From IMG/VR virus record IMGVR_UViG_3300023184_008416, positions 97,916 to 161,915 of that record: a DNA stretch of 64,000 nucleotides; one strand, 5' to 3'. Below the pieces are notes generated by a model that did not search any database, had not been told where the DNA came from, and was given only the letters and a program-made list of their open reading frames with translations. The DNA comes from a virus. Position numbers and translations under genes: made by a program. Below are positions 1-64,000 of this stretch, one piece after another (within the stretch, counting starts at the first letter, position 1; each line of letters begins with the position of its first letter).

Positions 1-1602
1 AACCTCAGCCTCTGTCATCCCCCTGTTTGGGTCGGCTTTAAACTTAAATCGATTGAAGCGATTGTCAAAATCAGTCCACCAAAATCGGGGCGTCGTCTCC
101 CCAATTTTCTGAAATCCCGAAGATTCATAACCCACACCTGTTCCAATCCGCCTATCGACATAAGTCATCAATCCTGCCTTCGAATTTGCTTTTACAAATT
201 GCATGGCAACTTTGGTCAATTTCCTTAACCCCCCTCTCACGTGAGTGTTAACCCTGGTACAAAATCGGGCAACCTCATAATAATCTTCATGTGTCTTGTG
301 AAAGGGCTTCCTGATGCTTAACGCACAAACCAACTCTTTTTCAAGATATAAACCCCAAGCAACTATCGAGGCTGTATCTCCATCGACATGATTTGCATTA
401 AAAAATTTTCTACGTGATTCTACGTCTAATTTTCCCACCCTTAACTGCCGCGCACCGTACTTATTAGGGGTCATTTTTAAACGGTGTAAAATCATGCTCT
501 TGACAATGTCGGACTTGTCTCTCCAATCATCTTCAAAAACATGCATTAACTGAATCCCAACTTCTCCCGCCATCTTCAACTTGTTTTCATGGTAGGCTGA
601 AGACTTGTGCAGATCAGAGTGCCAGTACAATCCATTATATTCGATCGCAAAGTTGTGATCAGGTACCAACACGTCCAACTCAACTCCCTTAAGAACAGAC
701 CGATCATTTCTTTTTAACGTCACTCCCAAAGAAACTATGTAGTCAGCGATTTCCTGCTGTGCGGCAGATCCTGTGGGCTGGCATACGTAACACCGACCAC
801 GTTGCAATCTCCTAAGCGAATCGTGAAATTCAGAACCACAAACATCACACCTCACCTTGATAACAGGCGAAGCATCATTAATGTAATGCTCTGTCCCCCC
901 AATCACCCTTAGGTTTGATCCGATCTCTATCCTACTCTTGATTTCATCGACCTTCAACCTCTTGATCTGATCCAATCTCTTCCTAAGAGATTCTTTCTTC
1001 AGTGACAACGAAACCTTGGTCGCCATGTTCCGAATCCTGACATCAGTATCCTTGTTTAATCCTACAGACCAAGGCACCCGAGAGCCGGTAGAAAATTCTT
1101 CTTTCAATTTATTTGATAACCCCAACAACCTGTCATCTGTATATTTCGTGTGTCCCCTGGACCATGCAACCCTGTCGCCAGATTTGAACTGTTGCGACAC
1201 GGTCAAAGATCTCTTCTGGGAAGCTTTCATCAGTCTGTCGTCTGTCTGCTTCGACAACCCCTTGGCCCAATTAACAACAATCCCCGTTTCCAAAGACTCT
1301 TTCAAAGTATTGTTTCGCTTCTCAACTACTCGTTGAGCCTCACCAGAATCGAGATAACTGTAAATGCTGGCGTTGTGACCGATGATGAAGTCAGAATAAC
1401 CCACCTTCCACCCCACCCACCGTGGAATCTGTCCACACCCACACCTACACAGTCTGCACCCATTGATTTGAATCCACGCACTCTCAACTGTAATCTGATG
1501 TACCTCCCCAAGATGTACCTCAAACGACGTCAATCTTTTGGATTCAAAGTCACAAAAAGGACACCTAACAGGCTCTAACACCCTTCCTTTAATCGCACCC
1601 AT
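1..1602 (-). CDS. Vsr-like homing endonuclease, partial (runs off left edge)
   Basis: The frame is open from an ATG at 1602 down to base 1 (534 codons) with no stop, so the C-terminus lies outside the window. Residues 14-35 form a C2H2 zinc finger (CPFC...H....H). A CxCGCG module follows near residues 52-57. Three spaced repeats of the pattern W-x-x-G-x-x-K-x-[TD]-D lie at about 110-210, like the NUMOD elements of phage endonucleases. A CxxC pair precedes a Vsr/EDxHD-type nuclease core near 305-330 (ELDVLVPD, then IEYNGLYWHSD), the family of I-Bth0305I. The remaining C-terminal part looks like the accessory domain usual in that family. It stands divergently to the tail tube gene and probably targets a nearby virion gene. 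The family is clear; target and activity are inferred. Confidence 0.85.
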   Translation of the reverse strand, partial: MGAIKGRVLEPVRCPFCDFESKRLTSFEVHLGEVHQITVESAWIQINGCRLCRCGCGQIPRWVGWKVGYSDFIIGHNASIYSYLDSGEAQRVVEKRNNTLKESLETGIVVNWAKGLSKQTDDRLMKASQKRSLTVSQQFKSGDRVAWSRGHTKYTDDRLLGLSNKLKEEFSTGSRVPWSVGLNKDTDVRIRNMATKVSLSLKKESLRKRLDQIKRLKVDEIKSRIEIGSNLRVIGGTEHYINDASPVIKVRCDVCGSEFHDSLRRLQRGRCYVCQPTGSAAQQEIADYIVSLGVTLKRNDRSVLKGVELDVLVPDHNFAIEYNGLYWHSDLHKSSAYHENKLKMAGEVGIQLMHVFEDDWRDKSDIVKSMILHRLKMTPNKYGARQLRVGKLDVESRRKFFNANHVDGDTASIVAWGLYLEKELVCALSIRKPFHKTHEDYYEVARFCTRVNTHVRGGLRKLTKVAMQFVKANSKAGLMTYVDRRIGTGVGYESSGFQKIGETTPRFWWTDFDNRFNRFKFKADPNRGMTEAEV

Positions 1603-1675
1603 CAATACTAATGTAATCCCCTTACCTCAAATTGTATCCAATTTTTGGTTTACAGGTTGCTCAATTTTCTCATGT

Positions 1676-1685
1676 GATATTTAAG
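1676..1685 (+). promoter_or_regulatory. Candidate phage promoter element GATATTTAAG
   Basis: The element lies 23 bases upstream of the tail tube start. Near-identical GATACTTAAG or GATACTTAGG strings occur just upstream of the tape measure gene, a small gene at 22210 and a minus-strand gene at 49281. T4-like late promoters consist of one AT-rich -10 box of similar size (TATAAATA). This could be the counterpart here, but that rests only on recurrence and position. Confidence 0.3.
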
Positions 1686-1708
1686 ACTGACCCCAAGGAG
1701 GTTTTACC

Positions 1709-2200
1709 ATGGCCGCAGAGACACTTGACGTATCATCAATGATTCCCAATAAATTCGAGCCAAAACGCAAGAATCGGTGGGTACTTATGATTGAAGGCAT
1801 CGACGCCTACATCATCAAGACCGCCGCCCGCCCAACTTTCACGACAGACGAAATCGAAATCCCATTCATCAACTCCCGCCGCTACGTGGCAGGCCTCACC
1901 AAGTTCGAGACCATGAGCGTCACCCTCCACGACCCCATCGCCCCATCCGGCGCACAACAAATCATGGAATGGATCCGCCTCCACTACGAATCGGTCTCCG
2001 GCCGCGCAGGCTACGCTGACTTCTACAAACGCGACATCCAACTCAAACTCCTCGACCCAGTCGGCACAGTCATCGAACTCTGGGACATCAAAGGCGCCTT
2101 CATCACCTCCGCCAACTTCGGCGAACTCGGCTACGACGGCGCAGACGCACAGGAAATCCAACTCACACTTCGTTTCGACAATTGCGTTCTGCAATTTTGA
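1709..2200 (+). CDS. Tail tube protein, T4 gp19-like
   Basis: 163 residues, the normal size for the gp19 family of contractile-tail tube subunits, which stack as hexamers around the tape measure inside the sheath. Family-like stretches include NRWVLMIEGIDAYIIKTAARP near the N-terminus, a central MSVTLHDPIAP segment, and a C-terminal SANFGELGYDG followed by a beta strand ending in LTLRFDNCVLQF. The start is fixed by a strong AAGGAGG at 1695-1701. Third codon positions are very rich in C, unlike most neighbours, as expected for an abundant virion protein. It is flanked on both sides by homing endonuclease genes. The sheath gene would be expected to lie left of the window. Confidence 0.88.
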   Translation: MAAETLDVSSMIPNKFEPKRKNRWVLMIEGIDAYIIKTAARPTFTTDEIEIPFINSRRYVAGLTKFETMSVTLHDPIAPSGAQQIMEWIRLHYESVSGRAGYADFYKRDIQLKLLDPVGTVIELWDIKGAFITSANFGELGYDGADAQEIQLTLRFDNCVLQF

Positions 2201-2267
2201 CATCAATATTCGACAACTGCACAATTGTCGATTGTACAAGTCATTGGGTCTGTGGTACTTTTTAACC

Positions 2268-3059
2268 ATGGACCCAAAGATTTTTGTGTGCCCTGAGTGT
2301 AAAGGGTATGAGGCGACAAAGTTAGATTCATTGCGTATTCATTATCAAAAGAAACACGGCTTACCTGCCCGTAAACTCTATGCAGACTTGTTTTTGCAAG
2401 GAGGCAAGGAACCACTGTGTGCTTGTGGTTGTGGTGAGCCGACCCGATTTTTGACCTTACAAAAGGGTTTTTCTAAGTATCTTCTGGGACATGCATCCCG
2501 TGTTACCAATAATTGGGGTCACAATAAAATGGCGCAGGAGAAGAGCCTAAAGAAGCGCCGCGATGAAGGGTTGTGGAGTCGGAACCCGTGGAACAAAGGT
2601 AAGACAAAAGAAAGTGATCCAGAGTTTGCTGAAATTGCAGAGAAAGCCTATGCTTCTCAAGCAGAAAAATCTCGTAAATCAAAAATGATGAAAGAACAAT
2701 GGTCAGACGGGACGATAATTCCTTTGTCTGGTTCTGCACACCCTCAGTGGAGAGGGGGTACATCTGCGTTGCAACCTTTGGTTCGTTCTCATTTACACAC
2801 CAGATGGACTTATCCTAAGTTAAGAGAGAGTGGGTTTAAGTGTGTTCAATGTGGTTTGACAAGCGATCTTGAGGTCCATCACAATGGAGAGAGGTTTGCT
2901 TCAATACTTCATCGGGCGATTGAGACCCTTGGCGAGCCTGGAGAAGATTTTCACAAGAAGTTTATCATTGCCGAGTGGGTCGCCGATTACCATGTCGAGC
3001 ACGAGGTTCCGGGAGTTGTCCTGTGTCAGTCGTGTCACGATATTGAGCATGTCCAGTAA
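2268..3059 (+). CDS. HNH homing endonuclease with zinc-finger and NUMOD-like modules
   Basis: 263 residues from the ATG at 2268; an in-frame TTG at 2232 is possible but has no ribosome site. An N-terminal C2H2-like finger (CPEC...H....H) is followed by a CACGCGEP module that matches the CRCGCG module of the endonuclease at 1-1602. A W-N-K-G-K-T-K-x-S-D NUMOD-like repeat lies at about 107-117. The C-terminal HNH nuclease has CVQCG, then LEVHHNG and CQSCHDIEH with metal-binding Cys and His. It is a free-standing gene between two virion genes and has less biased codons than the tail tube gene, which suggests mobility. Target unknown. Confidence 0.85.
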   Translation: MDPKIFVCPECKGYEATKLDSLRIHYQKKHGLPARKLYADLFLQGGKEPLCACGCGEPTRFLTLQKGFSKYLLGHASRVTNNWGHNKMAQEKSLKKRRDEGLWSRNPWNKGKTKESDPEFAEIAEKAYASQAEKSRKSKMMKEQWSDGTIIPLSGSAHPQWRGGTSALQPLVRSHLHTRWTYPKLRESGFKCVQCGLTSDLEVHHNGERFASILHRAIETLGEPGEDFHKKFIIAEWVADYHVEHEVPGVVLCQSCHDIEHVQ

Positions 3060-3107
3060 TTGGTATAATATTCCGCTCAGCAGCAAATTTGGGCCGCGTA
3101 GGATATA

Positions 3108-3117
3108 TATACTTAAA
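3108..3117 (+). promoter_or_regulatory. Candidate promoter element TATACTTAAA
   Basis: An AT-rich box 40 bases before the gene at 3157 resembles the GATACTTAAG elements found elsewhere in the window. A sigma70-like TATAAT also lies just upstream at 3064-3069. It suggests that the virion genes after the endonuclease have their own promoter. Position and similarity are the only evidence. Confidence 0.25.
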
Positions 3118-3156
3118 CACGACCGGCAGATTTTTGGAGAAGAGTGAGATTTTGAC

Positions 3157-5091
3157 ATGAGAAATGATACCTTTTTGTTTGAGTCCAACGTTGATGATTG
3201 TGAGCTCATGACCGAGGCTGGCATTTGGCAATGGGCGAAACACAAGCTTGGAAAGCTTGGTTCTCTCGAGAAAGGTGGTAGCATTTTTGGTTCAGGTGAA
3301 AAGGCTGAGAAAGCGAAGGAGCAATTTGCTGATCAGTTTGAGATCGAGACCAGTAAGATTGGTAATAACATTAATAGCATCATGAAGGAGAAACTCGCTG
3401 AGGCCGATCCTGATCAGGACAAGTCTAATTCCAGGGAGTTCCCTAACGGTCCTGATGGCGAGGCTTTTAAGGCGATGTTGCCTGCCGCGTTTGAGGCTGT
3501 CAACGAATATATTGACGGTCTTGAGGCGGGTGGTGAGAAGCTCGTCGCCCTGGAGGCGTTGCAGAGGTGGATCAAGTATTACATGGACTATTCTCTCTCT
3601 GATGTCTACAAACATTTTGAGTCAATGAGCAGGCGCGATGATGTCATTTTGGAACATAATCTGCTGGTGAAGGAACATGCTAAGTGGGTTCAATCTCTTC
3701 TCAACGAAGATGAAGACTTGCTTGCTGGCAAGTCTGAGACGTGGAAGGGACTCAACAGCAACATGTTACCTGGGATCTTAAGCGGGCTTGCTGCCGTCAC
3801 CGGAATTGTTGCCCTCGCTGCAAAGATAGCGATTGCTGAGGCTGGGAAACAGGGTGTAGAGATTGTAAAAGAGGTTGTGTCAGGCGGTGATGTGAGTTGG
3901 GTCAATGGCAGTCCCTTGAAGTACGTGGTTCAGTCAGGTGATGGATTTGATAGGATCACCTTGGGTTTTATGAAGGCAGGTCACTTTGCAACTCCTCAGG
4001 AGTTGTTCAAGGCTTGTGGGGCTGGTGATGAGCACGCTGGAATTCTTGCTTTTGCAAAAGATCTTGGCATGAAAAGCCCAGAAAAAGTTGCCCAATACGT
4101 TGAGGGTCAGATGAAGGCCGGTAGTATTGATCCTCTCAATTGGGGAGGACCAGGAACGGGTGGTGGATTAGGAGATCCAACGGGTACGACCGCAAAGTCG
4201 TTCATGGCTGCGAATAAACACCCAAAGGACTTGTTGACAATAGGTGCTTTTAAAGCGGTGTTGATTCCAATTGTCAAGTCGACAGTTAAACTTGGAGTTG
4301 CAGGCGGAGCGTCAGCTGCTTTGGTGGCAGCTGCTCCTGCACTTGCCGGAGTCGCAGCTTTTGCAGCTCCTGCGTCATTGGTTTTGGGTTTAGGTGCCAT
4401 GGCGATTAAAGCGTTAAGGAGCAAAGGTAAAAAGTCCAGTCGGGCATCACAATTACAGGCTTTATTTGATGCGTTGGATGAGAAGCTTCGTGATTTGAAA
4501 AAGAAGATAGGAATGGGTGAGAAAGAAGAAAAAGCGATAAAGACCGTGCCTACACCTCCACCTGCCCCTCCGCCCGAGCCTGAGACGAAACCTGGTAGTG
4601 AAGAAGGAGAAGTTAACTTCTTACCTGATGAGGACGTCGTGAGCGTTGAAGACACGCCTCTGTCACAAATTAGGGCAGACATGAAAAATAAGAAGCTTAA
4701 CGCCCGTCTCTTTGACGCGATTATCAAGGCGTTTGATTCCAAGGGACTGGTACGTAACGTCGCCATGAATGAGGCGATTAAATCACGTGATCTTAACGTT
4801 GATGCCGCTATTAATGTTATTGCTGATGATCCTGGGGTTAGAAAATTACTCGGAGCGATGTTGAGGGTTGTTCCACCAAAACGCCTCAGCAGTGACAAGA
4901 TAATCAATAATAAGTCTGTTAGACGGATTGTCGCCATCCTGGTGAAGCACGACTTTATCGTCGCAGGTGGGGGCAAAAACAAAAAACCAGAGTCCAAACT
5001 TAAGAAAAAAGTTACCGCAGAATCCTTCAGCGGTAATGATGATTCTGTTGTGTTGGTTGAGAGATGGCAAAAGATTGCTGGTTTAATTTGA
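3157..5091 (+). CDS. Putative virion-associated protein with hydrophobic segments and C-terminal RWQ tag
   Basis: 644 residues, not recognised as a named family. Two Ala/Gly-rich hydrophobic stretches (about residues 208-230 and 385-425) could span membranes. Between them, SPLKYVVQSGDGFDRI at about 251-266 resembles the start of a LysM repeat. A Pro-rich linker lies at about 465-480. The protein ends in VLVERWQKIAGLI, almost the same as the end of the next gene's product, which argues for a common sorting or processing signal. It lies between tail genes and is transcribed with them. A membrane-penetrating, internal head or ejection protein is possible, but function is unknown. Confidence 0.6.
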   Translation: MRNDTFLFESNVDDCELMTEAGIWQWAKHKLGKLGSLEKGGSIFGSGEKAEKAKEQFADQFEIETSKIGNNINSIMKEKLAEADPDQDKSNSREFPNGPDGEAFKAMLPAAFEAVNEYIDGLEAGGEKLVALEALQRWIKYYMDYSLSDVYKHFESMSRRDDVILEHNLLVKEHAKWVQSLLNEDEDLLAGKSETWKGLNSNMLPGILSGLAAVTGIVALAAKIAIAEAGKQGVEIVKEVVSGGDVSWVNGSPLKYVVQSGDGFDRITLGFMKAGHFATPQELFKACGAGDEHAGILAFAKDLGMKSPEKVAQYVEGQMKAGSIDPLNWGGPGTGGGLGDPTGTTAKSFMAANKHPKDLLTIGAFKAVLIPIVKSTVKLGVAGGASAALVAAAPALAGVAAFAAPASLVLGLGAMAIKALRSKGKKSSRASQLQALFDALDEKLRDLKKKIGMGEKEEKAIKTVPTPPPAPPPEPETKPGSEEGEVNFLPDEDVVSVEDTPLSQIRADMKNKKLNARLFDAIIKAFDSKGLVRNVAMNEAIKSRDLNVDAAINVIADDPGVRKLLGAMLRVVPPKRLSSDKIINNKSVRRIVAILVKHDFIVAGGGKNKKPESKLKKKVTAESFSGNDDSVVLVERWQKIAGLI

Positions 5092-5113
5092 TTTTAAGAA
5101 GAGTGGAGTCATC

Positions 5114-6358
5114 TTGAATAATCACAATTTCCAGTACAAAGCATACCAAGGCCTGCTCGAGGGCAAGATCACACGGTTAGAGTACGACACGCTCGTCGAG
5201 AAAGTTGGGTTTCTCAGCAGAGTTGGTTCAACCTTGAAGGGATTGCTCTCGGGCGGCAAGGAATTTAAGAAGGGATATGATGACAAGAAGTACAAAGATC
5301 TCCTTGGTAAGGCGCAGGCTGACCTCAAAGACACTGTTACGCAGATACGAAAGTTTGCAGAAAAGGTCGGTGTCGAAGACGTAGAGGATTTGATTCAGCA
5401 GTCTGTTGCAGGTATTTTAGGTGCCGCGAACGTGCAACCTGCCGCAGTTGCTCGAGCTATCACTCCTGCCGCTGCGGGTGCTTCCGGTGGTGGTGACGGA
5501 GGTGGGGGAGCTACAACGAGAGGTACAGTCGCAGTTGATAATCCGGATGCAGCAGTTGACAAAGGTGCATCTGTGACCAAACCAGAACAGGCAGCTGCGA
5601 GTCTTGCTGTCGCTCAAGGAGCAGATGAAAAGAAGGTTGATGCAGCGGCTAAGAACCCCCAAAAGGTTTTGGATGACTTTGCAAAATACGTTTCCGGCAA
5701 GTCAAAAGTTGATATTGACGTTACGTCAAAAATTTTGAATCTTTTGTTGAAGAACGGGATGTTGAAATCAAACGTTAGTATCACTTCTGAATCTTTAAGA
5801 GCTTCAACACAGAGTCTTATTCTAGAACAGAACGGGGTTGTTTTGGGAGAAATCTCACACAGTGACGTCAGGAGAATGTTGAACCTGTTGAATGAGGCAA
5901 GTAAAAAAAAGCCCGCCGCTTCCGCAACACCCAAGACCGCAACACCCACGACCGTAGCTACCACGACGGCTGTGAAGGCTCCCACGGCCGGCAAGGGCCG
6001 CAGCAGTGGAAAAATGACCGCGCCGCCGCCGAAGGCCGCGAAGCCTGCGCCGCCGCCGAAAGCCGCGAAGCCTGCGCCGCCGCCGAAAGCCGCGAAGCCT
6101 GCGCCGCGCGCCGAACCGAAGAGCGCGCCGCCGCCGAAGGCAAAGCCAGCTGAATCCTCAAGTAAGCAGGTAAATGTTCCAGAGAATCTTAAGACAATTG
6201 TTAATAAGCTCGAAGGACAATTGAAAGAAAAAGGAGTTAATAAGACCAATTTGGTAGCAACTCTTAAGGTGATTGATGATTATTTTCTTGTGAAGGAAGG
6301 AAGAGTTACTCAAGAGGTTTTAGTAGAACGTTGGCAGCGACTTGCTGGTATTCTTTGA
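5114..6358 (+). CDS. Putative virion protein with Ala/Pro repeats and C-terminal RWQ tag
   Basis: 414 residues starting at TTG (5114), preceded by a GAGTGGAG purine run; no ATG lies near the start of the open frame. The N-terminal 100 residues are charged and probably helical. A Gly/Ala-rich stretch follows (about 120-155), then an ordered middle. At about 300-345 there is an Ala-Pro-Lys linker made by three perfect or near-perfect 27-base repeats. The last 13 residues, VLVERWQRLAGIL, match the end of the preceding gene's product. No family is recognised. Co-orientation with virion genes suggests a structural or internal protein. The terminator at 6391 ends this unit. Confidence 0.55.
   Translation: MNNHNFQYKAYQGLLEGKITRLEYDTLVEKVGFLSRVGSTLKGLLSGGKEFKKGYDDKKYKDLLGKAQADLKDTVTQIRKFAEKVGVEDVEDLIQQSVAGILGAANVQPAAVARAITPAAAGASGGGDGGGGATTRGTVAVDNPDAAVDKGASVTKPEQAAASLAVAQGADEKKVDAAAKNPQKVLDDFAKYVSGKSKVDIDVTSKILNLLLKNGMLKSNVSITSESLRASTQSLILEQNGVVLGEISHSDVRRMLNLLNEASKKKPAASATPKTATPTTVATTTAVKAPTAGKGRSSGKMTAPPPKAAKPAPPPKAAKPAPPPKAAKPAPRAEPKSAPPPKAKPAESSSKQVNVPENLKTIVNKLEGQLKEKGVNKTNLVATLKVIDDYFLVKEGRVTQEVLVERWQRLAGIL
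6020..6100 (+). repeat. Three tandem 27-base units inside a coding region
   Basis: Units at 6020-6046, 6047-6073 and 6074-6100 differ only at a single A/G position. Each encodes APPPKAAKP. A degenerate further copy follows. The repeats keep the reading frame and form a flexible Pro/Ala/Lys linker. Confidence 0.9.
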
Positions 6359-6390
6359 TTCCTTGTTTTTGTTCTCCTGTGATTGTGAGT

Positions 6391-6420
6391 GCAGTGATCT
6401 TTTGGGTCACTGCGTTTTTA
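6391..6420 (+). terminator. Rho-independent terminator
   Basis: A nine-pair stem (GCAGTGATC with GGTCACTGC, one G-U pair) with loop TTTTG is followed by GTTTTTA and more T. It lies 32 bases after the stop of the gene at 5114 and before a promoter-like sequence. Confidence 0.75.
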
Positions 6421-6455
6421 TTTTAAAAAAAGGTTGTTAAATGTGAGGTAAGGTA

Positions 6456-6485
6456 TTTACTTCTGTTGTCGCAGGACCGTATAAT
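6456..6485 (+). promoter_or_regulatory. Sigma70-like promoter
   Basis: TTTACT at 6456-6461 and TATAAT at 6480-6485 are separated by 18 bases. The pair falls between a terminator and the gene at 6507, where a promoter is needed. The leader would be short, with AGGAGA at 6498-6503. Confidence 0.4.
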
Positions 6486-6506
6486 TGACGCAGCAACAGG
6501 AGAATT

Positions 6507-7370
6507 ATGTCAGAAGAAAGAGAACAACGTAACGCAGTGTTTACCAATGTTGGTGTTGATCCACGCATTCCAACAACAACAGCAGCTGATCGAGCGCGGG
6601 CTGATTTTGGTCTTGATATTCCGGTTGAAGTCGTGCCGCTTCCTTCGATGGGTAGAGTGTATCCTGCCAATTCTTCTCTTCACGGGAGAGAGACAGTTGA
6701 CATTCGAGCCATGACGGCGCGTGAAGAAGACATTTTGACAAGTCGAGCCCTGTTGAAAAAGGGAACTGTTATTACAGAGCTTATTAAGTCTTGCCTCACT
6801 GACAAGTCAATTAATACCAGTGAGCTTCTTGTTGGTGATCGAAATGCTCTGATGGTGGCAGTTAGAATCACGGGTTATGGTGCTGAGTATGAGGTTGAAG
6901 TTGATTGCACCGAGTGTGGATCCAAGACGCCTCACGTATTTAACCTTGGTGAGCTTCCGATTCGCAGGTTAGAGATTAATCCCGTTGAAGAAGGAATGAA
7001 TCTTTTTGAGACTGTTTTGCCTGTGTGTAAAAAGACAGTTAGATTTAAGTTTTTGACGGGTCGCGATGAGGAAGAGATCAGTGCAACTTCAGAGAAGCAA
7101 AAGAAGTTAGCGTTGGGAACCGACACTGCTGTGACAACCAATTTGATGTATGCGATTGTTGCTGTGGATGGTGTCACTGATCGTGCAAAGTTGGCTAACT
7201 TTGTTAAGATGATGCCTGCACGTGATTCTCTTGCATTGCGTAATTTTATTCGTGACAATGAGCCTGGAATTATCTTGAAGCAGGAGGCAGCCTGCGAAAG
7301 TTGCGGACATACGGAGGACCTAGACATGCCACTAGGTGTGTCCTTTCTTTGGCCTTCCGTCAGACGCTAA
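6507..7370 (+). CDS. T4-type baseplate hub assembly protein (gp26/gp51-like)
   Basis: 287 residues. The sequence fits the T4 baseplate assembly family typical of myoviruses: an N-terminal FGLDIPVEVVPLPSMGRVYP segment that sets out a beta domain, then MTAREEDILTSRALLKKGT, and a C-terminal helical part. Two CxxC pairs (VDCTECGS and ACESCGHT) probably bind zinc. AGGAGA sits 3 bases before the ATG. The product is expected to act in baseplate hub assembly. It is followed with overlap by a small gene and then the tape measure, the usual T4-like marine phage order. The family call is by recognition, without a search. Confidence 0.65.
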   Translation: MSEEREQRNAVFTNVGVDPRIPTTTAADRARADFGLDIPVEVVPLPSMGRVYPANSSLHGRETVDIRAMTAREEDILTSRALLKKGTVITELIKSCLTDKSINTSELLVGDRNALMVAVRITGYGAEYEVEVDCTECGSKTPHVFNLGELPIRRLEINPVEEGMNLFETVLPVCKKTVRFKFLTGRDEEEISATSEKQKKLALGTDTAVTTNLMYAIVAVDGVTDRAKLANFVKMMPARDSLALRNFIRDNEPGIILKQEAACESCGHTEDLDMPLGVSFLWPSVRR

Positions 7371-7620
7371 AACGTTATTGATACTTGAACCCGCCTTTCT
7401 GCTCATGTATTACGGCGGGTTCACGTATGCTGAAACGTACATGATGCCGATCTCATACAAGAGATGGTTTTTGGAGCGTATTTCTAAAGAGTTGAAGTCA
7501 GGTTCTGAATCTGGAGAAAATGCGCCTTCAAGAGCAGCTCATGCTGACACAGCAGAAATGAGAGCGATGCAGGGCCGTGTTAGATCTCAAGTTCCTTCAA
7601 GAATGAGACGATTCACGTGA
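7336..7620 (+). CDS. Small protein between baseplate assembly protein and tape measure
   Basis: Up to 94 residues from GTG 7336. An ATG at 7405 would give 71 residues starting at MYYGGF, and a TTG lies between; no start has a convincing ribosome site. The core FLLMYYGGFTYAETYMMPIS followed by RWFLERISKEL resembles short proteins encoded next to gp26/gp51-like genes in many myoviruses. The tail is charged and Arg-rich. The 5' end overlaps the previous gene in another frame, so translational coupling or frameshifting like that of tail chaperone pairs is possible. Function not established. Confidence 0.6.
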   Translation: MCPFFGLPSDAKTLLILEPAFLLMYYGGFTYAETYMMPISYKRWFLERISKELKSGSESGENAPSRAAHADTAEMRAMQGRVRSQVPSRMRRFT

Positions 7621-7649
7621 TTGTCGTGTGGTCGTTCTTGAAATCTGTT

Positions 7650-7659
7650 GATACTTAAG
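7650..7659 (+). promoter_or_regulatory. Candidate promoter element GATACTTAAG
   Basis: A perfect GATACTTAAG 31 bases before the tape measure start in a 70-base non-coding gap. It is the same string as at 49285-49294 on the minus strand and close to the elements at 1676 and 22196. Confidence 0.35.
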
Positions 7660-7690
7660 TCCATGTTTTGTTTGGTAATCATGAGGAATT

Positions 7691-10600
7691 GTGGCTGATA
7701 ATAAAGAAAAAGAATTATCAGCCCAATCTGCAGCTGCTACGCAACTTGTTGCTGCAATGATGCAGCTGAATGAAACGTTAAAACAAACGGCGGCATCATG
7801 GGCCTCTGTTTCAGGTGCTGTTCAACAAGTGACTGCTGAGGAACAGAAACATTCAGCAGCTGTTAGTGAAGCAATAAAAAAAGAGGAAGAGTTTAAGACA
7901 GTCACCGGCGAGGTGATGAAGTATATTGAAAACAAAGTAGAATCCGCGACTGGCGCTGTAAAAAAGTATTTTGAGCAGTTTAAAAATCAATCTGCTCCGT
8001 TGTTGGCCATAAAAGGATTGGCCAAAGGTTTTTCTGGATTTTTCTCTACGTTATCTAGCGGATTCACCATACTCTCAGGCGTCGTAGAAGGTCTTTTCAA
8101 CATAGGCGTAGCAATTCTTAAAATTCCGCTCAAAATATTTGAGTCGTTTATTGACATGGCTGGTTCTGCCGGTAGCACTGAATTTGCTCAAGCTTTAGAA
8201 GATATTAGGAAAGAGTTTGGTGCCCTTAACGGACCGACTGCTTCTTCTATCGTTACGACGGCCAAAAATATGCAGGGCTTTACGGCCACTGGTTTGAGTG
8301 TTTATAGAGTTTTTGGTAATACAGCCGAAAGATTAAAAACTGTCGCTGAAGCTGCGGCTGGCATGGGTCCTGCGTTTGATCAGCTGATGGAAGATTTTAA
8401 GGGTGCAGAAGGTCAAGCGTTTGCTTATCAAAAAGGTTTAGGCTTGACCTGGGAACAGATGTCAATCATCACCCAAGGTGCCATGGCCATGGGTAAGAGC
8501 AGTGAGTCTGTCCTGCGTGACATGACCAAGATATCAAATGAATTAGGAGATGCTTTTGGAATTAATGCCAAGGTCATCTCCAAAGACATGGGCAAAGCCC
8601 TCCAAGACGTAGGTCACTTTGCCACGGCGACACAAAAACAATTGGGTCAAGCTGTCGTCTATTCTCGTAAATTGGGTCTAGAGCTGTCCAAAATTACCGG
8701 ATTGATGGATGCCTTCGGAACATTTGAGGATTCTGCAAATGCTGTGTCTGACTTGACGCAGGCAATTGGAATCAATGTTGATGCTTTGAAATTGATGAAT
8801 GCCGCGACGCCCGACGAACAATTGGATTTGTTACGTAAGTCAATGGCCGCCGCAGGCAAGAGCGCAGAAGATTTTAATAGATTCCAATTGAAAGCCGTTG
8901 CATCTACTTTACACCTTGATGAGGGCACTGCAAAGGCTGCTCTGTCAATGAAGAATCAGGGTAAAACACTCGAGGAAATCAAAAAATCAGGTGATAAAGC
9001 CGAAAAGAAAACGATGACCCAAGAAGAGGCAATGAGCAAACTTGCCGACTCTATTGAAAGATTGGTGAAAGCCGGCGAAGACATGAAGGGTGGTTTCTTT
9101 GCTACCTTCATGAAGGGATTTGGAATAGGGTTGCAACAGGCTCCTGAATTCCGCCAAGCTATTATGGCCGTCCGCCAGGCTTTATACGCTACATTCCAGG
9201 CTGGTATTAAATTCGGTAGAATGGTGATGGACACCTTTCCAGGCATCAAGAAAATGTTTTTAGGAATTGCTGAGGCATTCTCCGGACAACGTTTCAGGAA
9301 TTTTTTTAATGAAATCACGCAGTATTTTAGAACTTTCTTCAAAGACCTGTCGTCAGGTAAACACTCGTTTCCCGAATTGATGAAACACTTGAAAGAAAGT
9401 TTTTTTAATTTCTTTAACAAGTCTTCACCGGGCGGGTCAAAATTTCTTGATGGATTAAAGGAAGCGATGAAAGCGATCAGCACTATCGTTGCTGAAGGAA
9501 TAAAGTGGGCGGCCGGTGCTCTGGCCGACGGTTTGCAATACATTACCGATATTATGACAGGTAAGAAAAAGTTGGGCGACCTGGGTAGTGGTACGGAATT
9601 TTTATCGCAAGTTTTAGGACCTATTGCCGAGGCACTTGGACAGGCTGCTGAAAAATTGGGTCCGGTGCTCAAGGATTTCGTGCTTGCGTTGTGGGAAAAA
9701 CTTCAGGAATTGTGGAACAGTGAAGATTTTGCACCCATAAGAAATGCCATCGTCGGTGGATCCATGTTAAAGATGTTCGGTCCGGCAGCGATCAACATTG
9801 GAGGAGGATTGATCGCTAAATTTTTTATGAGCGGAGCCAAAAAGGGAATCGAGCAAGCTGCTCCAAAGATTGCTGCTGATATGGCAACGGCCGGACAAAA
9901 GATTGCCGCCGACGCTCCCAAAGCACTCGAATCTGGCAAGGCTGCCATGTCAGCTGCTGTTCCCAATTCTTCGCAAACGGCCGCTTTAACGGCCGCAGGC
10001 AAAGCTCAAATTGATTGGTCAGGTGTCAAGAAATTCTTGGTAGGATTTGCAGGCGTGGTTGCCATAGGGCTAGTCGCCATGGGAATTGCAATTGCCGCGA
10101 TAAGAACTTTCGATATTACAACCGATGAAATTTTAAAGGCGGGTCTGTTGATGCTAGCTATCGCTGTGACGATGGCACCATTTGTGCTCCTGACCAAATT
10201 TATTTCGTCAATCAAGATTGATGAAAAAACAATGAACAAAACTTTGCTTGCGATGGGAGTTGTTATGGCCGAAGGTCTGGTTGCCTTTGGATTCGCACTC
10301 TTGATGGTGAGCAAGACTGACATGGAGGGTGTTAAAAAGGCGGGAATTGCGTTGGGAATTATCGTTTTGACCATGGCATCTGTAGGTCTGTTGGTTCTTG
10401 AAATGGCTGGTATTGGTTATCTTGTCAAAAAAATGGAAGATAAAATCACAGCAGGTGCGGCTGCGATGGTTGCTACAATAGCAATCATGATTACCACAGC
10501 TACTGTGATAGGTGGAATTACAGCAGCAATGGGTGTGGAGGCAATGAAGGCAGGTGCTGAGTTACTGAGCGTTATATCTAATGTGTTCGTGAAAGTAGGT

Positions 10601-13102
10601 GAAATCCTGTTTGTTGCTGCTGGCGTTGGTGCTATGATTGTTGCAACTGAGGGGATCGGAGCAGGTTTAATGGCGGCAGGCATGGCAGCGTTAGTCTCAG
10701 GTGTTGGAATAATGACAACAACGGCAGTTGGAGTTATGGAGACCTTGTCAACTTTAAAGGAAGACCCGAACACGATTAAGCTGAAGGCACAGGCCTTTGA
10801 ATCAGTGATGAATTCTATCACAAATCTGATGAACGCGATTGGCAATATCTTGGGAACTGTCAAATTTGATCCAACAGATTCTGAAGCCAAGGTCAAAGCC
10901 AAGTTTGGGGGTCTGAATCAATTCATAAAAACTTTGTTGGAGGGTGAAAATGGCAATGCGGGATTGATTGGTGTCGTTCGTTCCATCATCGAAGGTTTAA
11001 AATCTTTGAAACCGTCTGCGATTGAGACGGCAAAGGCAATCGGTGGTATTTTGTCAAGCATCGCTTCATTGATGGACGGCATGGGTAAAAGCATGCAATC
11101 GTTAAATGATGTCGTTAATGGCAGCGGGTTAGCTTCATTTTTGGCTTCGGGCGGTGAAAAAGCTTACAATTTAAATACTGTTCTTACTGGAGCCGGTGAT
11201 TATATAAAAACCGTCACTGGAGCTGCTATCGGTTTAATAAAAGTTATAATTAATGCCTTGAGTGGTATTCCAACGTCTCAGCTTGGTAAATTAAAAGAGG
11301 GAGGTGAGGCGGTCGGTAGTTTGTTGGGAGCTGTTGCGAATTTATTGCATTCAGTTGCCCCCGATCTTTCTGCTTTAACAATGGAGACTCAATCCGGGGG
11401 TACAGTCGCAGGTATTCTTGACGTAGGAGAAAAAAGTAAATATCTTGACATGAGTGCATTAAAAGCAGTTGGTCAACAAATGGGAACGATGTTAGAAAAT
11501 ATTGGAAAATACTTGCCTACTTTAATTGATTCCATGGTTACAGCAATTAATAAAGTTAAATTAAAACCCGAAGACGTCAAAAAAGTAGAGGGTGTTGGAC
11601 ATCTGCTTGGTGCTGTCGGCAGCATTATGTCTGCAATTTCTAGTTCTATCAAACAAGCAAAGTCAACGACAACGACAGATGCAGGTTCAAAACACGAAGT
11701 GGGATTGGCAAGTGCTAGTGTATCCAAAACATCAAAGAACGTTCAAGAGATAGTGAGCGTAGCCCCCAAGTTGTCGGAAATCATAGATTCTATCAAAGAT
11801 TCTTTACCCGATCTTATACGAAGAATAGTGACAGTTGTTGCTTCAATCAGTCTGCCTCCTGGGTTTAAGGAAAAAACTGAGGCGATGGTAAAGTTGTTTG
11901 AGGGTATTTCAGCATTGACTAGCATGTTAGGTAACATGCCACAAATGGGTGCTGAGGGTACTGGTGCTACAGTTGAGCTCGCTCTTCGCCCCTTAACAAA
12001 TTCAATACATCTAGCTCAATGGTTTTTTAAAGGTCTTGCTGACAATAATGAAATTGGAAATTTAATTTCATGGATAGCAGTCGTCCAAGCACAAATTGCA
12101 AAAGGTTCAATTGCGGCCGTTAATTCTACGACAAGTTCATTAACAAAAATGTTTGATGGTATCAAAAATTTGTTTGAAAAATTGAAGGATTTTAAAGATT
12201 TATCAACGAGTGAAGGGAAAACTGATTTCTCTCCAATTCTCGCCGTGCTCGGTGCAGCTACAAGATTTTTACGATCTTTAGCCACCCCCGCCAGCGACAC
12301 AGGTCTTGAAAATCTCAGTTCAGCTCTTAGCAAGGCAAATACAGCAGCTTCAAAAAACAATATGATTGAAAATGCTGCGAATTTGGGTCGCATTTTAAAG
12401 GCTGTTTTTATTGATGGAACTCTGTTTAAAGATGCGTTGCCCAAGATGCAAGGAATGTGGGACGCTGGTAAGAGTGCAGAAGTTGAGACGACAATTTCAA
12501 CAGCAAAGATTTTGTTCACAAATTTATCAACGCAAGGCAATCCTTCTTCTCTTGTTGATTTGAGTCGTTTAATAACAAATGATTTGTCTGTTTCAGCGGC
12601 TTTTTTGGCAAAAGCAACCTTCCCGGACATGAGTTCACTTACAGAAGGTTTAATGACATTCGTAAAGCAATTTGAAAATTTAGGAACTATAATTAAAGAT
12701 TCTGGTGTTGAGCCGACCCTCGAGGCTGTCAATAAGATTATTAATACCTTGAATGAGATGGATGTGGCAATGTCAAAAGCTGTTGACGTGAAATTCCCAG
12801 CCAGATTACAAGCGTTAGCGGGTGGAATAGGTTTAGGCAAAAAAATGACGGTACGTGTTGAGAGGGGAGAAGCAACGATCAATGTTGATCTTGCAGTTGT
12901 GATGGAAGTTGGCAAGGTCGAAAAAGTTTTGTTATCTGGTGAATCTGCGATCAGAAAACGTATAAATTATCTTTTTGATAATGCACAAAAAAAGACAGAT
13001 GACAAAGCAAAAACAGTTGGACAAGACGTTACACAATATGATGGATTTAGTTGGAAGATTGGAGACGATGGTTCTGCTGGCAAAATGCCTCACAATTATT
13101 GA
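7691..13102 (+). CDS. Tail tape measure protein
   Basis: 1803 residues starting at GTG, preceded by GAGGAA. It is by far the longest gene. An N-terminal helical, Ala/Gln/Glu-rich region precedes several amphipathic and hydrophobic segments: about 110-150, and an extended membrane-like region at about 770-1030 with runs such as LVAMGIAIAAI and VGLLVLEMAGIG. A long repeat-like helical C-terminal half follows. This layout, position next to the baseplate genes and length are typical of tape measures, which fix tail length and help form the DNA channel in the host envelope. At about 1.5 angstrom per residue the tail would be long (inference). No peptidase motif was noticed. Confidence 0.85.
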   Translation: MADNKEKELSAQSAAATQLVAAMMQLNETLKQTAASWASVSGAVQQVTAEEQKHSAAVSEAIKKEEEFKTVTGEVMKYIENKVESATGAVKKYFEQFKNQSAPLLAIKGLAKGFSGFFSTLSSGFTILSGVVEGLFNIGVAILKIPLKIFESFIDMAGSAGSTEFAQALEDIRKEFGALNGPTASSIVTTAKNMQGFTATGLSVYRVFGNTAERLKTVAEAAAGMGPAFDQLMEDFKGAEGQAFAYQKGLGLTWEQMSIITQGAMAMGKSSESVLRDMTKISNELGDAFGINAKVISKDMGKALQDVGHFATATQKQLGQAVVYSRKLGLELSKITGLMDAFGTFEDSANAVSDLTQAIGINVDALKLMNAATPDEQLDLLRKSMAAAGKSAEDFNRFQLKAVASTLHLDEGTAKAALSMKNQGKTLEEIKKSGDKAEKKTMTQEEAMSKLADSIERLVKAGEDMKGGFFATFMKGFGIGLQQAPEFRQAIMAVRQALYATFQAGIKFGRMVMDTFPGIKKMFLGIAEAFSGQRFRNFFNEITQYFRTFFKDLSSGKHSFPELMKHLKESFFNFFNKSSPGGSKFLDGLKEAMKAISTIVAEGIKWAAGALADGLQYITDIMTGKKKLGDLGSGTEFLSQVLGPIAEALGQAAEKLGPVLKDFVLALWEKLQELWNSEDFAPIRNAIVGGSMLKMFGPAAINIGGGLIAKFFMSGAKKGIEQAAPKIAADMATAGQKIAADAPKALESGKAAMSAAVPNSSQTAALTAAGKAQIDWSGVKKFLVGFAGVVAIGLVAMGIAIAAIRTFDITTDEILKAGLLMLAIAVTMAPFVLLTKFISSIKIDEKTMNKTLLAMGVVMAEGLVAFGFALLMVSKTDMEGVKKAGIALGIIVLTMASVGLLVLEMAGIGYLVKKMEDKITAGAAAMVATIAIMITTATVIGGITAAMGVEAMKAGAELLSVISNVFVKVGEILFVAAGVGAMIVATEGIGAGLMAAGMAALVSGVGIMTTTAVGVMETLSTLKEDPNTIKLKAQAFESVMNSITNLMNAIGNILGTVKFDPTDSEAKVKAKFGGLNQFIKTLLEGENGNAGLIGVVRSIIEGLKSLKPSAIETAKAIGGILSSIASLMDGMGKSMQSLNDVVNGSGLASFLASGGEKAYNLNTVLTGAGDYIKTVTGAAIGLIKVIINALSGIPTSQLGKLKEGGEAVGSLLGAVANLLHSVAPDLSALTMETQSGGTVAGILDVGEKSKYLDMSALKAVGQQMGTMLENIGKYLPTLIDSMVTAINKVKLKPEDVKKVEGVGHLLGAVGSIMSAISSSIKQAKSTTTTDAGSKHEVGLASASVSKTSKNVQEIVSVAPKLSEIIDSIKDSLPDLIRRIVTVVASISLPPGFKEKTEAMVKLFEGISALTSMLGNMPQMGAEGTGATVELALRPLTNSIHLAQWFFKGLADNNEIGNLISWIAVVQAQIAKGSIAAVNSTTSSLTKMFDGIKNLFEKLKDFKDLSTSEGKTDFSPILAVLGAATRFLRSLATPASDTGLENLSSALSKANTAASKNNMIENAANLGRILKAVFIDGTLFKDALPKMQGMWDAGKSAEVETTISTAKILFTNLSTQGNPSSLVDLSRLITNDLSVSAAFLAKATFPDMSSLTEGLMTFVKQFENLGTIIKDSGVEPTLEAVNKIINTLNEMDVAMSKAVDVKFPARLQALAGGIGLGKKMTVRVERGEATINVDLAVVMEVGKVEKVLLSGESAIRKRINYLFDNAQKKTDDKAKTVGQDVTQYDGFSWKIGDDGSAGKMPHNY

Positions 13103-13113
13103 TAAAAATTCAT

Positions 13114-13344
13114 ATGAAATCGCTTAAAGAACAATTTTTAGAAGATCCAAAATTTTTGAAGATACTTTCACAGGCACGTTCACCCGAAGAACGTCAAAAA
13201 ATTCAATCTGTTGTGTCCAGTTTAATTGGACCACTGTGGTCATCAATGGAAGATCTTTTAAAAGACGTTGAAAACAATCCTGAAAAATTGGAACAAATTC
13301 GCGAAGATATGAATCAAATAATTTCCCAAAAATTTGAGAAGTAG
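13114..13344 (+). CDS. Small helical protein, unknown
   Basis: 76 residues from the ATG at 13114, just after the tape measure stop. The upstream ATG at 13051 would overlap that gene. The product is charged, probably all-helical, with no cysteine and no membrane segment. It lies between the tape measure and a large baseplate gene, the place where small tail chaperones or completion factors are often found. No family recognised. Confidence 0.55.
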   Translation: MKSLKEQFLEDPKFLKILSQARSPEERQKIQSVVSSLIGPLWSSMEDLLKDVENNPEKLEQIREDMNQIISQKFEK

Positions 13345-13372
13345 TATTTAATTTTTGTAAGAGATTTGTCCA

Positions 13373-16300
13373 ATGCCCCCACCCCCAGATTCCAAGATAA
13401 ATTTAGATACCGGGGATCCGGGATTTGAAATCGATGGTGAAGAATACACATATGATATTGGTGATTCTCAAGATCCGCAGGTACCCGGACCTGGTAAACA
13501 GCGAAAAAAGACTATTGATGTAGATAAATCTTATAATGGTAATTCTGGTCCCAAAGATTTATCTAAAGGTACTCTTTTAACGTTGTCGCAGTACATGAGT
13601 AACCTTACAAATGGTACAAAGGGAACAGCAAAAAGACCTAATTCGTACCCAGTTGATTACAATTCTGCAATAGAAAAATTATCTCTTGAGACCAAAGGTT
13701 ATCCAACAACGCTTTCGCCTACCACAAATTCTCAAAAATTTATCGATTCAGCATCTGCTCCTGGCTTAAATCCCTACGGTAAAAATTATTCATCAATTAG
13801 CGCAACACTAAAAAAGGGTGCTGCGAGCCCAAATAATATTAATGGAAATCTTCTATTACAAAATTTAACACCAACTCCTGTTTCGGATAATGAACCTGGA
13901 TTCCCCATCGAGGGTAAAGTTGGCAGCAAAGATTCCGTTGTTCCTTATGTTTCTGCCATACTAAAAAGAAACAGATTTAAAAATGAAAATGTTTACAATT
14001 CCGGCCAAATGCGTGTGCGTGGAAGTTCATTTAATAATACTTTTGAATACGGCCGCTCCGGCGGCGGCGAATTAGTTAATTCTTCTATAATGAATATGGT
14101 TGGCGTTGAACTCTCTCGCCGTTCGAGCAATGAATTTTTTTCTAATGAATCAAACCAACATCCTAACAATATTGGTAACCAAATTGCTGACGGTCTCACA
14201 CCCAGTTTTAATCAAATAGGGGTACCTCCAGCTACTAAATTTACAACAACATTATTGGAAGCACAGGATGTTTTAAACAAGCTTGCTCGTGATCATCAAG
14301 ACATTACAACGCTCAAATTATCTGATGAAACATGGGGTGCACTGAACAATGTGCATGATACATTCGACGGATTTGACGCCGTAGGCATGGGAATTTTATC
14401 AAGTGTTTTAGTGTTTTCTATTGCTGCTATAATTACAAGCATAAGCCAAATTCTATCATTAATAGGCAGTAAAAACGCAATTTCTGCAAGATATGATAAC
14501 CAGGGCTTGTATAAAAAAGGTTGGTCGCTTATCGATCTTTCACAAAGTTTTAATGGTTCAAAGGGCCTGTCTTACATGGGAATTAGTCCAACTAAGATAT
14601 CTTATTCTGATGCCGTTTTTAATGGAATCATGATCTTTTTTAAAATTAATCCCGAAGATTTATTGAATACTAACAATTTTAAATACAGCGGATTTAATGT
14701 TGTAACTTCTAGGTCGATAGTTAGATCGTCAAAAACATTTTATGATTCTGCTAAAAATTTGTTTACTGTCGCCGGCATACCAAATTTGCTAAAAATAATT
14801 GATATTATAAAATCATCACGCATAATTTTAGCAATCAATACATTCGCGCAATTGGGCGATTTTAACCAGAATGATCGTAAATTTAATTTAGACAAGCAAC
14901 CTGCTATAGGTTTTACTACGACCAAAAATAGAAAAGTTGCAAATTCACCAGGTTTGGCGTGGTCATCTGTAAGTACGCCAAGCGCATTCTTAATACCCAG
15001 TAATATTTTACCATTTTTGAGTCGAGCAAGTACAGATCCTGAAAATTCAATGAAAGGTGTTCACGCTGATCTTGGCGCGTTTTCTTACCAGACGCCAGAA
15101 AATAGGCTTTCCCAAAACGTAGTTGAACGTGTTGAAGAGCAGATGGATTCGGAATACATGCCTTTTTATTTTCACGATTTGCGAACAAATGAAATTATTT
15201 CATTTCACGCATTCCTGTCGTCATTGACAGATGGATTTACCGCAAGTTATGACAGTCATGAATCATTTGGAAGAGTAGAACCGGTAAGAACTTATAAAAG
15301 CGCTGAACGTAAGATAGGGATGTCATTTAGTATTGTTGCGACAGGACCCAAAGATTTTGACGAGATGTACAAAAAGATCAATAAATTGGTGACCCTTGTC
15401 TACCCCCAGTTTACTGCCGGTAAAAAACAACTCTTATCATCGGGTAATAAAACTTTCACCATGCCGTTCAGCCAAATGCCTGCAGGAAGTCCGTTGATTA
15501 GATTAAGGTTAGGCGATATCTTTAGGTCAAATTATACCAAATTTGCACTAACACGCCTTTTCGGCGCAGTGCGTGAGACAAAAGACGTACTAAACGGGGA
15601 CAGAGAGGCAAAAAACAACGATAGTTTAAAAGCGTCAATTCTAGCAAATGAAATGAATGTCATAGATGCAGACCAAAATGTGCGCAAAGTTTTGGGTAAT
15701 CCTGATACTGATGCTCTAGCAATAAAAAACTATACTGATGCTGTCAAGGAGCTAGCAAAGTCCCAAACCTCTTTCAAGAAATCACAACGTAAAATTGTTG
15801 ATATCTCGTCAAGATTAGAACCAAAGCCGCTAAGAAATTCTACCTATGATTCACTTTTCCGCCCGATACCTGGAATTTCTTATGAGGGTAAAGATGCAGA
15901 CAATAACAAGTTTACGCTGCGATCAGATCAATGGAGTTATTTGTACGATCACATCGGTTTTAAGCGTAAGCCAAATGGTAAATTTTTTATAGATGAAGGA
16001 AATACAGCCCCAGATGTGTTTGCATCCCTGAAAGAAGTTGGAGCCGTATTAGTTGAGTATAATATACCCATTAGTTTTTTAAATATAAAGGGTTATAATA
16101 ACATAAGATCACAAAAAGATGACAGTTTTGTTGACCCAGGTGAGTGGACAGAATCGGGGATAGATTTAACCCAGAGAAATAATGCAATTGTAAGATATTT
16201 TGAAGAAACGAGTGGAAAGGGTCTTGCGGGATTCATAGAATCTATGAACTTTAGTTGGCTTGATGGAACCTGGAATACGACCAAGAATTTTGATTCTCGA

Positions 16301-16918
16301 GCACCAATGATTTGTAAAGTCGATATTACATTTGCTCCTGTCCACGATATTACTCCGGGATTGGATCACTATGGTTATAACAGAGCTCCTGTCTATCCTG
16401 TCGGTGCATACATGGCGCAAGTTGGACTTGGAAATGGTGGCGATGTTAGTGGCGACGGTGAAAATGTTAGTCCTGACGTGGTCGGAACCCCACAACTTTC
16501 AGATGAAGAAACTGCAATCGCCGCATCACCCGACGTGGTCGCCGCATCACCCGACGTGGTCGACATGGAGTATGACCCCGATGTGGTCGACATGGAGTAC
16601 GACCCCGAAAATCCCGCCACTAATCCCAAATCCCCCCCTCTCCAAATTCATGAAACTCCCGGTTACAGAACAATCAAGGTTGGAAACACGAGGGTAGTAA
16701 AATTTGAACCTTATAAGTATAATCAAAGTGGAGAGCCAATTTCAGGAAACCCCGGAAATCCAGCCGCGATTGTTGCAGCATACAATCAATACAACCACAC
16801 TAATCTTACTGTTGAAGATCTCTACAATGCAGACCCAAAAACGTCCGATAAAGTTTACAAGGATGCCCGTGCGTATTTTACCCGAACTGGTCAAATAACC
16901 AAAGGATTTCCAAAGTGA
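13373..16918 (+). CDS. Large putative baseplate/tail structural protein
   Basis: 1181 residues. The N-terminal 60 residues are Pro/Asp/Gly-rich and low complexity. One hydrophobic stretch near 345-370 (SVLVFSIAAIITSISQILSLIG) could insert into a membrane. The middle and C-terminal parts are rich in aromatic and Asn/Ser residues, as in phage structural proteins. Near residues 1050-1080 short repeats of SPDVVA and DVVDMEYDP form a linker before a C-terminal domain of about 90 residues. The gene sits directly before the gp53-like and hub-like genes, so a baseplate role is likely. No family could be named. Confidence 0.55.
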   Translation: MPPPPDSKINLDTGDPGFEIDGEEYTYDIGDSQDPQVPGPGKQRKKTIDVDKSYNGNSGPKDLSKGTLLTLSQYMSNLTNGTKGTAKRPNSYPVDYNSAIEKLSLETKGYPTTLSPTTNSQKFIDSASAPGLNPYGKNYSSISATLKKGAASPNNINGNLLLQNLTPTPVSDNEPGFPIEGKVGSKDSVVPYVSAILKRNRFKNENVYNSGQMRVRGSSFNNTFEYGRSGGGELVNSSIMNMVGVELSRRSSNEFFSNESNQHPNNIGNQIADGLTPSFNQIGVPPATKFTTTLLEAQDVLNKLARDHQDITTLKLSDETWGALNNVHDTFDGFDAVGMGILSSVLVFSIAAIITSISQILSLIGSKNAISARYDNQGLYKKGWSLIDLSQSFNGSKGLSYMGISPTKISYSDAVFNGIMIFFKINPEDLLNTNNFKYSGFNVVTSRSIVRSSKTFYDSAKNLFTVAGIPNLLKIIDIIKSSRIILAINTFAQLGDFNQNDRKFNLDKQPAIGFTTTKNRKVANSPGLAWSSVSTPSAFLIPSNILPFLSRASTDPENSMKGVHADLGAFSYQTPENRLSQNVVERVEEQMDSEYMPFYFHDLRTNEIISFHAFLSSLTDGFTASYDSHESFGRVEPVRTYKSAERKIGMSFSIVATGPKDFDEMYKKINKLVTLVYPQFTAGKKQLLSSGNKTFTMPFSQMPAGSPLIRLRLGDIFRSNYTKFALTRLFGAVRETKDVLNGDREAKNNDSLKASILANEMNVIDADQNVRKVLGNPDTDALAIKNYTDAVKELAKSQTSFKKSQRKIVDISSRLEPKPLRNSTYDSLFRPIPGISYEGKDADNNKFTLRSDQWSYLYDHIGFKRKPNGKFFIDEGNTAPDVFASLKEVGAVLVEYNIPISFLNIKGYNNIRSQKDDSFVDPGEWTESGIDLTQRNNAIVRYFEETSGKGLAGFIESMNFSWLDGTWNTTKNFDSRAPMICKVDITFAPVHDITPGLDHYGYNRAPVYPVGAYMAQVGLGNGGDVSGDGENVSPDVVGTPQLSDEETAIAASPDVVAASPDVVDMEYDPDVVDMEYDPENPATNPKSPPLQIHETPGYRTIKVGNTRVVKFEPYKYNQSGEPISGNPGNPAAIVAAYNQYNHTNLTVEDLYNADPKTSDKVYKDARAYFTRTGQITKGFPK
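16520..16607 (+). repeat. Tandem coding repeats (21- and 27-base units)
   Basis: Two identical 21-base units at 16520-16540 and 16541-16561 encode AASPDVV. They are followed by a 27-base unit at 16562-16588 and a partial second copy that encode DMEYDPDVV. They stay in frame and form an acidic linker. Confidence 0.85.
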
Positions 16919-16924
16919 TTTAAT

Positions 16925-17221
16925 ATGGCACACTCCAGGTACACAACAAACACTCCGGTATTAGGATCTAATCCCTATCGCGGAACTTCACGCACGGTTT
17001 CTATTATACGATCGGCGATTCTTACAGGTGATTTGAGTTATACTCAACGAATTGTGACCGGCGTAGAAAGACTGGACACCGCCGCTGGTCGTGAGTATGG
17101 TGACGGCAGATATTGGTGGATTCTTGCCGCAGCTTCAAATATAGGTTGGGGTTTACAGATTCCCCCTGGAACAATACTGTACATTCCCTCGTTGTCCGAC
17201 GTTTTATTACTGGTGTCGTAA
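16925..17221 (+). CDS. Baseplate wedge protein with LysM-like domain (gp53-like)
   Basis: 98 residues. The central sequence matches the LysM-like fold found in T4 gp53 and related small tail proteins: IVTGVERLDTAAGREYGDGRY, then WWILAAASNIGWGLQIPPGT and ILYIPSL. In phages these proteins stabilise the baseplate. It starts 6 bases after the previous stop and its own stop is followed after one base by the hub-like gene, so all three are co-transcribed and probably co-assembled. Confidence 0.7.
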   Translation: MAHSRYTTNTPVLGSNPYRGTSRTVSIIRSAILTGDLSYTQRIVTGVERLDTAAGREYGDGRYWWILAAASNIGWGLQIPPGTILYIPSLSDVLLLVS

Positions 17222-17222
17222 C

Positions 17223-20200
17223 ATGGATTTACCTGACAAAGAACTTGACAAAAAAATTCGATCAATTTTCTTGAACATGCACAACGGCATGTTCCCGAGC
17301 AATGTGAAATTATTTGAAAAATTCGTAGACGAAAACACGGAAGTCGCACCATGGAACGAAATTGATCCAGACAAATCTGTGTATACTGAAGAATTTCAGG
17401 GTTTTAAACTCGTAAAAATGATAAAACGTTTAATAATCATTGCCCCAGATCCTGATGATGTTCCTGCATTTAAAAACACAAGCTTTGGCTCTGGAAAAGG
17501 AAAACCCGCGCTCGCAAGATTTGATAAGGGTTTCATTAATCTTAGTGGTAATAAAAAAAATTATTTAATTTTTAATGTAAAAGATCAACTTGCATCAACA
17601 CCTGATGATCGTGCAGCCTTTAACACAACTCAATTTATGAATCGAATGCCTTCAACACTGGTATCGTCAATGATGCCCTACGTTGACATAGAATTTGAAT
17701 ACGGCAATCCTCCCGGGTCTCTTAAGTCTGATTTTAAAAACAAGAATGAAAAACCGCCAGGTCTACTGAGATATCTACTCCAGGGTAACGAACTAGGATC
17801 TTTTGACAGATTGATATTACAAAACAGCACGATTTTCCCACCGACCGATTCAACTGCAAACATACGTAGTTATTCCGGAATGGAAACTTTTCTTAAGCCC
17901 GTGACTCTTGCAGATCCTAATTCATCTGGTCCTGATTCTTTGGATCCCTTTGCACCATTTTTATCTGTTGATTCTTTTACGGTTACCAATGTATCGCAGG
18001 GTTCAGGAACTGGTGATCTTCAACGCAAGCGAGGTTCTTTGAATATTACTTTACATGATCGCTCAAGATTACCAGAAATCGCCGATCTAGTAAGACCTGA
18101 ATATATTTCTCAAATTAATGTATGGGTAACATACGGTTGGCGTTGTAATAAATACGGAACTGAGGGTGCTGTTTCTGAAAATGATGTTTATGAAAAATAT
18201 TCTGATTTTATTAATGGCAATTTTTTAGTTAAAGACTGTTTCTATGTCAGCAATTCGTCTTTTTCTTTTGAGGGAAATGGCATTAAGATTTCTTTGACTC
18301 TGACTTGCAGAGGGGGAACGGAATCAGAATATCAATCAATTGATGTTGCCTTATTGGAAGACGCTCCTCTTCTTCGGTCGGAAGATTTAAGTAAAAATGG
18401 TGCAAAAGCGTCTCCAAATCTTCAAAGGATTCAAAACATTGCAACATTACTTGACAGGCTTCGAGCAGAAGAGAAGGGAATTTTAGATTCCCTTGAACGT
18501 TCAAAGAAAAATACGTCGATACTCGGATCTGATATCATTCATAACTTAGATGATTATCCAAATTATGCAGCTATTGACAAAAAAGAATTAAGTTCAAAAC
18601 TCGAAGAGATTGAAAATAAATTAAAAGTAAGTCTTGGCGATGAGTTTAAGTCACAGGGTCAACAATTTATGAAAGATTTAAGGGAGTTGTTGCAACAAAA
18701 TCAACAAAATAACAATAACTACACCAAAGAAACAGAATTATATGAAGGTCTTACTTCTAGGGTTCAAAAAGTTTTTAAGAAATTAAAAGAAAAAAATGAT
18801 GTGTTCATGATTAGCGGTTGGGCTCAACAAACAGGTGCAGCATATGCAGTACCAGATAAAATCAAGGCAGCGGGTGTACCACTTACTCTTAATAATGCTA
18901 AAATACCTGTAAATAATTTTATGTCTTACGGACATATTTTTTCATCAATTGTCGTCGGTGCTGCACTAAAAACACCAAATGTGAGAGAAGTACAGGTGCT
19001 TTTTTATCCAATGAATCCAACATTTAAAAACAATGATCCTCATTATAAAGAACCACAAAATTTCAATATAAGTTCTTTCCCCTTGGAGACAGCTGTATTT
19101 CTTGACAAATACAGGCGTATGGAAATGCAAACTGGATTAAAAAACAACTTAAAAGTGGGCCACATTATCACGATATTAAAACAAATGGTAGAAGACCCCG
19201 CAGCAATACCTTATGATCTGCGTCAATATCTTGAACCTTACGATGCCGAACGCAAAGAAACGGACAAAAAAGACGGACCGTCTTGGCAGAAAACCCTCAA
19301 TGCTGAAGGGAAACTGGCAAAAGCAAGGTACGAAGAGACAATCATAAAGCCTGAAATTAGTGTTGAAATTGAGAGTTATATGATTGACACTGGTGAAATC
19401 ACGGGAGTTCTTAACAACGGATCTGTTGACTTGCTGACACACTTTGAAAAAACGGCGGCTGATTATCGAAGAACGGGTGATGGTCTTGGATTAGGATTAA
19501 GATTTATTGTTTCTGACAAAAGCAGGGGACGTTCTCAATTTAATGAAAAGGGTTTACTACAACAAATCAAACAGTCTAAATCAGAAGACAGAGGCAAGTT
19601 ACTTGATCAAACATTAAATGAAATAAACAGTAGTTTAGAAAGACTAAAAATTTTATCCGGAGATCAAAACAACGGTTCCTCGGTCATAATGATGGACCCT
19701 CAACAGGTTTATAATGATAAAACAAAATCAACAGGCGCTCAATTAAACAAAGATCCCAGTGCAAGGGCAACAGTCTTAAGTGAATATGTCAAATTAATCT
19801 TGAATGGCGGAGTTTCTCAACATCCACCCATGGCAATTTTTAATTCTCCGTCAACTCGATTTGTCAAAGAATTGATATCAATGGGTTATCCAACGATTGT
19901 TTATGGTTCTCAAGGATCGGTGATTAAAACGATTTCAGGAGGTTCCAAGATTAATCCCCTGATCGGCGCGTCTAATATGTACGAAAGTACGACAAAACCG
20001 GGACAACCTCTGGCTTCGTCTGGAAAGAACGGCATACCCGTACAAGTTCAGCCTGGAGAAATTAATGTCACTTGTCTTGGGTGTCCCTTGGTTCGGTACG
20101 GACAATTTTTCTTTATTGACATGGGAACAAACACCCAAACCGATAACGTTTACATAGCCACAGGAGTTACACACAATTTTACACCCGGCGCTTTTGAGAC

Positions 20201-20297
20201 CCAAATCAAGTTCTCACCATACAATAGATATAACGCATTGCAAGGTCCCAGAGAAATAATCGACTTGTTGGATCAGGTACAACAATATCAAAATTGA
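17223..20297 (+). CDS. Putative baseplate hub protein (gp27/GpD-like C-terminus)
   Basis: 1024 residues. An internal beta-rich segment around 240-330 (SFTVTNVSQGSGTGDLQRKRGSLNI then VTYGW) and the C-terminal part (CLGCPLVRYGQFFFIDMGT then YIATGVTHNFTPGAFET) resemble hub proteins of contractile tails, where the last motif closes a beta barrel. A coiled-coil/Gln-Asn-rich insertion lies at about 415-530. It follows the gp53-like gene immediately and closes the tail gene run. The hub assignment rests on C-terminal pattern and position; the protein is much larger than T4 gp27, so extra domains are present. Confidence 0.55.
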   Translation: MDLPDKELDKKIRSIFLNMHNGMFPSNVKLFEKFVDENTEVAPWNEIDPDKSVYTEEFQGFKLVKMIKRLIIIAPDPDDVPAFKNTSFGSGKGKPALARFDKGFINLSGNKKNYLIFNVKDQLASTPDDRAAFNTTQFMNRMPSTLVSSMMPYVDIEFEYGNPPGSLKSDFKNKNEKPPGLLRYLLQGNELGSFDRLILQNSTIFPPTDSTANIRSYSGMETFLKPVTLADPNSSGPDSLDPFAPFLSVDSFTVTNVSQGSGTGDLQRKRGSLNITLHDRSRLPEIADLVRPEYISQINVWVTYGWRCNKYGTEGAVSENDVYEKYSDFINGNFLVKDCFYVSNSSFSFEGNGIKISLTLTCRGGTESEYQSIDVALLEDAPLLRSEDLSKNGAKASPNLQRIQNIATLLDRLRAEEKGILDSLERSKKNTSILGSDIIHNLDDYPNYAAIDKKELSSKLEEIENKLKVSLGDEFKSQGQQFMKDLRELLQQNQQNNNNYTKETELYEGLTSRVQKVFKKLKEKNDVFMISGWAQQTGAAYAVPDKIKAAGVPLTLNNAKIPVNNFMSYGHIFSSIVVGAALKTPNVREVQVLFYPMNPTFKNNDPHYKEPQNFNISSFPLETAVFLDKYRRMEMQTGLKNNLKVGHIITILKQMVEDPAAIPYDLRQYLEPYDAERKETDKKDGPSWQKTLNAEGKLAKARYEETIIKPEISVEIESYMIDTGEITGVLNNGSVDLLTHFEKTAADYRRTGDGLGLGLRFIVSDKSRGRSQFNEKGLLQQIKQSKSEDRGKLLDQTLNEINSSLERLKILSGDQNNGSSVIMMDPQQVYNDKTKSTGAQLNKDPSARATVLSEYVKLILNGGVSQHPPMAIFNSPSTRFVKELISMGYPTIVYGSQGSVIKTISGGSKINPLIGASNMYESTTKPGQPLASSGKNGIPVQVQPGEINVTCLGCPLVRYGQFFFIDMGTNTQTDNVYIATGVTHNFTPGAFETQIKFSPYNRYNALQGPREIIDLLDQVQQYQN

Positions 20298-20357
20298 ATT
20301 ATCTTCAGTGTAAAAACAACATGAACACACAGATTTCTTGTTATATCATTTGAATTA

Positions 20358-21563
20358 ATGTCTTTGATTCAAGACGTTTATCTGTGTCCCGATGTCACGG
20401 GTGTTCAGGGTTCAGGTTTGTTGATCTCCACAACGGGAACCTTCACACGTCTATCTCGGCGACCACCTGGAACGTGGTTTTTGCGGTCTGCCTTGCGACC
20501 CAACGATGATTCTCCAAACGTAAACACTGCGTTGCGTCTCGAGGCACGTGATTGTATCGCGGTGCCTTCGCCCAAATTTTCATCAACGCTGACTGGTATG
20601 CCACAAGGAACGTCACCACCGTGGCCCATGTTGATGCCGCGTCGTGAGTATCTGTCGTACATAAATTCAGTGATTGATTGTGTCAGAAGCAGTTTGAATC
20701 TCTCAGACAATTCATATTACTTGAATGCATGGTCTCAGGTGACTCATTTATTCACGTCAATGCAACGTTTGGTCGCTCCCAATCCGGTCATGTTTGATGA
20801 TCAATCGTGTCACGAAGCGGCTTCATTTCGTCCTCGTGGAGGAAAGTGCGACACCATTTCCTACAACAGATTCGGAACACGTACTGGTCGCTTGACCACG
20901 TCGTCAGGTCCACAGATCTTGACACTCAGGAAGGACCACAGAAAATTCTTGAGGTCTCGTTGGGGGGATAATGGTCTGTTATTATCGCTGGATTTTTCTG
21001 CCCTGGAGGTGAGGCTCCTGATGTCAGATATGGCCGGAATTGTGGTACAACAGGATCCGTACCTGGACCTGTCTGGCGCACTGATGGGTGAGTTAAACAG
21101 AGAAAAATCCAAGCTTGCTCTGATCTCAACAGTGTACGGATCAACAACCCACGGCCTGTCACAATCCCTCGGTGTCTCTCTGACTGAGGCCAAACACATT
21201 CACTCGACAATTGCTGAACGGTGTGGGGTGGGAGACCTGCTAAAAAGACTGCGATCAGAACACAACAAAAATGGCTTCATCAGAAATCGGTATGGGCGCC
21301 GGATAGAAACCCCAGATCCAGGCGATGGCCAACTTCTTAACTCTTACTTGCAATCTACTGGTGTCGACGTAGCGCTGCTTGGCTTTTCTGAAATAATCCG
21401 TAGGCTTAATTCCGACCATGCCGTCCCCGTCGCCCTGCTACATGACGCCCTGATTCTGGACACGACCCAAGAGTTTGCAGATAAAATTAGTGTTTCGTTG
21501 TCGATCCCAGTCCCAGGATTCATCGGCAAGTTTCCAATAAAGGTAAGTGCGTTCAACACTTGA
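20358..21563 (+). CDS. Short family A DNA polymerase-like protein
   Basis: 401 residues covering only a polymerase domain; no 3'-5' or 5'-3' exonuclease is present. Motif A is LDFSALEVRLL (about 210-221, usual DYSQIELR) and keeps the catalytic Asp. Motif B is REKSKLALISTVYGSTTHGLS (about 247-267). Motif C is LLHDALILD (about 358-366): the Asp is kept but the usual HDE Glu is Ala. It is far shorter than Pol I or T7-type polymerases. The phage also encodes a DnaE-type polymerase at 42794, so this enzyme may serve repair, gap filling or priming. Start ATG at 20358; no strong ribosome site. A degenerate, inactive version cannot be excluded. Confidence 0.8.
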   Translation: MSLIQDVYLCPDVTGVQGSGLLISTTGTFTRLSRRPPGTWFLRSALRPNDDSPNVNTALRLEARDCIAVPSPKFSSTLTGMPQGTSPPWPMLMPRREYLSYINSVIDCVRSSLNLSDNSYYLNAWSQVTHLFTSMQRLVAPNPVMFDDQSCHEAASFRPRGGKCDTISYNRFGTRTGRLTTSSGPQILTLRKDHRKFLRSRWGDNGLLLSLDFSALEVRLLMSDMAGIVVQQDPYLDLSGALMGELNREKSKLALISTVYGSTTHGLSQSLGVSLTEAKHIHSTIAERCGVGDLLKRLRSEHNKNGFIRNRYGRRIETPDPGDGQLLNSYLQSTGVDVALLGFSEIIRRLNSDHAVPVALLHDALILDTTQEFADKISVSLSIPVPGFIGKFPIKVSAFNT

Positions 21564-21595
21564 ACTTTTCTATTTTAAGATAATAAAGTCGATCC

Positions 21596-22189
21596 ATGAG
21601 TTTAACACCTGAACAAATTGAAGAGAATTGGAAGAAGTATTATGGTTTGTGCCAAAAAACTTTAGGAGACAGGTCAGCAGCCGCGACAGCAATGTTGGAC
21701 GCCCTGGAAGACAGGTTGGCTGTTTGTCCTGCTTCTGGAAAGGTAGAATTCCACAATGCATTTTTAGGGGGATTGGTAGAACACTCTTTAAGGGTTCTGT
21801 CAAACGCTTTCACCCTGGTCAAAGCATTTGGGTGGGATGTACCAAAGGATTCTTTGGTAATTGGAGCACTTTTTCATGACCTCGGAAAAGTAGGTGATGA
21901 TAAAGATGATTATTACGTAGCACAGGATTCTGATTGGCATCGTGAGAAATTGGGAGAGATGTACAAGCACAATAAAGAGATTCGTTACATGACAGTACCC
22001 GATCGTGGTGTCTGGTTGTGTCAGCACTACGGTCTTCGTCTCACTCATGATGAATATTTGGCTATCAAGCTTAATGACGGTTGGGTTCTGCAAGAGAACA
22101 AACAATATTGTCTCAAGGAACCAAAGCTCGCTCACGTCATTATGACTGCAGATTACATTGCTACGATGCAGGAGAAAGGACTTTTGTGA
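21596..22189 (+). CDS. HD-domain phosphohydrolase
   Basis: 197 residues. The HD metal-binding set is visible: VEHSLRV (about 62-68), LFHDLGKV (about 94-101) and a later His in CQHYGLRLTHDE. Such proteins hydrolyse nucleotides or phosphate esters; small phage members near polymerase genes can act on dNTPs. It sits between the family A polymerase and the SSB gene. A DatZ-like dATPase role was considered because of that neighbour, but no PurZ is seen in the window, so substrate is unassigned. Confidence 0.75.
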   Translation: MSLTPEQIEENWKKYYGLCQKTLGDRSAAATAMLDALEDRLAVCPASGKVEFHNAFLGGLVEHSLRVLSNAFTLVKAFGWDVPKDSLVIGALFHDLGKVGDDKDDYYVAQDSDWHREKLGEMYKHNKEIRYMTVPDRGVWLCQHYGLRLTHDEYLAIKLNDGWVLQENKQYCLKEPKLAHVIMTADYIATMQEKGLL

Positions 22190-22195
22190 TCCCTT

Positions 22196-22205
22196 GATAC
22201 TTAGG
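22196..22205 (+). promoter_or_regulatory. Candidate promoter element GATACTTAGG
   Basis: Differs at one base from the GATACTTAAG element upstream of the tape measure and fills the 20-base gap before the gene at 22210. If transcription starts just downstream, the mRNA would be nearly leaderless; the GGGAA at 22203-22207 may instead serve as ribosome site. Confidence 0.28.
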
Positions 22206-22209
22206 GAAC

Positions 22210-22410
22210 ATGGACGTTAACACACTAAAAAATTACATTGTTGAGATTTTACAAGATATCGCTTTAGATGAAGCAATGGTGGTAGGAGGAGCTGGCGGAG
22301 TACCTCAAATACAAGGTTTTAGTGGACCTTTATCTGGTCCTCCACTACCAAAACTTGCATCTAAAACCAAAAAGCGTGCAAAATCAAAAAAGAAAAAGAA
22401 ATCTCAATAA
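22210..22410 (+). CDS. Small basic-tailed protein with N-terminal leader-like helix
   Basis: 66 residues. It begins MDVNTLKNYIVEILQDIAL, an amphipathic helix like the leaders seen on other proteins of this phage. A Gly/Pro-rich middle and a very Lys-rich tail (TKKRAKSKKKKKSQ) follow. The combination resembles small phage head proteins that bind DNA after packaging, but this is inference. A GATACTTAGG element lies directly upstream and an SSB gene downstream. Confidence 0.55.
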   Translation: MDVNTLKNYIVEILQDIALDEAMVVGGAGGVPQIQGFSGPLSGPPLPKLASKTKKRAKSKKKKKSQ

Positions 22411-22424
22411 AACTTAAAAGATTA

Positions 22425-22439
22425 TTGTGTGAAACACAA
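22425..22439 (+). promoter_or_regulatory. Small hairpin in SSB leader
   Basis: TTGTGT-GAA-ACACAA forms a six-pair stem in the 107-base gap before the SSB gene and has no T tract. T4 gene 32 is translationally autoregulated through a leader structure and an unstructured A/T-rich stretch. This leader also has an A/T-rich stretch up to AAAGGAAAGAGG. A similar role is only a possibility. Confidence 0.25.
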
Positions 22440-22517
22440 CGCACCGTGAGGATTAGAATTTAATTACTGATCACAAATTACTTTGAGATCGTTTATTAAA
22501 AAGGAAAGAGGAAATTT

Positions 22518-23348
22518 ATGGCTATTGATCTAGAGGCGATTCGTCGTAAGGTTGCAGAGCTCAACGGAACTGCAAATAAGAGAATGTCAAATGTCCAACT
22601 GTGGAAGCCCACAGTGGGAGAATATCGTGTTAGGTGTCTACCTTGGAAGAATACTCCAGAGGGCCAACCTTTCATGGAACGTTGGTTTTATTACATTGGA
22701 ACCAATCCTGGAATTCTGGCACCAAATCAGTTTGGAAAGCCAGACCCCATCAATGATTTGATGAAAAAGTTGTATTCTACAGGTAAGCCCGCCGATCGTG
22801 AGCAGGCTAAAAAGTTGCAGGCAAAAATGCGTTGTTATGCTCCTGTCATTGTCAGGGGTGAAGAGGACAAAGGAGTTCAGGTCTGGTCATTCGGTAAACT
22901 TGTGTATCAGCGATTGCTAAGCTTCTTCATTGATTCTGAGATTGGCGACATTCTGTCGCCTACGGATGGATTTGATCTGGTTGTTAAGATGTCTCAGCCT
23001 CCTGGCAAGCAATTTATGGATACGACTGTTGACGCAGCTCGTAGATCTTCCAAATTGTCAGATACTTCTGAACAGGCGCAGAAGTGGTTGGATGGAATTC
23101 CAAATATTGATGACATGTATCGTCTTAAGTCAACAGAGGAGATCACATCAGTTCTCAATTCTTGGATCAATGGTGATTCTGCCCCAGAGGTTGTTTCCCC
23201 CGGTCCTGGAACGTCCAAGGGTTCGGTAAAGACAGATGCGTTAGATGATCTGGTTGCCGAGGTAAAGACGACAGCACCAAAGGTAAAGAAGGAAGACGGT
23301 AAGTCTAAGAAATCTTTAGATGAAGCATTTGATGATCTTATGAGCTAA
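22518..23348 (+). CDS. Single-stranded DNA-binding protein, T4 gp32-like
   Basis: 276 residues. The N-terminal part (LWKPTVGEYRVRCLPW, ERWFYYIG) and the OB-fold core fit the gp32 family. The C-terminus is acidic (LDEAFDDLMS), as in SSBs that use this tail to recruit replication partners. The family's zinc site is not obvious: only scattered Cys are present, which is common outside T-even phages. A good ribosome site (AAAGGAAAGAGG) precedes the ATG. A strong terminator follows the stop. Its place beside RecA and helicase genes supports a role in replication and recombination. Confidence 0.8.
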   Translation: MAIDLEAIRRKVAELNGTANKRMSNVQLWKPTVGEYRVRCLPWKNTPEGQPFMERWFYYIGTNPGILAPNQFGKPDPINDLMKKLYSTGKPADREQAKKLQAKMRCYAPVIVRGEEDKGVQVWSFGKLVYQRLLSFFIDSEIGDILSPTDGFDLVVKMSQPPGKQFMDTTVDAARRSSKLSDTSEQAQKWLDGIPNIDDMYRLKSTEEITSVLNSWINGDSAPEVVSPGPGTSKGSVKTDALDDLVAEVKTTAPKVKKEDGKSKKSLDEAFDDLMS

Positions 23349-23369
23349 TTTAGTTTACAATAATCTGTG

Positions 23370-23412
23370 ATCGCCGGGGCATAAATTAATTGATTAGCTC
23401 CGGCGATTTTTT
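23370..23412 (+). terminator. Rho-independent terminator after SSB
   Basis: ATCGCCGGGGC (23370-23380) pairs with GCTCCGGCGAT (23397-23407) over 11 positions with one G-U, followed by TTTTTT. The loop is 16 bases and A/T-rich. Confidence 0.9.
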
Positions 23413-23451
23413 ATTTGTCACATGAACCCCTAATGCTGTAGGATAGCGAAC

Positions 23452-24633
23452 ATGGCACGCAAGTTAAACGAAATCACAACAACACAAACCAAATCTCCCG
23501 CTGATGATATTGCTTCACAACTCATCAAAGATTTAAATAAAACATTTGGAACCAGGGTTGCATATAACCTCAGTGAAGATGAAGCTCCCACGGTCGTGAA
23601 GCGTTGGATTGATACAGGCTCAATTCAACTTGATTATGCAATCAGAAACAGCACCGATGGTGGTTACCCAGAAGGAAGAATCATAGAAATTTCAGGCCTA
23701 CCATCATCAGGAAAATCTCACCTCGCTTATCATGCAGCTGCAGTAACACAAAAGTTAGGTGGGTTAGTCGTCTATGTAGACACAGAAAATGCGACTCCTG
23801 TGCAGAAGCTGGCTAACATGGGGATTGATGTTGCGCATAGATTTGTTTATTGCGACACACACTGTACAGAAGAAGTTTTTGCTATCATTGAGTCGACGAT
23901 TCTTAAAGCAAAACAAATCATTGATAAAAACGTTCCAATCTTGGTCATCTGGGACTCTGTGGCAGCGACTTCTCCCAAGGCCGAGTTGGAAGGCGAGTAT
24001 GATCAGAATTCCATGGGTCTGCAGGCTCGAGTCATTTCAAAGGGCATGCGTAAAATTACGGGTGTCATCGGGCAGAATAACGTCACCCTGCTCTGTTTGA
24101 ATCAAATTCGTGATAATATTGGAGTGATGCATGGAGATCCATTGACCACCCCTGGTGGCCGTGCGATTCCCTTTCATGCTTCAGTTAGAATTCGTTTGGG
24201 TTCTGGTAGTCCTGTCAAAGACAAGGCTGGCAATATCATTGGCATTCATACGACTGTGACGATTAAGAAAAATAAGGTCGCTGCACCCTTTCGTAAGTGT
24301 GAGTTTGATATTATCTTTGGGAAGGGTATTGTCGAGGATGAATATCTTTTTGATGAAGTCCGGTCACATTGCAAAGAATCAGGTCCTGTTAAACGAGGAG
24401 GCAAAGACATTAATATTTCCGGCGAAGGTGCATGGAAAGAGTTGGTTGTCACCGACACAAAAACGGGTGAAGTGTTGCTTGAAAAGAAATTTTATAAATC
24501 GGAATTTGGAGAAATGTTAAAGGATGACAAGTACAGGGAATACATAATGTCAGCAATTGATTCAGCACTCACTTTGGTCGGAGGTGAACCATCCGGTGAA
24601 GGCGACGGCGAAGGAGAAACAAGCGATGAGTAA
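23452..24633 (+). CDS. RecA/UvsX-type recombinase
   Basis: 393 residues. Walker A is GLPSSGKS (about 84-91). Walker B-like LVIWDSVAAT lies near 165. The NQIRDNIGVMHGDPLTTPGGRA segment is the RecA loop region that binds DNA. The C-terminus is acidic and Gly-rich (GEGDGEGETSDE), like the regulatory tail of RecA. It catalyses strand exchange for recombination-dependent replication and repair. AGGA at 23440-23443 is the ribosome site. The stop overlaps the dUTPase start, so the two are translationally coupled. Confidence 0.93.
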   Translation: MARKLNEITTTQTKSPADDIASQLIKDLNKTFGTRVAYNLSEDEAPTVVKRWIDTGSIQLDYAIRNSTDGGYPEGRIIEISGLPSSGKSHLAYHAAAVTQKLGGLVVYVDTENATPVQKLANMGIDVAHRFVYCDTHCTEEVFAIIESTILKAKQIIDKNVPILVIWDSVAATSPKAELEGEYDQNSMGLQARVISKGMRKITGVIGQNNVTLLCLNQIRDNIGVMHGDPLTTPGGRAIPFHASVRIRLGSGSPVKDKAGNIIGIHTTVTIKKNKVAAPFRKCEFDIIFGKGIVEDEYLFDEVRSHCKESGPVKRGGKDINISGEGAWKELVVTDTKTGEVLLEKKFYKSEFGEMLKDDKYREYIMSAIDSALTLVGGEPSGEGDGEGETSDE

Positions 24634-25081
24634 TTTGAATGAAGCAGCAAATCCTGTATGGGTCAAATATGTTGCATGTGAAGGTGTTACAGTCCCTAAG
24701 TATCAGACTTTAGGTTCCGCGGGGTGTGACTTGCATTCGACAGAAGAGTGTATCGTAAGAGCTAGCGATAGGAGAGTCGTCAACACCGGATTGAGACTGG
24801 AGTTACCTTCAGGTTACCAAGCTCAAGTTTGTTCCAGATCTGGTTTGGCAGCCAAATACGGGATCATGGTTCTAAATGCGCCTGGAATTATTGATCAAGA
24901 CTTTACGGGGGAGATAAAAGTGATCTTGTTTAACTCAGGTAAGGAAGATTTTATTGTCAAAAAAGGCGATAGGATTGCACAACTTGTTTTCCTTCAAACA
25001 TATCAGGCTATCTTTCAGAAGTCAGACGAACTACCCGAAACAACCAGAGGTCATGGTGGATTTGGTAGTACAGGCGTCTGA
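24626..25081 (+). CDS. dut: dUTPase, trimeric Dut family
   Basis: 151 residues from the ATG at 24626, which overlaps the recA stop by 8 bases; an upstream in-frame start at 24557 would lie deep inside recA and is unlikely. All five Dut motifs are present: GSAGCDLHS, CSRSGLAAKYGI, NAPGIIDQDFTGEI, KKGDRIAQLVF, and the C-terminal RGHGGFGSTGV that closes over the substrate. It hydrolyses dUTP to dUMP and pyrophosphate, which limits uracil in DNA and supplies dUMP for ThyX. Confidence 0.95.
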   Translation: MSNLNEAANPVWVKYVACEGVTVPKYQTLGSAGCDLHSTEECIVRASDRRVVNTGLRLELPSGYQAQVCSRSGLAAKYGIMVLNAPGIIDQDFTGEIKVILFNSGKEDFIVKKGDRIAQLVFLQTYQAIFQKSDELPETTRGHGGFGSTGV

Positions 25082-26031
25082 TGACAATTGACAAATCAAT
25101 TCTTATAATTGATGGATCAAACATGTTTATTAGGTGTTATAGCGCCTGCCCTGACATGTCATTACATGGTCACCAGGTCGGTGGAACGATAGGCTCTTTG
25201 AGGACATTACGTCGTCTTTTAAATGAATTGCAACCTTCAGCCTTGTATCTTGTTTGGGAGGGTGGAGGTTCGTCTCGACGAAAGAGTCTGTTTTCTGAGT
25301 ACAAAGAAAATCGTCGACCTGAAAAGCTGAATAGATTCTACGAAGATGATATTCCAGATTCAGACGACAATCGTCAACATCAGCTTGTGACTCTGATTAA
25401 TTTGGTTAGGTTTCTTCCAATTAGACAATTATATGTTTCTGACTGTGAGGGAGATGATGTCATTGCTTTTTTGTGCAGAGGACCACTACGAGGTTTAAAT
25501 AAAGTTATTGCATCTTCTGATAAAGACATGTATCAACTTTTAGATCCTTTGACGAGGACATACTCCTTTCACAAGAAACGTTATGTTACAACTCAAGACG
25601 TGTTAGAAGAATTTAGAATATCTTGTGTCAATTTTTCTCTGGCCAAATCACTGTGTGGTGATCCGTCAGACAACATACCCGGTGTTGAGGGATTAGGTTT
25701 TAGGACAGTGGCAAAAAAATTCCCGTTTTTGGGATCAGATAATCCAATTATTTTACAAGATATTTTTGATTATTGTCACTCACGCGCAAAAGAATCTATC
25801 ATTTATCGTCGAGTTTTGGAACACCGTGACGAGGTGGAAAGAAATTGGCGTTTAATTCACCTAGATGTTACATCGCTTGCTCCAGAGCAAATAAAACGTA
25901 TTGAAACACAACTTAGTACATCAATACCCAAGGGGGATAGGATGTCACTAATTCGAGGTCTGGTTCAAGAGGGAATCGGAGATTTTGATGTTGAATCAAT
26001 GTTCTACGCTTTTAACTGTCTAGAACGATAG
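25081..26031 (+). CDS. 5'-3' exonuclease / flap endonuclease (T4 RNase H-like)
   Basis: 316 residues. The metal-binding acidic residues of the FEN/PIN family are visible: IIDGSNMF (8-15), DCEGDDVIAFL (about 121-131), SSDKDMYQL (about 144-152) and GDPSDNIPGVEGLG (about 196-209, start of the helix-hairpin-helix motif). The protein is expected to remove RNA primers and 5' flaps on the lagging strand. Its ATG overlaps the dUTPase stop by one base. It lies directly before the replicative helicase. Confidence 0.88.
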   Translation: MTIDKSILIIDGSNMFIRCYSACPDMSLHGHQVGGTIGSLRTLRRLLNELQPSALYLVWEGGGSSRRKSLFSEYKENRRPEKLNRFYEDDIPDSDDNRQHQLVTLINLVRFLPIRQLYVSDCEGDDVIAFLCRGPLRGLNKVIASSDKDMYQLLDPLTRTYSFHKKRYVTTQDVLEEFRISCVNFSLAKSLCGDPSDNIPGVEGLGFRTVAKKFPFLGSDNPIILQDIFDYCHSRAKESIIYRRVLEHRDEVERNWRLIHLDVTSLAPEQIKRIETQLSTSIPKGDRMSLIRGLVQEGIGDFDVESMFYAFNCLER

Positions 26032-26038
26032 GAAAATC

Positions 26039-26833
26039 ATGTCAGAAATTACAGAATCTACAGGTCTTAACAAAGTCAACTTTGGAACCTATGGCAAACA
26101 CTTTCAAGAGTGTGTCATGGCGGGTCTGCTCACAGACAATAGATGGGCAGAGCAAATGATGGAAGTATTTGATACAGAATATTTTGAACTCAAATACCTT
26201 CGATTCTTGGCCGAGAAGTACTTTGCTTATTCTCGCAAATACAAGGTTTTTCCTACCTTACAACTTCTTGCAACAATTATTAGAGAGGATCTAAAGACGG
26301 GATCAGACGCTCTTTTGCGTGATCAGATCATCGATTATTTGACTCGAATCAGAGCCAATCCGATGACCAACGACATGCAATATGCCAAAGAAAAATCTCT
26401 TGATTTTTGCAAGAAACAAGCCTTGAAGCATGCGTTGGAAACTGCAGTGGATCAGATGCAGGCAGAAAAATACGAGTCAATCGTTGAGACCATTCGTCGA
26501 GCAGTCTCTGTTGGAACAGTCCCCGCAGTTGGACATGATTTTTTGAATGACATGGAGGCACGGTTCACTCGACAAAAAAGAGACACCATTCCAACTGGAT
26601 TGGCTGAACTTGACAAGAAAGAAATTTTTAACGGTGGTTCCGGTAAAGGAGAGCTGTACTGTGTGATTGGTTCAACCGGGGCAGGAAAGTGTAGTGTACG
26701 TGATACTTATATTCACGTCAGATACACAACAATCAAAATCAATGGAAAATCCTACAAGCCTTGGGACAAGATCAGAACCCAAAGAGGCGAAATTTTTGTA
26801 AGAGACATCGTCAAATCAGACGAGCTCCTGTAA
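26039..26833 (+). CDS. Replicative DNA helicase N-terminal part fused to a short N-intein
   Basis: 264 residues. The first 217 are the N-terminal and early ATPase part of a DnaB/gp41-like hexameric helicase, ending in the Walker A residues GSTGAGK. Then Cys218 starts a 47-residue intein N-fragment with the block A pattern CSVRDTYIHVR, which ends at a TAA. The rest of the intein and helicase is encoded at 27919-29196. Joining the exteins gives GSTGAGK-SHFLT, a complete P loop, and a 481-residue helicase of normal size. Thus the gene is split and needs protein trans-splicing to make active enzyme. The Cys1, the C-terminal HN and the following Ser are all present. Confidence 0.9.
   Translation: MSEITESTGLNKVNFGTYGKHFQECVMAGLLTDNRWAEQMMEVFDTEYFELKYLRFLAEKYFAYSRKYKVFPTLQLLATIIREDLKTGSDALLRDQIIDYLTRIRANPMTNDMQYAKEKSLDFCKKQALKHALETAVDQMQAEKYESIVETIRRAVSVGTVPAVGHDFLNDMEARFTRQKRDTIPTGLAELDKKEIFNGGSGKGELYCVIGSTGAGKCSVRDTYIHVRYTTIKINGKSYKPWDKIRTQRGEIFVRDIVKSDELL
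26690..26833 (+). other. Intein N-fragment (47 codons)
   Basis: Starts with Cys codon 26690-26692 right after the Walker A Lys and holds only block A. It lacks block B, which lies in the C-terminal piece. The break is therefore much closer to the N-terminus than in canonical split inteins such as gp41-1 or Npu DnaE. Confidence 0.85.
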
Positions 26834-26876
26834 CAAATGTGTTTATTGTGATAGGACTTATGTTTCCCACAGCGGA

Positions 26877-27938
26877 TTGGTAAGTCATCTAAGAAAGAAG
26901 CATGGACAAACTTATCGAGATTACAGGACACAAAATGGAATTTTGACAAAACGTCAGCAAAATCCTGCAAAAAACACAGTTAGAGAGAAAATGAAACAAC
27001 GGCAGCAGGAATTATTTCAGCAAGGGCTCGCTGAAGGTTTATCTCCTATGAAGTGTTTAATTTGTGGTTTTGAGTCGATGTTTACGTTGATTAGTCATAT
27101 TTCTATGAAACATCAAATTACTACCGATGTCTATAGGGAAAAATTTGGTATTGAAAAAATACAACAAATTTTGCCATCGCAGAGACAAGTTATAAGATCA
27201 ATTGTAAAAGAAGCAATGAACAGGCCTGACGTCAAGGAGAGAGTTGCTTTGAAAAGGTCGTTTCCATCCGAGAAAAAGCATTGGCTTAATAAAGGTTTTA
27301 CAGATGATGAGGCATCGAAAAAAGTCTCTGAATTTCAAAGAAGCATGGCTCTTCGAGCCGATGAGGAAACAAGAGCAAAATTATCGCAAAAGTCTCGTGG
27401 TAAAAATAATCCAATGTCAATTGAGTCAATCGCAAAAAGACACGGAGTTTCCCACGAAGAAGCGCGGCTTCTTACTCCGGCATGTGGTAGGTCTGGAGAA
27501 TTACATCCAATGTGGGGGAAACGTCACACGCAAGAATCTTTGGAAAAGATTGCCTCATCTCGGCACCTCACAGATCCGACGTGGAGATCAAAACCAGAAA
27601 TTCAGCTTGAGGAATGGTGTAAGTCTGTGTTCGGTGAATCTCAGGTGAAGGCAAACACAAAGATTAGCAGGTGGAATATTGACATCCTCATTCAGGAAAA
27701 AAAGTTAATTGTTGAATTGTTTGGAGATTTTTGGCACATGAATCCTGACAAATTTTTGGAAACTGACGTCAATAAAATCACCAATAAGGTAGCAAAAGAA
27801 ATATGGCAGCACGATCTTAAAAAACTTGAATATCTGAAGACAAATGGTTACAATGTTTTAGTGGTGTGGGAACGTGACTGGAAGTTAAACCAGGAGCAGA
27901 CAAAGGAAAGAATAAAAGATGCTTACAATCGAGTTTGA
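26877..27938 (+). CDS. Vsr-like homing endonuclease located inside the split intein
   Basis: 353 residues if read from TTG 26877. A complete C2H2 finger (CVYCDRTY...H...H) is coded across this start: its Cys codons at 26838-26849 lie upstream, in the same frame, but no ATG, GTG or TTG precedes them before the stop at 26799. A second finger (CLICGFES...H....H) lies near 50-70. A NUMOD-like region follows, then a nuclease core SKPEIQLEEWCKSVFG, NIDILIQEKKLIVELFGDFWH and VLVVWERDW typical of Vsr/EDxHD endonucleases. The 3' end overlaps the downstream helicase gene by 20 bases. It probably spreads the intein or itself by cutting intein-free helicase genes. Confidence 0.85.
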   Translation: MVSHLRKKHGQTYRDYRTQNGILTKRQQNPAKNTVREKMKQRQQELFQQGLAEGLSPMKCLICGFESMFTLISHISMKHQITTDVYREKFGIEKIQQILPSQRQVIRSIVKEAMNRPDVKERVALKRSFPSEKKHWLNKGFTDDEASKKVSEFQRSMALRADEETRAKLSQKSRGKNNPMSIESIAKRHGVSHEEARLLTPACGRSGELHPMWGKRHTQESLEKIASSRHLTDPTWRSKPEIQLEEWCKSVFGESQVKANTKISRWNIDILIQEKKLIVELFGDFWHMNPDKFLETDVNKITNKVAKEIWQHDLKKLEYLKTNGYNVLVVWERDWKLNQEQTKERIKDAYNRV

Positions 27939-28401
27939 CAGTGTGGAAGAACAGATTAAAATCGGTGATTTGTTTGACCAAATTGGATTTGAACAAACAT
28001 CACGTCCCACCGACGATTCTGGTGACTCATTCATCAAGAACGATTGGTCAATTGAAGCGCTTTCACTGGATGGGTATTATCCTGTAGAAGGTTTTCGATG
28101 GACAAAACCGGAACGTAAGATGCAGATCGCTCACAGGAGCATCAACCCATTTATCTTGGAGGATCAAATTCCGACTCTCGACTGCTCACCAGAGCACCTG
28201 CTTTTAAAGAGGGTCTCTGAGACTGAGTTTCAATGGGTGGAAGCCAAGACGTTACTTGAAAATGATGTCATTGTTGGATCCTTTGGTTCTTTAAGAAAAG
28301 TTGTCTGTGCATTACCTCTCGATCAAGCTGATGAACGACTCTGTGATTTGCAGGTGTCAATTGCACACTCGTATATGACAAATGGTATCTTGTCTCATAA
28401 C
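27919..28401 (+). other. Intein C-fragment (161 codons)
   Basis: Carries blocks B, F and G and ends in His-Asn at 28396-28401, followed by a Ser codon. It is much longer than the 35-45 residue C-fragments of canonical split inteins because the break lies upstream of block B. Confidence 0.85.
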
Positions 28402-29196
28402 TCTCACTTTTTGACAATGATTGGGGCCAATGCCCTGCAGGACGGCCGCAATGTTTTGCATTACACCTTTGAATTATCTGAAACTTCTGTCGGAACCCGG
28501 TACGATTCCAACCTTTGTGATATAGATTCCAATGAGGTGATGGATCGTAAAGAAGAGGTCAAATCATCCTATGAGAAGATGAAGTTAGGTCGACTGTTCA
28601 TTAAAGAATACCCAACTAATTCTGCATCCATTTTTACCCTTAGAGCTCACATTGAACGTTTGGATTTGAAAGGATTCAAACCCGATATTATCATTATTGA
28701 CTATGCCGACATCATGAGATCAACACGCCAGTATGATTCTTTGAGACATGAGTTGAAATTGGTGTACGAAGAGTTACGTGCTATGGCAATGGAACTAGGA
28801 GTACCTGTTTGGACAGCGTCTCAATCAAACAAAGAAGGTGCCAATAGCGATGTTATTGATGTTACTAACATGAGCGAGGCATATGGCAAAGCGATGATTT
28901 GCGATGCTATCGTGACAATTTCTAGAAAGGCTCATGAGAAATCAACGGGATGGGGTCGATTATTTGTCGCTAAAAACCGTGCAGGCAGAGATGGATTAGT
29001 TTATCCAGTGCAGATTAACACGGCTCGGTCCAAGTTTACCATTGTGGGTAATGCGGGAAGCCCAGAACAAGTGTCTGCAGAAAATGACGCAGAAATGAAA
29101 AAAGCCTTACGAGATAAATGGAGAGAGTTACAAAGTGAAATGTCTTTTATTCCGTCAACAAAAGGCGAGTTACCTAGAACAGGAACAGATAGTTAA
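27919..29196 (+). CDS. Intein C-fragment fused to replicative DNA helicase C-terminal part
   Basis: 425 residues. The first 161 are the larger intein piece: KIGDLFDQIG, then block B TLDCSPEHLLL (about 86-96), block F DLQVSIAHSYMTNG and block G ILSHN, with Ser162 as the +1 extein residue. From Ser162 on, the protein is the DnaB-type ATPase core: GRNVLHYTFEL, Walker B IIIIDYADIM, WTASQSNKEG, and a C-terminal AKNRAGRDG loop. The ATG at 27919 overlaps the end of the endonuclease gene. After trans-splicing with the 26039 product it would give a full helicase that unwinds DNA at the fork. Confidence 0.92.
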   Translation: MLTIEFDSVEEQIKIGDLFDQIGFEQTSRPTDDSGDSFIKNDWSIEALSLDGYYPVEGFRWTKPERKMQIAHRSINPFILEDQIPTLDCSPEHLLLKRVSETEFQWVEAKTLLENDVIVGSFGSLRKVVCALPLDQADERLCDLQVSIAHSYMTNGILSHNSHFLTMIGANALQDGRNVLHYTFELSETSVGTRYDSNLCDIDSNEVMDRKEEVKSSYEKMKLGRLFIKEYPTNSASIFTLRAHIERLDLKGFKPDIIIIDYADIMRSTRQYDSLRHELKLVYEELRAMAMELGVPVWTASQSNKEGANSDVIDVTNMSEAYGKAMICDAIVTISRKAHEKSTGWGRLFVAKNRAGRDGLVYPVQINTARSKFTIVGNAGSPEQVSAENDAEMKKALRDKWRELQSEMSFIPSTKGELPRTGTDS

Positions 29197-29217
29197 GAAC
29201 CTCCGGAGTGTGATACA

Positions 29218-31797
29218 ATGATTACATACACAAGAGATGAAGCATTTGCAACATCATTGAAGTATTTCAATGGTGACGAATTGGCAAGTTCCGTATTCAT
29301 CGACAAATACGCATTAAAAGACTTGTCAGGAAAGCTCTTGGAACTGACTCCATCCGACATGCATCGTCGTTTGGCAAAGGAATTTGCTAGAGTCGAGAAG
29401 AAATATCCCAATCCGCTGTCTGAGAAGGAAATCTTTTGTTTGTTGGCAGATGTCAGCCATCTTGATGCGACCCAAATCGAGAAGATGTCTATCGATGAGT
29501 TGGCCGCCGAGTCTAGAGGATTGGGAGCCGTTATTCCCCAGGGGTCTCCCATGTCGGCGATTGGTAACGATTTTCAATACCAGTCTTTGTCCAATTGCTT
29601 TGTAATTCAGTCACCATACGATTCATACGCTGGCATCCTTAAGGCTGATCAAGAGCAAGCGCAGATCATGAAGCGCCGCGGCGGAGTTGGTTTTGACATC
29701 TCTACCATTCGACCAAAAGGTATCGTCACCGCCAATGCGGCTCGCACCACCGATGGCATCGGCGTATTCATGGAGAGGTTTTCCAATACGTGTCGAGAAG
29801 TTGCGCAAGGTGGAAGAAGGGGTGCTTTGATGCTTACCATCGATGTTCATCATCCCGAGATTCGCACCTTTATTAACATTAAACGTGACCTAAAGAAGGT
29901 TACTGGCGCCAACATCTCCATTCGCCTCTCCGATGAATTCATGCAGGCCGTGAAGGATGGGACCAAAGTTCAACTCAGGTTCCCAGTTGAAAAGGATGTC
30001 AAACACTCCATCGAAGAGATGGTAGACGCCAAGCAACTTTGGCACGAGATTATTGAGGCAGCGTGGGCTTCAGCAGAACCTGGTCTTCTTTTTTGGGATA
30101 CCGTAAAAAAGCGAACACCCACCGAGGCTTATGAAGCGTACAAGTCGCAATCAACCAACCCGTGTGGTGAGATCGTTTTGTCTCCGTATGATAGTTGCCG
30201 ATTGCTTCTCGTCAATCTCTATAAATTTGTAAAGAATCCATTTACATCGGCCGCTGCATATGACAGCAAGGGTCTCAAGGACGTTGTCGTAAAAGCTCAG
30301 CGGTTAATGGATGACCTCATCGACCTGGAGATTGAAGCGGTTGATAAGATCATAGAAAAGATCAAGAATGATCCTGAGCCAGAGGATGTCAAGAGATCCG
30401 AATTGGAGCTCTGGAACAAGATTAAATCGGTAGCTCTTGGTGGTCGTAGAACGGGTCTTGGCATTACGGCTCTTGGGGATGCCATTGCGGCCATGGGTTT
30501 TGTCTATGGTTCCAGCAAATCCATTGAAATGACAGAGTCTTTATATCGGGCATTGGCTCTTTCTGCTTACAAGTCGACAATCAAGATGGCTGAAGAGAGA
30601 GGGTCATTTCCTGCTTTTAAATATTCTTTGGAAAATAATCATCCATTCATTCAGCAGATTTTAGAGGCCGCTCCTGAGTTGAAAGAAGATTATTTGAAAT
30701 TTGGTCGCCGTAATATTGCGCTGACAACAACAGCTCCGGCAGGTTCAGTTTCTGTTCTTACCCAGACAACCTCTGGTATTGAGCCTGCTTTCATGTTGTT
30801 CTACAAACGTCGCAAAAAGGTCAACAGCGAAGATCCTAATGCCAGAGTGGATTTTGTGGATCCCCTTGGCGATAAGTGGCAAGAATACACTGTCTACCAT
30901 CACGCTTTTAAAGTCTGGATGGACGCCACCCATAAGACAGAGTTGGATGCCAAAGAATCGCCATACCATGGTGGAACAGCCAACGAGATTGATTGGCTAG
31001 CCAAGGTAGACCTTCAAGCCGTCGCTCAGCGATGGATCTGTCATTCGATCAGCAACACCACAAATATTCCAAATTCTACTTCCGTGGATGTGGTGAAAGA
31101 GATCTATATGCGTGGATGGGAGACTGGATGTAAGGGAGTTACAATTTATCGCGATGGTTGTCGAGCTGGCGTTCTCGTGGCCGACACCAAGAAAGAAGAC
31201 AAGAAGGCTGATGTTGATGGTCAACCGGAGTCCATGGTAGAAAGTCATGCACCAAAGAGGCCAAAGGAATTGCCATGTGACATTCGCAGAATAAACGTGA
31301 AGGGTTCTGGGGGTCCAGAATCATATCTCGTTCTGGTTGGTAAGTTGGCCGATAAACCATATGAGATCTTCTGCGGTTTGTCACAACACGTGGAGGTTCC
31401 CAAGAAAGCAAAGGTTGGAACCCTTATTAAGAATGGTAAGCGTGATGGAGTCGCAACATATAATCTTAGAATTCCATTGGGTGACGATGATGAGTTAGTG
31501 TTCAAAGATGTTGTAGAGCTGTTTGCAAATCCAACCAACGGTGCTTTCACTCGATCTCTGTCACTATCTTTACGACATGGAATTCCTGTCCAATACATCG
31601 TAGAGCAGTTACAAAAGGACAAACAGTCAGACATGCAAAGTTTTTCAAGAGTTTTGGCCAGAGTCCTTAAGGAATATATTCCTGATGGGACCAAGTCAAA
31701 CTCTGACAAAAAGTGTGATTCCTGTGGAGCTGATGGACTGATTTATAAAGAAGGTTGTGTGTCGTGCGTAAGTTGTGGTACAAGCAAATGCGGGTGA
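29218..31797 (+). CDS. Class II (adenosylcobalamin-dependent) ribonucleotide reductase
   Basis: 859 residues, one polypeptide. Typical features: SNCFVIQSPYDS and QAQIMKRRGGVGFDISTIRP in the N-terminal half, the active-site segment STNPCGEI (about 311-318), TTAPAGSVSVLTQTTSGIEP (about 505-524), and a C-terminal CxxC...CxxC...C cluster (CDSCGADG, CVSCVSCGTSKC) as in B12-dependent NrdJ enzymes. No NrdA/NrdB or NrdD partner is seen in the window. It converts ribonucleotides to deoxyribonucleotides without oxygen dependence. Many third-position C/G codons suggest strong expression. CCGGAG precedes the ATG. Confidence 0.92.
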   Translation: MITYTRDEAFATSLKYFNGDELASSVFIDKYALKDLSGKLLELTPSDMHRRLAKEFARVEKKYPNPLSEKEIFCLLADVSHLDATQIEKMSIDELAAESRGLGAVIPQGSPMSAIGNDFQYQSLSNCFVIQSPYDSYAGILKADQEQAQIMKRRGGVGFDISTIRPKGIVTANAARTTDGIGVFMERFSNTCREVAQGGRRGALMLTIDVHHPEIRTFINIKRDLKKVTGANISIRLSDEFMQAVKDGTKVQLRFPVEKDVKHSIEEMVDAKQLWHEIIEAAWASAEPGLLFWDTVKKRTPTEAYEAYKSQSTNPCGEIVLSPYDSCRLLLVNLYKFVKNPFTSAAAYDSKGLKDVVVKAQRLMDDLIDLEIEAVDKIIEKIKNDPEPEDVKRSELELWNKIKSVALGGRRTGLGITALGDAIAAMGFVYGSSKSIEMTESLYRALALSAYKSTIKMAEERGSFPAFKYSLENNHPFIQQILEAAPELKEDYLKFGRRNIALTTTAPAGSVSVLTQTTSGIEPAFMLFYKRRKKVNSEDPNARVDFVDPLGDKWQEYTVYHHAFKVWMDATHKTELDAKESPYHGGTANEIDWLAKVDLQAVAQRWICHSISNTTNIPNSTSVDVVKEIYMRGWETGCKGVTIYRDGCRAGVLVADTKKEDKKADVDGQPESMVESHAPKRPKELPCDIRRINVKGSGGPESYLVLVGKLADKPYEIFCGLSQHVEVPKKAKVGTLIKNGKRDGVATYNLRIPLGDDDELVFKDVVELFANPTNGAFTRSLSLSLRHGIPVQYIVEQLQKDKQSDMQSFSRVLARVLKEYIPDGTKSNSDKKCDSCGADGLIYKEGCVSCVSCGTSKCG

Positions 31798-31801
31798 TAA
31801 A

Positions 31802-32089
31802 ATGAAATCTAAAAAAATATTAGGTGTAGACACATCAAAACTTTTAAAAGACTCACGACTTGATGAGAACATTTTGGGTCACATACCTGATTTTATGATT
31901 GAACAGGCGGTGGATTCATGCGTCAATCAGCTAGCTCAACATATGAAATCACATATCTTGAAAGACAGATCAAGAGATCCAGTTGAAAAAAGTGAAGCGA
32001 TAAATTCAGCTCAACTTGTTCTTAAAGACATTAGAAATGAATTATTGGAAATGATTCAAGAAAAATTATTTGGGTTTACTCGCCGTTGA
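31802..32089 (+). CDS. Small helical protein, unknown
   Basis: 95 residues from the ATG at 31802, a few bases after the RNR stop. It is charged, probably helical, without membrane segment or cysteine pair. It is likely co-transcribed with the RNR gene. No family recognised. Confidence 0.5.
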   Translation: MKSKKILGVDTSKLLKDSRLDENILGHIPDFMIEQAVDSCVNQLAQHMKSHILKDRSRDPVEKSEAINSAQLVLKDIRNELLEMIQEKLFGFTRR

Positions 32090-32121
32090 CCAATCCTTAA
32101 TACCTTGTTTAATATACACGT

Positions 32122-32781
32122 ATGCCTTCACAGCCCAACAAGGTCGAGCTCATTGGTGTATACGGGTCCGATGAAACCCATGCTCTTTCAGCATGGACTT
32201 CTACTTCTAGAGATTTAAACGATGACAAGAAAACCAGGATTCCCCAACTATTAAAGATGTTGGCTGAGAATGAGCATCATTCTGTTTTTGAGAAGAGTTC
32301 CTTACACTTTCTTGTCACAACCGATGTTGCTTCACACATCCATCTCGTCAAACATCGCATTGGAGTTTCCGTCAACGCAGAGAGCGCCCGCTATAAAGAG
32401 TTGAAGGATGACAAGTATTATGTTCCTTACGATTGGGATTATGAGGAGCGTGAGAAGTACATCATGCATATGGAAGGATGTCTTCACAAGTATCACGAGG
32501 CTTTGAATAGCTTGGTGGAGAAGGGTGTATCAAGGAAGCGAGCCAAGGAGTCTGCTAGGTTTTATCTGCCGTACGGCAACCAGATCACTGCCGATGTTAT
32601 GTTTAATTTCCGCAGTTTCTATCATTTCGTGAAGTTGAGGTATTCGGTCCACGCTCAGGCCGAGATCAGAAACATTGCGCAAGACATGTTGAAGTTGGTG
32701 CAAGAGACAAAGCAATTCGATCACACACTGACTGCCTTTGGATTGACTGAAGGTGGTGTGTTAAGAGGACCTTTTGCATGA
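32122..32781 (+). CDS. thyX: Flavin-dependent thymidylate synthase ThyX
   Basis: 219 residues. The signature KHRIGVSVNAESARYK (about 76-91) matches the ThyX motif RHRxxSxNxxSxR, with Lys in place of the first Arg. HHSVFEKSSLHF (about 54-65) is the family's N-terminal motif. It makes dTMP from dUMP with FAD, NADPH and methylenetetrahydrofolate. It sits after RNR and overlaps the dTMP kinase gene by four bases, so both act in dTTP supply. A ThyA homologue also exists at 51619 but appears to use dCMP. Confidence 0.92.
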   Translation: MPSQPNKVELIGVYGSDETHALSAWTSTSRDLNDDKKTRIPQLLKMLAENEHHSVFEKSSLHFLVTTDVASHIHLVKHRIGVSVNAESARYKELKDDKYYVPYDWDYEEREKYIMHMEGCLHKYHEALNSLVEKGVSRKRAKESARFYLPYGNQITADVMFNFRSFYHFVKLRYSVHAQAEIRNIAQDMLKLVQETKQFDHTLTAFGLTEGGVLRGPFA

Positions 32782-33362
32782 GTAAGATAATCGTATTTGA
32801 AGGGCCGGATCGTTGTGGAAAGAAGACTCAGACCCACTTGCTCCGAGGTTATCTTGCTTCCAAGGCTTATCGTTCCGTGGTAGTAGAGGTTCCAGTCTAT
32901 GGCAATCCGACGTACCACATCATCTATTGGATGCTTGGAAATGGCCTGGCAAAAAAGTTTCCTAAATTGTTCCAATGGTTCCAATATTTCAATAGAAAGA
33001 TTTTTCAGGCCCTAACTCTGCCTTCTCTACTGAGGAACAACGATTATGTGATTTTGGATCGGTGGAGCTTGTCGACTGTGGTGTATGGGACGGCCGAGGG
33101 AGTAGACGCCGAATACTCTGAAATGCTAGCTGACAAGCTCGTATACCCAGACCACACAATATTGTTATTGGGCCAGTCTCACATGGGTCTTGCTGAAGAT
33201 GTGTATGAGGCAGATAACTCTTTGCAAGAAAGAGTCAAACAGTTGTACAAAGACTGGGCTATTATGAATATGTCTGTGTCTTCGATTGTTGATTGTACAC
33301 TTCCTCGTGAAGAGATTTCTCAAAAAGTAAATGCAGCTTTGCAGGCTTCAAATCTTCTGTAA
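32778..33362 (+). CDS. Thymidylate kinase-like P-loop kinase
   Basis: 194 residues. P loop FEGPDRCGKKTQTHLL (8-23) and the DRW motif YVILDRWSLS (about 91-100) match dTMP kinases. It would phosphorylate dTMP made by ThyX, whose gene it overlaps by ATGA. The P-loop residues GPDRCGK recur in the kinase at 47840, so the two may be paralogues with different substrates. Confidence 0.85.
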   Translation: MSKIIVFEGPDRCGKKTQTHLLRGYLASKAYRSVVVEVPVYGNPTYHIIYWMLGNGLAKKFPKLFQWFQYFNRKIFQALTLPSLLRNNDYVILDRWSLSTVVYGTAEGVDAEYSEMLADKLVYPDHTILLLGQSHMGLAEDVYEADNSLQERVKQLYKDWAIMNMSVSSIVDCTLPREEISQKVNAALQASNLL

Positions 33363-33397
33363 CACTTATATTCATAAATGAGGGTATAATTAGGATT

Positions 33398-34348
33398 GTG
33401 TATACAGCTCCTAAAAGGATTAGTGAAGGATCAAAGGTTGCCATTGTTGCACCTTCATCTCCAATTGTTACAAAGAGATTGGTCGAAGGATTAGACATAA
33501 TCAAAGAGATTGGTTTAATACCGGTTTTAGGACCTTGTGTCCGTAGGCTACACTCTGATGGTATTCATGCTGCCCCTCTTGAAGAAAGAGTTGAAGAGCT
33601 TAATTGGGCTTTTGGTGATGATGAAATTGAGGCAGTAATCTGTGCGATTGGTGGAAATGGTAGTGCGGGTGTTCTTCCTTACCTCGATTATGATGTTATT
33701 CGTGACAGTAAAAAACCGTTGTTGGGTCGATCTGACATAACAGCATTAAATACGGGATTATTAACTCACGCAGGGTTGATCAGTATTTGTGGTCAAACAC
33801 CAAGCATAAGAGTCGAGGATGGTCCTATTGCTGTGCAATTACAATCCGATTCGTTTATAAAAACGTTGACCATGATGATGTCAGATAACCCGTGGGAATC
33901 TGAACCATTTTCAGTTAATCCTTATTTGCCCCGGACCGTGTCTGAAGGTTCTGCTCGAGGATTTGTGATAGGTGGAAACATTGATACTTTTACTCGTTTA
34001 ATTGGAACCCCCCATTTTCCTGACTGCGAAGGTGCGATTCTGTTCATAGAAGACGTTCATAAGAATGGTAGTTTGTTGGCAAGGGAATTTCTTCACATGA
34101 AACTGGCCGGAATTCTTGACGTAATTTCCGGTGTTGTTATTGGAGAATTTGTAGATTCTGACAAAAAACCTGACGCAAAGACGCCGGCAATTGATGATGT
34201 TATTCAAGAGTATTTTGTTGACGGTCCTCCTTGCGTATATGGGTACCCTTTCTCTCATGGTTCAATTGTTGCACCAGTGCCCATTGGTGCAGAGTGCGAA
34301 ATGAATGCTGACACAGGTGAAGTAAGTTTTAACTTTGCCATGTCCTGA
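33398..34348 (+). CDS. LD-carboxypeptidase, S66 family (LdcA/MccF-like)
   Basis: 316 residues from GTG. The catalytic triad of S66 serine peptidases is visible: Ser in LLGRSDITALN (about 112), Glu in LFIEDVH (about 217) and His in PFSHGS (about 286). The N-terminal VAIVAPSSP and CAIGGNGSAG are also typical. Family members remove the terminal D-Ala from cell-wall tetrapeptides or cleave peptidyl-nucleotides such as microcin C. In a phage it could alter host peptidoglycan recycling, help lysis or protect against a nucleotide toxin. No signal peptide, so it is cytoplasmic. Confidence 0.9.
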   Translation: MYTAPKRISEGSKVAIVAPSSPIVTKRLVEGLDIIKEIGLIPVLGPCVRRLHSDGIHAAPLEERVEELNWAFGDDEIEAVICAIGGNGSAGVLPYLDYDVIRDSKKPLLGRSDITALNTGLLTHAGLISICGQTPSIRVEDGPIAVQLQSDSFIKTLTMMMSDNPWESEPFSVNPYLPRTVSEGSARGFVIGGNIDTFTRLIGTPHFPDCEGAILFIEDVHKNGSLLAREFLHMKLAGILDVISGVVIGEFVDSDKKPDAKTPAIDDVIQEYFVDGPPCVYGYPFSHGSIVAPVPIGAECEMNADTGEVSFNFAMS

Positions 34349-34391
34349 TACAAATTGACATTTTGTTGTACCCTTTGATCCAGGAGATACT

Positions 34392-34652
34392 ATGAGTTAC
34401 AAAATTGCTGACAGTGTTTGGCACCGTGTCGTGCAGATTGTTCAAGAAGCCATGATAACCGGTGTAGATTGTGCAGACCTTATGAGACAGGTTAGAGTTC
34501 AGGTTGACTCAAATGATGAAACTACGCTCGTTTTGACAACTGAATATGAAGCTCAGGTTTTAAACATGCACAAGAAGTATCTTGAAGAGATCGAGTCTCT
34601 TAAAACACAGGTTGAAACTGCTGAAAATCAAAAGTTAATTCTTGAGAATTGA
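34392..34652 (+). CDS. Small coiled-coil protein, unknown
   Basis: 86 residues with a ribosome site (CAGGAGA) before the ATG. The first half has a short compact region (VWHRVVQIVQEAMITGVDCADLMRQ). The second half is a probable coiled coil. No family recognised. It is followed after two bases by a tiny membrane protein gene. Confidence 0.6.
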   Translation: MSYKIADSVWHRVVQIVQEAMITGVDCADLMRQVRVQVDSNDETTLVLTTEYEAQVLNMHKKYLEEIESLKTQVETAENQKLILEN

Positions 34653-34654
34653 AA

Positions 34655-34732
34655 ATGTTTGCAGTAGTCATTGTCTTAACACTAATCCTATTTTTTATTA
34701 GAATTGTTGTTGACATGGATGGAGATGACTGA
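34655..34732 (+). CDS. 25-residue single-span membrane microprotein
   Basis: An ATG at 34655 opens 25 codons: MFAVVIVLTLILFFIRIVVD then MDGDD. That is one hydrophobic span with an acidic tail. It fits tightly between the preceding stop (34652) and the next ATG (34732), with a TGATG overlap, which argues that it is a real gene. Function unknown. Confidence 0.5.
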   Translation: MFAVVIVLTLILFFIRIVVDMDGDD

Positions 34733-35097
34733 TGAACAAGTTGCAAGACATGTGGGATCAACAGAAAAGTTTTATGGATCTTCTTCGGGAACACCGAAAT
34801 TTTCCTGCTTTTCCAGTTGATACGACGACAAAATCAGGACAAAAGATACTCAAAAGTATTACCCATGAATGTATGCATGAGCTTTTTGAAGCCAATCTTT
34901 TATTGAAGAATTCTAAAGAGCATCGGGCAACAAACATTTGTGAATTTGACAGAGAAAATTACGTTGAGGAACTAGCAGACGTTTTACACTATTTTTTTGA
35001 AATTGCAATTTTAAGTGGTATTTCTTTGGAAGAATTGTATTCAACTTATATGAAAAAGGGTGAAACAAATATTGTTCGCATAAAAGAAGGTTATTAA
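34732..35097 (+). CDS. All-alpha dCTPase/dUTPase-like NTP pyrophosphatase (T4 gp56-like)
   Basis: 121 residues. The metal-binding helices are ECMHELFEA (about 43-51) and EELADVLHYFFEI (about 82-94), the E..E and ExxD pattern of the dUTPase_2/MazG group. The C-terminal half, SGISLEELYSTYMKKGETN, closely resembles the end of T4 gp56 dCTPase-dUTPase, including the final GY. Since a trimeric dUTPase is already encoded at 24626, dCTP removal is a plausible main role. That would fit a phage replacing cytosine with a modified form. Confidence 0.72.
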   Translation: MNKLQDMWDQQKSFMDLLREHRNFPAFPVDTTTKSGQKILKSITHECMHELFEANLLLKNSKEHRATNICEFDRENYVEELADVLHYFFEIAILSGISLEELYSTYMKKGETNIVRIKEGY

Positions 35098-35156
35098 AAA
35101 AAGTGTATCATAGGCCTGTCCATTTTTGATAATGGATTTATCATAATCTTGTAACC

Positions 35157-35170
35157 GACGGTCAACCGTC
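35157..35170 (+). promoter_or_regulatory. Inverted repeat before hsp20
   Basis: GACGGT-CA-ACCGTC is a perfect dyad five bases before the AAGGAG ribosome site of the Hsp20 gene. It could be an operator or a leader hairpin controlling translation. Confidence 0.35.
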
Positions 35171-35187
35171 AAATAAGGAGAATGATA

Positions 35188-35553
35188 ATGTTTACCAGGT
35201 ATTATGATACCACTTCTACACGTTTGCCTATGCTCGATTTGCTTGACGCTTTCAAGGTTTTTGACGATATTGAAAAACCCATTGTTCGTTCCACGTCAAA
35301 TGTCATTGATGATTTTGGTGTGAAAGTTGAACTACCGGGTGTTAAAGTCTCAGATCTTGATATCAGCGTGGAAGGAAAAGTTCTTAAAGTGTCGGGTAAA
35401 TCTCGACATGGTAAAGAGTTTTCATATACCTACACGTTGAAATCTACCGTTGATGAATCTGCAATCACTGCAAATTTCCAAGACGGTTTGCTTGACATTT
35501 CTCTTCCCAAGAAACAAGAATCTGTTGCACGCAAGATTCAAATTAATACTTAA
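35188..35553 (+). CDS. Small heat shock protein, Hsp20/alpha-crystallin family
   Basis: 121 residues. I take the ATG at 35188, which is 7 bases after AAGGAG; the in-frame ATG at 35182 would be only 1 base away. The alpha-crystallin domain is clear: VKVELPGVKVSDLDISVEG, KVLKVSGKS, and a C-terminal DGLLDISLPK. A short flexible tail lacks a clear IxI motif. Phage Hsp20 proteins occur in cyanophages and other T4-like phages and probably hold unfolding proteins during infection. A strong terminator follows. Confidence 0.92.
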   Translation: MFTRYYDTTSTRLPMLDLLDAFKVFDDIEKPIVRSTSNVIDDFGVKVELPGVKVSDLDISVEGKVLKVSGKSRHGKEFSYTYTLKSTVDESAITANFQDGLLDISLPKKQESVARKIQINT

Positions 35554-35570
35554 AAGTTGATCAAAACATC

Positions 35571-35608
35571 ATAAGCCCAGAGACAAAAATTCTCTGGGCT
35601 TATTTTTT
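35571..35608 (+). terminator. Rho-independent terminator after hsp20
   Basis: ATAAGCCCAGAGA pairs perfectly with TCTCTGGGCTTAT (13 bp) around a seven-base loop, followed by six T. Confidence 0.95.
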
Positions 35609-35637
35609 GTCTATGTGTAAATTTCAATTATATATTG

Positions 35638-36057
35638 ATGGATCATATGACTCCCGAGCAAGACAAACATCTTTGTGAAAAGTATCCCAAGATATTCAAA
35701 AATCGAAATGGTTCCATCCAAGAAACCTGCATGGCCTGGGGCTTCGAGTGTGGCTCAGGATGGTTTGATATCATTGATGTGCTTTGCGAAGCCATTCAGG
35801 ACCACGTTGATGGAAAGACAAAACATCTTTCACCGGCAGAACAAGAGACTTTTCAAGTCGTTGCCAATCAAGTGAAAGAGAAATTTGGTGGGTTACGCTT
35901 TTATTGTTCGGGTGATGATGATCAGATTCAGGGAATGGTTGATATGGCAGAGCGAATGTCATACAAGACATGTGAAATGTGTGGACAACCTGGATCGGAA
36001 AGAAATTCTGGGTGGGTTGTTGTGCGTTGCGATGCATGTTATAAGAAAAAACCATGA
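35638..36057 (+). CDS. Conserved phage protein with zinc ribbon
   Basis: 139 residues from ATG 35638; ATG 35647 is an alternative and no ribosome site decides. It has the pattern EKYPKIFKNR, then GFECGSGWFDIIDVLCEAI, then VKEKFGGLRFYC, seen in many phage hypothetical proteins. A C-terminal CEMCGQ...CDAC pair probably binds zinc. Function unknown. Its stop overlaps the phosphoesterase start. Confidence 0.65.
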   Translation: MDHMTPEQDKHLCEKYPKIFKNRNGSIQETCMAWGFECGSGWFDIIDVLCEAIQDHVDGKTKHLSPAEQETFQVVANQVKEKFGGLRFYCSGDDDQIQGMVDMAERMSYKTCEMCGQPGSERNSGWVVVRCDACYKKKP

Positions 36058-36875
36058 AAATTGTGTGGTGCACCGACATTCATCTTGATTTTATCGATGA
36101 TTCAACGATCGAAAAAGGCGACCCAAAGTTACAAAGCTTTGCTAAATTGATATTGGGACATGCGCCCGATGCTGTCATGATTACTGGCGACATATCAATA
36201 TCACCTCAGTTAGAGCATCACCTTAACACTCTAGAAAATCTTTTACAGATTCCAATATTATATGTTCTTGGCAATCATGATTTTTATCATGGGTCAATTA
36301 AAGATGTACGTGATCTTGTGGTGAGACTCAATCATTCATCAAAATACTTGAAATGGGTGGGAGGGTTTGACTGTGTTAGATTGACACCAAATGTTGCGAT
36401 GGTCGGTCATGATTGTTGGTATGATGCCCTCAATGGATCTTGGCAATCATCTAGATCGTCCATGTCTGATTGGCAATTGATCAGTGAATTTAACACTTTG
36501 CGTAACATAGATTCAATCATTAATGTTGCTCGAGAGCTTGCGAAAGAGTCCGCAAATCACCTTGAAGCATCGTTGAACAGCGTAGCCAGAGATTTTAAAA
36601 CCGTGATGATTGTCACCCACGTTCCACCCTTCATAGAAGCCTGTTTGCAAGAAGGCAAATGCACCATTCCGAGTAATTTGCCATGGTATACGTGCTTAAC
36701 TGTGGGAAATCTTATTAAACGAATCGCGTCTAGTTATCCACAGACAACCTTTGAGGTGTATAGTGGACATACTCATGGTTTTGGTACGGCAAGATTGGCT
36801 CATAATTTAACTGCTTACGTTGGCAGATCAAGATATGGTAATCCTTCCGTTCAAGGAATTATTAGTCTAAAGTAG
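36054..36875 (+). CDS. Metallophosphoesterase (calcineurin-like)
   Basis: 273 residues. The five family motifs are present in order: DIHLD (about 6-10), GDIS (about 45), GNHDF (about 74-78), VTHVPPF (about 186) and SGHTHG (about 238-243), giving a two-metal site. Substrate is unknown; relatives hydrolyse nucleotides, cyclic nucleotides or nucleic acid ends. Starts with a four-base overlap with the preceding gene. Confidence 0.9.
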   Translation: MKIVWCTDIHLDFIDDSTIEKGDPKLQSFAKLILGHAPDAVMITGDISISPQLEHHLNTLENLLQIPILYVLGNHDFYHGSIKDVRDLVVRLNHSSKYLKWVGGFDCVRLTPNVAMVGHDCWYDALNGSWQSSRSSMSDWQLISEFNTLRNIDSIINVARELAKESANHLEASLNSVARDFKTVMIVTHVPPFIEACLQEGKCTIPSNLPWYTCLTVGNLIKRIASSYPQTTFEVYSGHTHGFGTARLAHNLTAYVGRSRYGNPSVQGIISLK

Positions 36876-36902
36876 GCTGATATTTATTAGTGGATTTCAA
36901 TA

Positions 36903-37460
36903 ATGAAAACATTGATGCTTGACTCAACGTGGCGTCCCATCAATTTCGTGAAACAGCACAGAGCTGTCATTATGTTGCTTGCTGGGAAAGTGGAATTGAT
37001 TACAGCTTGGGACGGTGAGGCAATCACTTCTCCGTCTTACAGTATGGAAGTTCCTGCTGTGATTCGTTTGAAACACTATGTGGGTGGTCGATTTGGACGT
37101 CCGAGGTTTAGAAGAAAAATTTTATTTACCCGTGATTCATGGTCTTGTCAATACTGTGCTGCAAAATTAGGTTGGAAGAATATTACAATTGATCACGTGA
37201 TTCCTAGATGTTCTGGTGGTAAAACTACATGGGAAAATTGCGTTGCTGCATGCTGGTCATGTAATGAAAAGAAAGGCAAAAAATCATTAAAAGAGGCGGG
37301 AATGAAATTACTGTCTCAACCCAAAGAACCAAAACCACAACATTTCTGGAATCTATATGATCACATAGATCATGACAGATGGCACCCAGAGTGGTCTGTG
37401 TTTTTAAAGACCGATCCAATCACAGTTGATGTTTTAAAAGATTATTTAGAAAATCCTTGA
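36903..37460 (+). CDS. HNH endonuclease
   Basis: 185 residues. The N-terminal MLDSTWRPINFVKQHRA and LAGKVELI and the C-terminal HNH site (CQYC, then TIDHVIPRCSGGKTTWENCVAACWSCN) match a widespread family of HNH proteins in phages and bacteria. Four Cys form the structural zinc site and His-Asn the active site. It lacks the zinc-finger and NUMOD modules of the homing endonucleases in this window, so packaging, DNA processing or host DNA degradation are also possible. Confidence 0.85.
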   Translation: MKTLMLDSTWRPINFVKQHRAVIMLLAGKVELITAWDGEAITSPSYSMEVPAVIRLKHYVGGRFGRPRFRRKILFTRDSWSCQYCAAKLGWKNITIDHVIPRCSGGKTTWENCVAACWSCNEKKGKKSLKEAGMKLLSQPKEPKPQHFWNLYDHIDHDRWHPEWSVFLKTDPITVDVLKDYLENP

Positions 37461-37516
37461 TCATAAAATCTTTATAAAATACAACTGAAAGACTATTTAG
37501 TACCTAGGAGTCTCAC

Positions 37517-38608
37517 ATGAGTCTTAAAGTTAGCCAATTACAAGAAATAGCGACTGGTATTAAGAAACAACAAACTTTGCTTGAAACTCTTAAGTCCGAA
37601 GTTTCTCACGTTTTGGGCCAACACATCTCTATTTCGCAAGGTTTAGAAGAGGCCTGTTACCAAGTCAATGATATCCTTGACGCCATGAAAATTAAGGGTG
37701 ATTTAACAGAGGTTCAATTTAAGACGTCCCTAGGCAAGAAATTGTTAGAATCACAATCGTCTGAGGCTCGAAGACTTGCTACTAGAACTTTGCCACGAAA
37801 TTTAATCACGAATCTTCGTTTTGATTCAGACAGATCTGTCAGAATTGAGGCCTGTCGCAGGCTTCCCAAAGATCTAGTTTTTGAAGTCGCAGAAAATTAT
37901 CCACGCGATTTTGAGCTAAAGTATATTGCCGAACAGAAAAAGAAAGAAGCAGACTCTCACCTTCACATGTATGATGAGAAGAGATTAGGTTCTGCCGCAA
38001 AACCCGAATTTCAATCAGAACTTAGTGATGTCTGGTATCGTGATATCGCAGCTAAATTTTTGCAAGATTATGGAACAAACATTGAGTACCAATGGGAAGA
38101 AATTCTGATCAATCGTTTTGTCGCGAGCTTAAAAGATTCAACAAGAGTTTTGGTCGACAAACAACGTCTTTATGATTCTTTGATGGAACTCATTAAAGAA
38201 AAAGAAGATAATGCGCTTCTCAAGGATGAGCAAAAGCACATTAGAAAATTAGTCAAGATGCGTGAAAACCGTGAAATTGAAGACGTTTCAGATACTTTCA
38301 ATTCTCTTTTGCGATCAGAAGCATCACAAGCGCAGTTTGTTTCAATGGTCAACGAGGCATTCAAAGTAAAAAAATCTTCACTGCCACCTGGAATTAGAAA
38401 ATATGCATCGTCTCCAGAAAACGTCCAACTCCCAACTAAGGCGACAATTCCAGGAGGGAAAATAACCTCTTTGGTCGAAAGAGTTCTTGATACCTATGTT
38501 TCCAAATGGAATGAATATCAAGCTCTAAAGGGTGAACCTATCAAAATTTCTTGGTATGAAGATCCCTCTGGAGAAGGTAAGGTTGGATTTAGCGCGGAGC
38601 TACGATAA
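37517..38608 (+). CDS. Unknown protein with HEAT/LRV-like segment
   Basis: 363 residues. The segment SEARRLATRTLPRNLI then DSDRSVRIEACRRLPKDLV (about 78-120) looks like leucine-rich-variant or HEAT repeats. The rest is charged and helical. ACCTAGGAG precedes the ATG. No catalytic motif was recognised. It is followed after one base by the Dps-like gene. Confidence 0.6.
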   Translation: MSLKVSQLQEIATGIKKQQTLLETLKSEVSHVLGQHISISQGLEEACYQVNDILDAMKIKGDLTEVQFKTSLGKKLLESQSSEARRLATRTLPRNLITNLRFDSDRSVRIEACRRLPKDLVFEVAENYPRDFELKYIAEQKKKEADSHLHMYDEKRLGSAAKPEFQSELSDVWYRDIAAKFLQDYGTNIEYQWEEILINRFVASLKDSTRVLVDKQRLYDSLMELIKEKEDNALLKDEQKHIRKLVKMRENREIEDVSDTFNSLLRSEASQAQFVSMVNEAFKVKKSSLPPGIRKYASSPENVQLPTKATIPGGKITSLVERVLDTYVSKWNEYQALKGEPIKISWYEDPSGEGKVGFSAELR

Positions 38609-38609
38609 A

Positions 38610-39149
38610 ATGGGATACTACGATAACATGAAGGTGTCACGCCCCACCCTGGCTTTGGTAGAAGCGATGTTGGCGTCTTCAAATGAACCTTATTTTCAGC
38701 TTCATGTAGTGCTTTCTTTTTTGAGATATCTTTACTTGTTGCACCAGACAAATCACTGGACTGCGAGCGGTGATCCTTATTACGGAGATCACCTTCTTTT
38801 TGAAAGATTATATACTGCAACTGTTGAAGAAATTGACGCTATAGGAGAAAAGGCTGTTGGATTAGGATCTCCACATCTGGTTAATTTAGACAGTCAATTA
38901 AAATCAGTTATGCTTATACAAGAGTCAAATCATCGCCACTATGTCATCCCGCGACCTGATGAGTTAGTCGATTCATCGTTGGTTGCTGAGGCTACGTTTC
39001 TTTGTTCCATGAAGTTAATTTGCGATTCGCTGAAATCTGACGGTCTCATGACGCACGGCCTAGATAATTTACTAGCCGGCATAGAAGACAAACACGAGGG
39101 TTCCCTCTATTTGCTAAAGCAAAGAGCACAATCAACTTTCATGGTTTGA
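38610..39149 (+). CDS. Dps/ferritin-like protein
   Basis: 179 residues. The segment LYLLHQTNHWTASGDPYYGDH (about 41-61), then LLFERLYTATVEEIDAIGEK, matches the Dps signature HWxxxGxxxxxxH...E....E.D.....E, which holds the intersubunit ferroxidase site. A later EDKHEGSLYLLKQ fits the final helix. Dps proteins store iron, remove peroxide and may coat DNA. GGAG lies 10 bases upstream of the ATG at 38610. The insertion around 105-135 makes it longer in the middle than classical Dps. A hairpin terminator follows. Confidence 0.72.
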   Translation: MGYYDNMKVSRPTLALVEAMLASSNEPYFQLHVVLSFLRYLYLLHQTNHWTASGDPYYGDHLLFERLYTATVEEIDAIGEKAVGLGSPHLVNLDSQLKSVMLIQESNHRHYVIPRPDELVDSSLVAEATFLCSMKLICDSLKSDGLMTHGLDNLLAGIEDKHEGSLYLLKQRAQSTFMV

Positions 39150-39177
39150 AGAACCAAAATATAAAGTAGTAAAAACT

Positions 39178-39209
39178 GAAGCCCCTGAGGTTATTTTCTC
39201 AGGGGCTTC
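39178..39209. terminator. Bidirectional terminator between converging genes
   Basis: GAAGCCCCTGAG pairs perfectly with CTCAGGGGCTTC (12 bp) around an eight-base loop, between a plus-strand and a minus-strand gene. The flanking T tracts are short, so efficiency is uncertain. Confidence 0.7.
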
Positions 39210-39223
39210 TTATATTCAACAAT

Positions 39224-39783
39224 TCAATTCTTTTTTGAAGGCCACTTGCCAGTAGCCTGTTTTATTCTTTTTGCTACAAGACCTTCTGGGCTTTTGACTT
39301 TAATACCCTTGTCTTTTACCTTTTTTACTTTTCCTGCAAAAGTTTTTGCATCTAAACCTTTTAGGAAATTTTTTGCTGATTGTTTCTCTCCGGTTTTTTT
39401 GCTGTTTTCTTCTTTTTACCTTCGGAAAGTGCGTGCGAGTATCCACAATTTTCGCAAACATCTTCATACATGGTACCGCCACATTCTGAACAACCAACAC
39501 CTTCAGAATAACCACATTCATCACAAACATCTTCATCCATCATTCCACCACATTCAGGGCAACCTAATGCATTATTATATCCACAAATCTGGCAATCATC
39601 ACCCAATAATTGGGTTCCACACTCTGGACACCCACCCATACACGCCTGGCAAGTACCGCAGTTACAAACTTCAACCGCAGGCATTTCTAATTCAGCTCGT
39701 ACATCTGGAACACCGTTAAAAGTAGGCATATCTCCTGCGTGAGATCCCCAGGTTGCTATCATTTCACGTAATGCATTTTTCAT
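39224..39783 (-). CDS. Multi-zinc-ribbon protein with apparent -1 frameshift
   Basis: The zero frame runs from ATG 39783 to a stop at 39361 (140 residues). It begins MKNALREMIATW, a leader-like helix, and carries repeated ribbons (CNCGTCQAC, CPECG, CQICG, CPECGG, CDECG, CSECGG, CENCG). At 39394-39400 the mRNA reads GCA AAA AAA C. A -1 slip there enters a frame open for 56 more codons to a TGA at 39224-39226, which encodes a basic, well-behaved domain (KNFLKGLDAKTFAGKVKK, KRIKQATGKWPSKKN). The fusion would have 186 residues. Either programmed frameshifting or a one-base length change in the A run explains this. Confidence 0.65.
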
Positions 39784-39837
39784 GTGAATTAATTATCCTG
39801 TACTTTAAGACAAATCTGAATAAGTTATAAAAAACTA

Positions 39838-40794
39838 ATGCGTCATATACTCATCACAGGTTCAGCTGGATTTTTAGGCAGCCATCTTGTTTTGCACCAT
39901 GTTTCGCAGGGTGATCGAGTTTATGGGGTTGACAACTATTCTTCATCAAAACCCTTGTCGCCACATCACAGAAAAATTATCAAAGAATGTGGCGACAAAT
40001 ATCTCTTCTCTGTCGCTGATATTTCAAATCCAGAATTTCCAAGATTGTTCAAGGACATTTCTCTGGATGTCATTTATAATTTTGCATGCCCTGCGTCTCC
40101 ACCACGTTATCAAAACATTCCCATTGAAACAATGATGACTTGTGTTGCTGGAACACGAAACGTTTTAGCAACTGCTCGACACAAGACAACAGTTGTTCAC
40201 GCATCAACTTCGGAAGTTTACGGAGATCCTCAGGTTTCGCCCCAGACAGAAACTTATCGTGGTCAGGTCAATTCCTATGGTCCTAGATCTTGTTACGACG
40301 AAGGAAAACGTGCGGCAGAAGCACTGTGTTATGATTACCGTCACAAACACGGAATTGATGCAAGACTTGTCAGAATTTTTAATACCTACGGTCCACATAT
40401 GGACATTGAAGATGGTCGAGTGGTCACCAATTTTATTGGCCAAGCGTTGAGAGGCGAATCATTGACAATTTATGGTGACGGCTTACAAACACGTTCCTTT
40501 TGTTACGTTGACGATTTAATTCGAGGAATTACTGCACTGGCACAACTACCAGAAAATCCCGGAACCCCTGTTAACGTAGGAAATCCAAATGAATTTACAA
40601 TAGAGGAATTGGCTCTGAAGATACAAAAAATTTTTGGATCTAAAATTGAAAATCGTCCTTTACCGGTGGATGATCCCATGCAACGTAGGCCTGATATTTC
40701 AGTCGCTAAAAAGTTATTCAATTGGGAACCGGTCGTTCAATTAGACGAAGGCCTATATAAGACTATAGAATATTTCAAAAGTATCAACGTTTAA
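39838..40794 (+). CDS. UDP-glucuronate decarboxylase-like NAD-dependent sugar nucleotide enzyme
   Basis: 318 residues. The Rossmann motif GSAGFLGS lies at 8-15. The catalytic YxxxK occurs as SCYDEGKR within YGPRSCYDEGKR, the form typical of UDP-xylose synthases (SDR extended family). TSEVYGDP and DDPMQRRPDIS also match. It would convert UDP-glucuronate to UDP-xylose. With the epimerase at 50664 and the glycosyltransferase at 49355 it may make a sugar donor for DNA or surface glycosylation. Confidence 0.88.
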   Translation: MRHILITGSAGFLGSHLVLHHVSQGDRVYGVDNYSSSKPLSPHHRKIIKECGDKYLFSVADISNPEFPRLFKDISLDVIYNFACPASPPRYQNIPIETMMTCVAGTRNVLATARHKTTVVHASTSEVYGDPQVSPQTETYRGQVNSYGPRSCYDEGKRAAEALCYDYRHKHGIDARLVRIFNTYGPHMDIEDGRVVTNFIGQALRGESLTIYGDGLQTRSFCYVDDLIRGITALAQLPENPGTPVNVGNPNEFTIEELALKIQKIFGSKIENRPLPVDDPMQRRPDISVAKKLFNWEPVVQLDEGLYKTIEYFKSINV

Positions 40795-40795
40795 T

Positions 40796-41116
40796 ATGTC
40801 AGAACTTATAATCTCCTTGCTTCTTTATTTGACTGCGCTTTTGGTAGGTTTCCTAATTGGAAGAACCACAGCACCAGTTACTGGTTCAAGAACGCAAAAC
40901 AGTGAATCAGAAGTTTCAAATATCGACGCAAAAGGTTCTTTCTTTAAACCTGAAAAACGTGAAAAAAAAGTTGTGAAAATAGATGATTCTACTTTTGTCA
41001 CCAACGTATCCTCAGATTCGTTAGAGAAAAAAGGAAATGATCTAGGGACTGAGTCATCAGTAGAAGATGACGTAGGATCGTCAGTATCTAAACTTGCACA
41101 ATTAAAGAAAAAATAA
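40796..41116 (+). CDS. Single-span membrane protein, unknown
   Basis: 106 residues. Residues 3-22 (ELIISLLLYLTALLVGFLIG) form one membrane span; the rest is charged and low complexity. It starts two bases after the preceding stop and precedes the actin-like gene, so it could be a membrane partner of that filament protein. That link is only by position. Confidence 0.55.
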   Translation: MSELIISLLLYLTALLVGFLIGRTTAPVTGSRTQNSESEVSNIDAKGSFFKPEKREKKVVKIDDSTFVTNVSSDSLEKKGNDLGTESSVEDDVGSSVSKLAQLKKK

Positions 41117-41141
41117 ATTCGAAGGAAACAGGAGAAAAAAC

Positions 41142-42146
41142 ATGGCTAAAGGTCTCGACGTCGGAACATCATTCATCGTCCTCGCATCCGAGGGCGTCAA
41201 AGGTAAAGTCAACTATAAAGATTTTAGAGATGCATTCTATGTCATCAAACCAACAACGCCCATCGCAACCAAAATGATTGAAAAAGGTCTTACCGGAAAA
41301 GTCTTCGTCAAAGACGCTGACGGATCCTTCATCATCCTCGGCAAAGACGCTATTGAAAAAGCAGTTGAACGTAACGATTCCGCAAAACGTCCTATGTTTA
41401 AAGGAGTCGTTTCGTCCAAGGAAAAGGACGCTCGCCGTATCCTCACTTACATCCTTAAAGAAGTTGTTGGTACCCCTTCAGAACCGGGAGAAAAATTGGT
41501 GTTCTGTGTTCCAGCACAACCAGTCGATCAGGAAGACGATGATTTTGATGTCGGTTATCACGAGGACGTCATTGTTAAACTTCTTTCGGAAGTTGGTTAT
41601 TCAGCCCGAGCCATCAACGAGGCCGAAGCACTTTGCTACTCAGAACTTGATAAAGACGATTATACTGGTGTCGCTCTTTCGTGGGGTGCAGGTATGGTCA
41701 ACGTTTGTGTAATGCTCAACGGTGAACCAGTCGTCACCTTCTCCACAACAAAGTCGGGTGATTGGGTCGATCGCATGGCCTCCGTCGCCACTGGTGAACC
41801 TGACTCTATCGTCCAGGCTGAGAAAGAAAATGGAGACTTCACCGTCGGTGAGCCCAACGAAAATCAAGTCCTCTCTGCCGTGGCTTCATACTACGATCGT
41901 CTTATTGATTATACCACGAAGCAGTTGACAGCCGCGATGGACGGTCACAAATCAATTCCCAAATTCAATGATCCTTTGCCAGTCATCGTAGCCGGTGGTA
42001 CCTCGAAGCCCAAGGGATTTGTGGATCTATTCTCCAAGAAATTAGAGGCAAATGGTTTCCCGTTGCCAGTCAAGGAAGTCCGTCACGCCGCCGATCCGCT
42101 ACATGCCGTGGCTCGTGGTTGTCTCATCGCCGCCCAGGTCATGTAA
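41142..42146 (+). CDS. Actin/Hsp70-fold ATPase
   Basis: 334 residues. Actin-fold signatures are visible: phosphate-1 KGLDVGTSFIVLA (3-15), a connect-like INEAEALCYSE (about 157-167), phosphate-2 VALSWGAGMVNVCVM (about 176-190) and the adenosine motif PVIVAGGTSKPKGF (about 283-296). Phosphate-2 is unusual, with SWGAG in place of DxGGG. Codons are strongly biased to C or G at third positions, like the tail tube gene, which points to high expression. A filament that moves or positions phage DNA or virions is possible; a chaperone-like ATPase is the alternative. AGGAAACAGGAG precedes the ATG; a terminator follows. Confidence 0.75.
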   Translation: MAKGLDVGTSFIVLASEGVKGKVNYKDFRDAFYVIKPTTPIATKMIEKGLTGKVFVKDADGSFIILGKDAIEKAVERNDSAKRPMFKGVVSSKEKDARRILTYILKEVVGTPSEPGEKLVFCVPAQPVDQEDDDFDVGYHEDVIVKLLSEVGYSARAINEAEALCYSELDKDDYTGVALSWGAGMVNVCVMLNGEPVVTFSTTKSGDWVDRMASVATGEPDSIVQAEKENGDFTVGEPNENQVLSAVASYYDRLIDYTTKQLTAAMDGHKSIPKFNDPLPVIVAGGTSKPKGFVDLFSKKLEANGFPLPVKEVRHAADPLHAVARGCLIAAQVM

Positions 42147-42175
42147 TCAAACTTGAAAATAACTTAGCTTAGGTC

Positions 42176-42206
42176 AAAAGGCTCCTGGTGACGGGAGCCT
42201 TTTTAT
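42176..42206 (+). terminator. Terminator between converging genes
   Basis: AAAAGGCTCC pairs with GGAGCCTTTT around an eight-base loop, with A and T runs on the two sides, so it can work in both directions. Confidence 0.88.
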
Positions 42207-42220
42207 TTGTGATTTTTTGA

Positions 42221-42727
42221 CTAACGACGTCGAGATCCCATCGGCAAAGAAGTTTTTGCAGATGAATCCCATTTTGTTCCGCTACCCATTGCACCGGGTC
42301 CACCTCCAAATGACGTAAAAGTGGATCCACCAAAGTCGGAACCAAAACCTGAACCTCCACCACCCATACCTGCAAACGGATTTTTTCCGTGTGGGTTACT
42401 GGTGATTCCTCTGACTTGTTTAATCGGTTGCAACGGTCTGTATAGAAAACCGTAACTTTCTAATTCTTTAATGACAAGCTTCACTTTCTGAGGATCTGAT
42501 GCCGAGATTTTGTTTTTATATTTTCCGAGACTTGATTTCATCATATTTCGTGCAATCGCATGAGCCTCTGCTGTTGAAAAAGCTGTCTCATCATTTTCTA
42601 ACTTAAATTCTGCAAGAGATTCTGTGGATTGGTATTCAGGTTCATCGACAATTTCTTCGACCTGTTGTTCAACGTTTGCATCTAAGGTTTCTCTTATCAG
42701 GCAACGTAGTAAAGATTTTAAATTCAT
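42221..42727 (-). CDS. Putative virion-associated protein with leader-like N-terminus
   Basis: 168 residues. It begins MNLKSLLRCLIRETLDAN, an amphipathic basic helix like those on the proteins at 39783, 60329 and 62467. An acidic middle follows, then a folded stretch (about 55-110) and a Gly/Ser/Phe-rich tail (GMGGGGSGFGSDFGG) ending in Arg. No family recognised. The N-terminal motif suggests delivery into the prohead or virion. Confidence 0.55.
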   Translation of the reverse strand: MNLKSLLRCLIRETLDANVEQQVEEIVDEPEYQSTESLAEFKLENDETAFSTAEAHAIARNMMKSSLGKYKNKISASDPQKVKLVIKELESYGFLYRPLQPIKQVRGITSNPHGKNPFAGMGGGGSGFGSDFGGSTFTSFGGGPGAMGSGTKWDSSAKTSLPMGSRRR

Positions 42728-42793
42728 GCCAGATAACTATGGTGAAATTTATGTTGTGTAATGTTACACTTTAAGTTGTTAATATGGTGTTAA

Positions 42794-45700
42794 ATGTCTA
42801 CCAAAATTCCTTCTAGATTTGTTGGCTTACACTGTCACTCAGGCCGCAGTGCCTTTGACGGGATGGGTTCTCCTAACCAACACATTGACTTTGTTCTTAA
42901 GAACGGAATGGATGCGTGGTCACTCACAGATCATGGACACATGAATGGATTTGCTGAGGCTTTTCTTTACGGAGAAAAATTGAAGAAGGCTGGCAAAAAT
43001 TTTAAGCTAATTCCTGGTTGTGAAATTTACGTTCATCCTGATCTCGCCCAATGGCAGAAGGACAAGCTACAACAAGAAGAATTGGCAAAAGCTGCAAAAG
43101 CTGCAAAGGTCGCAGCAAAGAAAGCCAAGGAAGGAATTAAGACAAATATTGATCGTGTTGGAGACGAGGATGATGAAACTGTTTCTATAGAAACCAACAA
43201 CGCACTAACAGTTGAAAATGAAGATGAGACAAAATCTGGAAAAGCTTTCAATCCAGTCAATCGACGTCATCATCTCGTCGTCCTTCCAAAGACGACCAGG
43301 GCACTTCAAAAAATCTTTCATCTCGTTTCCAGGGGTTATCTGGAAGGTTTTTATCGATTTCCTAGAATTGACCTGAAGATGCTTAAGGAGGCATCAAATG
43401 GTGAGAATGACATTCTAATTTCCAGCGCATGTCTTGGTGGTGCACTATCATATGAAGTATTGTCACAATTGCGTTATGTTTCATTTGACAAGATGGACGC
43501 AAGATTGTTGGATGATCCGTCCTTGATGGACAAGGTTCTCGCATCAATTTCAAATACGTATGACAAGTATGCTGACGCCGTAGGCCCACACAACGTGATG
43601 TTGGAATTACAGTTCAATCGACTTCCAGCCCAAGACGTTGTCAACCGGGCATTGATTGAATTTGCTCGTCGAAATTCGTTGACCAAACAGCTTGTCGTCA
43701 CGGCTGACTCTCACTATGCAGGTCCTGACCTCTGGTATCACAGGGAGATGTACAAGAAGTTGGGGTATCTCAACTATTCAGAGTACGGTCCAGATTCCCT
43801 TCCTAAGACAAAGGACTCAATCAAGGCCGACCTTTATCCGAAGAATGCATCCCAAATCTGGGACGAGTATCTTGACGCTAAAAAGAGACAGGATTTTTAC
43901 GCTGATTGTGATGACATCGTGTGTGATGCTGTCGAACGCACTCACGACATTGCCCACAGCGTGATCAGCGACATTAACTTTGACACCAACTATCGTTATC
44001 CAAGCAGCATCATTCCGAAGGGCAAGACGCCTCTACAACAATTAGTACAATTGTGTAAGGCTGGCATGAAGAAACGTGGCCTGGACGAAAAAGAAGAGTA
44101 CATCGAACGCATTAAATTTGAGCTTGGTGTCATCAAGAAGATGGACAACGCTGCGTACTTCGTTACACTTGCTAGGGCACTTGAACTTGCTCGGTCTGTG
44201 TGTTTGCTTGGAGTCGCTCGCGGTTCTTCAGGAGGCTCTTTGGTCGCGTATGTTCTGGAAATTACTGACCTTGATCCCATCAAGTATGAATGTCGCTTCG
44301 ATCGTTTTCTCAACCCGTATCGTGTCGGCGCACCAGATATTGACGTCGACGTCGGCGACCGCGACAAGGTGTTGGATGTCCTCCGAAAGGAATTTGGTTA
44401 CAACAATGTTGTTCCAATTTCAAACTACAACCTCTTCAAGGTGAAGTCTCTCGTCAAGGACGTCTCTAAATTCTATGGTATTCCTTTTGAGGAGGTCAAT
44501 GAGGCGACGAAGACGGTCGAACAGGACGTAAGAAAAGCGACTATGAAACATGGTGACGATAAGAACCTCTTTGTCCTCACATTTGACGATGCGTTGAAGT
44601 ACAGCCCATCATTCAAGGCTTTCATTGACAAACATCCGCACGTAGCAGAATCAATCAACATCCTGTTTAAGGAACAACGCTCACTTGGACGCCATGCGGG
44701 TGGAGTCGTCATTCTGGATGATGCACCAAAGATGATGCCTCTCATCACAAACGCTGGTGAACCTCAGACACCGTGGGTTGAGGGTGTTGGTCAAAAGACT
44801 TTGGAACCTCTTGGGTACATTAAGTACGACCTCCTGGGTCTGGAGACCATGAGATTAATTCAACGAACGATTGAATTGATTCTCCAACGTAAGTGCGGAA
44901 AAAAATATCCAACCTTCTTGGATGTTAAGGAATGGTATGACAAGAACCTTCATCCTGATGTCAACGACTACAACGATCAAAAAGTGTATGAGTACGTGTA
45001 CCATGACGGAAGATTTGCAGGTGTATTCCAATTGACTTCATCAGGTGCTCAACGCTTGTTTAAGGCTGCAAAGCCTAGATCAATTGTTGACATTGCTGTG
45101 TTGACGTCAATTTATCGTCCTGGCCCACTTGCAGCAAACGTCGATAAATTGTATCTTAAGGCACGGCAAGGCGAGAAATTTGAGTGGGGTCATCCACTGT
45201 TTGAAAAAGTTCTTGGCAAGACAGACAACCTACTAATTTTCCAAGAGTCAGTCATGGACCTTGCCGAACATGTCGCTGGATTTCCAAAGGAACAGTGTGA
45301 CAACGTTCGTCGAGCAATCATGAAACGCGACCTTTCAAAGGGTGACTCTGCAAAAGCAGAAGCAAAAAGGATGGAAGACGATTTTGTCAATGGTGCTGTC
45401 AACAACGGAGTTCCTGAGGAGACTGCTAGAAAAGCTTACCAACAAATTCTTTGGTTCGCTGGTTACGGTTTCAACAGGGCCCATGCAGTTGCATATGCAA
45501 TTGACTCATACATGTGTGCATGGTTGTTGACTTACTTTGAGGAGGAATGGTTGTGTGCATACCTCGAATCAATGTCAAACAATCCTGATGACAAGGCCAA
45601 GGCATTCGGCGAGATTCGTGAAATAGGATATCAGCTTGTTCCGATTGACATCAACCACGCCACAAAGACCTGGACAATTTTGCAAGGAAGAAAATTCATG

Positions 45701-46414
45701 CCAAGCCTCCTGTCCGTCAAGGGTGTAGGTGAAGCAGCGATTGAAGAGTTGGTTGCAAACAGACCTTATCAGAACATTGAGGAATTTTTGTGGAATGACG
45801 ACGGAACCTGGAAGCATTCAAAATTTAACAAGAGATCACTAGAATCTCTGATCAAAATAGGTGCTTTTGGTTCTCTTGATGTAGTTGGCTGTGGAAAATT
45901 ATTCTCCAGCTACAAGCAAATGCACCATATCTTGGTCGAAAAGAATGATCAAGTGAAGAAGACTTCCAAGAAGGATCCACACCTGGGACGCAAGAATTTT
46001 TATGAAATGTTGCGAAACACCAGCGACACGGTCGAGTGGAATTCACCTGAAAGGGCAGAGAACTACGTAGAATGTTTTGGTTCAGCTGATGTAACGGCGC
46101 TTGTTGATCCACAAATTTTGACCAAGTTTTCTGAGAAGGGCGTGAGACCCATTGAAGAGATTGAGGTCGGTGAGAAAGACATCTGTTGGTTCTGCGTCCA
46201 GGATGTGACGCCTAAAAAGACAAAGAACGGAAAGTCTTATTTGCTGGTCAGTGCAGTTGGGTTAAGCGGCAAGGCACAAAGGTTGAATGTCTGGGGTTGG
46301 GACAATGTAAGAACTTTTAATGCTTATACATTATGTCTTGCCGAAGTAGAAAGAAACGATTTTGGACATTCCACAACCATGTGGAAATTGAAAGAACTTA
46401 ACACGGAGAATTGA
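42794..46414 (+). CDS. DNA polymerase III alpha subunit-like (family C) replicative polymerase
   Basis: 1206 residues. An N-terminal PHP domain is complete in its visible motifs (GLHCHSGRSAFDG, SLTDHGHMNGF, PGCEIYV), so metal binding or proofreading is possible. About 70 charged residues are inserted right after it (about 80-150). The polymerase core has GVARGSSGGSLVAY (about 472-485), the catalytic pair in APDIDVDVGDRD (about 514-525) and GRHAGGVVI (about 633). A helix-hairpin-helix/OB part follows at the C-terminus. No epsilon or beta clamp gene was seen in the window. A DnaE-type replicase is rare among T4-like phages, which use family B. Confidence 0.93.
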   Translation: MSTKIPSRFVGLHCHSGRSAFDGMGSPNQHIDFVLKNGMDAWSLTDHGHMNGFAEAFLYGEKLKKAGKNFKLIPGCEIYVHPDLAQWQKDKLQQEELAKAAKAAKVAAKKAKEGIKTNIDRVGDEDDETVSIETNNALTVENEDETKSGKAFNPVNRRHHLVVLPKTTRALQKIFHLVSRGYLEGFYRFPRIDLKMLKEASNGENDILISSACLGGALSYEVLSQLRYVSFDKMDARLLDDPSLMDKVLASISNTYDKYADAVGPHNVMLELQFNRLPAQDVVNRALIEFARRNSLTKQLVVTADSHYAGPDLWYHREMYKKLGYLNYSEYGPDSLPKTKDSIKADLYPKNASQIWDEYLDAKKRQDFYADCDDIVCDAVERTHDIAHSVISDINFDTNYRYPSSIIPKGKTPLQQLVQLCKAGMKKRGLDEKEEYIERIKFELGVIKKMDNAAYFVTLARALELARSVCLLGVARGSSGGSLVAYVLEITDLDPIKYECRFDRFLNPYRVGAPDIDVDVGDRDKVLDVLRKEFGYNNVVPISNYNLFKVKSLVKDVSKFYGIPFEEVNEATKTVEQDVRKATMKHGDDKNLFVLTFDDALKYSPSFKAFIDKHPHVAESINILFKEQRSLGRHAGGVVILDDAPKMMPLITNAGEPQTPWVEGVGQKTLEPLGYIKYDLLGLETMRLIQRTIELILQRKCGKKYPTFLDVKEWYDKNLHPDVNDYNDQKVYEYVYHDGRFAGVFQLTSSGAQRLFKAAKPRSIVDIAVLTSIYRPGPLAANVDKLYLKARQGEKFEWGHPLFEKVLGKTDNLLIFQESVMDLAEHVAGFPKEQCDNVRRAIMKRDLSKGDSAKAEAKRMEDDFVNGAVNNGVPEETARKAYQQILWFAGYGFNRAHAVAYAIDSYMCAWLLTYFEEEWLCAYLESMSNNPDDKAKAFGEIREIGYQLVPIDINHATKTWTILQGRKFMPSLLSVKGVGEAAIEELVANRPYQNIEEFLWNDDGTWKHSKFNKRSLESLIKIGAFGSLDVVGCGKLFSSYKQMHHILVEKNDQVKKTSKKDPHLGRKNFYEMLRNTSDTVEWNSPERAENYVECFGSADVTALVDPQILTKFSEKGVRPIEEIEVGEKDICWFCVQDVTPKKTKNGKSYLLVSAVGLSGKAQRLNVWGWDNVRTFNAYTLCLAEVERNDFGHSTTMWKLKELNTEN

Positions 46415-46415
46415 A

Positions 46416-47177
46416 ATGACGAACTTTCCAGAGAGTATTCCAGATAGAGAACGGTACATTTTTGACCAAGTGGTTGCAGGCAATTTTGAAGCTGTGTGGG
46501 TTCCGTTGGAATATGATGCAGGTGGAAATAAGGTGAAGCTTAATGTGATGGCTGATGCATTGAAGATTGGAGGAGTTAGGGTGAACGTGTCAGCCACTTT
46601 GCAGCAGAGGTTGGCAGATGTTTTTCATGCGTCATTGTTGACTACGCAGGTCGCTGATTTGATGTATGTTAATGCTACTCACAGAATTGATCCGTCGCCT
46701 GTGATGATAACGTTGTCAGTTAAGTCAATGATTGATCACAGTGCTCGGGTAGATTCCATGGTTGGAACTTATACGGGTGGTATTGTTGCTCCTCCGGGTA
46801 AACACTGGGTTCTTGACAAGAAGCTAGATTATTCTCCAAGCAAGGCATGTAATTATGGTTGGCATTTTCTTGGGACAAATTTTAAAGGCATTCGTGGGTA
46901 TTCTAGCACCTCATTTGTGAAGCAAATCAAGGGAAAGCCAATCAGCGTGATTCAGCCAAATGCGACGGCTCATGATTCGCACCATTCAGATTATTCTCAA
47001 GTGTGTCAATTGGTTTCTCAAGTTTGCTGGATTGATGGGCAAGAGATGAAGTTTTCAGATGTGTTACAAAGCAAGTTATTGTGTCACACCGTCACGCACC
47101 TGGGACCGTTGGTAAATGTAAGACAACCTGGGGTTGTCCCTATTATCGGGATTAGTGTGAATATTCCGGTTGTGTAG
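46416..47177 (+). CDS. Conserved hypothetical phage protein
   Basis: 253 residues, no named family recognised. The middle has several invariant-looking polar and aromatic residues: HWVLDKKL, ACNYGWHF, VIQPNATAHDSHHSDYSQ. The His/Asp cluster could bind metal or form a hydrolase site. GGAG precedes the ATG, which lies two bases after the polymerase stop, so it is translated from the same mRNA. Confidence 0.5.
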   Translation: MTNFPESIPDRERYIFDQVVAGNFEAVWVPLEYDAGGNKVKLNVMADALKIGGVRVNVSATLQQRLADVFHASLLTTQVADLMYVNATHRIDPSPVMITLSVKSMIDHSARVDSMVGTYTGGIVAPPGKHWVLDKKLDYSPSKACNYGWHFLGTNFKGIRGYSSTSFVKQIKGKPISVIQPNATAHDSHHSDYSQVCQLVSQVCWIDGQEMKFSDVLQSKLLCHTVTHLGPLVNVRQPGVVPIIGISVNIPVV

Positions 47178-47225
47178 TTAAACAAATGGCAAATTTTGAG
47201 GTAGTTTTTAAACACTTGAGGCAAA

Positions 47226-47822
47226 ATGTCAAAGAAACTTAAAGAGTATAATGCTGATTACGAAAGAAACACTTATGATTCAGATTATTATGAAAATCAC
47301 GTGAAGTATTATCAGAAAGGGATTCCACATTTTGTCTCATTTTTGAATGAGAATTTGAAGTTTGATTCTCTCTGTGATTTAGGTTGTGGTACAGGTGCTT
47401 TTAGTGCACCTCTTCAGGTTGACAAGGACGTTTTGGGAATCGATTTTTCTGTAGGTTCTGAGAAAGTGACCTTTCTTGATCCCAAGAATTTTAGGTTGGG
47501 AGACTTGACTCAGCCTCTTAATCTAGGAAGATCATTTGACGTGGTGATGTCTTTAGAGGTTTGGGAACATTTACTACCACAATGTGAAGCGGCTTATTTG
47601 AACAATGTTTTTGCCTTGCATCCCAAGACTCTGATTATTAGTTGTGCTCCTCCTGGTCAGTGGGGTCGTCATCATTACACGCCAAGAAATGGTGAAGAGG
47701 TTGTGCAAATTATTGAATCAAGAGGTTATAAGTTAAATCAGGCTTTGACAGATAAATTTAGAGTAATTCCTAAATTGGCGTCATTCTATCGTAAGAATAC
47801 TTTTATTTTTGACAAAGTTTGA
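47226..47822 (+). CDS. Class I SAM-dependent methyltransferase
   Basis: 198 residues. Motif I LCDLGCGTGAF (about 52-62), the acidic end of strand 2 LGIDFS, and the SLEVWEHL segment (about 111-118) place it in the small-molecule/sugar/lipid methyltransferase group. DNA methylase motifs such as DPPY are absent. It lies among sugar and nucleotide genes, so a sugar or modified base are possible substrates. Confidence 0.82.
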   Translation: MSKKLKEYNADYERNTYDSDYYENHVKYYQKGIPHFVSFLNENLKFDSLCDLGCGTGAFSAPLQVDKDVLGIDFSVGSEKVTFLDPKNFRLGDLTQPLNLGRSFDVVMSLEVWEHLLPQCEAAYLNNVFALHPKTLIISCAPPGQWGRHHYTPRNGEEVVQIIESRGYKLNQALTDKFRVIPKLASFYRKNTFIFDKV

Positions 47823-47839
47823 AAGGAAAGGAAAGGTTG

Positions 47840-48379
47840 ATGTCTTCTCACCAGACAATCGTTTTTTTGATTGGTCCCGATCGTTGTGGTAAGTCTAATA
47901 TTGCCAAAGAATTATCTAAAAGGACGCAAATTCCTTATTTTAAACCTTCTGAGGAGAAGTTAACGTTCATAAACAATCAATCAAAATTTTTTATGGACAT
48001 ACGGTATGCAGATCCCAGAATGGTTGATTTTTTGAAACAGACAAGTCACAGTGTAGTTTTTGACAGGGGTTACCCCTGCGAGTGGGTTTACAGCAGATTT
48101 TTTAATCGTGAGACAGACTTGGCTGCAATTCAACACGTTGATAGTATGCACTCTAGCATGGGAACCAAGCTGGTGATAACTTATCGTTCACATTATGATA
48201 ATGTAGTTGACGATCTCGATCCTAAATTAACGGGCGCCAAGTTATCTCAGCTTGAAAATTTGTATCGTGATTTTGCTAAATGGTCACAGTGTCAGTCTAT
48301 GTTTTTAAATGTTGATTCTGAAGACCTGAATGATCAGGTTAATAAAGTCATTGAATTTTTGCAAGGTGGTGACAAATGA
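47840..48379 (+). CDS. Second P-loop (deoxy)nucleotide kinase-like protein
   Basis: 179 residues from ATG 47840 with AAAGG before it. P loop LIGPDRCGKSNIAKEL (about 11-26) resembles that of the dTMP kinase at 32778. VVFDRGYPCEW (about 72-82) is the DR motif. It could phosphorylate the 5-modified dCMP expected from the enzyme at 51619, like T4 gp1, but that is inferred from context. Confidence 0.75.
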   Translation: MSSHQTIVFLIGPDRCGKSNIAKELSKRTQIPYFKPSEEKLTFINNQSKFFMDIRYADPRMVDFLKQTSHSVVFDRGYPCEWVYSRFFNRETDLAAIQHVDSMHSSMGTKLVITYRSHYDNVVDDLDPKLTGAKLSQLENLYRDFAKWSQCQSMFLNVDSEDLNDQVNKVIEFLQGGDK

Positions 48380-48567
48380 CTTACGAATATGCGTGTAAGT
48401 GTTGTAATCACACCTTCGAAGAAGAACAATCCATTAAGGATGAACCTCTTAGCACCTGTCCTAAGTGTCAAGTCACAGGAGTATTGCGAAGGTTAATCAG
48501 TAGCGGCAATTTCATTCTCAAAGGAGGAGGATGGGCTGCCGATAACTACTCCGGGAAGTCTTCCTGA
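48376..48567 (+). CDS. FmdB-type zinc ribbon protein
   Basis: 63 residues. MTYEYACKCCNHTFEEEQSI, then CPKCQ and LRRLISSG, is the FmdB/CxxC...CxxC small zinc ribbon pattern. Function in phages is unknown; a regulatory role has been proposed for the family. It overlaps the previous gene by four bases and the 3' end of the convergent gene at 48493 by 75 bases. Confidence 0.8.
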   Translation: MTYEYACKCCNHTFEEEQSIKDEPLSTCPKCQVTGVLRRLISSGNFILKGGGWAADNYSGKSS

Positions 48568-49281
48568 TTTGTCTACAGAAATGATCTTACCTGCCACATT
48601 TTTGCTTGTTCTGGCTGCAGGATGGGCGGGTTTAAAAAGATAGTGAGCTTCTTCTTCATCTTTGCTACCAAAGATTGATTTGACGTCGCCTGTTTCACTG
48701 TTAAAAATTACGTTATATCCACCCTTTGATAGCGTGAGAGGGGCCTTAAGTTTGGAAAGGAAGTCATAGCGTGGAGCACTTTTCATGGCGGAGTCAAACC
48801 AAACGTCCAATACGAAATTGGAGACACTGACGGGAGTGTTGTTTACTGTAATTTCGTAGCAATCGTTTTCTACAGGATCACAGACTTCTACGGCAACGAA
48901 AGTTACATCTCCTCGGTTTGCCCACATGTTGACATAGGGATTGTAGAATGTTTCTAAGATTTCATGTGATAAAACGACAGAGATTGATTTTGCACCGTTC
49001 ATGATCGTGCCGCCGTGGTCTAACACCGGAGAAACGAAAACTCTGCCCCAAACATTTCCATTGGGGTCTTGTGTGTGATATCCCAGGGCACCTGCATGAT
49101 CAGCGTTATCGAATATTCCAATAGTAAAACCGTCGTCACCTCCAACTTTCACGTCCCAGGGTAATCTTTCGAAGAGAGGAGCTGCGTCTCTTGTCAACTG
49201 AACTTTACAAGCTTCTACCATAAGAGATAAATCAGTGTCACTAACTTTGTTAGAGTGATTAACGATATTGAAGGTTCGCAT
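48493..49281 (-). CDS. Putative zinc metallopeptidase-like protein
   Basis: 262 residues. The motif VVLSHEILETFYNPY (about 102-116), followed by FVAVEVCDPVENDCYEI, is that of a phage/bacterial group with SHExLE active-site-like helices, probably zinc-dependent. VSNFVLDVWF also fits. No signal peptide. Its 3' end overlaps the FmdB gene on the other strand. Host or virion target unknown; a structural, inactive member is possible. Confidence 0.65.
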   Translation of the reverse strand: MRTFNIVNHSNKVSDTDLSLMVEACKVQLTRDAAPLFERLPWDVKVGGDDGFTIGIFDNADHAGALGYHTQDPNGNVWGRVFVSPVLDHGGTIMNGAKSISVVLSHEILETFYNPYVNMWANRGDVTFVAVEVCDPVENDCYEITVNNTPVSVSNFVLDVWFDSAMKSAPRYDFLSKLKAPLTLSKGGYNVIFNSETGDVKSIFGSKDEEEAHYLFKPAHPAARTSKNVAGKIISVDKSGRLPGVVIGSPSSSFENEIAATD

Positions 49282-49284
49282 AAT

Positions 49285-49294
49285 CTTAAGTATC
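49285..49294 (-). promoter_or_regulatory. Candidate promoter element GATACTTAAG, minus strand
   Basis: Read on the minus strand, a perfect GATACTTAAG ends 3 bases before the ATG of the gene at 49281. It is the same string as at 7650. TATAAAT lies a little further upstream at about 49301-49308. The close spacing would make a nearly leaderless mRNA, so its role is uncertain. Confidence 0.28.
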
Positions 49295-49354
49295 TTAAAT
49301 TTATAAATGATTTTTTAGGTGTAGAGAATTTGTTTTGTGGAGTATGATAATTGT

Positions 49355-50641
49355 ATGACACGTTTATTGATTCAAACGCAACTTTCAAATTATGACACCT
49401 CGGGTCGTTTCATTCTGGAAGCTGATTCAGGGTGGCAGATGACTATGGGCCGTGTTCGACAAATGTTGAAACTTGTGCCAGATTTGTCAATTGATGTCAT
49501 GGGTCCGACAGAGTCACAATTGATTACGGTACCTCAAAAACTAAATGCCGATCTTTTTCAACAGTATGAAGGACGATTGAGGTATGTGCCTCATCACATT
49601 TTGCCAAATGCCCTGGCCACGCGGTTTGATTTTGATTTTAATGGTGTTGGTCGTGCGCTGGATTTAAACGTGAACAACAAATATGACTGTGTTTATGTGA
49701 ATGACCCGATGCAACTACGAAATCTCAAGGTTTTATTTCACTTAAAGGGTGGATATCAACCTAAATTTTTTGTTCATTCACACTTTATTGACAACCCTGA
49801 ATGTCCCAAATTTCCGACAGACACTTCTCTTTGGTTAGGTCAATGTGAAGCTGCCATGCGCGCAGATTATAATTTTTGGCAGTGTGAATCATCGATGAAC
49901 GTTTTCTTTGATTCATTTGCGCGAGTTTTTAACAATGATTCACTTGCCATGGTGAAGGCAAAGTCATCACCATGGGATGATGGTTATTCTTTGGATGAGA
50001 TTAATTCTCGTATTGATGTAAAAAATTGTCGTTTTGATTTAAACGATTTCAAGCAATTGACTGCAGGAAAGGTTGTCATCTTTGTTCCCAACAGAATCGG
50101 GGGAAAAGGAAAATCAAGTGATTATACGAATTGTGGCAAATTTATGTTTGAAATACTCCCAGTTCTTCGTAGATTGAGGCAGGATTTTGTGGTGATTGCC
50201 GGAAATCCAAATCAAAAGTTTTCAAATCAGGAGTTGGTTGAGACGTGCGGTAAAAATGGTTATTTGTCTTTGGTCCCTGATGCATTGACAAGAGATGAGT
50301 TTAAACTTGTCGTGAAGAACAGTGATATTGCCGTTGGTCTTTATGATCAAGACAGTTATGGTGGGACAGTAGCACGAGAGTGTGTTGATTTGGGATGTTT
50401 ACCTTTGTGGATTGACAATTATGAGTATTCGGCAATTGCCAAAGATGCCGGGTATGATATGCTTGCTAAATCCGATTTTTCTGACATTGTTGATACAACT
50501 GATAGATTAATTGACATTGTTCGATCACTTGGCCTATACAAGTCAAAATTTGTTGAAAAGATTCGCAAGGTTGTTAGAGCAAGATGTTCCTACGAAGAGA
50601 CAACACCCTTTGCACTGGAAAAAATGGGTTTATTGGTTTAA
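49355..50641 (+). CDS. Glycosyltransferase, GT-B type (putative)
   Basis: 428 residues from ATG 49355 (GTG 49337 also in frame). The C-terminal half has the pattern of GT-B enzymes: VVIFVPNRIGGKGKSSDYT, LRRLRQDFVVIAGNP, and near the end SDIAVGLYDQDSYGGTVARE, which is like the nucleotide-sugar binding E-x7-E region. The next gene makes a sugar nucleotide. T4-like phages use such enzymes to glycosylate hydroxymethylcytosine. Transfer to DNA is plausible given the neighbouring dCMP-HMase-like gene, but a surface sugar target cannot be excluded. Confidence 0.7.
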   Translation: MTRLLIQTQLSNYDTSGRFILEADSGWQMTMGRVRQMLKLVPDLSIDVMGPTESQLITVPQKLNADLFQQYEGRLRYVPHHILPNALATRFDFDFNGVGRALDLNVNNKYDCVYVNDPMQLRNLKVLFHLKGGYQPKFFVHSHFIDNPECPKFPTDTSLWLGQCEAAMRADYNFWQCESSMNVFFDSFARVFNNDSLAMVKAKSSPWDDGYSLDEINSRIDVKNCRFDLNDFKQLTAGKVVIFVPNRIGGKGKSSDYTNCGKFMFEILPVLRRLRQDFVVIAGNPNQKFSNQELVETCGKNGYLSLVPDALTRDEFKLVVKNSDIAVGLYDQDSYGGTVARECVDLGCLPLWIDNYEYSAIAKDAGYDMLAKSDFSDIVDTTDRLIDIVRSLGLYKSKFVEKIRKVVRARCSYEETTPFALEKMGLLV

Positions 50642-50663
50642 TTTGTCAACAATAAAGGAATTT

Positions 50664-51617
50664 ATGAAAGTACTTGTGACAGGTGCAGCTGGTTTTATTG
50701 GAAGTAATTTATCAAAACGTTGCGTAGAAGAGGGTTGGGATGTGACTGGCATTGATGATTTATCCAATGGTCACATACAATTTGTGCCGAAGGGTGTCGA
50801 GCTTTTACAGTCAGATTTTAGTAGTGATAACGTGAAATCTCGGCTTGAAAAGCAATCCTATGATGTTGTATTACATCTTGCTGCTTGCCCCCGGGTAAGT
50901 TATTCCGTAGAACATCCGTTTGAAACAAACGATATTAATGTGACAAAGACTTTAAAGTTGATGAATTATTGTCGTGGCAACGTGAGTCGTTTTGTTTTTG
51001 CTTCTTCTTCGGCTATTTATGGTAACGTAGAAGAACTTCCCACAAAGGAAACGTGTCACAAAAATCCTCAATCTCCTTATGCTTTACAAAAATTGATCAT
51101 TGAAGGTTATCTTAAGTTGTATAATGATTTATATGGTATGGATTCTGCGTGTCTTCGATTTTTTAATGTTTTTGGTTCAAATCAACTTGGTGATTCTCCT
51201 TATGCAACCGCAGTTTCTGCATGGCTTAATGCAGTAAATCGTGGTCAATCAATGAGATCAGACGGCGATGGGTCTCAGACCCGAGACATGTGTCATGTTG
51301 ATAATGTTGTAGAAGCGTGCATTTTGGCTGCAAAAACACCAGTCAAGTTGAATGCAGAACCTTTTAACGTTGCCTGTGGTGAGAGAACGTCTAATAAAGA
51401 CATTTTAAAATATTTGTTGTCCAGATATCCTGAGGCAAAGTATCATGATTCTCCTTGGAGGCCCGGGGATGTCATGCATACACAGGCGGACATAACAAAA
51501 ATTCACGATGTTTTAGGATATAAACCCCTTGTTTCTTTTTGGGACGGTCTAGAATCGACCATAGAATGGTACGAAGAAAATTGGGAATTGGTTAGTGGTA
51601 TGAAACTTCGGACTTGA
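50664..51617 (+). CDS. NAD-dependent UDP-sugar 4-epimerase-like enzyme
   Basis: 317 residues from the ATG at 50664, with AAAGGAA before it. Rossmann motif TGAAGFIGSN (6-15). Catalytic Ser in FASSSAIYG and YxxxK as PYALQKL. DGSQTRDMCHVDNVVEA and WRPGDVMHTQADI match the WbpP/UDP-GlcNAc 4-epimerase group. It could epimerise UDP-xylose to UDP-arabinose or UDP-Glc to UDP-Gal. It is adjacent to a glycosyltransferase and a dCMP-HMase-like gene. Confidence 0.87.
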   Translation: MKVLVTGAAGFIGSNLSKRCVEEGWDVTGIDDLSNGHIQFVPKGVELLQSDFSSDNVKSRLEKQSYDVVLHLAACPRVSYSVEHPFETNDINVTKTLKLMNYCRGNVSRFVFASSSAIYGNVEELPTKETCHKNPQSPYALQKLIIEGYLKLYNDLYGMDSACLRFFNVFGSNQLGDSPYATAVSAWLNAVNRGQSMRSDGDGSQTRDMCHVDNVVEACILAAKTPVKLNAEPFNVACGERTSNKDILKYLLSRYPEAKYHDSPWRPGDVMHTQADITKIHDVLGYKPLVSFWDGLESTIEWYEENWELVSGMKLRT

Positions 51618-51618
51618 C

Positions 51619-52608
51619 ATGAAGAATTTTTCTAATTTCACAGAAGCTTATCGAGAGCTGCTTCAAGATGTCTATACCAATCCAGATTTTGAATCTGCAC
51701 CGCGAGGTCAGAAAATTAGGGAAAAATTAGGTTTTACTTTTAAGTTGACAAACCCTCGTAATCGATTACCATATCTTTTGGGTAGAGACTACAGCGCTGC
51801 TTATTTTATTGCAGAATCATTGTGGTATCTTTCAGGGAGTGATTCGACAGACTGGATTGCAAACTACAGTGGTTTTTGGCGTAATATTTCTGATGATGGT
51901 GTTACAGCAAACAGCGCTTATGGTGCAAGAATTTTTAAATCACATCCAAGAATTGCCCAAGGAATTAAACCCCAATGGTCACAATGGGATTACGTAATTG
52001 ATGAATTGTGCTCAGATAATGATTCTAGGCGAGCGGTAATTCACATTAGGTCGCCACAAGACTCAATTTTGGCACACAAGGATGTTCCCTGTACTTTAAC
52101 TCTGCAGTTTTTTCTACGTAATGATAAGGTACACATGGTCACTTCAATGAGATCTTCTGATCTCATCTTGGGAATTGCATATGATGTACCTGCTTTTACT
52201 TTGTTTCAGGAATTATTGGCTCTACAACTTTCAAAACGTTTAAACAAACCTATTGGATTGGGTGATTACACACATATCAGTAATTCTCTTCACATTTATG
52301 AACGTCACTTTGAAATGGTTGAGCAAATTTTAAATTCTCATTTGTCTTCAAACATTTTAGAAATGCCAGATTTACCGTCTGATGCTGTTCCTCTTGGATC
52401 ACTTTTAAGTTTGGAATCAAAGATAAGAAAAGCCCCTGTTGAGGATTTAAAAACTATTTTATCAGCTTCAACTGAGCTAGGACAATATTGGGGTGATTGG
52501 TTAATTTTACTTGCTTCACATCGTGCAGGCAAATTAAATTCTTCTAAAGAACAAAATTTGTTGTTACAAAGCACAAATTTTGAAGGATATAGATTTTTTA
52601 ACAAGTGA
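51619..52608 (+). CDS. ThyA-family enzyme, probable dCMP hydroxymethylase
   Basis: 329 residues. The TS fold is clear: SRRAVIHIRSPQDS (phosphate-binding Arg137-Arg138), catalytic Cys158 in DVPCTLTLQF, and MRSSDLILGIAYDVPAF (177-193), then the conserved GDYTHISNSLHIYERH. Thymidylate synthases have Asn in LGxPFN; here the aligned residue is Asp189 (LGIAYD). In T4 gp42 an Asp at this place selects dCMP over dUMP. The phage has ThyX for dTMP, which removes the need for ThyA. The product is predicted to be 5-hydroxymethyl-dCMP; a 5-methyl-dCMP product is the alternative. Confidence 0.8.
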   Translation: MKNFSNFTEAYRELLQDVYTNPDFESAPRGQKIREKLGFTFKLTNPRNRLPYLLGRDYSAAYFIAESLWYLSGSDSTDWIANYSGFWRNISDDGVTANSAYGARIFKSHPRIAQGIKPQWSQWDYVIDELCSDNDSRRAVIHIRSPQDSILAHKDVPCTLTLQFFLRNDKVHMVTSMRSSDLILGIAYDVPAFTLFQELLALQLSKRLNKPIGLGDYTHISNSLHIYERHFEMVEQILNSHLSSNILEMPDLPSDAVPLGSLLSLESKIRKAPVEDLKTILSASTELGQYWGDWLILLASHRAGKLNSSKEQNLLLQSTNFEGYRFFNK

Positions 52609-52616
52609 GGTTTGCC

Positions 52617-53189
52617 ATGAATCCTGAATTTATTATTTTTTGCGGTCCCATGTTTTCAACTAAAACAAGCATGTTACTTCTTATGCTTGAAAAATACAAG
52701 CATCAAAAGAAAAGATGCGTTGTTTTTAAGCCAATGATTGATGATCGATACTCTAAAGATAAAGTTGTTTCACACGGAGGAGCTTCGATATCCTCAGTTG
52801 TTGTTTCGTCCGGAAGTGATGTTTTAAAGCATTTGTCGGAGCTTAATGATCAGCCTCAAGTAGTTGCAATAGATGAAGCATTCATGATACCCGGGATTGC
52901 CGAGGTCGCAAATTACCTTTATCGTTTGGGTATTACGATTGTTGTTTCAACCCTGGATATGTCTGCGAATGGAAAGCCCTTTGAAGAACCCCAATTGATG
53001 ATGCCTTGGGCAACTCAAATTCATAAGTTAGCTTCTGTTTGTACAGTTTGTGGTGCAAATGCTCATTACACTCACAAAAAAGTGGATGGTGGCAATGAAA
53101 TTGAGGTTGGGAGTCATGAAATTTATGAACCAAGGTGCTTTTTTCACCACGCAATTGTGAACAATAAACCTAATTTACACCATGAGTAG
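52617..53189 (+). CDS. tdk: Thymidine kinase, type II (Tdk)
   Basis: 190 residues from ATG 52617 with GAGG six bases before it. P loop CGPMFSTKTSMLL (about 8-20), Walker B-like VAIDEAFMI, and a zinc site made by CTVCG and a later C...H match type II thymidine kinase. The Ser-Thr-Lys P loop (GPMFSTKT) is the family form. It salvages thymidine. Its 3' end overlaps the dCMP deaminase start. Confidence 0.92.
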   Translation: MNPEFIIFCGPMFSTKTSMLLLMLEKYKHQKKRCVVFKPMIDDRYSKDKVVSHGGASISSVVVSSGSDVLKHLSELNDQPQVVAIDEAFMIPGIAEVANYLYRLGITIVVSTLDMSANGKPFEEPQLMMPWATQIHKLASVCTVCGANAHYTHKKVDGGNEIEVGSHEIYEPRCFFHHAIVNNKPNLHHE

Positions 53190-53616
53190 ACCTACTTGGC
53201 CTGAAACCTGGATGACAATTGCACGCTCAATTGCCGAGCGCTCTTATGATCCACGTCTGAAAGTTGGTACAATCATTGTTACCGAGGATAACACACAGAT
53301 GTTATCAATGGGATATAATGGGAATTACAAAGGTGGTCCACATGAACCTGAGTCTTTTGAGCTGGGAAGCAGCGGGTTTATTCATAGTGAAATTAATGCT
53401 TTATTAAAGTGCGATTATCACCACCCATTGAAAAAGCATATGTATATCACGCATTCACCGTGTCGATCTTGTGCCAAGTGCATTATCAATGGTGGAATAC
53501 GAAGAGTAGTTTATGATGTACAATATCGTGATTTATCTGGAATAGAGTTATTAAGAGACGTAGGTGTCGAAATATATAGTCTGTCTGAGGCAATACTTAT
53601 TGCAGGTTTACCATGA
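53182..53616 (+). CDS. dCMP deaminase
   Basis: 144 residues. Zinc-binding HSEINALL (about 71-78) and SPCRSCAKCI (about 93-102) plus the general fold match deoxycytidylate deaminases (T4 Cd family). It converts dCMP to dUMP for ThyX. In a phage with modified cytosine it also helps to draw down free dCMP. It is coupled by overlap to genes on both sides. Confidence 0.92.
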   Translation: MSRPTWPETWMTIARSIAERSYDPRLKVGTIIVTEDNTQMLSMGYNGNYKGGPHEPESFELGSSGFIHSEINALLKCDYHHPLKKHMYITHSPCRSCAKCIINGGIRRVVYDVQYRDLSGIELLRDVGVEIYSLSEAILIAGLP

Positions 53617-53912
53617 AGAAGATGAACGAAATTACAGACCACCAGGCTCTCCTCGCAGAATGGAATGATTATGTTGCCGAGCTCTCGGAGAAACACGGCG
53701 ATAAAAAGAAAAAGAAAAAGAAAAAAGACATTCACATTAAACCAGATCAGGTTGATCCAAACATAGAGGGACTGCGAGTCCAAAAAGACAGAGAAGAAGC
53801 CACAGTAGCTGACGTGGATCCTGAAAAAAATGTTGTTACATTAACAGGACCCCAGAACGACATCGAAACGATGAGTACAACAAAATTCAGTAGAAAATAT
53901 AAGCTTGGTTGA
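53613..53912 (+). CDS. Small charged protein, unknown
   Basis: 99 residues with a run of eight Lys near residue 35 and a small C-terminal beta-like segment (NVVTLTGPQNDIETMSTTKFS). The string KKKDIHIK also appears in the RHH-like protein at 55181 as KKDIHIK. ATGA overlap with dCMP deaminase. No family recognised. Confidence 0.55.
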   Translation: MKKMNEITDHQALLAEWNDYVAELSEKHGDKKKKKKKKDIHIKPDQVDPNIEGLRVQKDREEATVADVDPEKNVVTLTGPQNDIETMSTTKFSRKYKLG

Positions 53913-53923
53913 AAGGTACTAAG

Positions 53924-54649
53924 ATGAACAAGAAAATTTCAGTTGATGTCGATTCGGTTGTAAAAAGTGTCATAAAACAGTCACTCGGGGAATCAAAGCG
54001 TTTTCAAGAAACACAGGAAAAAGTTCTTGTAGAGTCTTATGTTGCTGAACCTAAAAAGTTTAAGCAGATTTCTGATTCTGTTTCTCAAAAAACAAAAGAC
54101 GCTCACTATTCTGAACTTTATTTGAAATACGTTGAATCCTTTAACAAAGTAAGTTCAGAATTAGATGCTGTCGATTTATCAGAAGCAAATGTTCGACACT
54201 CAAAATATCGTTCATTAAAAATAGATGAAACTTATAATTTGAATGCAATTTGGTTGCATGAATTGTATTTTTCAAATTGTTTTGATCCAAATTCTGAAGT
54301 CTACATGGATTCCATGCCGTACATTAGACTACAACGTGATTTTGGAACGTTTGAAGACTGGCAACATGATTTCATGGCATGTGCCCTTTCTTCTCAAGAG
54401 GGATGGGCAATTTGCGGTTACAATATGTTTCTTAAAAAGTTCGTCAATACCTTTGTTGATTTACACAGCAATTCTATGATGGCAGGTTTATATCCTGTTG
54501 TTGTTGTAGATATGTGGAGTCATGCTTACTATAAAGACTACTTGACAGACAAAAAGAGTTATTTGATGGCTCAAATGAAAGAGTTGAATTGGAAAGTGAT
54601 TGAAGAGAGATTCCTAAAAGTTGAAAAAATCTCGGAAGCCTTAAGGTGA
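53924..54649 (+). CDS. Fe/Mn superoxide dismutase-like protein
   Basis: 241 residues. After a 50-residue N-terminal extension, the SOD fold follows. The N-domain helix KTKDAHYSELYLKYVESFN holds the first ligand (His61), and IWLHELYFSNC holds His112. The C-terminal VVVDMWSHAYYKDYL holds Asp196 and His200. All four metal ligands of Fe/Mn-SOD are therefore present. The usual Gln or His that tunes metal choice is not clear. It may detoxify superoxide or be a virion protein using the SOD fold. It lies among possible virion genes. Confidence 0.78.
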   Translation: MNKKISVDVDSVVKSVIKQSLGESKRFQETQEKVLVESYVAEPKKFKQISDSVSQKTKDAHYSELYLKYVESFNKVSSELDAVDLSEANVRHSKYRSLKIDETYNLNAIWLHELYFSNCFDPNSEVYMDSMPYIRLQRDFGTFEDWQHDFMACALSSQEGWAICGYNMFLKKFVNTFVDLHSNSMMAGLYPVVVVDMWSHAYYKDYLTDKKSYLMAQMKELNWKVIEERFLKVEKISEALR

Positions 54650-54653
54650 TAAA

Positions 54654-55178
54654 ATGAGACGTGAAGATTTTAGGAAGATGTTCAGAGACTTCATTAATGA
54701 AGTTGAAGGACCGAAAAAGCCAGGTAAATCCAACTCTGAGAACAATGATTCTTTAGATGTTCAGGTTGATCGTCTATTAACAACGTATGAGAATGAAGCA
54801 AAGAATCTGAAAAAAGAGGGCAGAGATTTTAGAAGCCTTGTCAAGAGATTGATTATTGAAGCAGACGAAGATAAAGAAAAAGATGACGCTGCCCAATCAT
54901 CACCCAAATTAGGTGTGGAAGATCTTGATGTAGAATCTTTCACAACATCAGTCGTTAGATTGATTGACAATTACGAAAATTTATTAGAGATTCGCAACAC
55001 TTTAATTCGTCGTGCTAGATCATTTTTAGAGAAGGGTTATTCTCCTGACGTAGTAAACCAATTTATGACTATCTTAGACGAAGATTTTGACATCAAGCTT
55101 GACATGTCAGATGTAGACAAAAAGTTTGCAATCACAGCCCCAGCTGCTGATCGTGCTGGTCAAAATCCAGGGAGCTGA
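54654..55178 (+). CDS. Helical protein, unknown
   Basis: 174 residues. Starts MRREDFRKMFRDFINEVEG, a basic amphipathic helix similar to leader-like motifs elsewhere in this genome. A charged, helical body and Ala/Pro-rich end follow. It is between the SOD-like and RHH-like genes. No family recognised. Confidence 0.55.
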   Translation: MRREDFRKMFRDFINEVEGPKKPGKSNSENNDSLDVQVDRLLTTYENEAKNLKKEGRDFRSLVKRLIIEADEDKEKDDAAQSSPKLGVEDLDVESFTTSVVRLIDNYENLLEIRNTLIRRARSFLEKGYSPDVVNQFMTILDEDFDIKLDMSDVDKKFAITAPAADRAGQNPGS

Positions 55179-55180
55179 AT

Positions 55181-55528
55181 TTGAACGAATCAATTATCAG
55201 TCCTTCGCTTCGACAAGATCTTTTTCAAGATAAAAAAGACATACACATTAAATTAGACAAAGAAGTTCATATAGCCCTTCGAACATTGTGTTTGCAGAAG
55301 GGAATTACCATGCAAAATGTGTTTTGTGAATTTGCTCGTCTCTTGGTGACTGGTGACAAACGAGCATCTGCGTTGACAGATGCATTTATACTCAGAAAAT
55401 TAAATTTACCGAAGCGTTCAAAACAGTATAAAAGAAAAAAGATGATGAATCTCAGCGAACCAGACAAAGAATCATTATATGATTTGATTGGTGCAGATCA
55501 ACAATTTTTAAAGGATGGTTCACCATGA
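55181..55528 (+). CDS. Ribbon-helix-helix-like DNA-binding protein
   Basis: 115 residues from TTG 55181 (no earlier ATG in frame). DIHIKLDKEVHIALRTLCLQ then GITMQNVFCEFARLLV (about 20-57) looks like the beta-strand and two helices of an RHH/CopG DNA-binding domain. A basic C-terminus follows. It may be a phage regulator. Confidence 0.55.
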   Translation: MNESIISPSLRQDLFQDKKDIHIKLDKEVHIALRTLCLQKGITMQNVFCEFARLLVTGDKRASALTDAFILRKLNLPKRSKQYKRKKMMNLSEPDKESLYDLIGADQQFLKDGSP

Positions 55529-55779
55529 ATTTTTTGATACGTTCGCTAAATCAATTGCTGGATCGCACGGTCACCGTGGTTACTTTAAAGAAGCAACTTG
55601 AAAAGTTATCTCACGATGTGAATGAACTTAATTTTGCAGTATCAGCTTTGGCCCAGGTTATCAACAGTCATTCAGGAATCATTCGTGAATCAGCACTAAG
55701 TAAATCGTCAAAAAGCGTTTCAGGGGTTAACACTGATTTACCTGACATTAATCCCGAAAAGAATGGCAAACCTAACTGA
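55525..55779 (+). CDS. Small coiled-coil protein
   Basis: 84 residues with a probable coiled coil (about 20-50) and a polar tail. ATGA overlaps with the previous gene, and its stop overlaps the next ATG. No family recognised; may act with the membrane proteins that follow. Confidence 0.5.
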   Translation: MNFLIRSLNQLLDRTVTVVTLKKQLEKLSHDVNELNFAVSALAQVINSHSGIIRESALSKSSKSVSGVNTDLPDINPEKNGKPN

Positions 55780-56189
55780 TGTTTGACTACAGAAAATACT
55801 TGACCTTATCAAATCTTTCTATCGTTTTAAACGTAGTTTTAGGTATTGCTCTGTACTGTACTTATAAGATTGCTTCAGTCAAACCCGACCTGTCAAAGGT
55901 AGGTGATGACAGTGTTCTGATCCAACAAATGGCGGACCGCAATCAAAAAAGTATTGATGAACTTGACGTAAAGCTCCAGGCTACCGAATTACAACGCCAA
56001 AAAAACTTAGAAGAATACAGGTCAACTACACAAAAGATCCTTGATTCCTATGCAACTCGAATCAAAGATCTTGAAAAGAAGCGAACAGAAACTGTTAAAA
56101 AAATCTCTGATCAATATAAAGGAAATTTACCCGGGCTAGCACAAGAATTTTCTAGTGCCACTGGAATACAATTGAAAGATAAACCATGA
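55779..56189 (+). CDS. Membrane-anchored coiled-coil protein (i-spanin-like)
   Basis: 136 residues. An N-terminal signal-anchor (LSNLSIVLNVVLGIALYCTY, about 10-29) is followed by a long periplasmic coiled coil (about 45-120). This is the plan of inner-membrane spanins such as Rz. The next gene overlaps its end and encodes an exported protein, as in many spanin pairs. No sequence-family proof, so lysis function is inferred. Confidence 0.45.
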   Translation: MFDYRKYLTLSNLSIVLNVVLGIALYCTYKIASVKPDLSKVGDDSVLIQQMADRNQKSIDELDVKLQATELQRQKNLEEYRSTTQKILDSYATRIKDLEKKRTETVKKISDQYKGNLPGLAQEFSSATGIQLKDKP

Positions 56190-56698
56190 AGCATCGAACA
56201 GTTGTGTCATTGTTTTTAATTTGTTCATTTGTTTCACAGATAATTTATGCCGATGAAGTACCTTCCACACCACCTCCACCAACACAAATTTCTCCTTCTT
56301 ATTTAAGTCCTTTAAAATTGGGTGAGCCCGCACCTTTTGATGGATTATTACTGTCAGAATCAGCAGCCGCAGAAATTATTGCTGATAGAAAATTGTTTCC
56401 AGAAAAAATAATCATCGAAACAAATAAAGTTCGTGATTCCGAACGTAACAATTGCAAATTGCAACTTGGCGAAGCAAAGACGACCTGTGATCAAACACGA
56501 GCAATTGATATTGCCAAAATTCAAGAAAAAGATTCTGAAGTTCAGGCTTTAAATAAAAAAATCGGTGATTTAGACAAACAAATTTTAGAGCAGGGTAATA
56601 CAGAGAAGAATTTGCCCAAATACGCTGCAGTGGGATTTTTGACTGGAATAGCAACGACGTTACTTACCGTGTATGCAATTTCTAGCATAACTCACTAA
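56186..56698 (+). CDS. Exported protein with C-terminal membrane span (possible spanin partner)
   Basis: 170 residues. A signal peptide (about 1-22, cleavage after IIYA likely) is followed by a Pro-rich stretch, then APFDGLLLSESAAAEIIADRK, a motif common in phage proteins near lysis genes. A coiled coil (about 85-140) and one C-terminal span (YAAVGFLTGIATTLLTVYAI) follow. It has no clear lipobox. The embedded overlap with the upstream gene suggests joint action at the envelope. Confidence 0.5.
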   Translation: MKHRTVVSLFLICSFVSQIIYADEVPSTPPPPTQISPSYLSPLKLGEPAPFDGLLLSESAAAEIIADRKLFPEKIIIETNKVRDSERNNCKLQLGEAKTTCDQTRAIDIAKIQEKDSEVQALNKKIGDLDKQILEQGNTEKNLPKYAAVGFLTGIATTLLTVYAISSITH

Positions 56699-56732
56699 AG
56701 TTACATACATATCTGCATTGGTGGTGAACTTT

Positions 56733-57047
56733 ATGGAAAATGATCCTAATGTATTGACTGATAATGTTGCAAAAGTTATGTCTGTCGACAGTTCAGATCC
56801 CGTGATTCCAAAATCATCATGGTTGTGGCTCAAGGATTCCAAAGGTGTGCCGTCCGTTACATTGACCTTTGCAACAGTCGCTTTTGCAGTGACGACGACA
56901 GCATACATTTTATCAATGTTTGAATCTATCGGTCGTTTTAATGTTAGGACATTTGATGTAGGCGCATGTGGTTCTTATTTTGGAACTGTAATGGCTTTGT
57001 ACTGGGGTCGTCGCTGGACGGAAGCGAAATACAACAATCAGGGTTAA
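56733..57047 (+). CDS. Two-span membrane protein, holin candidate
   Basis: 104 residues from the ATG at 56733 (TTG/GTG starts at 56718-56724 are possible). Two hydrophobic spans: SVTLTFATVAFAVTTTAYIL (about 41-60) and VGACGSYFGTVMALYWG (about 76-92), then a basic tail (RRWTEAKYNN). Size, topology and position after spanin-like genes suit a holin, but no endolysin is seen nearby. Confidence 0.4.
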   Translation: MENDPNVLTDNVAKVMSVDSSDPVIPKSSWLWLKDSKGVPSVTLTFATVAFAVTTTAYILSMFESIGRFNVRTFDVGACGSYFGTVMALYWGRRWTEAKYNNQG

Positions 57048-57048
57048 T

Positions 57049-58689
57049 ATGAAAAAAAGATTTATTTCGCTTAAGGAATCAGTGTTGGGACAGAGTGATA
57101 ACAACTCTATTGTCAACGTTAATCCCGTTGTAGATCCGTCAGCTGCCCTTACTGATCCGATGGATACAAAATTTGTTCCCAAAAATGATTTAGAACTAAG
57201 CGCTGCGCTTGCCGCGGCGGCACAGTCAACCAAACTTTCACCAGAAGAAGCATTTGAAAAAGTTGAAGCAGCACTTAAAGATGACAATGACGAGGGAGAC
57301 ATGAAGACAGAAAAAAGTTTAGAAGAGGCAATCAGACAACAGGTTCGTTCAATTATAAAGGAAGTTACTCTCAGTCAGCTTCCCCCGTCTTTAAGACAAG
57401 ATTATCTTGATGCTGGTGCTCCTGCTACAGGTCAAATTCCACCCGAGGTTTTGGCAAAAGTGCAGGCACGCCCAGAGACTACAAGATTAGGCTCAAAACA
57501 AAGGGCAGAAATGTCTGCCGCTCAAAAATGGGCGCAGCCAGTATCAGGAGATGTGCCTGCTGTAACAAAAGTTCCTGCGTCAGGAACTGCCGCTGGACAA
57601 CAAAAATTTGAAAAAGATCCATCTTTACTCACAAAGCTCGATAAGATGCTCCCTGAAATTCAAGTGTCAAAAAAGACAGGCGAGGAACTTTCAAAAGTTG
57701 CTGAAAAAATAGCGAGCGTCATAGAACCTCTTCACACTGCTACACTTAAAAAGATAGCAAGCATGTTAAAAAAGGTTGTAGACGACTATAACAAAGGAAT
57801 TTCTCCAGATGCCAAATTCAATTTGAAGGACATGAAGTCAGACTTTGACCTTGCAGAACAATATGCAGACTTCCTAGAATATGTGGGAGGCGAAGATTCT
57901 CCAGTTTCAGAAGAAGACTTCAATCTGTTACAACCTGCCCTGGAATCATTACATACTGCGATGATGGATCCATATCAACTTTTGTGGCAAAATGAAAAAC
58001 TCTCACAAATGAAAGTAGCTGATCAAGCACTTCGCGGTTGGATAAATAATGCTGCAAGAGAGATCAAAGACGAGCCATCGTTGCAGAGCGGTGCAGGCGG
58101 GAGATCAAGAATTAATCTGAGTCAAGATTTCTTTTTTAAGATTCTTAAACAACATTTATCTTCTTTAAAGGTTGATGATCAAACAACCTCGGAGATGGCA
58201 GAAGAATTAATGAAGGCATTTAAAGATGAGTCTCCTGCTAACATGACCAATATCATGTCACAAAAGTTGATACAAACTGCATTTTTAAACCTCTGGGATA
58301 AAGAATTTGTCGAACCCTTTGGCATATCAGACCTTTTCGTAGAAAAAGAAACCGGAAGGCATGCTCAGATGACTCGAGGATTTGCTGATCTCGCGGCTGC
58401 GTCCCTTAAAAAGGGAAAAGGTTCACAAGTAGGAAAGTCGGCTGAATATTTGAAAGAACTAGTTTCTAACGTTTTAGAAGCAATGAGAAGTGATTCCGAG
58501 GATGAAGATGAATTTTACGCGATTCAAAGAGGCGACCTATCACCTACACAAATTAAACTTGCCAAGGAGCTTGCTAGTTCGATGGATCAAAATCAATTGA
58601 CGCAAATGATACAAGAAAATCCTGCTTTTGAGGAAGAGATTTTTGGACCTGATGATATTATTGCTGTAATTCGAAATTTGGATGTTTAA
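57049..58689 (+). CDS. Large helical protein, putative virion component
   Basis: 546 residues, Glu/Lys/Ala-rich and mostly helical. Internally, TEKSLEEAIRQQVRSIIKEV (about 86-105) resembles the leader helices common on phage head proteins. No catalytic motif was found. Scaffold or prohead core-like composition is suggested. It starts two bases after the membrane protein gene. Confidence 0.5.
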   Translation: MKKRFISLKESVLGQSDNNSIVNVNPVVDPSAALTDPMDTKFVPKNDLELSAALAAAAQSTKLSPEEAFEKVEAALKDDNDEGDMKTEKSLEEAIRQQVRSIIKEVTLSQLPPSLRQDYLDAGAPATGQIPPEVLAKVQARPETTRLGSKQRAEMSAAQKWAQPVSGDVPAVTKVPASGTAAGQQKFEKDPSLLTKLDKMLPEIQVSKKTGEELSKVAEKIASVIEPLHTATLKKIASMLKKVVDDYNKGISPDAKFNLKDMKSDFDLAEQYADFLEYVGGEDSPVSEEDFNLLQPALESLHTAMMDPYQLLWQNEKLSQMKVADQALRGWINNAAREIKDEPSLQSGAGGRSRINLSQDFFFKILKQHLSSLKVDDQTTSEMAEELMKAFKDESPANMTNIMSQKLIQTAFLNLWDKEFVEPFGISDLFVEKETGRHAQMTRGFADLAAASLKKGKGSQVGKSAEYLKELVSNVLEAMRSDSEDEDEFYAIQRGDLSPTQIKLAKELASSMDQNQLTQMIQENPAFEEEIFGPDDIIAVIRNLDV

Positions 58690-58695
58690 GCAAGC

Positions 58696-59064
58696 ATGAC
58701 AATTGGCAATTTTAATAAATTATTGATGTTGAATAATCTGTTGATAGAACAAGTGAATAATTCTACAATACAACCGATGGTCCCCGTCAAGCCAGTCCAG
58801 GCTCCGATAAAAGCTGTCAGAGCCTGGAAAGAGCACGAAGGATCTTTGTTCAAGGAATACATGTTTCTTTCTATTGATGAGAGAAACAGGTTTGTGAATA
58901 ATCTCCTTTCTTACGAAGAAGAAAAAGGTCATAATGCAAAGATGTTGATAAATCATCTTAACGTAAGAATTGCTGTTACGACAAAAGATCTTAACAAGGT
59001 GACTGAATTAGATAAAGAGTATTCGAGAGCTGCAGATTTAATTTTTAAGGAAATTAAAGGATGA
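58696..59064 (+). CDS. Pterin-4a-carbinolamine dehydratase (DCoH)-like protein
   Basis: 122 residues. LFKEYMFLSIDERNRFVNNLLSYEEE, then KGHNAKMLINHLNVRIAVTT, then VTELDKEYSRAADLI follows the PCD fold and spacing. The usual HHP active-site motif is GHNA here, so catalysis is uncertain. Phages and bacteria encode such small PCD-like proteins. It could support folate or pterin chemistry, or be a structural variant. Confidence 0.6.
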   Translation: MTIGNFNKLLMLNNLLIEQVNNSTIQPMVPVKPVQAPIKAVRAWKEHEGSLFKEYMFLSIDERNRFVNNLLSYEEEKGHNAKMLINHLNVRIAVTTKDLNKVTELDKEYSRAADLIFKEIKG

Positions 59065-59456
59065 TTGTTGCCGACGAACCACGAATTTTGATGAGTGATT
59101 CTCTTAAAGATTCATTCGACGATGAGCAAGAATTTGACAACAAAACCATTGGAACAGTTGCTTTCATGGCATCTGATAACTCTTCGCATCTCCTTTCAAT
59201 TTTCAGAGAGATTGAAAGAAAAAAATCATCTATAAAATTTACCGTAGATTGTAGGTGTTCAGATGCCTATTCAATACTCAATAGGATGGAAGATATTTCG
59301 TATGATTTGGTTGTCATTGAGTATTCTGAAAATTTTTATAAAATTGATTTAAAAGAAAAAAAACTTTCTAAATTTAAAATGAAATCTATTAATAACGAAG
59401 ACCAAACTTGTGTTTGTGAAATTAAGTTTGTATCAAAAATCCAACAAGTACCATAG
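59061..59456 (+). CDS. Hypothetical protein
   Basis: 131 residues. Beta-strand pattern in the second half (KFTVDCRCSDAYSIL, YDLVVIEYSENFYKID) suggests a small alpha/beta fold. No family recognised. It starts with ATGA overlap. Confidence 0.5.
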   Translation: MIVADEPRILMSDSLKDSFDDEQEFDNKTIGTVAFMASDNSSHLLSIFREIERKKSSIKFTVDCRCSDAYSILNRMEDISYDLVVIEYSENFYKIDLKEKKLSKFKMKSINNEDQTCVCEIKFVSKIQQVP

Positions 59457-59472
59457 ATATAGTTGTAACGAT

Positions 59473-59640
59473 ATGTCACAGACCTTCAATTTTGATAAAT
59501 TCATGGATGATTTGCTCATCAAAGAAGCCGAACACCGCGAAAAGAACAAGCAACTTGAAAATGCGGCAGAAACCCCTCAGAGAGAATACATACGTCGATA
59601 TAGTGAAACGCCGCATAACAGGATGAAGGTTAAACCATGA
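59473..59640 (+). CDS. Small polar protein
   Basis: 55 residues from ATG 59473. Charged and probably helical, with no known motif. It overlaps the next gene by ATGA, in keeping with a real gene in this run. Confidence 0.5.
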   Translation: MSQTFNFDKFMDDLLIKEAEHREKNKQLENAAETPQREYIRRYSETPHNRMKVKP

Positions 59641-60080
59641 CAAAGTTTAAGACAATTGATGACATCAATCGTTTTTTATTGATCTGTGAAGCAGGTGAAA
59701 ATGAGCCTGTCAACAGTGACAAACAAGTCATGAAGAAGGGTGAAGTTACAGCTGAAAAGATAATAGACAAATTAAATACGATTCGATCTGGCAAGTCATT
59801 TAGGGATGCAGAGATCAAATCATCTTTACAAGAATACATTGATTCTCTTAAAAAACCAGAAAAAATTGCCCTGTTTGCTTTCCTTAAAGGAATCGCTCAA
59901 ATTGTGACCGGCGAAATTATGGGTGATGCCGCCGTAGAGCCTTCAGACCCAGCTCCGGCAATTTCCATGAAAAAAACGACCGTCAAAAAAGTAATTAAAC
60001 CAACGATCATTAATAAGAGAGCCTCAGAAAAAGGTGAAGAAGATACGTCTCCACCTGCTCCAATTAAACCCAAAAAATGA
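59637..60080 (+). CDS. Helical protein with basic tail
   Basis: 147 residues. About 100 helical residues with a conserved-looking IDSLKKPEKIALFAFLKGIAQ segment, then a Lys/Pro-rich low-complexity tail. This tail type is common on phage virion proteins. No family recognised. Confidence 0.5.
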   Translation: MTKFKTIDDINRFLLICEAGENEPVNSDKQVMKKGEVTAEKIIDKLNTIRSGKSFRDAEIKSSLQEYIDSLKKPEKIALFAFLKGIAQIVTGEIMGDAAVEPSDPAPAISMKKTTVKKVIKPTIINKRASEKGEEDTSPPAPIKPKK

Positions 60081-60113
60081 TACCTTTTGTAAGGTGTGAA
60101 TTATTATTGGCGC

Positions 60114-60308
60114 ATGCTAAAAAAAATCACTTTGTCTGACGGTTCTGTTTTAGAAGTTGACATGACTGATCGTTTGTTGACACACATTGCCCAACGCAAC
60201 GGCGTAGAAGAGGCAAGAGTTAGTGATGTGATGGTAAAAGATTTCTTGTTAGGAGCCATGAAACAGGCTTCAGATAAAAACGTAGAGATTGTCGATAAAC
60301 TACCGTAA
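60114..60308 (+). CDS. Small hypothetical protein
   Basis: 64 residues from ATG 60114 (GTG 60096 possible; AAGG lies just before it but is too close). Short beta strands followed by a helix: ITLSDGSVLEVDMTDRLLTHI. No family recognised. Confidence 0.45.
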   Translation: MLKKITLSDGSVLEVDMTDRLLTHIAQRNGVEEARVSDVMVKDFLLGAMKQASDKNVEIVDKLP

Positions 60309-60328
60309 TATCAGGATATCTATTTACC

Positions 60329-61345
60329 ATGAATAAACCAACATCGAAACGCCTATTACGGGAGTATGTACGTAACTTATTGTCAGAAGACGGCGGTGAT
60401 TATGGTGGTGGCGGTGATTATGGTGGAGGTGGATCATTTGGCTCACACGGTTACATGACGTTCGTATCATCGAGCGAATTGTTTAAAGCTTTCACCGGAC
60501 CCATCAAAAACGCAATGGGCGTGATTGGTTCAGAGCTTGGAAAACTTGTTTCTCTTGCAAAATTTACAGCAAAAGCTGTCGTCGGCAGCCTCGCAGATAT
60601 TGTTCCTGGGTTTAAAGCAGATTGGAAAAAAAATTACAAAGAATATTACACCGAAGTTGATCAAATTCAAAAGTCACATCAATCATTTTATGATGGTCTT
60701 GAATTAGGCACAGATTATCACATGGCTGCATTTTTGCTAAATCCCGGTTTATATTTAACGGCAGGAGTATTTGGAAAACTTATTGGTGGCGTAAAAGAAG
60801 TAGAAAAAAATGTTTCTATTAACAATTCAAGGGTACATACGGGTAACTTGATCAGTGAAAGTGTTGAAACAGAGATAGAAGAGATAAAGAAGCTCATTCA
60901 ACCAGCTGGCAAAAGTGCCGGTGAACAAATTAAGACAGATATCATTGGATTAATGAATTTAATAAAAATTTCACCTGATGAATTTGCAAAAAAATATGGT
61001 TCATCCTTAGACGGTAAAACAAAACAAATTATCAAGACACTTGAAGACGCAGAAGAGGCGGAAAAAGCAAAAAAGAAAAATGGGACGCAAGATGAAACCT
61101 CTACACAATCTAAGGCAACGCCTCAACAAATGACTGGTGAGTTTGAGAATAAAAAAGGCGAAATACTTGCGGGAGCAAAAAAAGATTTTATAAAAATAGC
61201 TGTAGATGAAATGTTAAAAAGAATTCAACCTATTTTAACTGCAGATGAAGAAATGCGAAAGCCACTTGGTCTTGGACCCTCAAAAACTGTTATAGAAATA
61301 AAAAAAGGGATCGAGAACCTTAAAAAGGCTATCGGTACCAAATAA
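60329..61345 (+). CDS. Putative virion protein with leader-like N-terminus and Gly-rich linker
   Basis: 338 residues. Begins MNKPTSKRLLREYVRNLLSE, then a Gly/Tyr repeat linker (GGDYGGGGDYGGGGSFG). Hydrophobic or amphipathic segments follow near 75-95 and 138-155, and a Lys/Glu-rich helical C-terminus ends it. The leader matches those at 62467, 42727 and 39783. The mix of leader, linker and membrane-active-looking helix suggests an internal or ejected virion protein. Confidence 0.55.
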   Translation: MNKPTSKRLLREYVRNLLSEDGGDYGGGGDYGGGGSFGSHGYMTFVSSSELFKAFTGPIKNAMGVIGSELGKLVSLAKFTAKAVVGSLADIVPGFKADWKKNYKEYYTEVDQIQKSHQSFYDGLELGTDYHMAAFLLNPGLYLTAGVFGKLIGGVKEVEKNVSINNSRVHTGNLISESVETEIEEIKKLIQPAGKSAGEQIKTDIIGLMNLIKISPDEFAKKYGSSLDGKTKQIIKTLEDAEEAEKAKKKNGTQDETSTQSKATPQQMTGEFENKKGEILAGAKKDFIKIAVDEMLKRIQPILTADEEMRKPLGLGPSKTVIEIKKGIENLKKAIGTK

Positions 61346-61357
61346 ATTATCTAAACA

Positions 61358-61373
61358 AACTATCATGATAGTT
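61358..61373. promoter_or_regulatory. Perfect 16-base palindrome before GapR-like gene
   Basis: AACTATCATGATAGTT is a perfect palindrome in the 41-base gap before the GapR-like gene. It may be an operator for that protein or for the phage's RHH-like protein. Confidence 0.45.
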
Positions 61374-61386
61374 GAATAATACTGTC

Positions 61387-61665
61387 ATGGCAAAAAACTC
61401 AGCTAAAAATTATAATGTTGATCTGATGCAACCTGATGAGATTAATGCTCTCAAGACAGTTGTGAAAGAGTTTATTGGACGTTTGGAGAACGTTGATAAT
61501 GAAATTGAATTGCTCAAGGAAGATCGCAAAGCACTGATCGAAGAGTACAAAGGAAAGCTAGATTTAAAAACGTTGACTGCAGCTTTGAAAGTGATTAAAA
61601 TTCAATCCAGTGTTGCCCACAGAGACACTTACGATCTCTTTCTAGAAGCCCTGGGAGAAGAATAA
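61387..61665 (+). CDS. GapR-like (DUF2312) DNA-binding protein
   Basis: 92 residues from ATG 61387. INALKTVVKEFIGRLENVDN, EIELLKEDRKALIEEYKGK, then LDLKTLTAALKVIKIQSSV and DLFLEALGEE follow the GapR/DUF2312 pattern of a coiled-coil dimer with a short C-terminal helix. Bacterial GapR binds overtwisted A/T-rich DNA and aids topoisomerases ahead of replication forks. In this phage it may act on the genome or modulate host DNA. Directly follows a 16-base palindrome. Confidence 0.72.
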   Translation: MAKNSAKNYNVDLMQPDEINALKTVVKEFIGRLENVDNEIELLKEDRKALIEEYKGKLDLKTLTAALKVIKIQSSVAHRDTYDLFLEALGEE

Positions 61666-61666
61666 A

Positions 61667-62014
61667 GTGACTACTAAAAAAAGTAAAGCAGTTGTTGAAA
61701 AGACTTCTCCTAAAAAAACAAAAAAATCAGCAAGCAAAACCCCTGAAGTCAAATATCCACTAGAACTTAGTGTAGGAGAGATCACATTTATTCGCGATCT
61801 TTTATCAATGATGTTGCCTCCTGACGGAGAGTTCACAGTAGCTTCAGTTCTGTCTCAAGTTACCGAGGCTACAGAACATGAAAAAACATTGTGGACAAAA
61901 ATTTGGGATGCTTGCGTAGCAACTGGGGTACCTGTTGGTGAGGATGCTCCTGATTATCTTGTTGCTCAAACGATGAGTCTTGGTGTTTATCAAGTGTCTA
62001 AACAGGAGGAATAA
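61667..62014 (+). CDS. Hypothetical protein with basic N-terminus
   Basis: 115 residues from GTG. A Lys/Ser-rich disordered start (about 1-27) is followed by a folded helical part (LSVGEITFIRDLLSMMLPP, LWTKIWDACVATGVPVG). No family recognised. It overlaps the next gene by one base. Confidence 0.5.
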   Translation: MTTKKSKAVVEKTSPKKTKKSASKTPEVKYPLELSVGEITFIRDLLSMMLPPDGEFTVASVLSQVTEATEHEKTLWTKIWDACVATGVPVGEDAPDYLVAQTMSLGVYQVSKQEE

Positions 62015-62448
62015 TGGAATATTCAGTTGGACAAATATTGTATGTTGTCATGAAAAATGACAATAAAGTTGTTCCAATGCAGGTGTGTGAAGAAATTACA
62101 CGAAAAACGCTGGAAGGATTAAAAATAGATTATGTTGTCAAGGTTGGGTCTGAAGACAAGGGATCTACACTGACTGTAGCTCAGATTGAAGGCGATATTT
62201 TTGACAGTCCCGAACAGGCAATTCAGGTCTTGACAGACAAGGCACATTCTTCTATCGTTCGTTTGGTAAATCTTGCTCAAGAAAAAGCAAAGATCTGGTA
62301 TGAAATGAGACCTGCCAAAATTGAAAGGGTTGCGTTAGAATCAGAAGATGAAGTGATGCACATTAATCAGCAACCTACGGGAGCTATAAAAGTCAGGTTA
62401 TCTGACGGGACAATGGCAAACGTTAAACTTCCAGCAGAATCTGTTTAA
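62014..62448 (+). CDS. Hypothetical protein
   Basis: 144 residues. The first half (YSVGQILYVVMKNDNKVVPM, QVCEEITRKT) looks like a beta barrel; a helical segment (about 65-95) and a C-terminal beta part follow. Not recognised. GGAGGA precedes the ATG. It is between the GapR-like and Nudix genes. Confidence 0.5.
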   Translation: MEYSVGQILYVVMKNDNKVVPMQVCEEITRKTLEGLKIDYVVKVGSEDKGSTLTVAQIEGDIFDSPEQAIQVLTDKAHSSIVRLVNLAQEKAKIWYEMRPAKIERVALESEDEVMHINQQPTGAIKVRLSDGTMANVKLPAESV

Positions 62449-62466
62449 ACTCATATTTAACCTGAG

Positions 62467-62994
62467 ATGAAGTTACTTCGGCAATATCTCAGAGAATTTT
62501 TTGGAGCATTTTCGGGTGGTGGGCAACAACACGTTCAATCTGATTTAATGGATCGAGATGTCCAAGTTATCAGCCAGAATACAGGAACACTTGGAACGCC
62601 TCAAAAAAAATTAACTCGTGCTGCCTGTGTGGTTATAAAGGGATCAGGAAAAAAATTTCTAGGTGTCTCTAGAAAGCACGATTATACTGATTTTGGATTT
62701 CCAGGAGGTCACATTGAATCTGGAGAACTACCAGAACAAGCAGCTGCCCGAGAATTGGAAGAAGAAACAGGTTTACAGGCACACGGTTTACAACACCTTG
62801 TCACGGTTGACACCAACGATGGAGGAAGTTGCGTAGTATTCTTGTGTCAAGCGTCTGGAAAAATCCATACCAAAGAAGAAGGGATCGTGAAGTGGGTCAC
62901 AGCTGATGATTTATTAAACGGATCATTTGGCAAACAAAATGCGATTGTTCTTCAACAATTAAATAGTCTGTACAATCCCAAGACAATAGGTTAA
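62467..62994 (+). CDS. Nudix hydrolase with leader-like N-terminus
   Basis: 175 residues. A complete Nudix box lies at 81-103: GHIESGELPEQAAARELEEE, then TGL, fitting Gx5Ex7REUxEExGU. Residues 52-78 (AACVVIKGSGKKFLGVSRKHD) start the fold. The first 15 residues, MKLLRQYLREFFGAF, then a Gly/Gln linker, are an extra N-terminal piece like the leader helices of other proteins here. The enzyme hydrolyses a nucleoside diphosphate derivative; T4 has NudE. The leader suggests that some of it may be packaged in the virion. Confidence 0.88.
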   Translation: MKLLRQYLREFFGAFSGGGQQHVQSDLMDRDVQVISQNTGTLGTPQKKLTRAACVVIKGSGKKFLGVSRKHDYTDFGFPGGHIESGELPEQAAARELEEETGLQAHGLQHLVTVDTNDGGSCVVFLCQASGKIHTKEEGIVKWVTADDLLNGSFGKQNAIVLQQLNSLYNPKTIG

Positions 62995-63005
62995 AATAAT
63001 TTGTA

Positions 63006-63479
63006 GTGGTTAAAAACCGGATTCCTCTTCGTAGTCCTTTTGGATTAATTCAAGAGGACATGTGGCCCAATGAATGGATGATTTTGGTGTGTTGTATGAT
63101 GTTGAATTGTACAACACGCAAACAAGTAGAAAAAATAATGCCATCATTTCTACAATCATGTTCAACACCTGATGCATTATTAAACTGTGATCAGAATAAA
63201 TTAATTACAATAATTTCTCCATTGGGTTTTGGAAACAGAAGAGCTTCTAATCTTATTAAGATGACTCACCATTATCTTAATCTTTCCTGGACACACGCAA
63301 ATCAATTGCCGGGCATCGGACAATACGCATCAACAGCTTGGGAAATATTTTGTAAAGGGATTATAAGAGACGTTGAACCTCAAGATGGTGCGCTAAAACT
63401 ATATTGGAAATGGTACAGGAGACATTATGATCAAAAGAAAATCGTTAGTGCAAGAGAAACCGATCAAGTCGCAGCCTAA
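63006..63479 (+). CDS. MBD4-like HhH-GPD DNA glycosylase
   Basis: 157 residues from GTG. The pattern follows the glycosylase domain of MBD4: FGLIQEDMWPNEWMILVCCM, MLNCTT, ISPLGFGNRRASNLI, helix-hairpin-helix LPGIGQYASTAWEIF (101-115) and catalytic Asp127 in EPQDGALKLYWKW. No iron-sulphur Cys cluster is present. MBD4 removes T, U or 5-hydroxymethyl-U opposite G, the products of deamination of 5-substituted or plain cytosine. Such an enzyme would suit a phage with modified cytosine. The last 53 bases overlap the next gene. Confidence 0.8.
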   Translation: MVKNRIPLRSPFGLIQEDMWPNEWMILVCCMMLNCTTRKQVEKIMPSFLQSCSTPDALLNCDQNKLITIISPLGFGNRRASNLIKMTHHYLNLSWTHANQLPGIGQYASTAWEIFCKGIIRDVEPQDGALKLYWKWYRRHYDQKKIVSARETDQVAA

Positions 63480-63735
63480 TATCCTCACCAAAAAGGTTAA
63501 AAAAAGCCTAAAGATTGATGCACTTCCTGATGCAATTGTAGACGGCAAATTTGTGGGCCAAATTGGTACAGAGTTGATTACTCTTCGCTACAGAGACGGA
63601 AAAGAAAAATCTGCCCTTGTGACAGTAAAACAAATTGATACCGATGGATTGGTTCATTCTTGGGATGAAACTTTACATCAATGGTTTCTTTTTTCACTAA
63701 AAGAACCACCCAAGGTTCTCAAAATTTCTCAATAA
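63427..63735 (+). CDS. Small hypothetical protein
   Basis: 102 residues. A Lys-rich start is followed by a beta-rich domain (DGKFVGQIGTELITLRYRDGKE, LVTVKQIDTDGLVHSWDET) that resembles a small OB- or SH3-like barrel. Not recognised. The start overlaps the glycosylase gene. A terminator follows. Confidence 0.55.
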   Translation: MIKRKSLVQEKPIKSQPNILTKKVKKSLKIDALPDAIVDGKFVGQIGTELITLRYRDGKEKSALVTVKQIDTDGLVHSWDETLHQWFLFSLKEPPKVLKISQ

Positions 63736-63737
63736 GA

Positions 63738-63769
63738 GGGCCTACTTGTGGTAGGTAGGCCCCTTTATC
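63738..63769. terminator. Terminator between converging genes
   Basis: GGGCCTAC pairs with GTAGGCCC (8 bp) around a nine-base loop, followed by TTTATCTTT. It lies between the plus-strand gene ending at 63735 and the minus-strand gene ending at 63771. Confidence 0.75.
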
Positions 63770-63770
63770 T

Positions 63771-64000
63771 TTACTTCTTAAATTTGTTCAAGAATTTTAT
63801 TAGTTCGTCGTGATGAATGAAAAATCCAACATTTGGAGCTTGTTTTGTGATCCAAGAGCAGATACCAACCAAGTGGCCCTCTGCATCAAATGCTCCACCA
63901 CCTGAATTACCCATCCAGGCAGGAGATGAAACCTGCAATACTTTTGCAGATATGTCGTGGTCCCCGGCCGATGGACCTTCCATCACTCGGGTTGAAGAGA
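63771..64000 (-). CDS. Trypsin-like serine protease, C-terminal part (runs off right edge)
   Basis: The frame is open from the right edge to a stop at 63771-63773. The visible 75 residues hold the catalytic serine motif SPAWMGNSGGGAFDAEGHLVG and the following GICSWI strand, as in S1/HtrA-like proteases. The catalytic His and Asp would lie outside the window. No PDZ domain follows the protease part. An internal start in this region would remove the active site, so the gene must continue to the right. Confidence 0.82.
   Translation of the reverse strand, partial: SSTRVMEGPSAGDHDISAKVLQVSSPAWMGNSGGGAFDAEGHLVGICSWITKQAPNVGFFIHHDELIKFLNKFKK

What the first reader, a model, noticed from the sequence alone, without database searches (positions are those of the whole stretch)
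26690..28401. Atypically split intein in the replicative helicase, with a Vsr-like endonuclease gene between the halves
The helicase is cut exactly inside the Walker A motif: GSTGAGK | intein | SHFLT. The N-fragment (47 residues) carries only block A; blocks B, F and G are all in a 161-residue C-fragment. Canonical split inteins break between B and F. The gap holds a free-standing endonuclease gene, the arrangement known as a fractured gene. A break upstream of block B is rare (known in AceL-TerL-type inteins), and I know of no such break in a gp41/DnaB locus, though I could not search. It may give a new trans-splicing pair with a short N-tag.
Basis: partly seen in the sequence, partly recalled or inferred. 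Interest (0 to 1): 0.9.

Follow-up and report, generated by a model that had tools for sequence, protein, structure and literature searches.

The report
Split intein interrupting a phage helicase
A phage's essential DNA-unwinding enzyme is encoded as two separate proteins that almost certainly glue themselves together through a two-piece self-removing intein, and the same unusual early break recurs in at least 23 other environmental viral contigs, so it is a real inherited design and not a sequencing accident.

Summary
The DnaB/gp41-like helicase is cut inside Walker A (GSTGAGK|C...N|SHFLT). IntN (47 aa, block A) ends at a stop. IntC (161 aa, blocks B, F and G) starts at its own ATG, and a Vsr-like zinc-finger homing endonuclease ORF lies between. 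It is not unique: 23 other IMG/VR contigs carry both halves at the same site. IntN is 47 aa in every one of these except the most divergent (52 aa), followed by TAA or TGA, with the endonuclease in the +1 frame. Cys1, block B His, penultimate His, Asn and Ser+1 are invariant. Two viruses share an almost identical cassette inside diverged exteins, the footprint of recent homing. Six contigs have lost most of the endonuclease but stay split. AlphaFold models of two natural near-fusions put both pieces into a Hint fold (pLDDT 89, pTM 0.80 and 0.83), with VidaL, an atypically split intein, among the top hits. VidaL sits in UvsX with a 16-aa IntN. This family sits in the helicase and has a longer, conserved IntN. 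Most likely it is an active trans-splicing "fractured gene", a new atypically split family (variant of a known kind). Splicing itself is untested.

The parts
26039..26689 (+). N-extein of DnaB/gp41-like replicative helicase (217 aa), ends at Walker A lysine GSTGAGK
   Evidence: phrog_19 DnaB-like helicase E 2.8e-18; contiguous with C-extein in 79 of 80 closest homologues
26690..26830 (+). IntN, 47 aa, block A (Cys1 codon 26690-26692); stop TAA at 26831-26833
   Evidence: 47 aa in every homologue with a complete IntN except L114 (52 aa)
26738..26830 (+). Conserved IntN extension (about 31 aa, up to SDELL) absent from the 16-aa VidaL IntN; predicted beta-hairpin plus short helix
   Evidence: alignment A7 (invariant Trp, near-invariant T-x-R-G), models; boundary approximate
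26802..27938 (+). Homing endonuclease open frame (stop-to-stop; +1 frame relative to IntN); no ATG/GTG/TTG before zinc finger 1; first TTG at 26877
   Evidence: NUMOD3 and MTES_1575 Pfam matches
26838..26903 (+). Endonuclease zinc finger 1 (CVYC...HLRKKH)
   Evidence: residues read from sequence
27054..27113 (+). Endonuclease zinc finger 2 (CLICGFESMFTLISHISMKH); its C/C/H/H invariant in the family alignment
27597..27935 (+). Vsr-like (EDxHD-type) nuclease domain: E266, D294, H312, D338 of the open frame invariant in 6 homologues
   Evidence: profile vs Vsr 1cw0 E 1.6e-5
27903..27910 (+). Shine-Dalgarno-like AAGGAAAG upstream of C-ORF ATG
   Evidence: AAAGGA/AGAGAG-like motif before the ATG in most homologues, including the HEN-less L086
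27919..28401 (+). IntC, 161 aa, blocks B (His 28195-28197), F (His 28366-28368), G (His-Asn 28396-28401)
   Evidence: hhalign to VidaL IntC prob 98, E 1.3e-13
28402..29193 (+). C-extein of helicase (264 aa), Ser+1 = Walker A serine
   Evidence: DnaB_C E 1.3e-14; phrog_19 E 2.6e-46

Best explanation
This is a mobile fractured-gene cassette: an atypically split class-1 (Cys1, Ser+1) intein with a Vsr-like homing endonuclease gene between its halves, inserted between the Lys and Ser of Walker A in the phage's replicative helicase. The phage makes two precursors, N-extein-IntN and IntC-C-extein. They associate, IntN supplying Cys1, strand beta-2 and a conserved extension, and IntC the rest of the Hint fold. 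They trans-splice, which rebuilds GSTGAGKS and gives a 481-residue helicase; neither precursor alone has a complete P-loop. The endonuclease probably cuts the intein-free P-loop sequence in rival phages, so that repair copies the whole N-int/HEN/C-int block. Shown by sequence: anatomy, family-wide conservation of the split and catalytic residues, low dN/dS, homing footprint, HEN loss with the split kept. Predicted: the assembled Hint fold. Inferred: splicing, cleavage, and restoration of helicase activity.
For: Same site, same break and same gene order in 23 other contigs. IntN is 47 aa with TAA or TGA stops in all but L114. Cys1, block B His, penultimate His, Asn and Ser+1 are invariant. Both halves evolve under purifying selection (e.g. 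L003/L005 dN 0.17, dS 1.19 for IntN and dN 0.10, dS 1.27 for IntC). Only one DnaB_C helicase is found in the 161.9-kb record. L088 and L089: cassette 98-100% identical per 60-nt bin, N-extein bins mostly 78-93%, with a roughly 250-nt co-converted tract on the C-extein side. L038, L086, L131, L132 and L141 (and in part L130) lost most of the HEN but keep separate halves. Two AlphaFold models of natural read-through stretches: pLDDT 89.0 and 89.3, pTM 0.80 and 0.83; top PDB hits are inteins, VidaL rank 2 and 1.
Against: No splicing, expression or cleavage data. Block F His is Asn in L114 and the block B Thr position varies, so efficiency may vary. The models are read-throughs of relatives (L086, L141), not the window's own two chains, and no coordinates could be inspected for active-site geometry. 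The record may be incomplete, so a second intact helicase elsewhere is not excluded. The window's HEN has no usual start codon, so homing may be inactive in this phage.
Confidence: 0.88

Rival explanations
1. Decayed intein: a formerly contiguous intein-HEN was broken by a frameshift, it no longer splices, and the phage uses a host or another helicase.
For: The window's HEN has lost its usual start codon; L002 HEN is frameshifted; block positions vary in some members.
Against: The break is conserved over 23 other contigs with two different stop codons; catalytic residues are invariant and both halves show low dN/dS; the helicase exteins stay intact; no contiguous relative was found.
Confidence: 0.06
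2. A +1 frameshift at the IntN stop makes some IntN-HEN fusion, so the endonuclease is expressed only as an extension of the N-precursor.
For: The HEN frame is +1 to IntN in every locus that keeps it; the window and L114 lack ATG/GTG/TTG before zinc finger 1.
Against: Most relatives have an in-frame ATG shortly before zinc finger 1, within or just after the IntN end; no constant slippery motif at the stop; conserved frame follows from common ancestry.
Confidence: 0.05
3. The split is kept as a regulatory device, making helicase production depend on conditions or on the meeting of two precursors, rather than being only a selfish remnant. This adds to, and does not exclude, the best explanation.
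For: Six contigs stay split after losing most of the HEN; L141 is one stop codon away from a contiguous intein yet stays split.
Against: Persistence may only mean that splicing in trans is good enough and precise removal is rare; no condition-dependence is visible in sequence.
Confidence: 0.12

Closest known systems
VidaL split intein (PDB 6vgv, UvsX P-loop)
   Same: Atypical early split, phage recombination/replication ATPase, Walker A insertion, Hint fold; IntC profiles homologous (hhalign prob 98, E 1.3e-13); top fold hit; first residues align by eye (CLPKEAVVQVRL / CSVRDTYIHVRY)
   Different: Host gene is a UvsX/RecA-like recombinase (L120-L123), insertion GESG|SGKS; IntN 16 aa without the 31-aa extension; a contiguous relative exists at the VidaL site (L124) but none was found here
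AceL-TerL / GOS-TerL / Cat-TerL atypical split inteins
   Same: Naturally split upstream of block B, short IntN (25, 37, 30 aa; PMC11766414 table)
   Different: Host gene terminase; AceL and GOS reported split after helix alpha-1 (S2, PMC13014065); shorter IntN
PolB16 OarG split intein (8cpn/8cpo)
   Same: S1-type split after beta-2; strong fold match (TMt 0.77)
   Different: 15-aa IntN, Ser1 chemistry, DNA polymerase host (PMC10189870)
gp41-1 split intein (6qaz)
   Same: Phage gp41 helicase host (by name), best sequence-profile PDB hit (E 3.2e-9)
   Different: Canonical break between blocks B and F; insertion site elsewhere in the helicase (both from own knowledge)
Aeromonas phage PolB1 (Aes123) split intein with Vsr endonuclease
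   Same: Annotated VSR endonuclease at an intein-split DNA polymerase; the HEN finds it by tblastn (E 1e-10)
   Different: DNA polymerase host; Cys-less intein; only the C-terminal half of the HEN matches

Membership tests
Fractured-gene split intein (Dassa et al. 2009 type) | Host gene in two ORFs, each fused to one intein half | tested here: met
Fractured-gene split intein (Dassa et al. 2009 type) | Free-standing homing endonuclease gene between halves | tested here: met
   ORF 26802-27938; start codon unclear in the window
Fractured-gene split intein (Dassa et al. 2009 type) | Catalytic residues of class 1 intein kept | tested here: met
   Cys1, block B His, His-Asn, Ser+1 invariant
Fractured-gene split intein (Dassa et al. 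2009 type) | Trans-splicing of the two products | not testable with these tools
   needs expression
Canonical split intein (break between B and F) | IntN carries blocks A and B | tested here: not met
   Block B lies in IntC
Vsr-like (EDxHD) homing endonucleases | Vsr-like nuclease core with E, D, H, D residues | tested here: met
   Profile vs 1cw0 E 1.6e-5; vs I-Bth0305I 3r3p only E 0.19; residues invariant
Vsr-like (EDxHD) homing endonucleases | Cuts the intein-free allele | not testable with these tools
   L088/L089 footprint is indirect support
VidaL intein | Homologous IntC and S1-type split | tested here: met
   S1 placement rests on strand order and alignment, not on coordinates
VidaL intein | 16-aa IntN in UvsX | tested here: not met
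   47-aa IntN in a DnaB-like helicase
AceL-TerL type | Terminase host and 25-37 aa IntN | tested here: not met
   Helicase host, 47 aa IntN
AceL-TerL type | S2 split (after helix alpha-1) | tested here: inconclusive

The most novel reading that the evidence does not exclude
The 31-residue IntN extension is a new functional element of split inteins, for example an assembly clamp that pairs with the added N-terminal strand of IntC, and the split is kept by selection even after endonuclease loss because it controls when the phage's P-loop helicase becomes active.
Probability: 0.25. Interest if true: 0.75.

Novelty: new variant of a known kind. Interest (0 to 1): 0.58.

Why it matters
Only a handful of natural split inteins with an early break are characterised in the papers that could be read. 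This is a phylogenetically deep family of them in an essential replication gene, with intermediates (HEN present, decaying, gone; one or two stop codons from fusion), so the origin and persistence of split inteins becomes directly testable. It also offers many diverged IntN/IntC pairs for protein ligation, each with a P-loop junction.

Tried and rejected
Sequence error or random frameshift: rejected because the break is conserved in 23 other contigs with different stop codons. Stop-codon recoding: rejected because both TAA and TGA end IntN. Contiguous relatives: none among the viral hits; genome-contig scan with the IntC profile gave nothing; the wide IntN profile was too variable to scan with. 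Isolate phages: no homologous IntC in 50,697 phage records, only a weak terminase intein match in Vibrio phage VPALA. Single-sequence PDB searches found only gp41-1 at E 0.6-0.9; the profile was needed. Dassa 2009, Neugebauer 2017 and Burton 2020 are not held. Whether the intein named VidaL T4Lh-1 (recalled, not verified) comes from a helicase stayed unresolved.

Full report
What was checked. The window is part of a 161.9-kb virus record (G000). The N-ORF (26039-26833) ends its helicase part at GSTGAGK and continues as a 47-aa IntN to TAA. The C-ORF (27919-29196) starts with a 161-aa IntC ending SHN and continues SHFLT. Both exteins match one phage helicase profile at adjoining positions (phrog_19 163-366 and 369-588), and Pfam finds DnaB_C in the C-part. 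Seventy-nine of the 80 closest helicase homologues have no insertion there, so the empty site is well defined: Lys|Ser of Walker A.

It is a family. Scans of IMG/VR with IntC, IntN and HEN and the helicase brought in 23 other contigs that carry both halves at this same residue: L002, L003, L004, L005, L038, L086, L087, L088, L089, L093, L102, L103, L104, L105, L106, L107, L108, L109, L114, L130, L131, L132, L141. Further contigs are cut by their ends (L094, L095, L097, L111, L113). IntC identity to the window runs from about 26 to 59%. IntN is 47 residues in every complete case except L114 (52), with TAA in some and TGA in others; the 46 printed for L132 comes from a start coordinate one codon late. 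Where the HEN is kept its frame is +1 to IntN, and the C-ORF ATG usually overlaps the HEN's last 19-22 bases. Cys1, block B His, penultimate His, Asn and Ser+1 are invariant.

Selection and mobility. For pairs where dS is measurable, both intein halves show dN well below dS (L003/L005: IntN 0.17/1.19, IntC 0.10/1.27; L087/L088: 0.18/2.90 and 0.14/1.85); several dS values are saturated and were not used. L088 and L089 carry cassettes 98-100% identical per bin while N-extein bins are mostly 78-93% identical; identity stays at 97-100% for about 250 nt into the C-extein and then falls to 77-95%. That is the expected footprint of recent homing of IntN-HEN-IntC as one block. L003/L004 show the same direction weakly.

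HEN loss without re-fusion. L038, L086, L131, L132 and L141 have lost most of the HEN, L130 a large part, and L002's is frameshifted. All stay split. L086 keeps two in-frame TAA codons and L141 a single TGA between the halves. Persistence of the split therefore does not need a working HEN. Whether selection favours it or re-fusion is merely rare is open.

Fold. L086 and L141 allowed two natural read-through stretches to be modelled with unpaired N and C rows: pLDDT 89.0, pTM 0.80 and pLDDT 89.3, pTM 0.83, the stretch between the halves being the low-confidence part. The stop codons were read as a residue for modelling only; nothing suggests the phages do so. PDB searches return inteins: VidaL ranks 2 and 1 (TMt 0.76 both), PolB16 OarG TMt 0.77 in the first. 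Some of these alignments, VidaL's among them, are too short to span both halves, so they speak mainly for the C-fragment; the PolB16 alignment of 235 columns spans both. The strand order (IntN 11-21; IntC 77-87 or 79-89 followed by a helix) places the break in the turn between beta-2 and beta-3, as in VidaL and PolB16 (S1 in PMC13014065), with about 31 extra IntN residues predicted as a hairpin and short helix.

Nearest known. The IntC profile matches VidaL's IntC (hhalign prob 98, E 1.3e-13) and gp41-1 (E 3.2e-9). Contigs 98-99% identical to the solved VidaL show that VidaL interrupts a UvsX/RecA-like recombinase, GESG|...|SGKS, with a 16-aa IntN. Published natural atypical IntN fragments are 15-37 aa (PMC13014065; PMC11766414 lists GOS-TerL 37, AceL-TerL 25, Cat-TerL 30). 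The present family therefore extends the known range and host genes but not the kind.

The endonuclease. NUMOD3 and MTES_1575 matches (MTES_1575 is below its curated cut-off), two zinc fingers, and a Vsr-like core whose profile reaches Vsr at E 1.6e-5. In the window the frame holds no ATG, GTG or TTG before zinc finger 1, unlike most relatives; the position used as ATG in several of them reads ACG here. It may be weakly made or dying.

Limits. No expression data; literature access is partial; the collections hold contigs, not isolates, and no isolate phage searched carries this IntC.

Noticed in passing
L126 (G000:C1 about 62.4-63.7 kb, outside the window): A second, contiguous intein with an internal endonuclease-like region in a portal-like ORF of the same virus; C-junction reads SHN|T and no Cys is evident at the N-junction.
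   Followed up: partly
window 1-1605 (-) and 2232-3059 (+): Two further free-standing endonuclease-like genes with zinc-finger motifs, the first with a Vsr-like match.
   Followed up: no
L058 1-2000; L141 1-640: L058: UvsX/RecA-like gene broken by another split intein with a 14-aa IntN (CVSPETKLTVRKRQ) and Vsr-type HEN remnants, at a site other than VidaL's. L141 shows HEN- and IntC-like matches upstream of the helicase.
   Followed up: partly
L124 1827-3329: Contiguous 57%-identical relative of VidaL at the same UvsX P-loop site, a possible pre-split or re-fused state.
   Followed up: partly
L114 3766-5361: Most divergent member: 52-aa IntN, C-extein 39% identical, block F His replaced by Asn, and no usual HEN start before zinc finger 1.
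   Followed up: partly

Follow-up and report, generated by a model that had tools for sequence, protein, structure and literature searches.

Genes for nucleotide and sugar enzymes on one record of a large uncultured phage raise the question of which base the phage places in its DNA and which sugar that base may carry. We analysed a 64,000-nt stretch of IMGVR_UViG_3300023184_008416 (the window). Each gene named in an earlier, sequence-only reading was present, its ORF lying where it had been placed or within a few codons (Table 1). The set had been described as dispersed; we found instead that its core forms one tight, operon-like run at 49355-53616, in the order glycosyltransferase (GT), epimerase, gp42-like enzyme, thymidine kinase and dCMP deaminase, with intergenic gaps of 22, 1, -4 and -8 bp. 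A GTG at 49337 offers the GT another possible start; for most relatives the alignment begins at the ATG (49355).

Table 1. Features of the window, in order of position
Feature	Position	Strand	Basis
ThyX	32122-32781	+	TIGR02170 thyX 102.1 bits, cut-off 87.9
TMP-kinase-like protein	32778-33362	+	dTMP kinase E 6e-13, below its cut-off
gp56-like dCTP/dUTP pyrophosphatase	34732-35097	+	dUTPase_2 27.4 bits, cut-off 22.9
UDP-glucuronate decarboxylase / UDP-xylose synthase (UXS)	39838-40794	+	human UXS1 E 1e-85
Class-I methyltransferase, generic, membership doubtful	47226-47822	+	Methyltransf_23 E 1e-8
Second nucleotide kinase, proposed hm-dCMP kinase	47840-48379	+	phrog_761 E 8e-9, weak match
GT, GT-B fold, GT4-like, proposed 5-hydroxymethylcytosine (hmC; DNA) GT	49355-50641	+	predicted model
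UDP-sugar 4-epimerase-like short-chain dehydrogenase, YxxxK present	50664-51617	+	PDB sequence matches
dCMP hydroxymethylase (gp42-like), thymidylate synthase (TS) superfamily, MilA-like lineage	51619-52608	+	active-site residues
Thymidine kinase, accessory, salvage	52605-53189	+	Pfam TK E 4e-38
dCMP deaminase, accessory	53182-53616	+	phrog_174 E 4e-46

GT homologues were found at 15 viral loci. The trio of GT, epimerase and gp42-like gene recurred at every one of the 15 related viral loci, within a span of at most about 6.6 kb, an association that is more than chance, and the second kinase was present at 14 of the 15, the last locus starting inside the GT. The slot of the gp42-like gene was filled by two TS lineages with the same active site; on the GT tree, swaps of TS lineage were estimated at 2 changes (bootstrap range 1 to 3).

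The GT itself had no significant match in Pfam, PHROGs, NCBIfam or PDB sequences, nor among the 50,697 phage records of INPHARED at E 0.01. Its predicted model was confident (pLDDT 89.9, pTM 0.88) and revealed two Rossmann-like domains across the full length, that is, a GT-B, GT4-like fold. When the model was compared with known folds using VIA-align, the best row was BshA (Z 29.1, 3.6 Å over 355 residues) and MshA scored Z 27.0, both with full-length coverage; a Foldseek search gave E 1e-12, and the fold neighbours are retaining enzymes. On the viral fold list the top entry was a glycosyltransferase of Arthrobacter phage Kitkat, and rank 49 was held by a cyanophage protein annotated as a DNA alpha-GT, a match set aside as too weak to serve as evidence. 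The GT profile had no significant similarity to T4 AGT or BGT (-5.2 and -2.7 bits, best domain) and did not report RB69 ORF003c, a candidate transferase; T4 AGT and BGT were also absent from the 50 fold-search rows listed for the model, which does not exclude them. The acidity of the GT (pI 5.85) was rejected as an argument against a DNA substrate, since T4 AGT (6.1) and RB69 ORF003c (6.3) are acidic too; T4 BGT is basic (9.05).

As to the sugar donor, the protein at 39838 is a UDP-glucuronate decarboxylase, for which the next family scored 4e-33, and its aligned motifs are STSE, YDEGK (YxxxK) and QTR; SxE, YxxxK and R are the catalytic motifs of the family. A UXS orthologue was found in 11 of 16 records, the window's included, always upstream of the GT, on the same strand and 5-20 kb away. 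The record also carries a nucleotide-sugar dehydrogenase gene, within a distinct glycan cluster that lies about 117 kb away from the UXS; its product lacked a match to the UDP-binding C-terminal domain and was named to subfamily level only. The sequence-only reading had proposed that UXS and a 4-epimerase could yield UDP-arabinose. The UXS proved genuine and the second enzyme a 4-epimerase-like SDR. A UDP-pentose donor (xylose, or arabinose after 4-epimerisation) appears about as likely as a hexose, because most relatives have a true UXS in this region and the record carries a dehydrogenase; it is no more than plausible because some relatives are without UXS and one keeps UXS with a carbamoyltransferase in the GT's place.

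The strongest competitor retains the hmC pathway and changes the sugar to a hexose (galactose, glucose or N-acetyl-hexosamine): the 50664 enzyme would epimerise host UDP-Glc or UDP-GlcNAc, the GT would transfer the product, and UXS would serve the glycan cluster or another step. As a variant of the best explanation it overlaps with it in odds, and we regard it as a serious possibility, though short of an even one. The closest named PDB sequences of the epimerase were WbgU (E 3e-49), WbpP (1e-43) and UDP-glucose 4-epimerase (2e-42), which act on hexoses or N-acetylhexosamines. Furthermore, the epimerase stood in the GT-gp42 stretch at all 15 loci, whereas 5 of the 16 records gave no UXS match, namely the 267-kb G003 and four fragments; G001 has the stretch from pyrophosphatase to GT but no UXS in it, and one record (L099) retains UXS without this GT. 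Against a hexose, UXS is placed in the replication/modification region and not in the glycan cluster; the UXS of the relative L139 overlaps a PF13524 GT gene by 4 bp, with kinase, epimerase and TS coming after. In addition, the epimerases of UXS-lacking G003, G006 and G009 were more divergent (41-44% identical to the window's, versus 50-65%). At the gate position of 4-epimerases, all 15 of the module epimerases aligned have Thr; the residue was discarded as a sugar predictor because both epimerase types have the same Thr. In a scan of viral contigs for UXS, TS and GT each occurred in 3 of 80 loci (best 80 of 276 matches); with flanks of at most 10 kb and many short fragments this is an undercount, as at least 10 of the 80 loci sit in GT-bearing records. 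With TS near UXS in 3 of 80 loci, UXS in viruses at large is therefore no marker of base modification.

It is also conceivable, but unlikely, that GT, epimerase and UXS act on a surface glycan of the virion, host envelope or lipopolysaccharide, the gp42-like enzyme then making plain, unglycosylated hmC. The large separate glycan cluster on the record would suit this, as would the cultured Aphanizomenon phage Yong-DA, in which UXS has a polysaccharide context, and the GT4-like character of the GT, a fold common in envelope biosynthesis. However, the genes for GT, epimerase and gp42-like enzyme adjoin one another in the window and lie close together at every related locus. Moreover, the GT did not significantly resemble any of four proteins, picked by eye as glycosyltransferases, from the record's glycan cluster, and a two-pattern scan of bacterial genomes, which distant relatives could escape, returned 56 pattern stretches and 0 relatives. 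The relative L099 argues in the same direction: between its kinase-like gene and TS lies a protein in which both O-carbamoyltransferase domains score above cut-off, in the place held by the GT in L051, L055 and L058. No GT homologue was found in the 298-kb record of L099, which keeps the epimerase and UXS, the latter 30 bp from the pyrophosphatase gene. An enzyme with O-carbamoyltransferase domains has been shown to act on 5hmC (PMC8670742), the likeness to the L099 protein being drawn at the level of domains. Weighing the other way, G003 and G015, which have the GT, also carry carbamoyltransferases outside the module.

To which base the sugar would be attached depends on the gp42-like enzyme. 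This protein equalled T4 dCMP hydroxymethylase at 15 of 15 tabulated positions, and so did each of the 16 related sequences tabulated (L099, L139 and 14 relatives that carry the GT). The active site comprises, in window numbering, E66, W87, S99, Y101, R137, R138, D155, C158, S179, D181 and D189. Published residue roles assign T4 D179 to cytosine and Ser169 with Arg to the deoxy sugar, and give Asp145-x-x-Cys148 with Ser94-x-Tyr96 as the hydroxymethyl signature (PMC5175136, PMC6400193); the window has D189, S179, R137/R138, D155-x-x-C158 and S99-x-Y101, as do 16 of 16 relatives. The hydroxymethylase assignment rests on residues because, after MilA, a TS (E 2e-16) ranks above T4 gp42 (E 1e-10) in overall similarity. 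Although MilA is the nearest solved sequence, a MilA-type CMP hydroxymethylase was rejected: MilA Lys133 and Ala176, linked to ribose preference (PMC5175136), are replaced by Arg and Ser.

An enzyme of the kind suggested for RB69-type phages, a 5-hydroxy-dCMP synthase, would instead give a sugar-O-cytosine without the methylene carbon. Pentosylated phage cytosines as described in PMC13390438 and PMC12838424 are of this kind, but T4 positions 82, 94, 145, 171 and 175 are occupied by A, T, E, N and V in RB69 and Thanatos, whereas the window and 16 of 16 relatives have W, S, D, D and G, as T4 does, making such an enzyme improbable here. The pattern derives from two sequences presumed to be 5-hydroxy-dCMP synthases, and Thr94 and Glu145 alone are non-discriminating, being tolerated hydroxymethylase variants (PMC6400193). 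That the enzyme is a mere TS amid ordinary nucleotide metabolism, as its Pfam, PHROG and NCBIfam library label says, is very improbable given Asp at the specificity position where the dUMP enzyme of SPO1 has Asn, scores far under the NCBIfam TS cut-offs, and a ThyX gene in the window, with ThyX present in 12 of 16 records. With ThyX and the TMP-kinase-like protein, the gp42-like enzyme would be unneeded for dTMP. Classic TS and ThyX are reported as anticorrelated in jumbo phages (PMC7824862), and a record with both ThyX and a TS-like gene fits a TS-like enzyme with another job. Among phage contigs that an experiment had selected for modified cytosine, residue 177 of TS is described as mostly Asp (PMC8670742). 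The modified base is thus most likely 5-hydroxymethylcytosine, given 15 of 15 T4 residues without the RB69/Thanatos pattern.

Among the accessory genes, the 34732 product is an all-alpha NTP pyrophosphatase found in 15 of 16 records. Its family profile (14 members) matched T4 gp56 at 31.9 bits (best domain, in a comparison with no dUTPase control), which agrees with a gp56-like enzyme acting on dCTP or dUTP; the sequence family does not settle which. The family of the second kinase, phrog_761, is that of RB69's annotated thymidylate kinase. The idea that the methyltransferase could decorate the sugar found no support, as its homologues were weak (27 and 30% identical) and lay beside the kinase at 2 of 15 loci.

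In the route we propose, the pyrophosphatase would remove dCTP, and perhaps dUTP; the gp42-like enzyme would form 5-hydroxymethyl-dCMP from dCMP, water and methylene-tetrahydrofolate; the second kinase would begin its phosphorylation, and the DnaE polymerase would presumably incorporate the hydroxymethylated nucleotide. The GT-B enzyme would then move a sugar from a UDP donor, supplied by the neighbouring epimerase, onto the hydroxymethyl group of the base in DNA, probably by a retaining mechanism that gives an alpha linkage, and the DNA so modified may be protected from host nucleases. The sequence gives direct support for the classes of enzyme, for an active-site pattern of cytosine/deoxy/hydroxymethyl type, for the predicted GT fold and for the conserved neighbourhood. 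Because of the active-site residues, the conserved neighbourhood and the carbamoyltransferase in the same place in one relative, we infer, as the sequence-only reading had, glycosylated hmC, with the GT as a candidate dedicated hmC (DNA) glycosyltransferase. It is probable that the phage replaces its DNA cytosine with sugar-bearing 5-hydroxymethylcytosine. Only tentatively do we suggest the fuller version: pentosyl-5-hydroxymethylcytosine (xylose or arabinose), an at least partly phage-encoded donor route, a DNA GT family new to science and, in the wider group, a decorating enzyme swapped for a carbamoyltransferase or another GT. Its donor route would be UXS and 4-epimerase, perhaps fed by the phage's own nucleotide-sugar dehydrogenase.

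The logic and the base enzymes are equivalent to those of the T4 glucosyl-hmC system (gp56, gp42, dNMP kinase, alpha/beta-glucosyltransferases), with identical tabulated hydroxymethylase residues and a gp56 homologue. Unlike T4, the window has a GT of no recognised sequence family, its own epimerase and UXS, a MilA-like hydroxymethylase lineage, a DnaE polymerase and ThyX. RB69, earlier invoked as a precedent for arabinosyl-hmC, is outdated in that role, having later been assigned arabinosyl-hydroxycytosine (PMC13390438), so that pentosyl-hmC would be new chemistry; a Uxs-plus-epimerase route was proposed for RB69 in 2018 as one possibility (PMC6024577). The RB69 and Thanatos systems share with the window's putative one a pentose on cytosine and a TS-superfamily enzyme beside sugar genes, but their TS-family enzymes have five differences in common from the window's among the 15 tabulated residues. 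Candidate sugar genes in RB69 are of NTP-transferase/isomerase type, Thanatos has a UDP-xylose pyrophosphorylase (PMC12838424), and neither phage belongs to the 10 phage records that gave a UXS match at E 1e-60. The 5hmC carbamoyltransferase phages of MetaGPA are described with co-occurring TS (Asp177), dCMP deaminase and PRA-PH genes (PMC8670742), and in the relative L099 a carbamoyltransferase takes the GT's position; the window has a GT instead, and its record gave no Carbam_trans_N match. The full route had been thought new for a non-T-even, DnaE-type phage. Bacillus phage G offers a partial parallel, with a DnaE-like polymerase, a TS-like enzyme (31.6% identical, differing from T4 at 2 of 15 positions) and an annotated alpha-glucosyltransferase within about 13 kb (gp313-gp319-gp329), but it has no GT homologue by tblastn and no UXS match at E 1e-60. 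Pseudomonas phage QdP_Psa3 (PV055685) has genes for UXS, UDP-glucose dehydrogenase and a TS-family enzyme inside 9 kb. The specificity position of that TS is occupied by Asn, so it is probably a dUMP (hmU-type) enzyme, and the phage's two GT-like proteins had no significant similarity to the window's GT.

If true, these results would extend cytosine hypermodification beyond T-even phages to a large uncultured phage group that differs in polymerase, hydroxymethylase lineage and a GT from no library searched. Pentosyl-hmC would be a true equivalent of the arabinosyl-hmC that was reported from RB69 before its reassignment. The concrete enzyme set for it bears on how phages evade restriction, CRISPR-Cas and DNA-glycosylase defences, and new DNA-labelling enzymes could come from it. 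Decorating enzymes exchanged at one genomic place would show how phages diversify their DNA chemistry.

We found that all eight genes named in the sequence-only reading are present as open reading frames at the coordinates given, and family searches backed the dCMP deaminase, the UDP-glucuronate decarboxylase (UDP-xylose synthase, UXS), the epimerase-like dehydrogenases, the thymidylate synthase (TS)-superfamily protein and the methyltransferase. For the supposed gp56-like dCTPase the searches upheld the class, all-alpha nucleotide pyrophosphatases, and the second dNMP kinase resembled phage nucleotide kinases weakly. The set had been called dispersed. Instead, its core forms an operon-like run at 49355-53616, because five genes, from the glycosyltransferase (GT) to the deaminase, lie on the same strand at spacings of 22, 1, -4 and -8 bases; UXS ends 8.6 kb, and the pyrophosphatase gene 14.3 kb, upstream of GT. 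The window also encodes ThyX and a TMP-kinase-like protein, and therefore dTMP has a separate route. Classic TS and ThyX were reported to be anticorrelated in a jumbo-phage survey (PMC7824862), which fits another job for the TS-like enzyme. By eye, one further product resembles an actin/ParM-like ATPase (no PHROG match), and two adjoining, similar-looking proteins of ~1000 aa elsewhere on the record (161,915 bases, the window spanning 97916-161915) are tail-sheath-like.

Coordinates of features in the window, on its own record (G000) and in related or compared viral sequences
Feature	Sequence	Position	Remark
ThyX	window	32122	
TMP-kinase-like protein	window	32778	
Pyrophosphatase	window	34732	
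UXS	window	39838	
Actin/ParM-like ATPase	window	41142-42146	
Second kinase	window	47840	
GT	window	49355-50641	first of same-strand run
Epimerase	window	50664-51617	same strand as GT
gp42-like enzyme	window	51619-52608	same strand as GT
Thymidine kinase	window	52605-53189	same strand as GT
dCMP deaminase	window	53182-53616	same strand as GT
Superoxide dismutase	window	53909-54649	
Glycan cluster	G000:C1 (L067, L068)	15735-34040	minus strand; outside window
Tail-sheath-like proteins	G000:C1	91282-94329; 94375-97401	
O-carbamoyltransferase	L099	16934-18700	in GT's place in module
221-aa protein	L099	18684-19349	follows carbamoyltransferase
IMP dehydrogenase/GMP reductase-family gene	L139	16213-17274	
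GT homologue	G020:C1 (L179)	104146-105447	one internal TGA
TS-family enzyme, UXS, dehydrogenase	QdP_Psa3 (PV055685)	2691-11540	
Two GT-like genes	QdP_Psa3	108748-112633	flank dehydrogenase-like gene

The identity of the modified base was examined through the gp42-like enzyme. Among solved sequences, the one closest to it is that of the CMP hydroxymethylase MilA (E 9e-43), followed by a thymidylate synthase (E 2e-16) and T4 gp42 (E 1e-10). Lys133 and Ala176 of MilA are reported to give ribose preference and Asp186 cytosine recognition (PMC5175136); the window enzyme has Arg, Ser and Asp there, which is the combination predicted for deoxycytidylate. It also carries both parts of the hydroxymethylase signature proposed from T4 gp42 in PMC6400193, an Asp three residues ahead of the catalytic Cys and Ser-x-Tyr. 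T4 gp42 was matched at all 15 tabulated positions by the window enzyme and by every one of 16 relatives (14 with GT, the near-copy L057 being omitted, plus loci L099 and L139); the more distant phage G and LR756500 differed at two and one positions, and the specificity position is Asn in SPO1 and phage QdP_Psa3. According to PMC8670742, phage contigs experimentally selected for modified cytosine mostly have Asp at TS residue 177, and TS in them is associated with PRA-PH and dCMP-deaminase domains. A window-type enzyme occurs in six records (the window, L044, L049, L051, L055 and L058; 48-63% identical to the window's) and a T4-gp42-like one in eight (28-31%), with a divergent form in L054 (34%). 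The active site is common to both lineages. Exchange of the enzyme with retention of its function argues that the module needs dCMP hydroxymethylation.

The arabinosyl-hydroxymethylcytosine of RB69, previously invoked as a precedent, has been reassigned: PMC13390438 terms the earlier report erroneous and describes arabinose on 5-hydroxycytosine, the product of a TS-superfamily synthase, in RB69-type phages. In Thanatos, a pentose is reported to be attached directly through oxygen (PMC12838424). Taking RB69 ORF048c and Thanatos TH1_062 to be the 5-hydroxycytosine synthases, we found that both depart from T4 at positions 82, 94, 145, 171 and 175. Positions 82 and 171 are described as folate contacts in T4 (PMC6400193); 94 and 145 alone do not discriminate, because the same paper allows for hydroxymethylases with Thr and Glu at these two sites. 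None of the five changes is seen in the window enzyme, which has the T4 residue each time; 5-hydroxymethylcytosine (hmC) would therefore most likely be its base, and by these residues the system is not of the RB69 hydroxycytosine type.

Conservation of the module was assessed by scanning viral_contigs with a nine-row GT alignment, which returned 15 loci, including nine from an earlier search (L056 and L057 look near-identical). The GT, epimerase and gp42-like genes were present in all 15 within at most ~6.6 kb. Of the other genes, the second kinase and DnaE were found in 14 (the remaining locus starts inside GT), as were the dCMP deaminase and, near it, an Fe/Mn superoxide dismutase with no evident role in the DNA module (one locus stops early); 13 had the thymidine kinase. 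With the window these make 16 records, the GT-bearing G019 and G020, found later, lying outside the counts. ThyX was present in 12 of the 16 and the pyrophosphatase in 15, being absent only from a 31-kb fragment. A two-pattern scan of bacterial genomes yielded no GT. Every one of the 1,347 phage records matching the window's DnaE fell below 60% identity to it (25-30% in the 12 phage matches listed), and thus we know of no close isolate. DnaE in L044, L048, L050 and L054 is in two ORFs ~1-3 kb apart, possibly reflecting inteins, introns or homing insertions, and the GT homologue of G020 carries a single internal TGA.

Searches of Pfam, PHROGs, NCBIfam, PDB sequences and 50,697 phage records brought up no significant hit for GT. 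A structure model from a 15-row alignment (mean pLDDT 89.9, pTM 0.88) was placed by Foldseek and VIA-align among GT-B, GT4-type enzymes (BshA, Z 29.1, 3.6 A over 355 residues; retaining MshA, Z 27.0), suggesting that GT is of this type. Arg247, Asp333 and Glu342, invariant in 15 of 15 rows, fall in the donor-binding region of GT4 enzymes. The GT profile gave no significant score against T4 alpha- or beta-glucosyltransferase and did not report RB69 ORF003c.

Two relatives have other enzymes in GT's neighbourhood. In L099, a locus in a 298-kb record found through UXS, the site that GT occupies in L051, L055 and L058 holds, between a kinase-like gene and TS, a protein scoring above cut-off for both carbamoyltransferase domains and, after it, a protein of 221 aa. 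Homology of the kinase-like gene to the window's second kinase was not detected, and a GT homologue was not found on the 298-kb record. The 221-aa protein lacks a Pfam match and by eye looks like a degenerate TS. An enzyme that can be likened to this one by its carbamoyltransferase domains was shown to use 5hmC in DNA as well as 5hmdCTP as substrates (PMC8670742). Carbamoyltransferases also lie away from the module on the related records G003 and G015, indicating other uses of the family. In L139, kinase and epimerase adjoin with no gene between. Just upstream, UXS shares 4 bp with the gene of a different glycosyltransferase (PF13524), and after these come a gene that looks helicase-like by eye, the kinase, the epimerase and a window-type TS. 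A gene of the IMP dehydrogenase/GMP reductase family (PF00478, E 2e-99) separates this TS from the thymidine kinase. The two exchanges suggest, from position rather than activity, that GT occupies a slot for enzymes decorating hmC.

We then considered whether the sugar is a pentose. The window's UXS is genuine, and its orthologues occur in 11 of 16 records, upstream of GT on the same strand and 5-20 kb off. Several observations speak against a pentose. No UXS was found on the 267-kb G003, or between pyrophosphatase and GT in the nearest relative, G001, which instead has an extra GalE-like enzyme directly after GT. L099 retains UXS, 30 bp from its pyrophosphatase gene, and the epimerase though it lacks this GT, and no other glycosyltransferase was recognised by eye across the adjoining 17 kb. 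A UXS scan found TS within flanks of at most 10 kb in 3 of the best 80 of 276 matches, an undercount because at least 10 of the 80 belong to GT-bearing records. The window's record encodes a 321-aa nucleotide-sugar dehydrogenase; 7 of 16 records have a member of this family above the cut-off. That the window's enzyme uses UDP-glucose is a guess, since only the subfamily model passed the cut-off and a UDP-binding C-terminal domain did not show up. Its location in a separate glycan cluster also counts against a pentose. By eye, this large cluster also holds several glycosyltransferases, GDP-fucose-synthase-like, Gmd-like and GT11-like proteins and FkbM-type methyltransferases. On balance, the chance that the sugar is a pentose is about even.

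The window shares with T4 its way of working and its hydroxymethylase residues; it differs in the donor genes and in a GT that by sequence is neither of the T4 enzymes. The cultured Pseudomonas phage QdP_Psa3 offers an independent parallel, with genes for a TS-family enzyme, UXS and UDP-glucose dehydrogenase in a stretch of 9 kb, but its TS is of the uracil (dUMP) type, making it a candidate sugar-modified hydroxymethyluracil phage. Uxs plus a 4-epimerase was named in 2018 as one possible source of UDP-arabinose in RB69 (PMC6024577), and our literature search, made largely from listings and exclusive of the two most relevant recent works, recognised no further paper on this idea. The window places Uxs- and epimerase-type genes beside a predicted dCMP hydroxymethylase. 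The finding is notable for this gene combination and for a GT enzyme of no assigned family, although the biology is inferred.

Follow-up and report, generated by a model that had tools for sequence, protein, structure and literature searches.

We analysed a 64,000-nucleotide stretch of viral DNA (the window), which spans positions 97916-161915 of a virus record of 161,915 bases that may be incomplete. The gene of main interest, HM, lies in the window together with the following genes:

32122-32781, plus strand: ThyX, the phage's own dTMP synthase (TIGR02170 2.9e-29, 102.1 bits, cut-off 87.9)
34732-35097, plus strand: all-alpha NTP pyrophosphatase (dUTPase_2), candidate dCTPase/dUTPase (PF08761 4.6e-6, 27.4 bits, cut-off 22.9)
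39838-40794, plus strand: UDP-glucuronate decarboxylase/UDP-xylose synthase (UXS; human UXS1 match)
47226-47822, plus strand: SAM methyltransferase adjoining the kinase gene, of uncertain cassette membership (PF13489 1.3e-8)
47819-48379, plus strand: deoxynucleotide kinase-like protein (kin47), candidate hm-dCMP kinase (PHROG 761, YorR)
49337-50641 (alternative ATG at 49355), plus strand: GT49, predicted GT-B glycosyltransferase of 434 aa (predicted fold)
50664-51617, plus strand: UDP-sugar 4-epimerase (UXE; PF01370 4.1e-53; best PDB matches WbgU 3e-49 and WbpP 1.2e-43)
51619-52608, plus strand: HM, predicted dCMP hydroxymethylase of the thymidylate-synthase superfamily, MilA-like, with Asp189 (PF00303, solved-structure matches, residue table)
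52605-53189, plus strand: thymidine kinase, overlapping the HM stop codon (PF00265 4.1e-38)
53182-53616, plus strand: dCMP deaminase (PF00383 1.6e-18; PHROG 174 4.4e-46)

The HM open reading frame encodes 329 residues; its ATG lies 1 base past the stop codon of the epimerase gene and its 3' end overlaps the thymidine kinase gene. On the 5' side of HM, the epimerase and GT49 genes are followed about 1 kb further by kin47, with two ORFs between, and UXS lies 11 kb upstream. The methyltransferase at 47226-47822, which might act on the sugar or on the base, has weak relatives (27-30%) near the kinase and GT49 in two related loci only (L123 and L126). Elsewhere in the window, a DnaB-type helicase extends over two frames at 26039-29196, and an endonuclease-like ORF (26877-27938) separates its halves. 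By eye, the helicase ends look intein-like (after GAGK and before SHFLTMIG), and the gene resembles a fractured one carrying a split intein. The ORF at 41142-42146 showed weak actin-like similarity (salactin 7.5e-7, below the cut-off), and its homologues lie 5' of DnaE in several relatives.

HM matched PF00303 in Pfam (2.5e-24, 86.3 bits, cut-off 24.3) and was the sole such match in the 161,915-base record, which may be incomplete. Family-level annotation (Pfam, PHROGs) gives thymidylate synthase, and the bit score of HM was under the cut-off for each of the seven NCBIfam thymidylate synthase models that it matched. Among solved structures, its best relative was MilA (9.2e-43); the top thymidylate synthase followed at 2e-16 and T4 gp42 at 9.7e-11. 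In the MAFFT alignment, Asn177 of E. coli ThyA (LGLPFNI), Asp179 of T4 gp42 and Asp189 of HM (LGIAYDV) occupy one column. The initial annotation was therefore correct in reading Asp for the Asn of the LGxPFN motif, as it was in assigning a ThyX to this phage. Asp was kept in all 138 aligned relatives of HM (32 close loci, L031-L062; 57 from scans started on the glycosyltransferase side; 49 more distant), although these rows are non-independent, many contigs having been fetched twice and all having been found through similarity to the HM family or its neighbours. Asn stands at this site in E. coli ThyA and in the dUMP hydroxymethylase. Because Asp is present in 138 of 138 relatives, Asp189 is, on this alignment, no chance variant.

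According to the metaGPA study (PMC8670742), thymidylate synthases from modified contigs mostly carry Asp177, and the single Asn-to-Asp change turns ThyA into a dCMP methylase. Asp189 is necessary but insufficient to fix the reaction, and therefore 17 active-site positions were compared. HM equals T4 gp42 at 16 of them, including Ser99, Tyr101, Arg137, Asp155, Thr159, Ser179, Asp181 and Gly185, and the sole exception is Ala187 (Arg177 in T4). At the four informative sites Ser99, Asp155, Thr159 and Asp189, ThyA has Pro, Leu, His and the Asn177 by which it is recognized. All 15 residues tested were conserved in the 32 close relatives, and the distant rows vary at sites other than Asp189, with Ser99 replaced by Gly in 12 of 138 and Asp155 by Glu or Asn in 6 of 138. 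The T4 gp42 structure report (PMC6400193) describes an Asp (or Glu) three residues before the Cys, together with Ser-x-Tyr, as the signature of hydroxymethylation, and gp42 needs the residues that match Asp155 and Ser99 of HM for the addition of water. HM carries this signature, with Asp155 three residues before the catalytic Cys158 and with Ser99-x-Tyr101. In the MilA study (PMC5175136), Asp selects cytosine, Lys and Ala select ribose, Arg and Ser select deoxyribose, and the Arg/Ser pair switched the preference of MilA to dCMP. HM has the deoxyribose-favouring pair, Arg137 and Ser179, where MilA has the ribose-selecting Lys133 and Ala176.

Since the active-site residues beyond Asp189 also agree with T4 gp42, we consider that HM is very probably a dCMP 5-hydroxymethylase that depends on folate and belongs to a lineage apart from T4 gp42, an activity predicted from the residues. 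The synthesis of 5-hydroxymethyl-dCMP that had been proposed at the outset gains support from the eight residues named above. The accompanying proposal, that the enzyme has switched to dCMP, is likewise supported by these further residues; on its own the Asp does not fix the product, because RB69-type enzymes, which presumably make 5-hydroxy-dCMP, also have it.

Other reactions of this superfamily have to be weighed against hydroxymethylation of dCMP. Family annotation alone would give the phage a second thymidylate synthase, a redundant one working on dUMP; considering Asp189, Asp155 and Thr159, and the ThyX in the same genome, we regard this as the most improbable assignment of all. MilA being the closest solved relative, HM might instead be a CMP hydroxymethylase whose product is a nucleoside and not a DNA base, but the replacement of Lys133/Ala176 by Arg137/Ser179, the pair that reversed MilA to dCMP in that study (PMC5175136), makes this only a little less improbable. 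A dCMP 5-methylase yielding 5-methylcytosine would need one change in ThyA, as the Asn-to-Asp mutant indicates (PMC8670742). However, HM has the water-adding Asp155 and Ser99 in the places of Leu and Pro in ThyA, and a methyl group would leave the sugar cassette without a hydroxyl to use, so that we consider a methylase very unlikely.

Finally, HM could be a 5-hydroxy-dCMP synthase leading to pentosyl-5-hydroxycytosine. A 2026 paper reports that the Mosigvirus phages RB69 and NP carry arabinose on 5-hydroxycytosine, which derives from a 5-hydroxy-dCMP synthase of the thymidylate-synthase superfamily. HM shares the superfamily and the Asp with this enzyme, and it stands in a pentose context like that of RB69 and Thanatos. 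RB69 ORF048c is annotated as similar to dCMP hydroxymethylase, and we presume that it is this synthase. ORF048c and four homologues (LC53, Acj9, PspYZU05 and P10VF) keep the cytosine Asp. At T4 positions 82, 145, 171 and 175, however, all five enzymes have Ala, Glu, Asn and Val, and position 94 is Thr in four of them and Met in one. In contrast, both T4 gp42 and HM have Trp82, Ser94, Asp145, Asp171 and Gly175 (T4 numbering). In the five RB69-type sequences (L187:3498-4214 for ORF048c, and L188-L191), the Ala/Glu/Asn/Val and Thr/Met changes fall on folate- and water-site positions, and Ala/Thr/Glu/Asn/Val is a possible signature of 5-hydroxy-dCMP synthases, drawn from these five sequences. Because HM agrees with T4 gp42 at each of these five sites, the hydroxymethyl product is favoured and a 5-hydroxy product appears improbable. 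On the residues, we set aside all four alternative activities for HM. The comparison also suggests a simple annotation test that separates hydroxymethyl-dCMP synthases from presumed hydroxy-dCMP synthases.

Considering that the HM gene sits within a sugar-transfer cassette, the modification probably extends beyond hydroxymethylcytosine (hmC). GT49 had no match in Pfam, PHROGs or NCBIfam, and a single-sequence search with it returned no glycosyltransferase among the matches, BGT included. Its AlphaFold model (pLDDT 80.4, pTM 0.80) resembled GT-B glycosyltransferases over the whole chain (Foldseek/VIA), for example BshA with a Z of 29.2, an rmsd of 3.5, 359 aligned residues and 10% identity, and on this model GT49 is predicted to have the two-domain GT-B fold. 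The kin47 protein matched PHROG 761, thymidylate kinase (6.1e-9), and the YorR profile (1.2e-6), and its fold was closest to YorR (5.8e-7), followed by dNKs and TMKs. UXS matched human UXS1 at 1.4e-85, with the next family at 3.8e-33, and conserves the motifs TSEVYG, YDEGKR and QTRSF, of which we take the TSEVYG, YDEGKR and QTR residues to be catalytic.

The genes of this cassette recur together in relatives. The epimerase was found in 30 of the 32 close HM loci, both exceptions (L058 and L060) being cut off at the end of the locus, and a kinase-like gene was likewise found in 30 of 32, namely kin47 in 25 loci and, in L035-L038 and L043, a member of another P-loop family; L035-L038 each have a homologue (60-65%) of the kinase-like ORF of L043. 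When GT49 was used as the query, 13 loci were retrieved. Each has an Asp-type hydroxymethylase (HM 13/13), while the epimerase is present in 12 and kin47 in 11. Three of these loci come from the contigs of the queries themselves, and HM was present on 10 of the 10 new contigs. Another family of about 345 aa, GTY, is present in 22 of the 32 close HM loci. HM was found in 44 of the 47 loci of the GTY scan and on 22 of its 25 new contigs, 22 of the 47 having already been fetched through HM; the three GTY loci without HM (L151, L165 and L177) reach the contig end. T4 DNA beta-glucosyltransferase, an enzyme that acts on hmC within DNA, was the only solved match of GTY at 0.001 (4.9e-6). Because GTY resembles this enzyme, the slot that holds GT49 is likely the slot of an hmC-DNA transferase in the relatives. 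One GT49 and one GTY query against 50,697 phage records gave no match at E 0.01. Profile comparisons by hhalign, made from shallow alignments, likewise found nothing significant between GT49 and GTY or between either of them and RB69 ORF003c.

Both the transferase and the hydroxymethylase are exchanged at this place. In L035-L038 and L043, a carbamoyltransferase replaces the glycosyltransferase (PF16861 2e-23 in L035; PF02543 in those records), and a carbamoyltransferase of this class acted on 5hmC according to the metaGPA study (PMC8670742). In the phylogenetic tree, T4 gp42 clusters with L121-L124 and L126 with a support of 100/100, so that a gp42-type enzyme fills the place of HM in five GT49 loci, and HM itself falls outside that clade. 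The placement of MilA and ThyA in this tree, and also of L131 and other long rows, was unsure. That both enzymes are replaced within one and the same position points to a single function, namely hmC and its decoration. In L035 (5605-8042) and L043 (7584-9999), the carbamoyltransferase is followed by a protein of 221-223 aa that looks like a degenerate thymidylate synthase by eye, and the L035 copy had no Pfam match. In a distant phage (L010:5298-8753), ORFs that look mutase-like and glycosyltransferase-like by eye lie directly 5' of an Asp-type thymidylate synthase homologue. A scan of bacterial genomes gave 48 loci with relatives of 30-37% identity and therefore pointed to no host.

Compared with known systems, HM shares with T4 gp42 nearly all active-site residues, the expected reaction and a glycosyltransferase neighbour, but it belongs to a separate clade, is about 80 residues longer and has Ala187 for Arg177. 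By analogy, the system would function like gp42 with its glucosyltransferase, though HM is not of the gp42 clade. MilA (5jnh) is the best solved match over residues 3-314 and has the cytosine Asp and a long C-terminal part, whereas Arg137/Ser179 of HM point to dCMP. The RB69 system likewise has a phage-made base from the thymidylate-synthase family, a pentose and a transferase proposed to be GT-B. However, the RB69 literature, where pentosyl-hmC was first claimed, now gives the base as 5-hydroxycytosine, whereas the residues of HM favour a hydroxymethyl base. The candidate sugar genes proposed for RB69 are a sugar isomerase and a fusion that resembles an NTP-transferase, where the window phage has UXS, and the RB69 paper raised Uxs/Uxe only as a possible UDP-arabinose pathway; the RB69 transferase ORF003c has no detectable profile relation to GT49. 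Thanatos phage has a protein that acts in vitro as a UDP-xylose pyrophosphorylase. The metaGPA contigs with 5hmC carbamoyltransferases (PMC8670742) also place an Asp-type thymidylate synthase beside a hydroxymethyl modifier, together with a dCMP deaminase; they differ in adding carbamoyl and not a sugar, although relatives L035-L038 and L043 of the window have the carbamoyltransferase gene. Finally, the pSymB locus of S. meliloti, presumed Uxs-Uxe, has a UXS that is 52% identical to that of the window, followed in the same run by a GalE-type epimerase and a glycosyltransferase; it is bacterial, however, and its epimerase is just 30% identical to that of the window, which is nearer to the hexose/HexNAc epimerases WbgU and WbpP.

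We consider it likely that hmC carries a sugar, and the chances that this sugar is a pentose are about even. UXS was found in 8 of 14 GT49 records, and five of the six without it are shorter than 100 kb. Among records longer than 100 kb, UXS was present in 5 of 6 with GT49 (G022 being the exception) versus 1 of 18 with GTY (Fisher's exact p 0.0008, in a test that ignores relatedness and includes near-duplicate records); L143 and L151 are GTY records of this size in which UXS was not found. UXS is scarce among the relatives searched (5 of 34 records in one set, 9 of 23 in another). It also occurs without GT49 in 5 of 13 UXS records; GT49 was sought in these five and not found, in a search that also covered G013, a record without UXS. 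UXS overlaps GTY in L059, and L043 has UXS and a carbamoyltransferase in the place of the glycosyltransferase, GT49 not being found in its record. In L174 (5379-10966), the genes for UXS, a UDP-galactopyranose mutase (PF03275 4.6e-67), a kinase, GTY, the epimerase and HM are consecutive, each overlapping the next or at most 10 bases from it, and this run is a candidate UDP-arabinofuranose route beside hmC synthesis. In L048 (9995-14766), L050-L053 and L055-L057, HM is followed by the mutase, a BGT-like GTY, a kinase and the epimerase, an arrangement that makes galactofuranosyl-hmC possible. The mutase occurs in 20 of 47 GTY loci versus none of 13 GT49 loci. In a 462-kb uncultured phage (LR756500; L111 and L112), roughly 92 kb separate an Asp-type HM (38%) from a UXS (50%), and a search for GT49 in this phage found none.

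The strongest competitor for the sugar is a hexose on the same base, for example galactose made from UDP-glucose by the epimerase, with UXS feeding a separate surface glycan. On the one hand, the epimerase is equally present in cassettes without UXS, and therefore its substrate may be UDP-Glc/Gal; its nearest solved relatives are of the hexose/HexNAc type, and UXS is not always accompanied by GT49, as counted above. Moreover, a glycan cluster on the minus strand upstream of the window (G000:C1:20250-27851, L012) encodes a Ugd-like nucleotide-sugar dehydrogenase, a GDP-fucose synthase-like (fcl-like) protein and gmd (456.1 bits, cut-off 415), with several further ORFs that look transferase- or methyltransferase-like by eye, and this cluster could be the user of UDP-xylose. 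On the other hand, UXS lies among replication genes and tracks GT49 in the large records, and it shares a gene run with HM in L174 and L059. The Ugd-like gene was considered as a part of the UDP-glucose pathway and rejected, being short, within the glycan cluster and not tracking UXS (4 of 13 UXS records versus 6 of 16 without). Taken together, a hexose is a real possibility, though well short of even odds.

Our preferred reading, to which we give a probability of roughly 0.78, is that the phage makes 5-hydroxymethyl-dCMP, puts it into its DNA and glycosylates it there, perhaps with xylose or arabinose. HM would make 5-hydroxymethyl-dCMP, kin47 would phosphorylate it, and the dCTPase-like pyrophosphatase would trim plain dCTP, because of which the phage polymerase would incorporate hmC. 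UXS would convert UDP-glucuronate to UDP-xylose, the epimerase may interconvert UDP-xylose and UDP-arabinose, and GT49 would move the sugar onto the hydroxymethyl group in DNA. Separately, dTMP would be supplied by ThyX, the dCMP deaminase and the thymidine kinase. Support for this pathway comes from family membership, active-site agreement, and the conservation and swapping of the cassette, that is, from sequence or predicted fold, from which we infer the activities, the virion base and the sugar. Among open-licence PMC papers, a search in which absence weighs little, none was found that ties a phage UDP-glucuronate decarboxylase to hmC, and UDP-xylose, hydroxymethylcytosine and phage together led to the RB69 and Thanatos papers only.

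In summary, we predict that the phage makes and glycosylates hmC by a route distinct from that of the T-even phages, with a UDP-xylose synthase of its own. More tentatively, at slightly less than even odds, we propose an uncultured clade of large phages with a swappable cassette for hmC decoration, in which a MilA-like or gp42-type hydroxymethylase is combined with interchangeable transferases (GT4-like, BGT-like or carbamoyl) and with sugar-nucleotide genes (UXS, UDP-galactopyranose mutase or both). If this is true, different phages would carry xylosyl-, arabinopyranosyl-, arabinofuranosyl-, galactofuranosyl- or carbamoyl-hmC; to our knowledge, neither furanosyl bases nor true pentosyl-hmC were known before as DNA bases. 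The decoration would probably shield phage DNA from bacterial defences. Phages that have exchanged these transferase and sugar genes in nature offer enzymes predicted to decorate the same base in different ways, which would be useful for testing decorations against restriction, type IV enzymes, DNA glycosylases and CRISPR.
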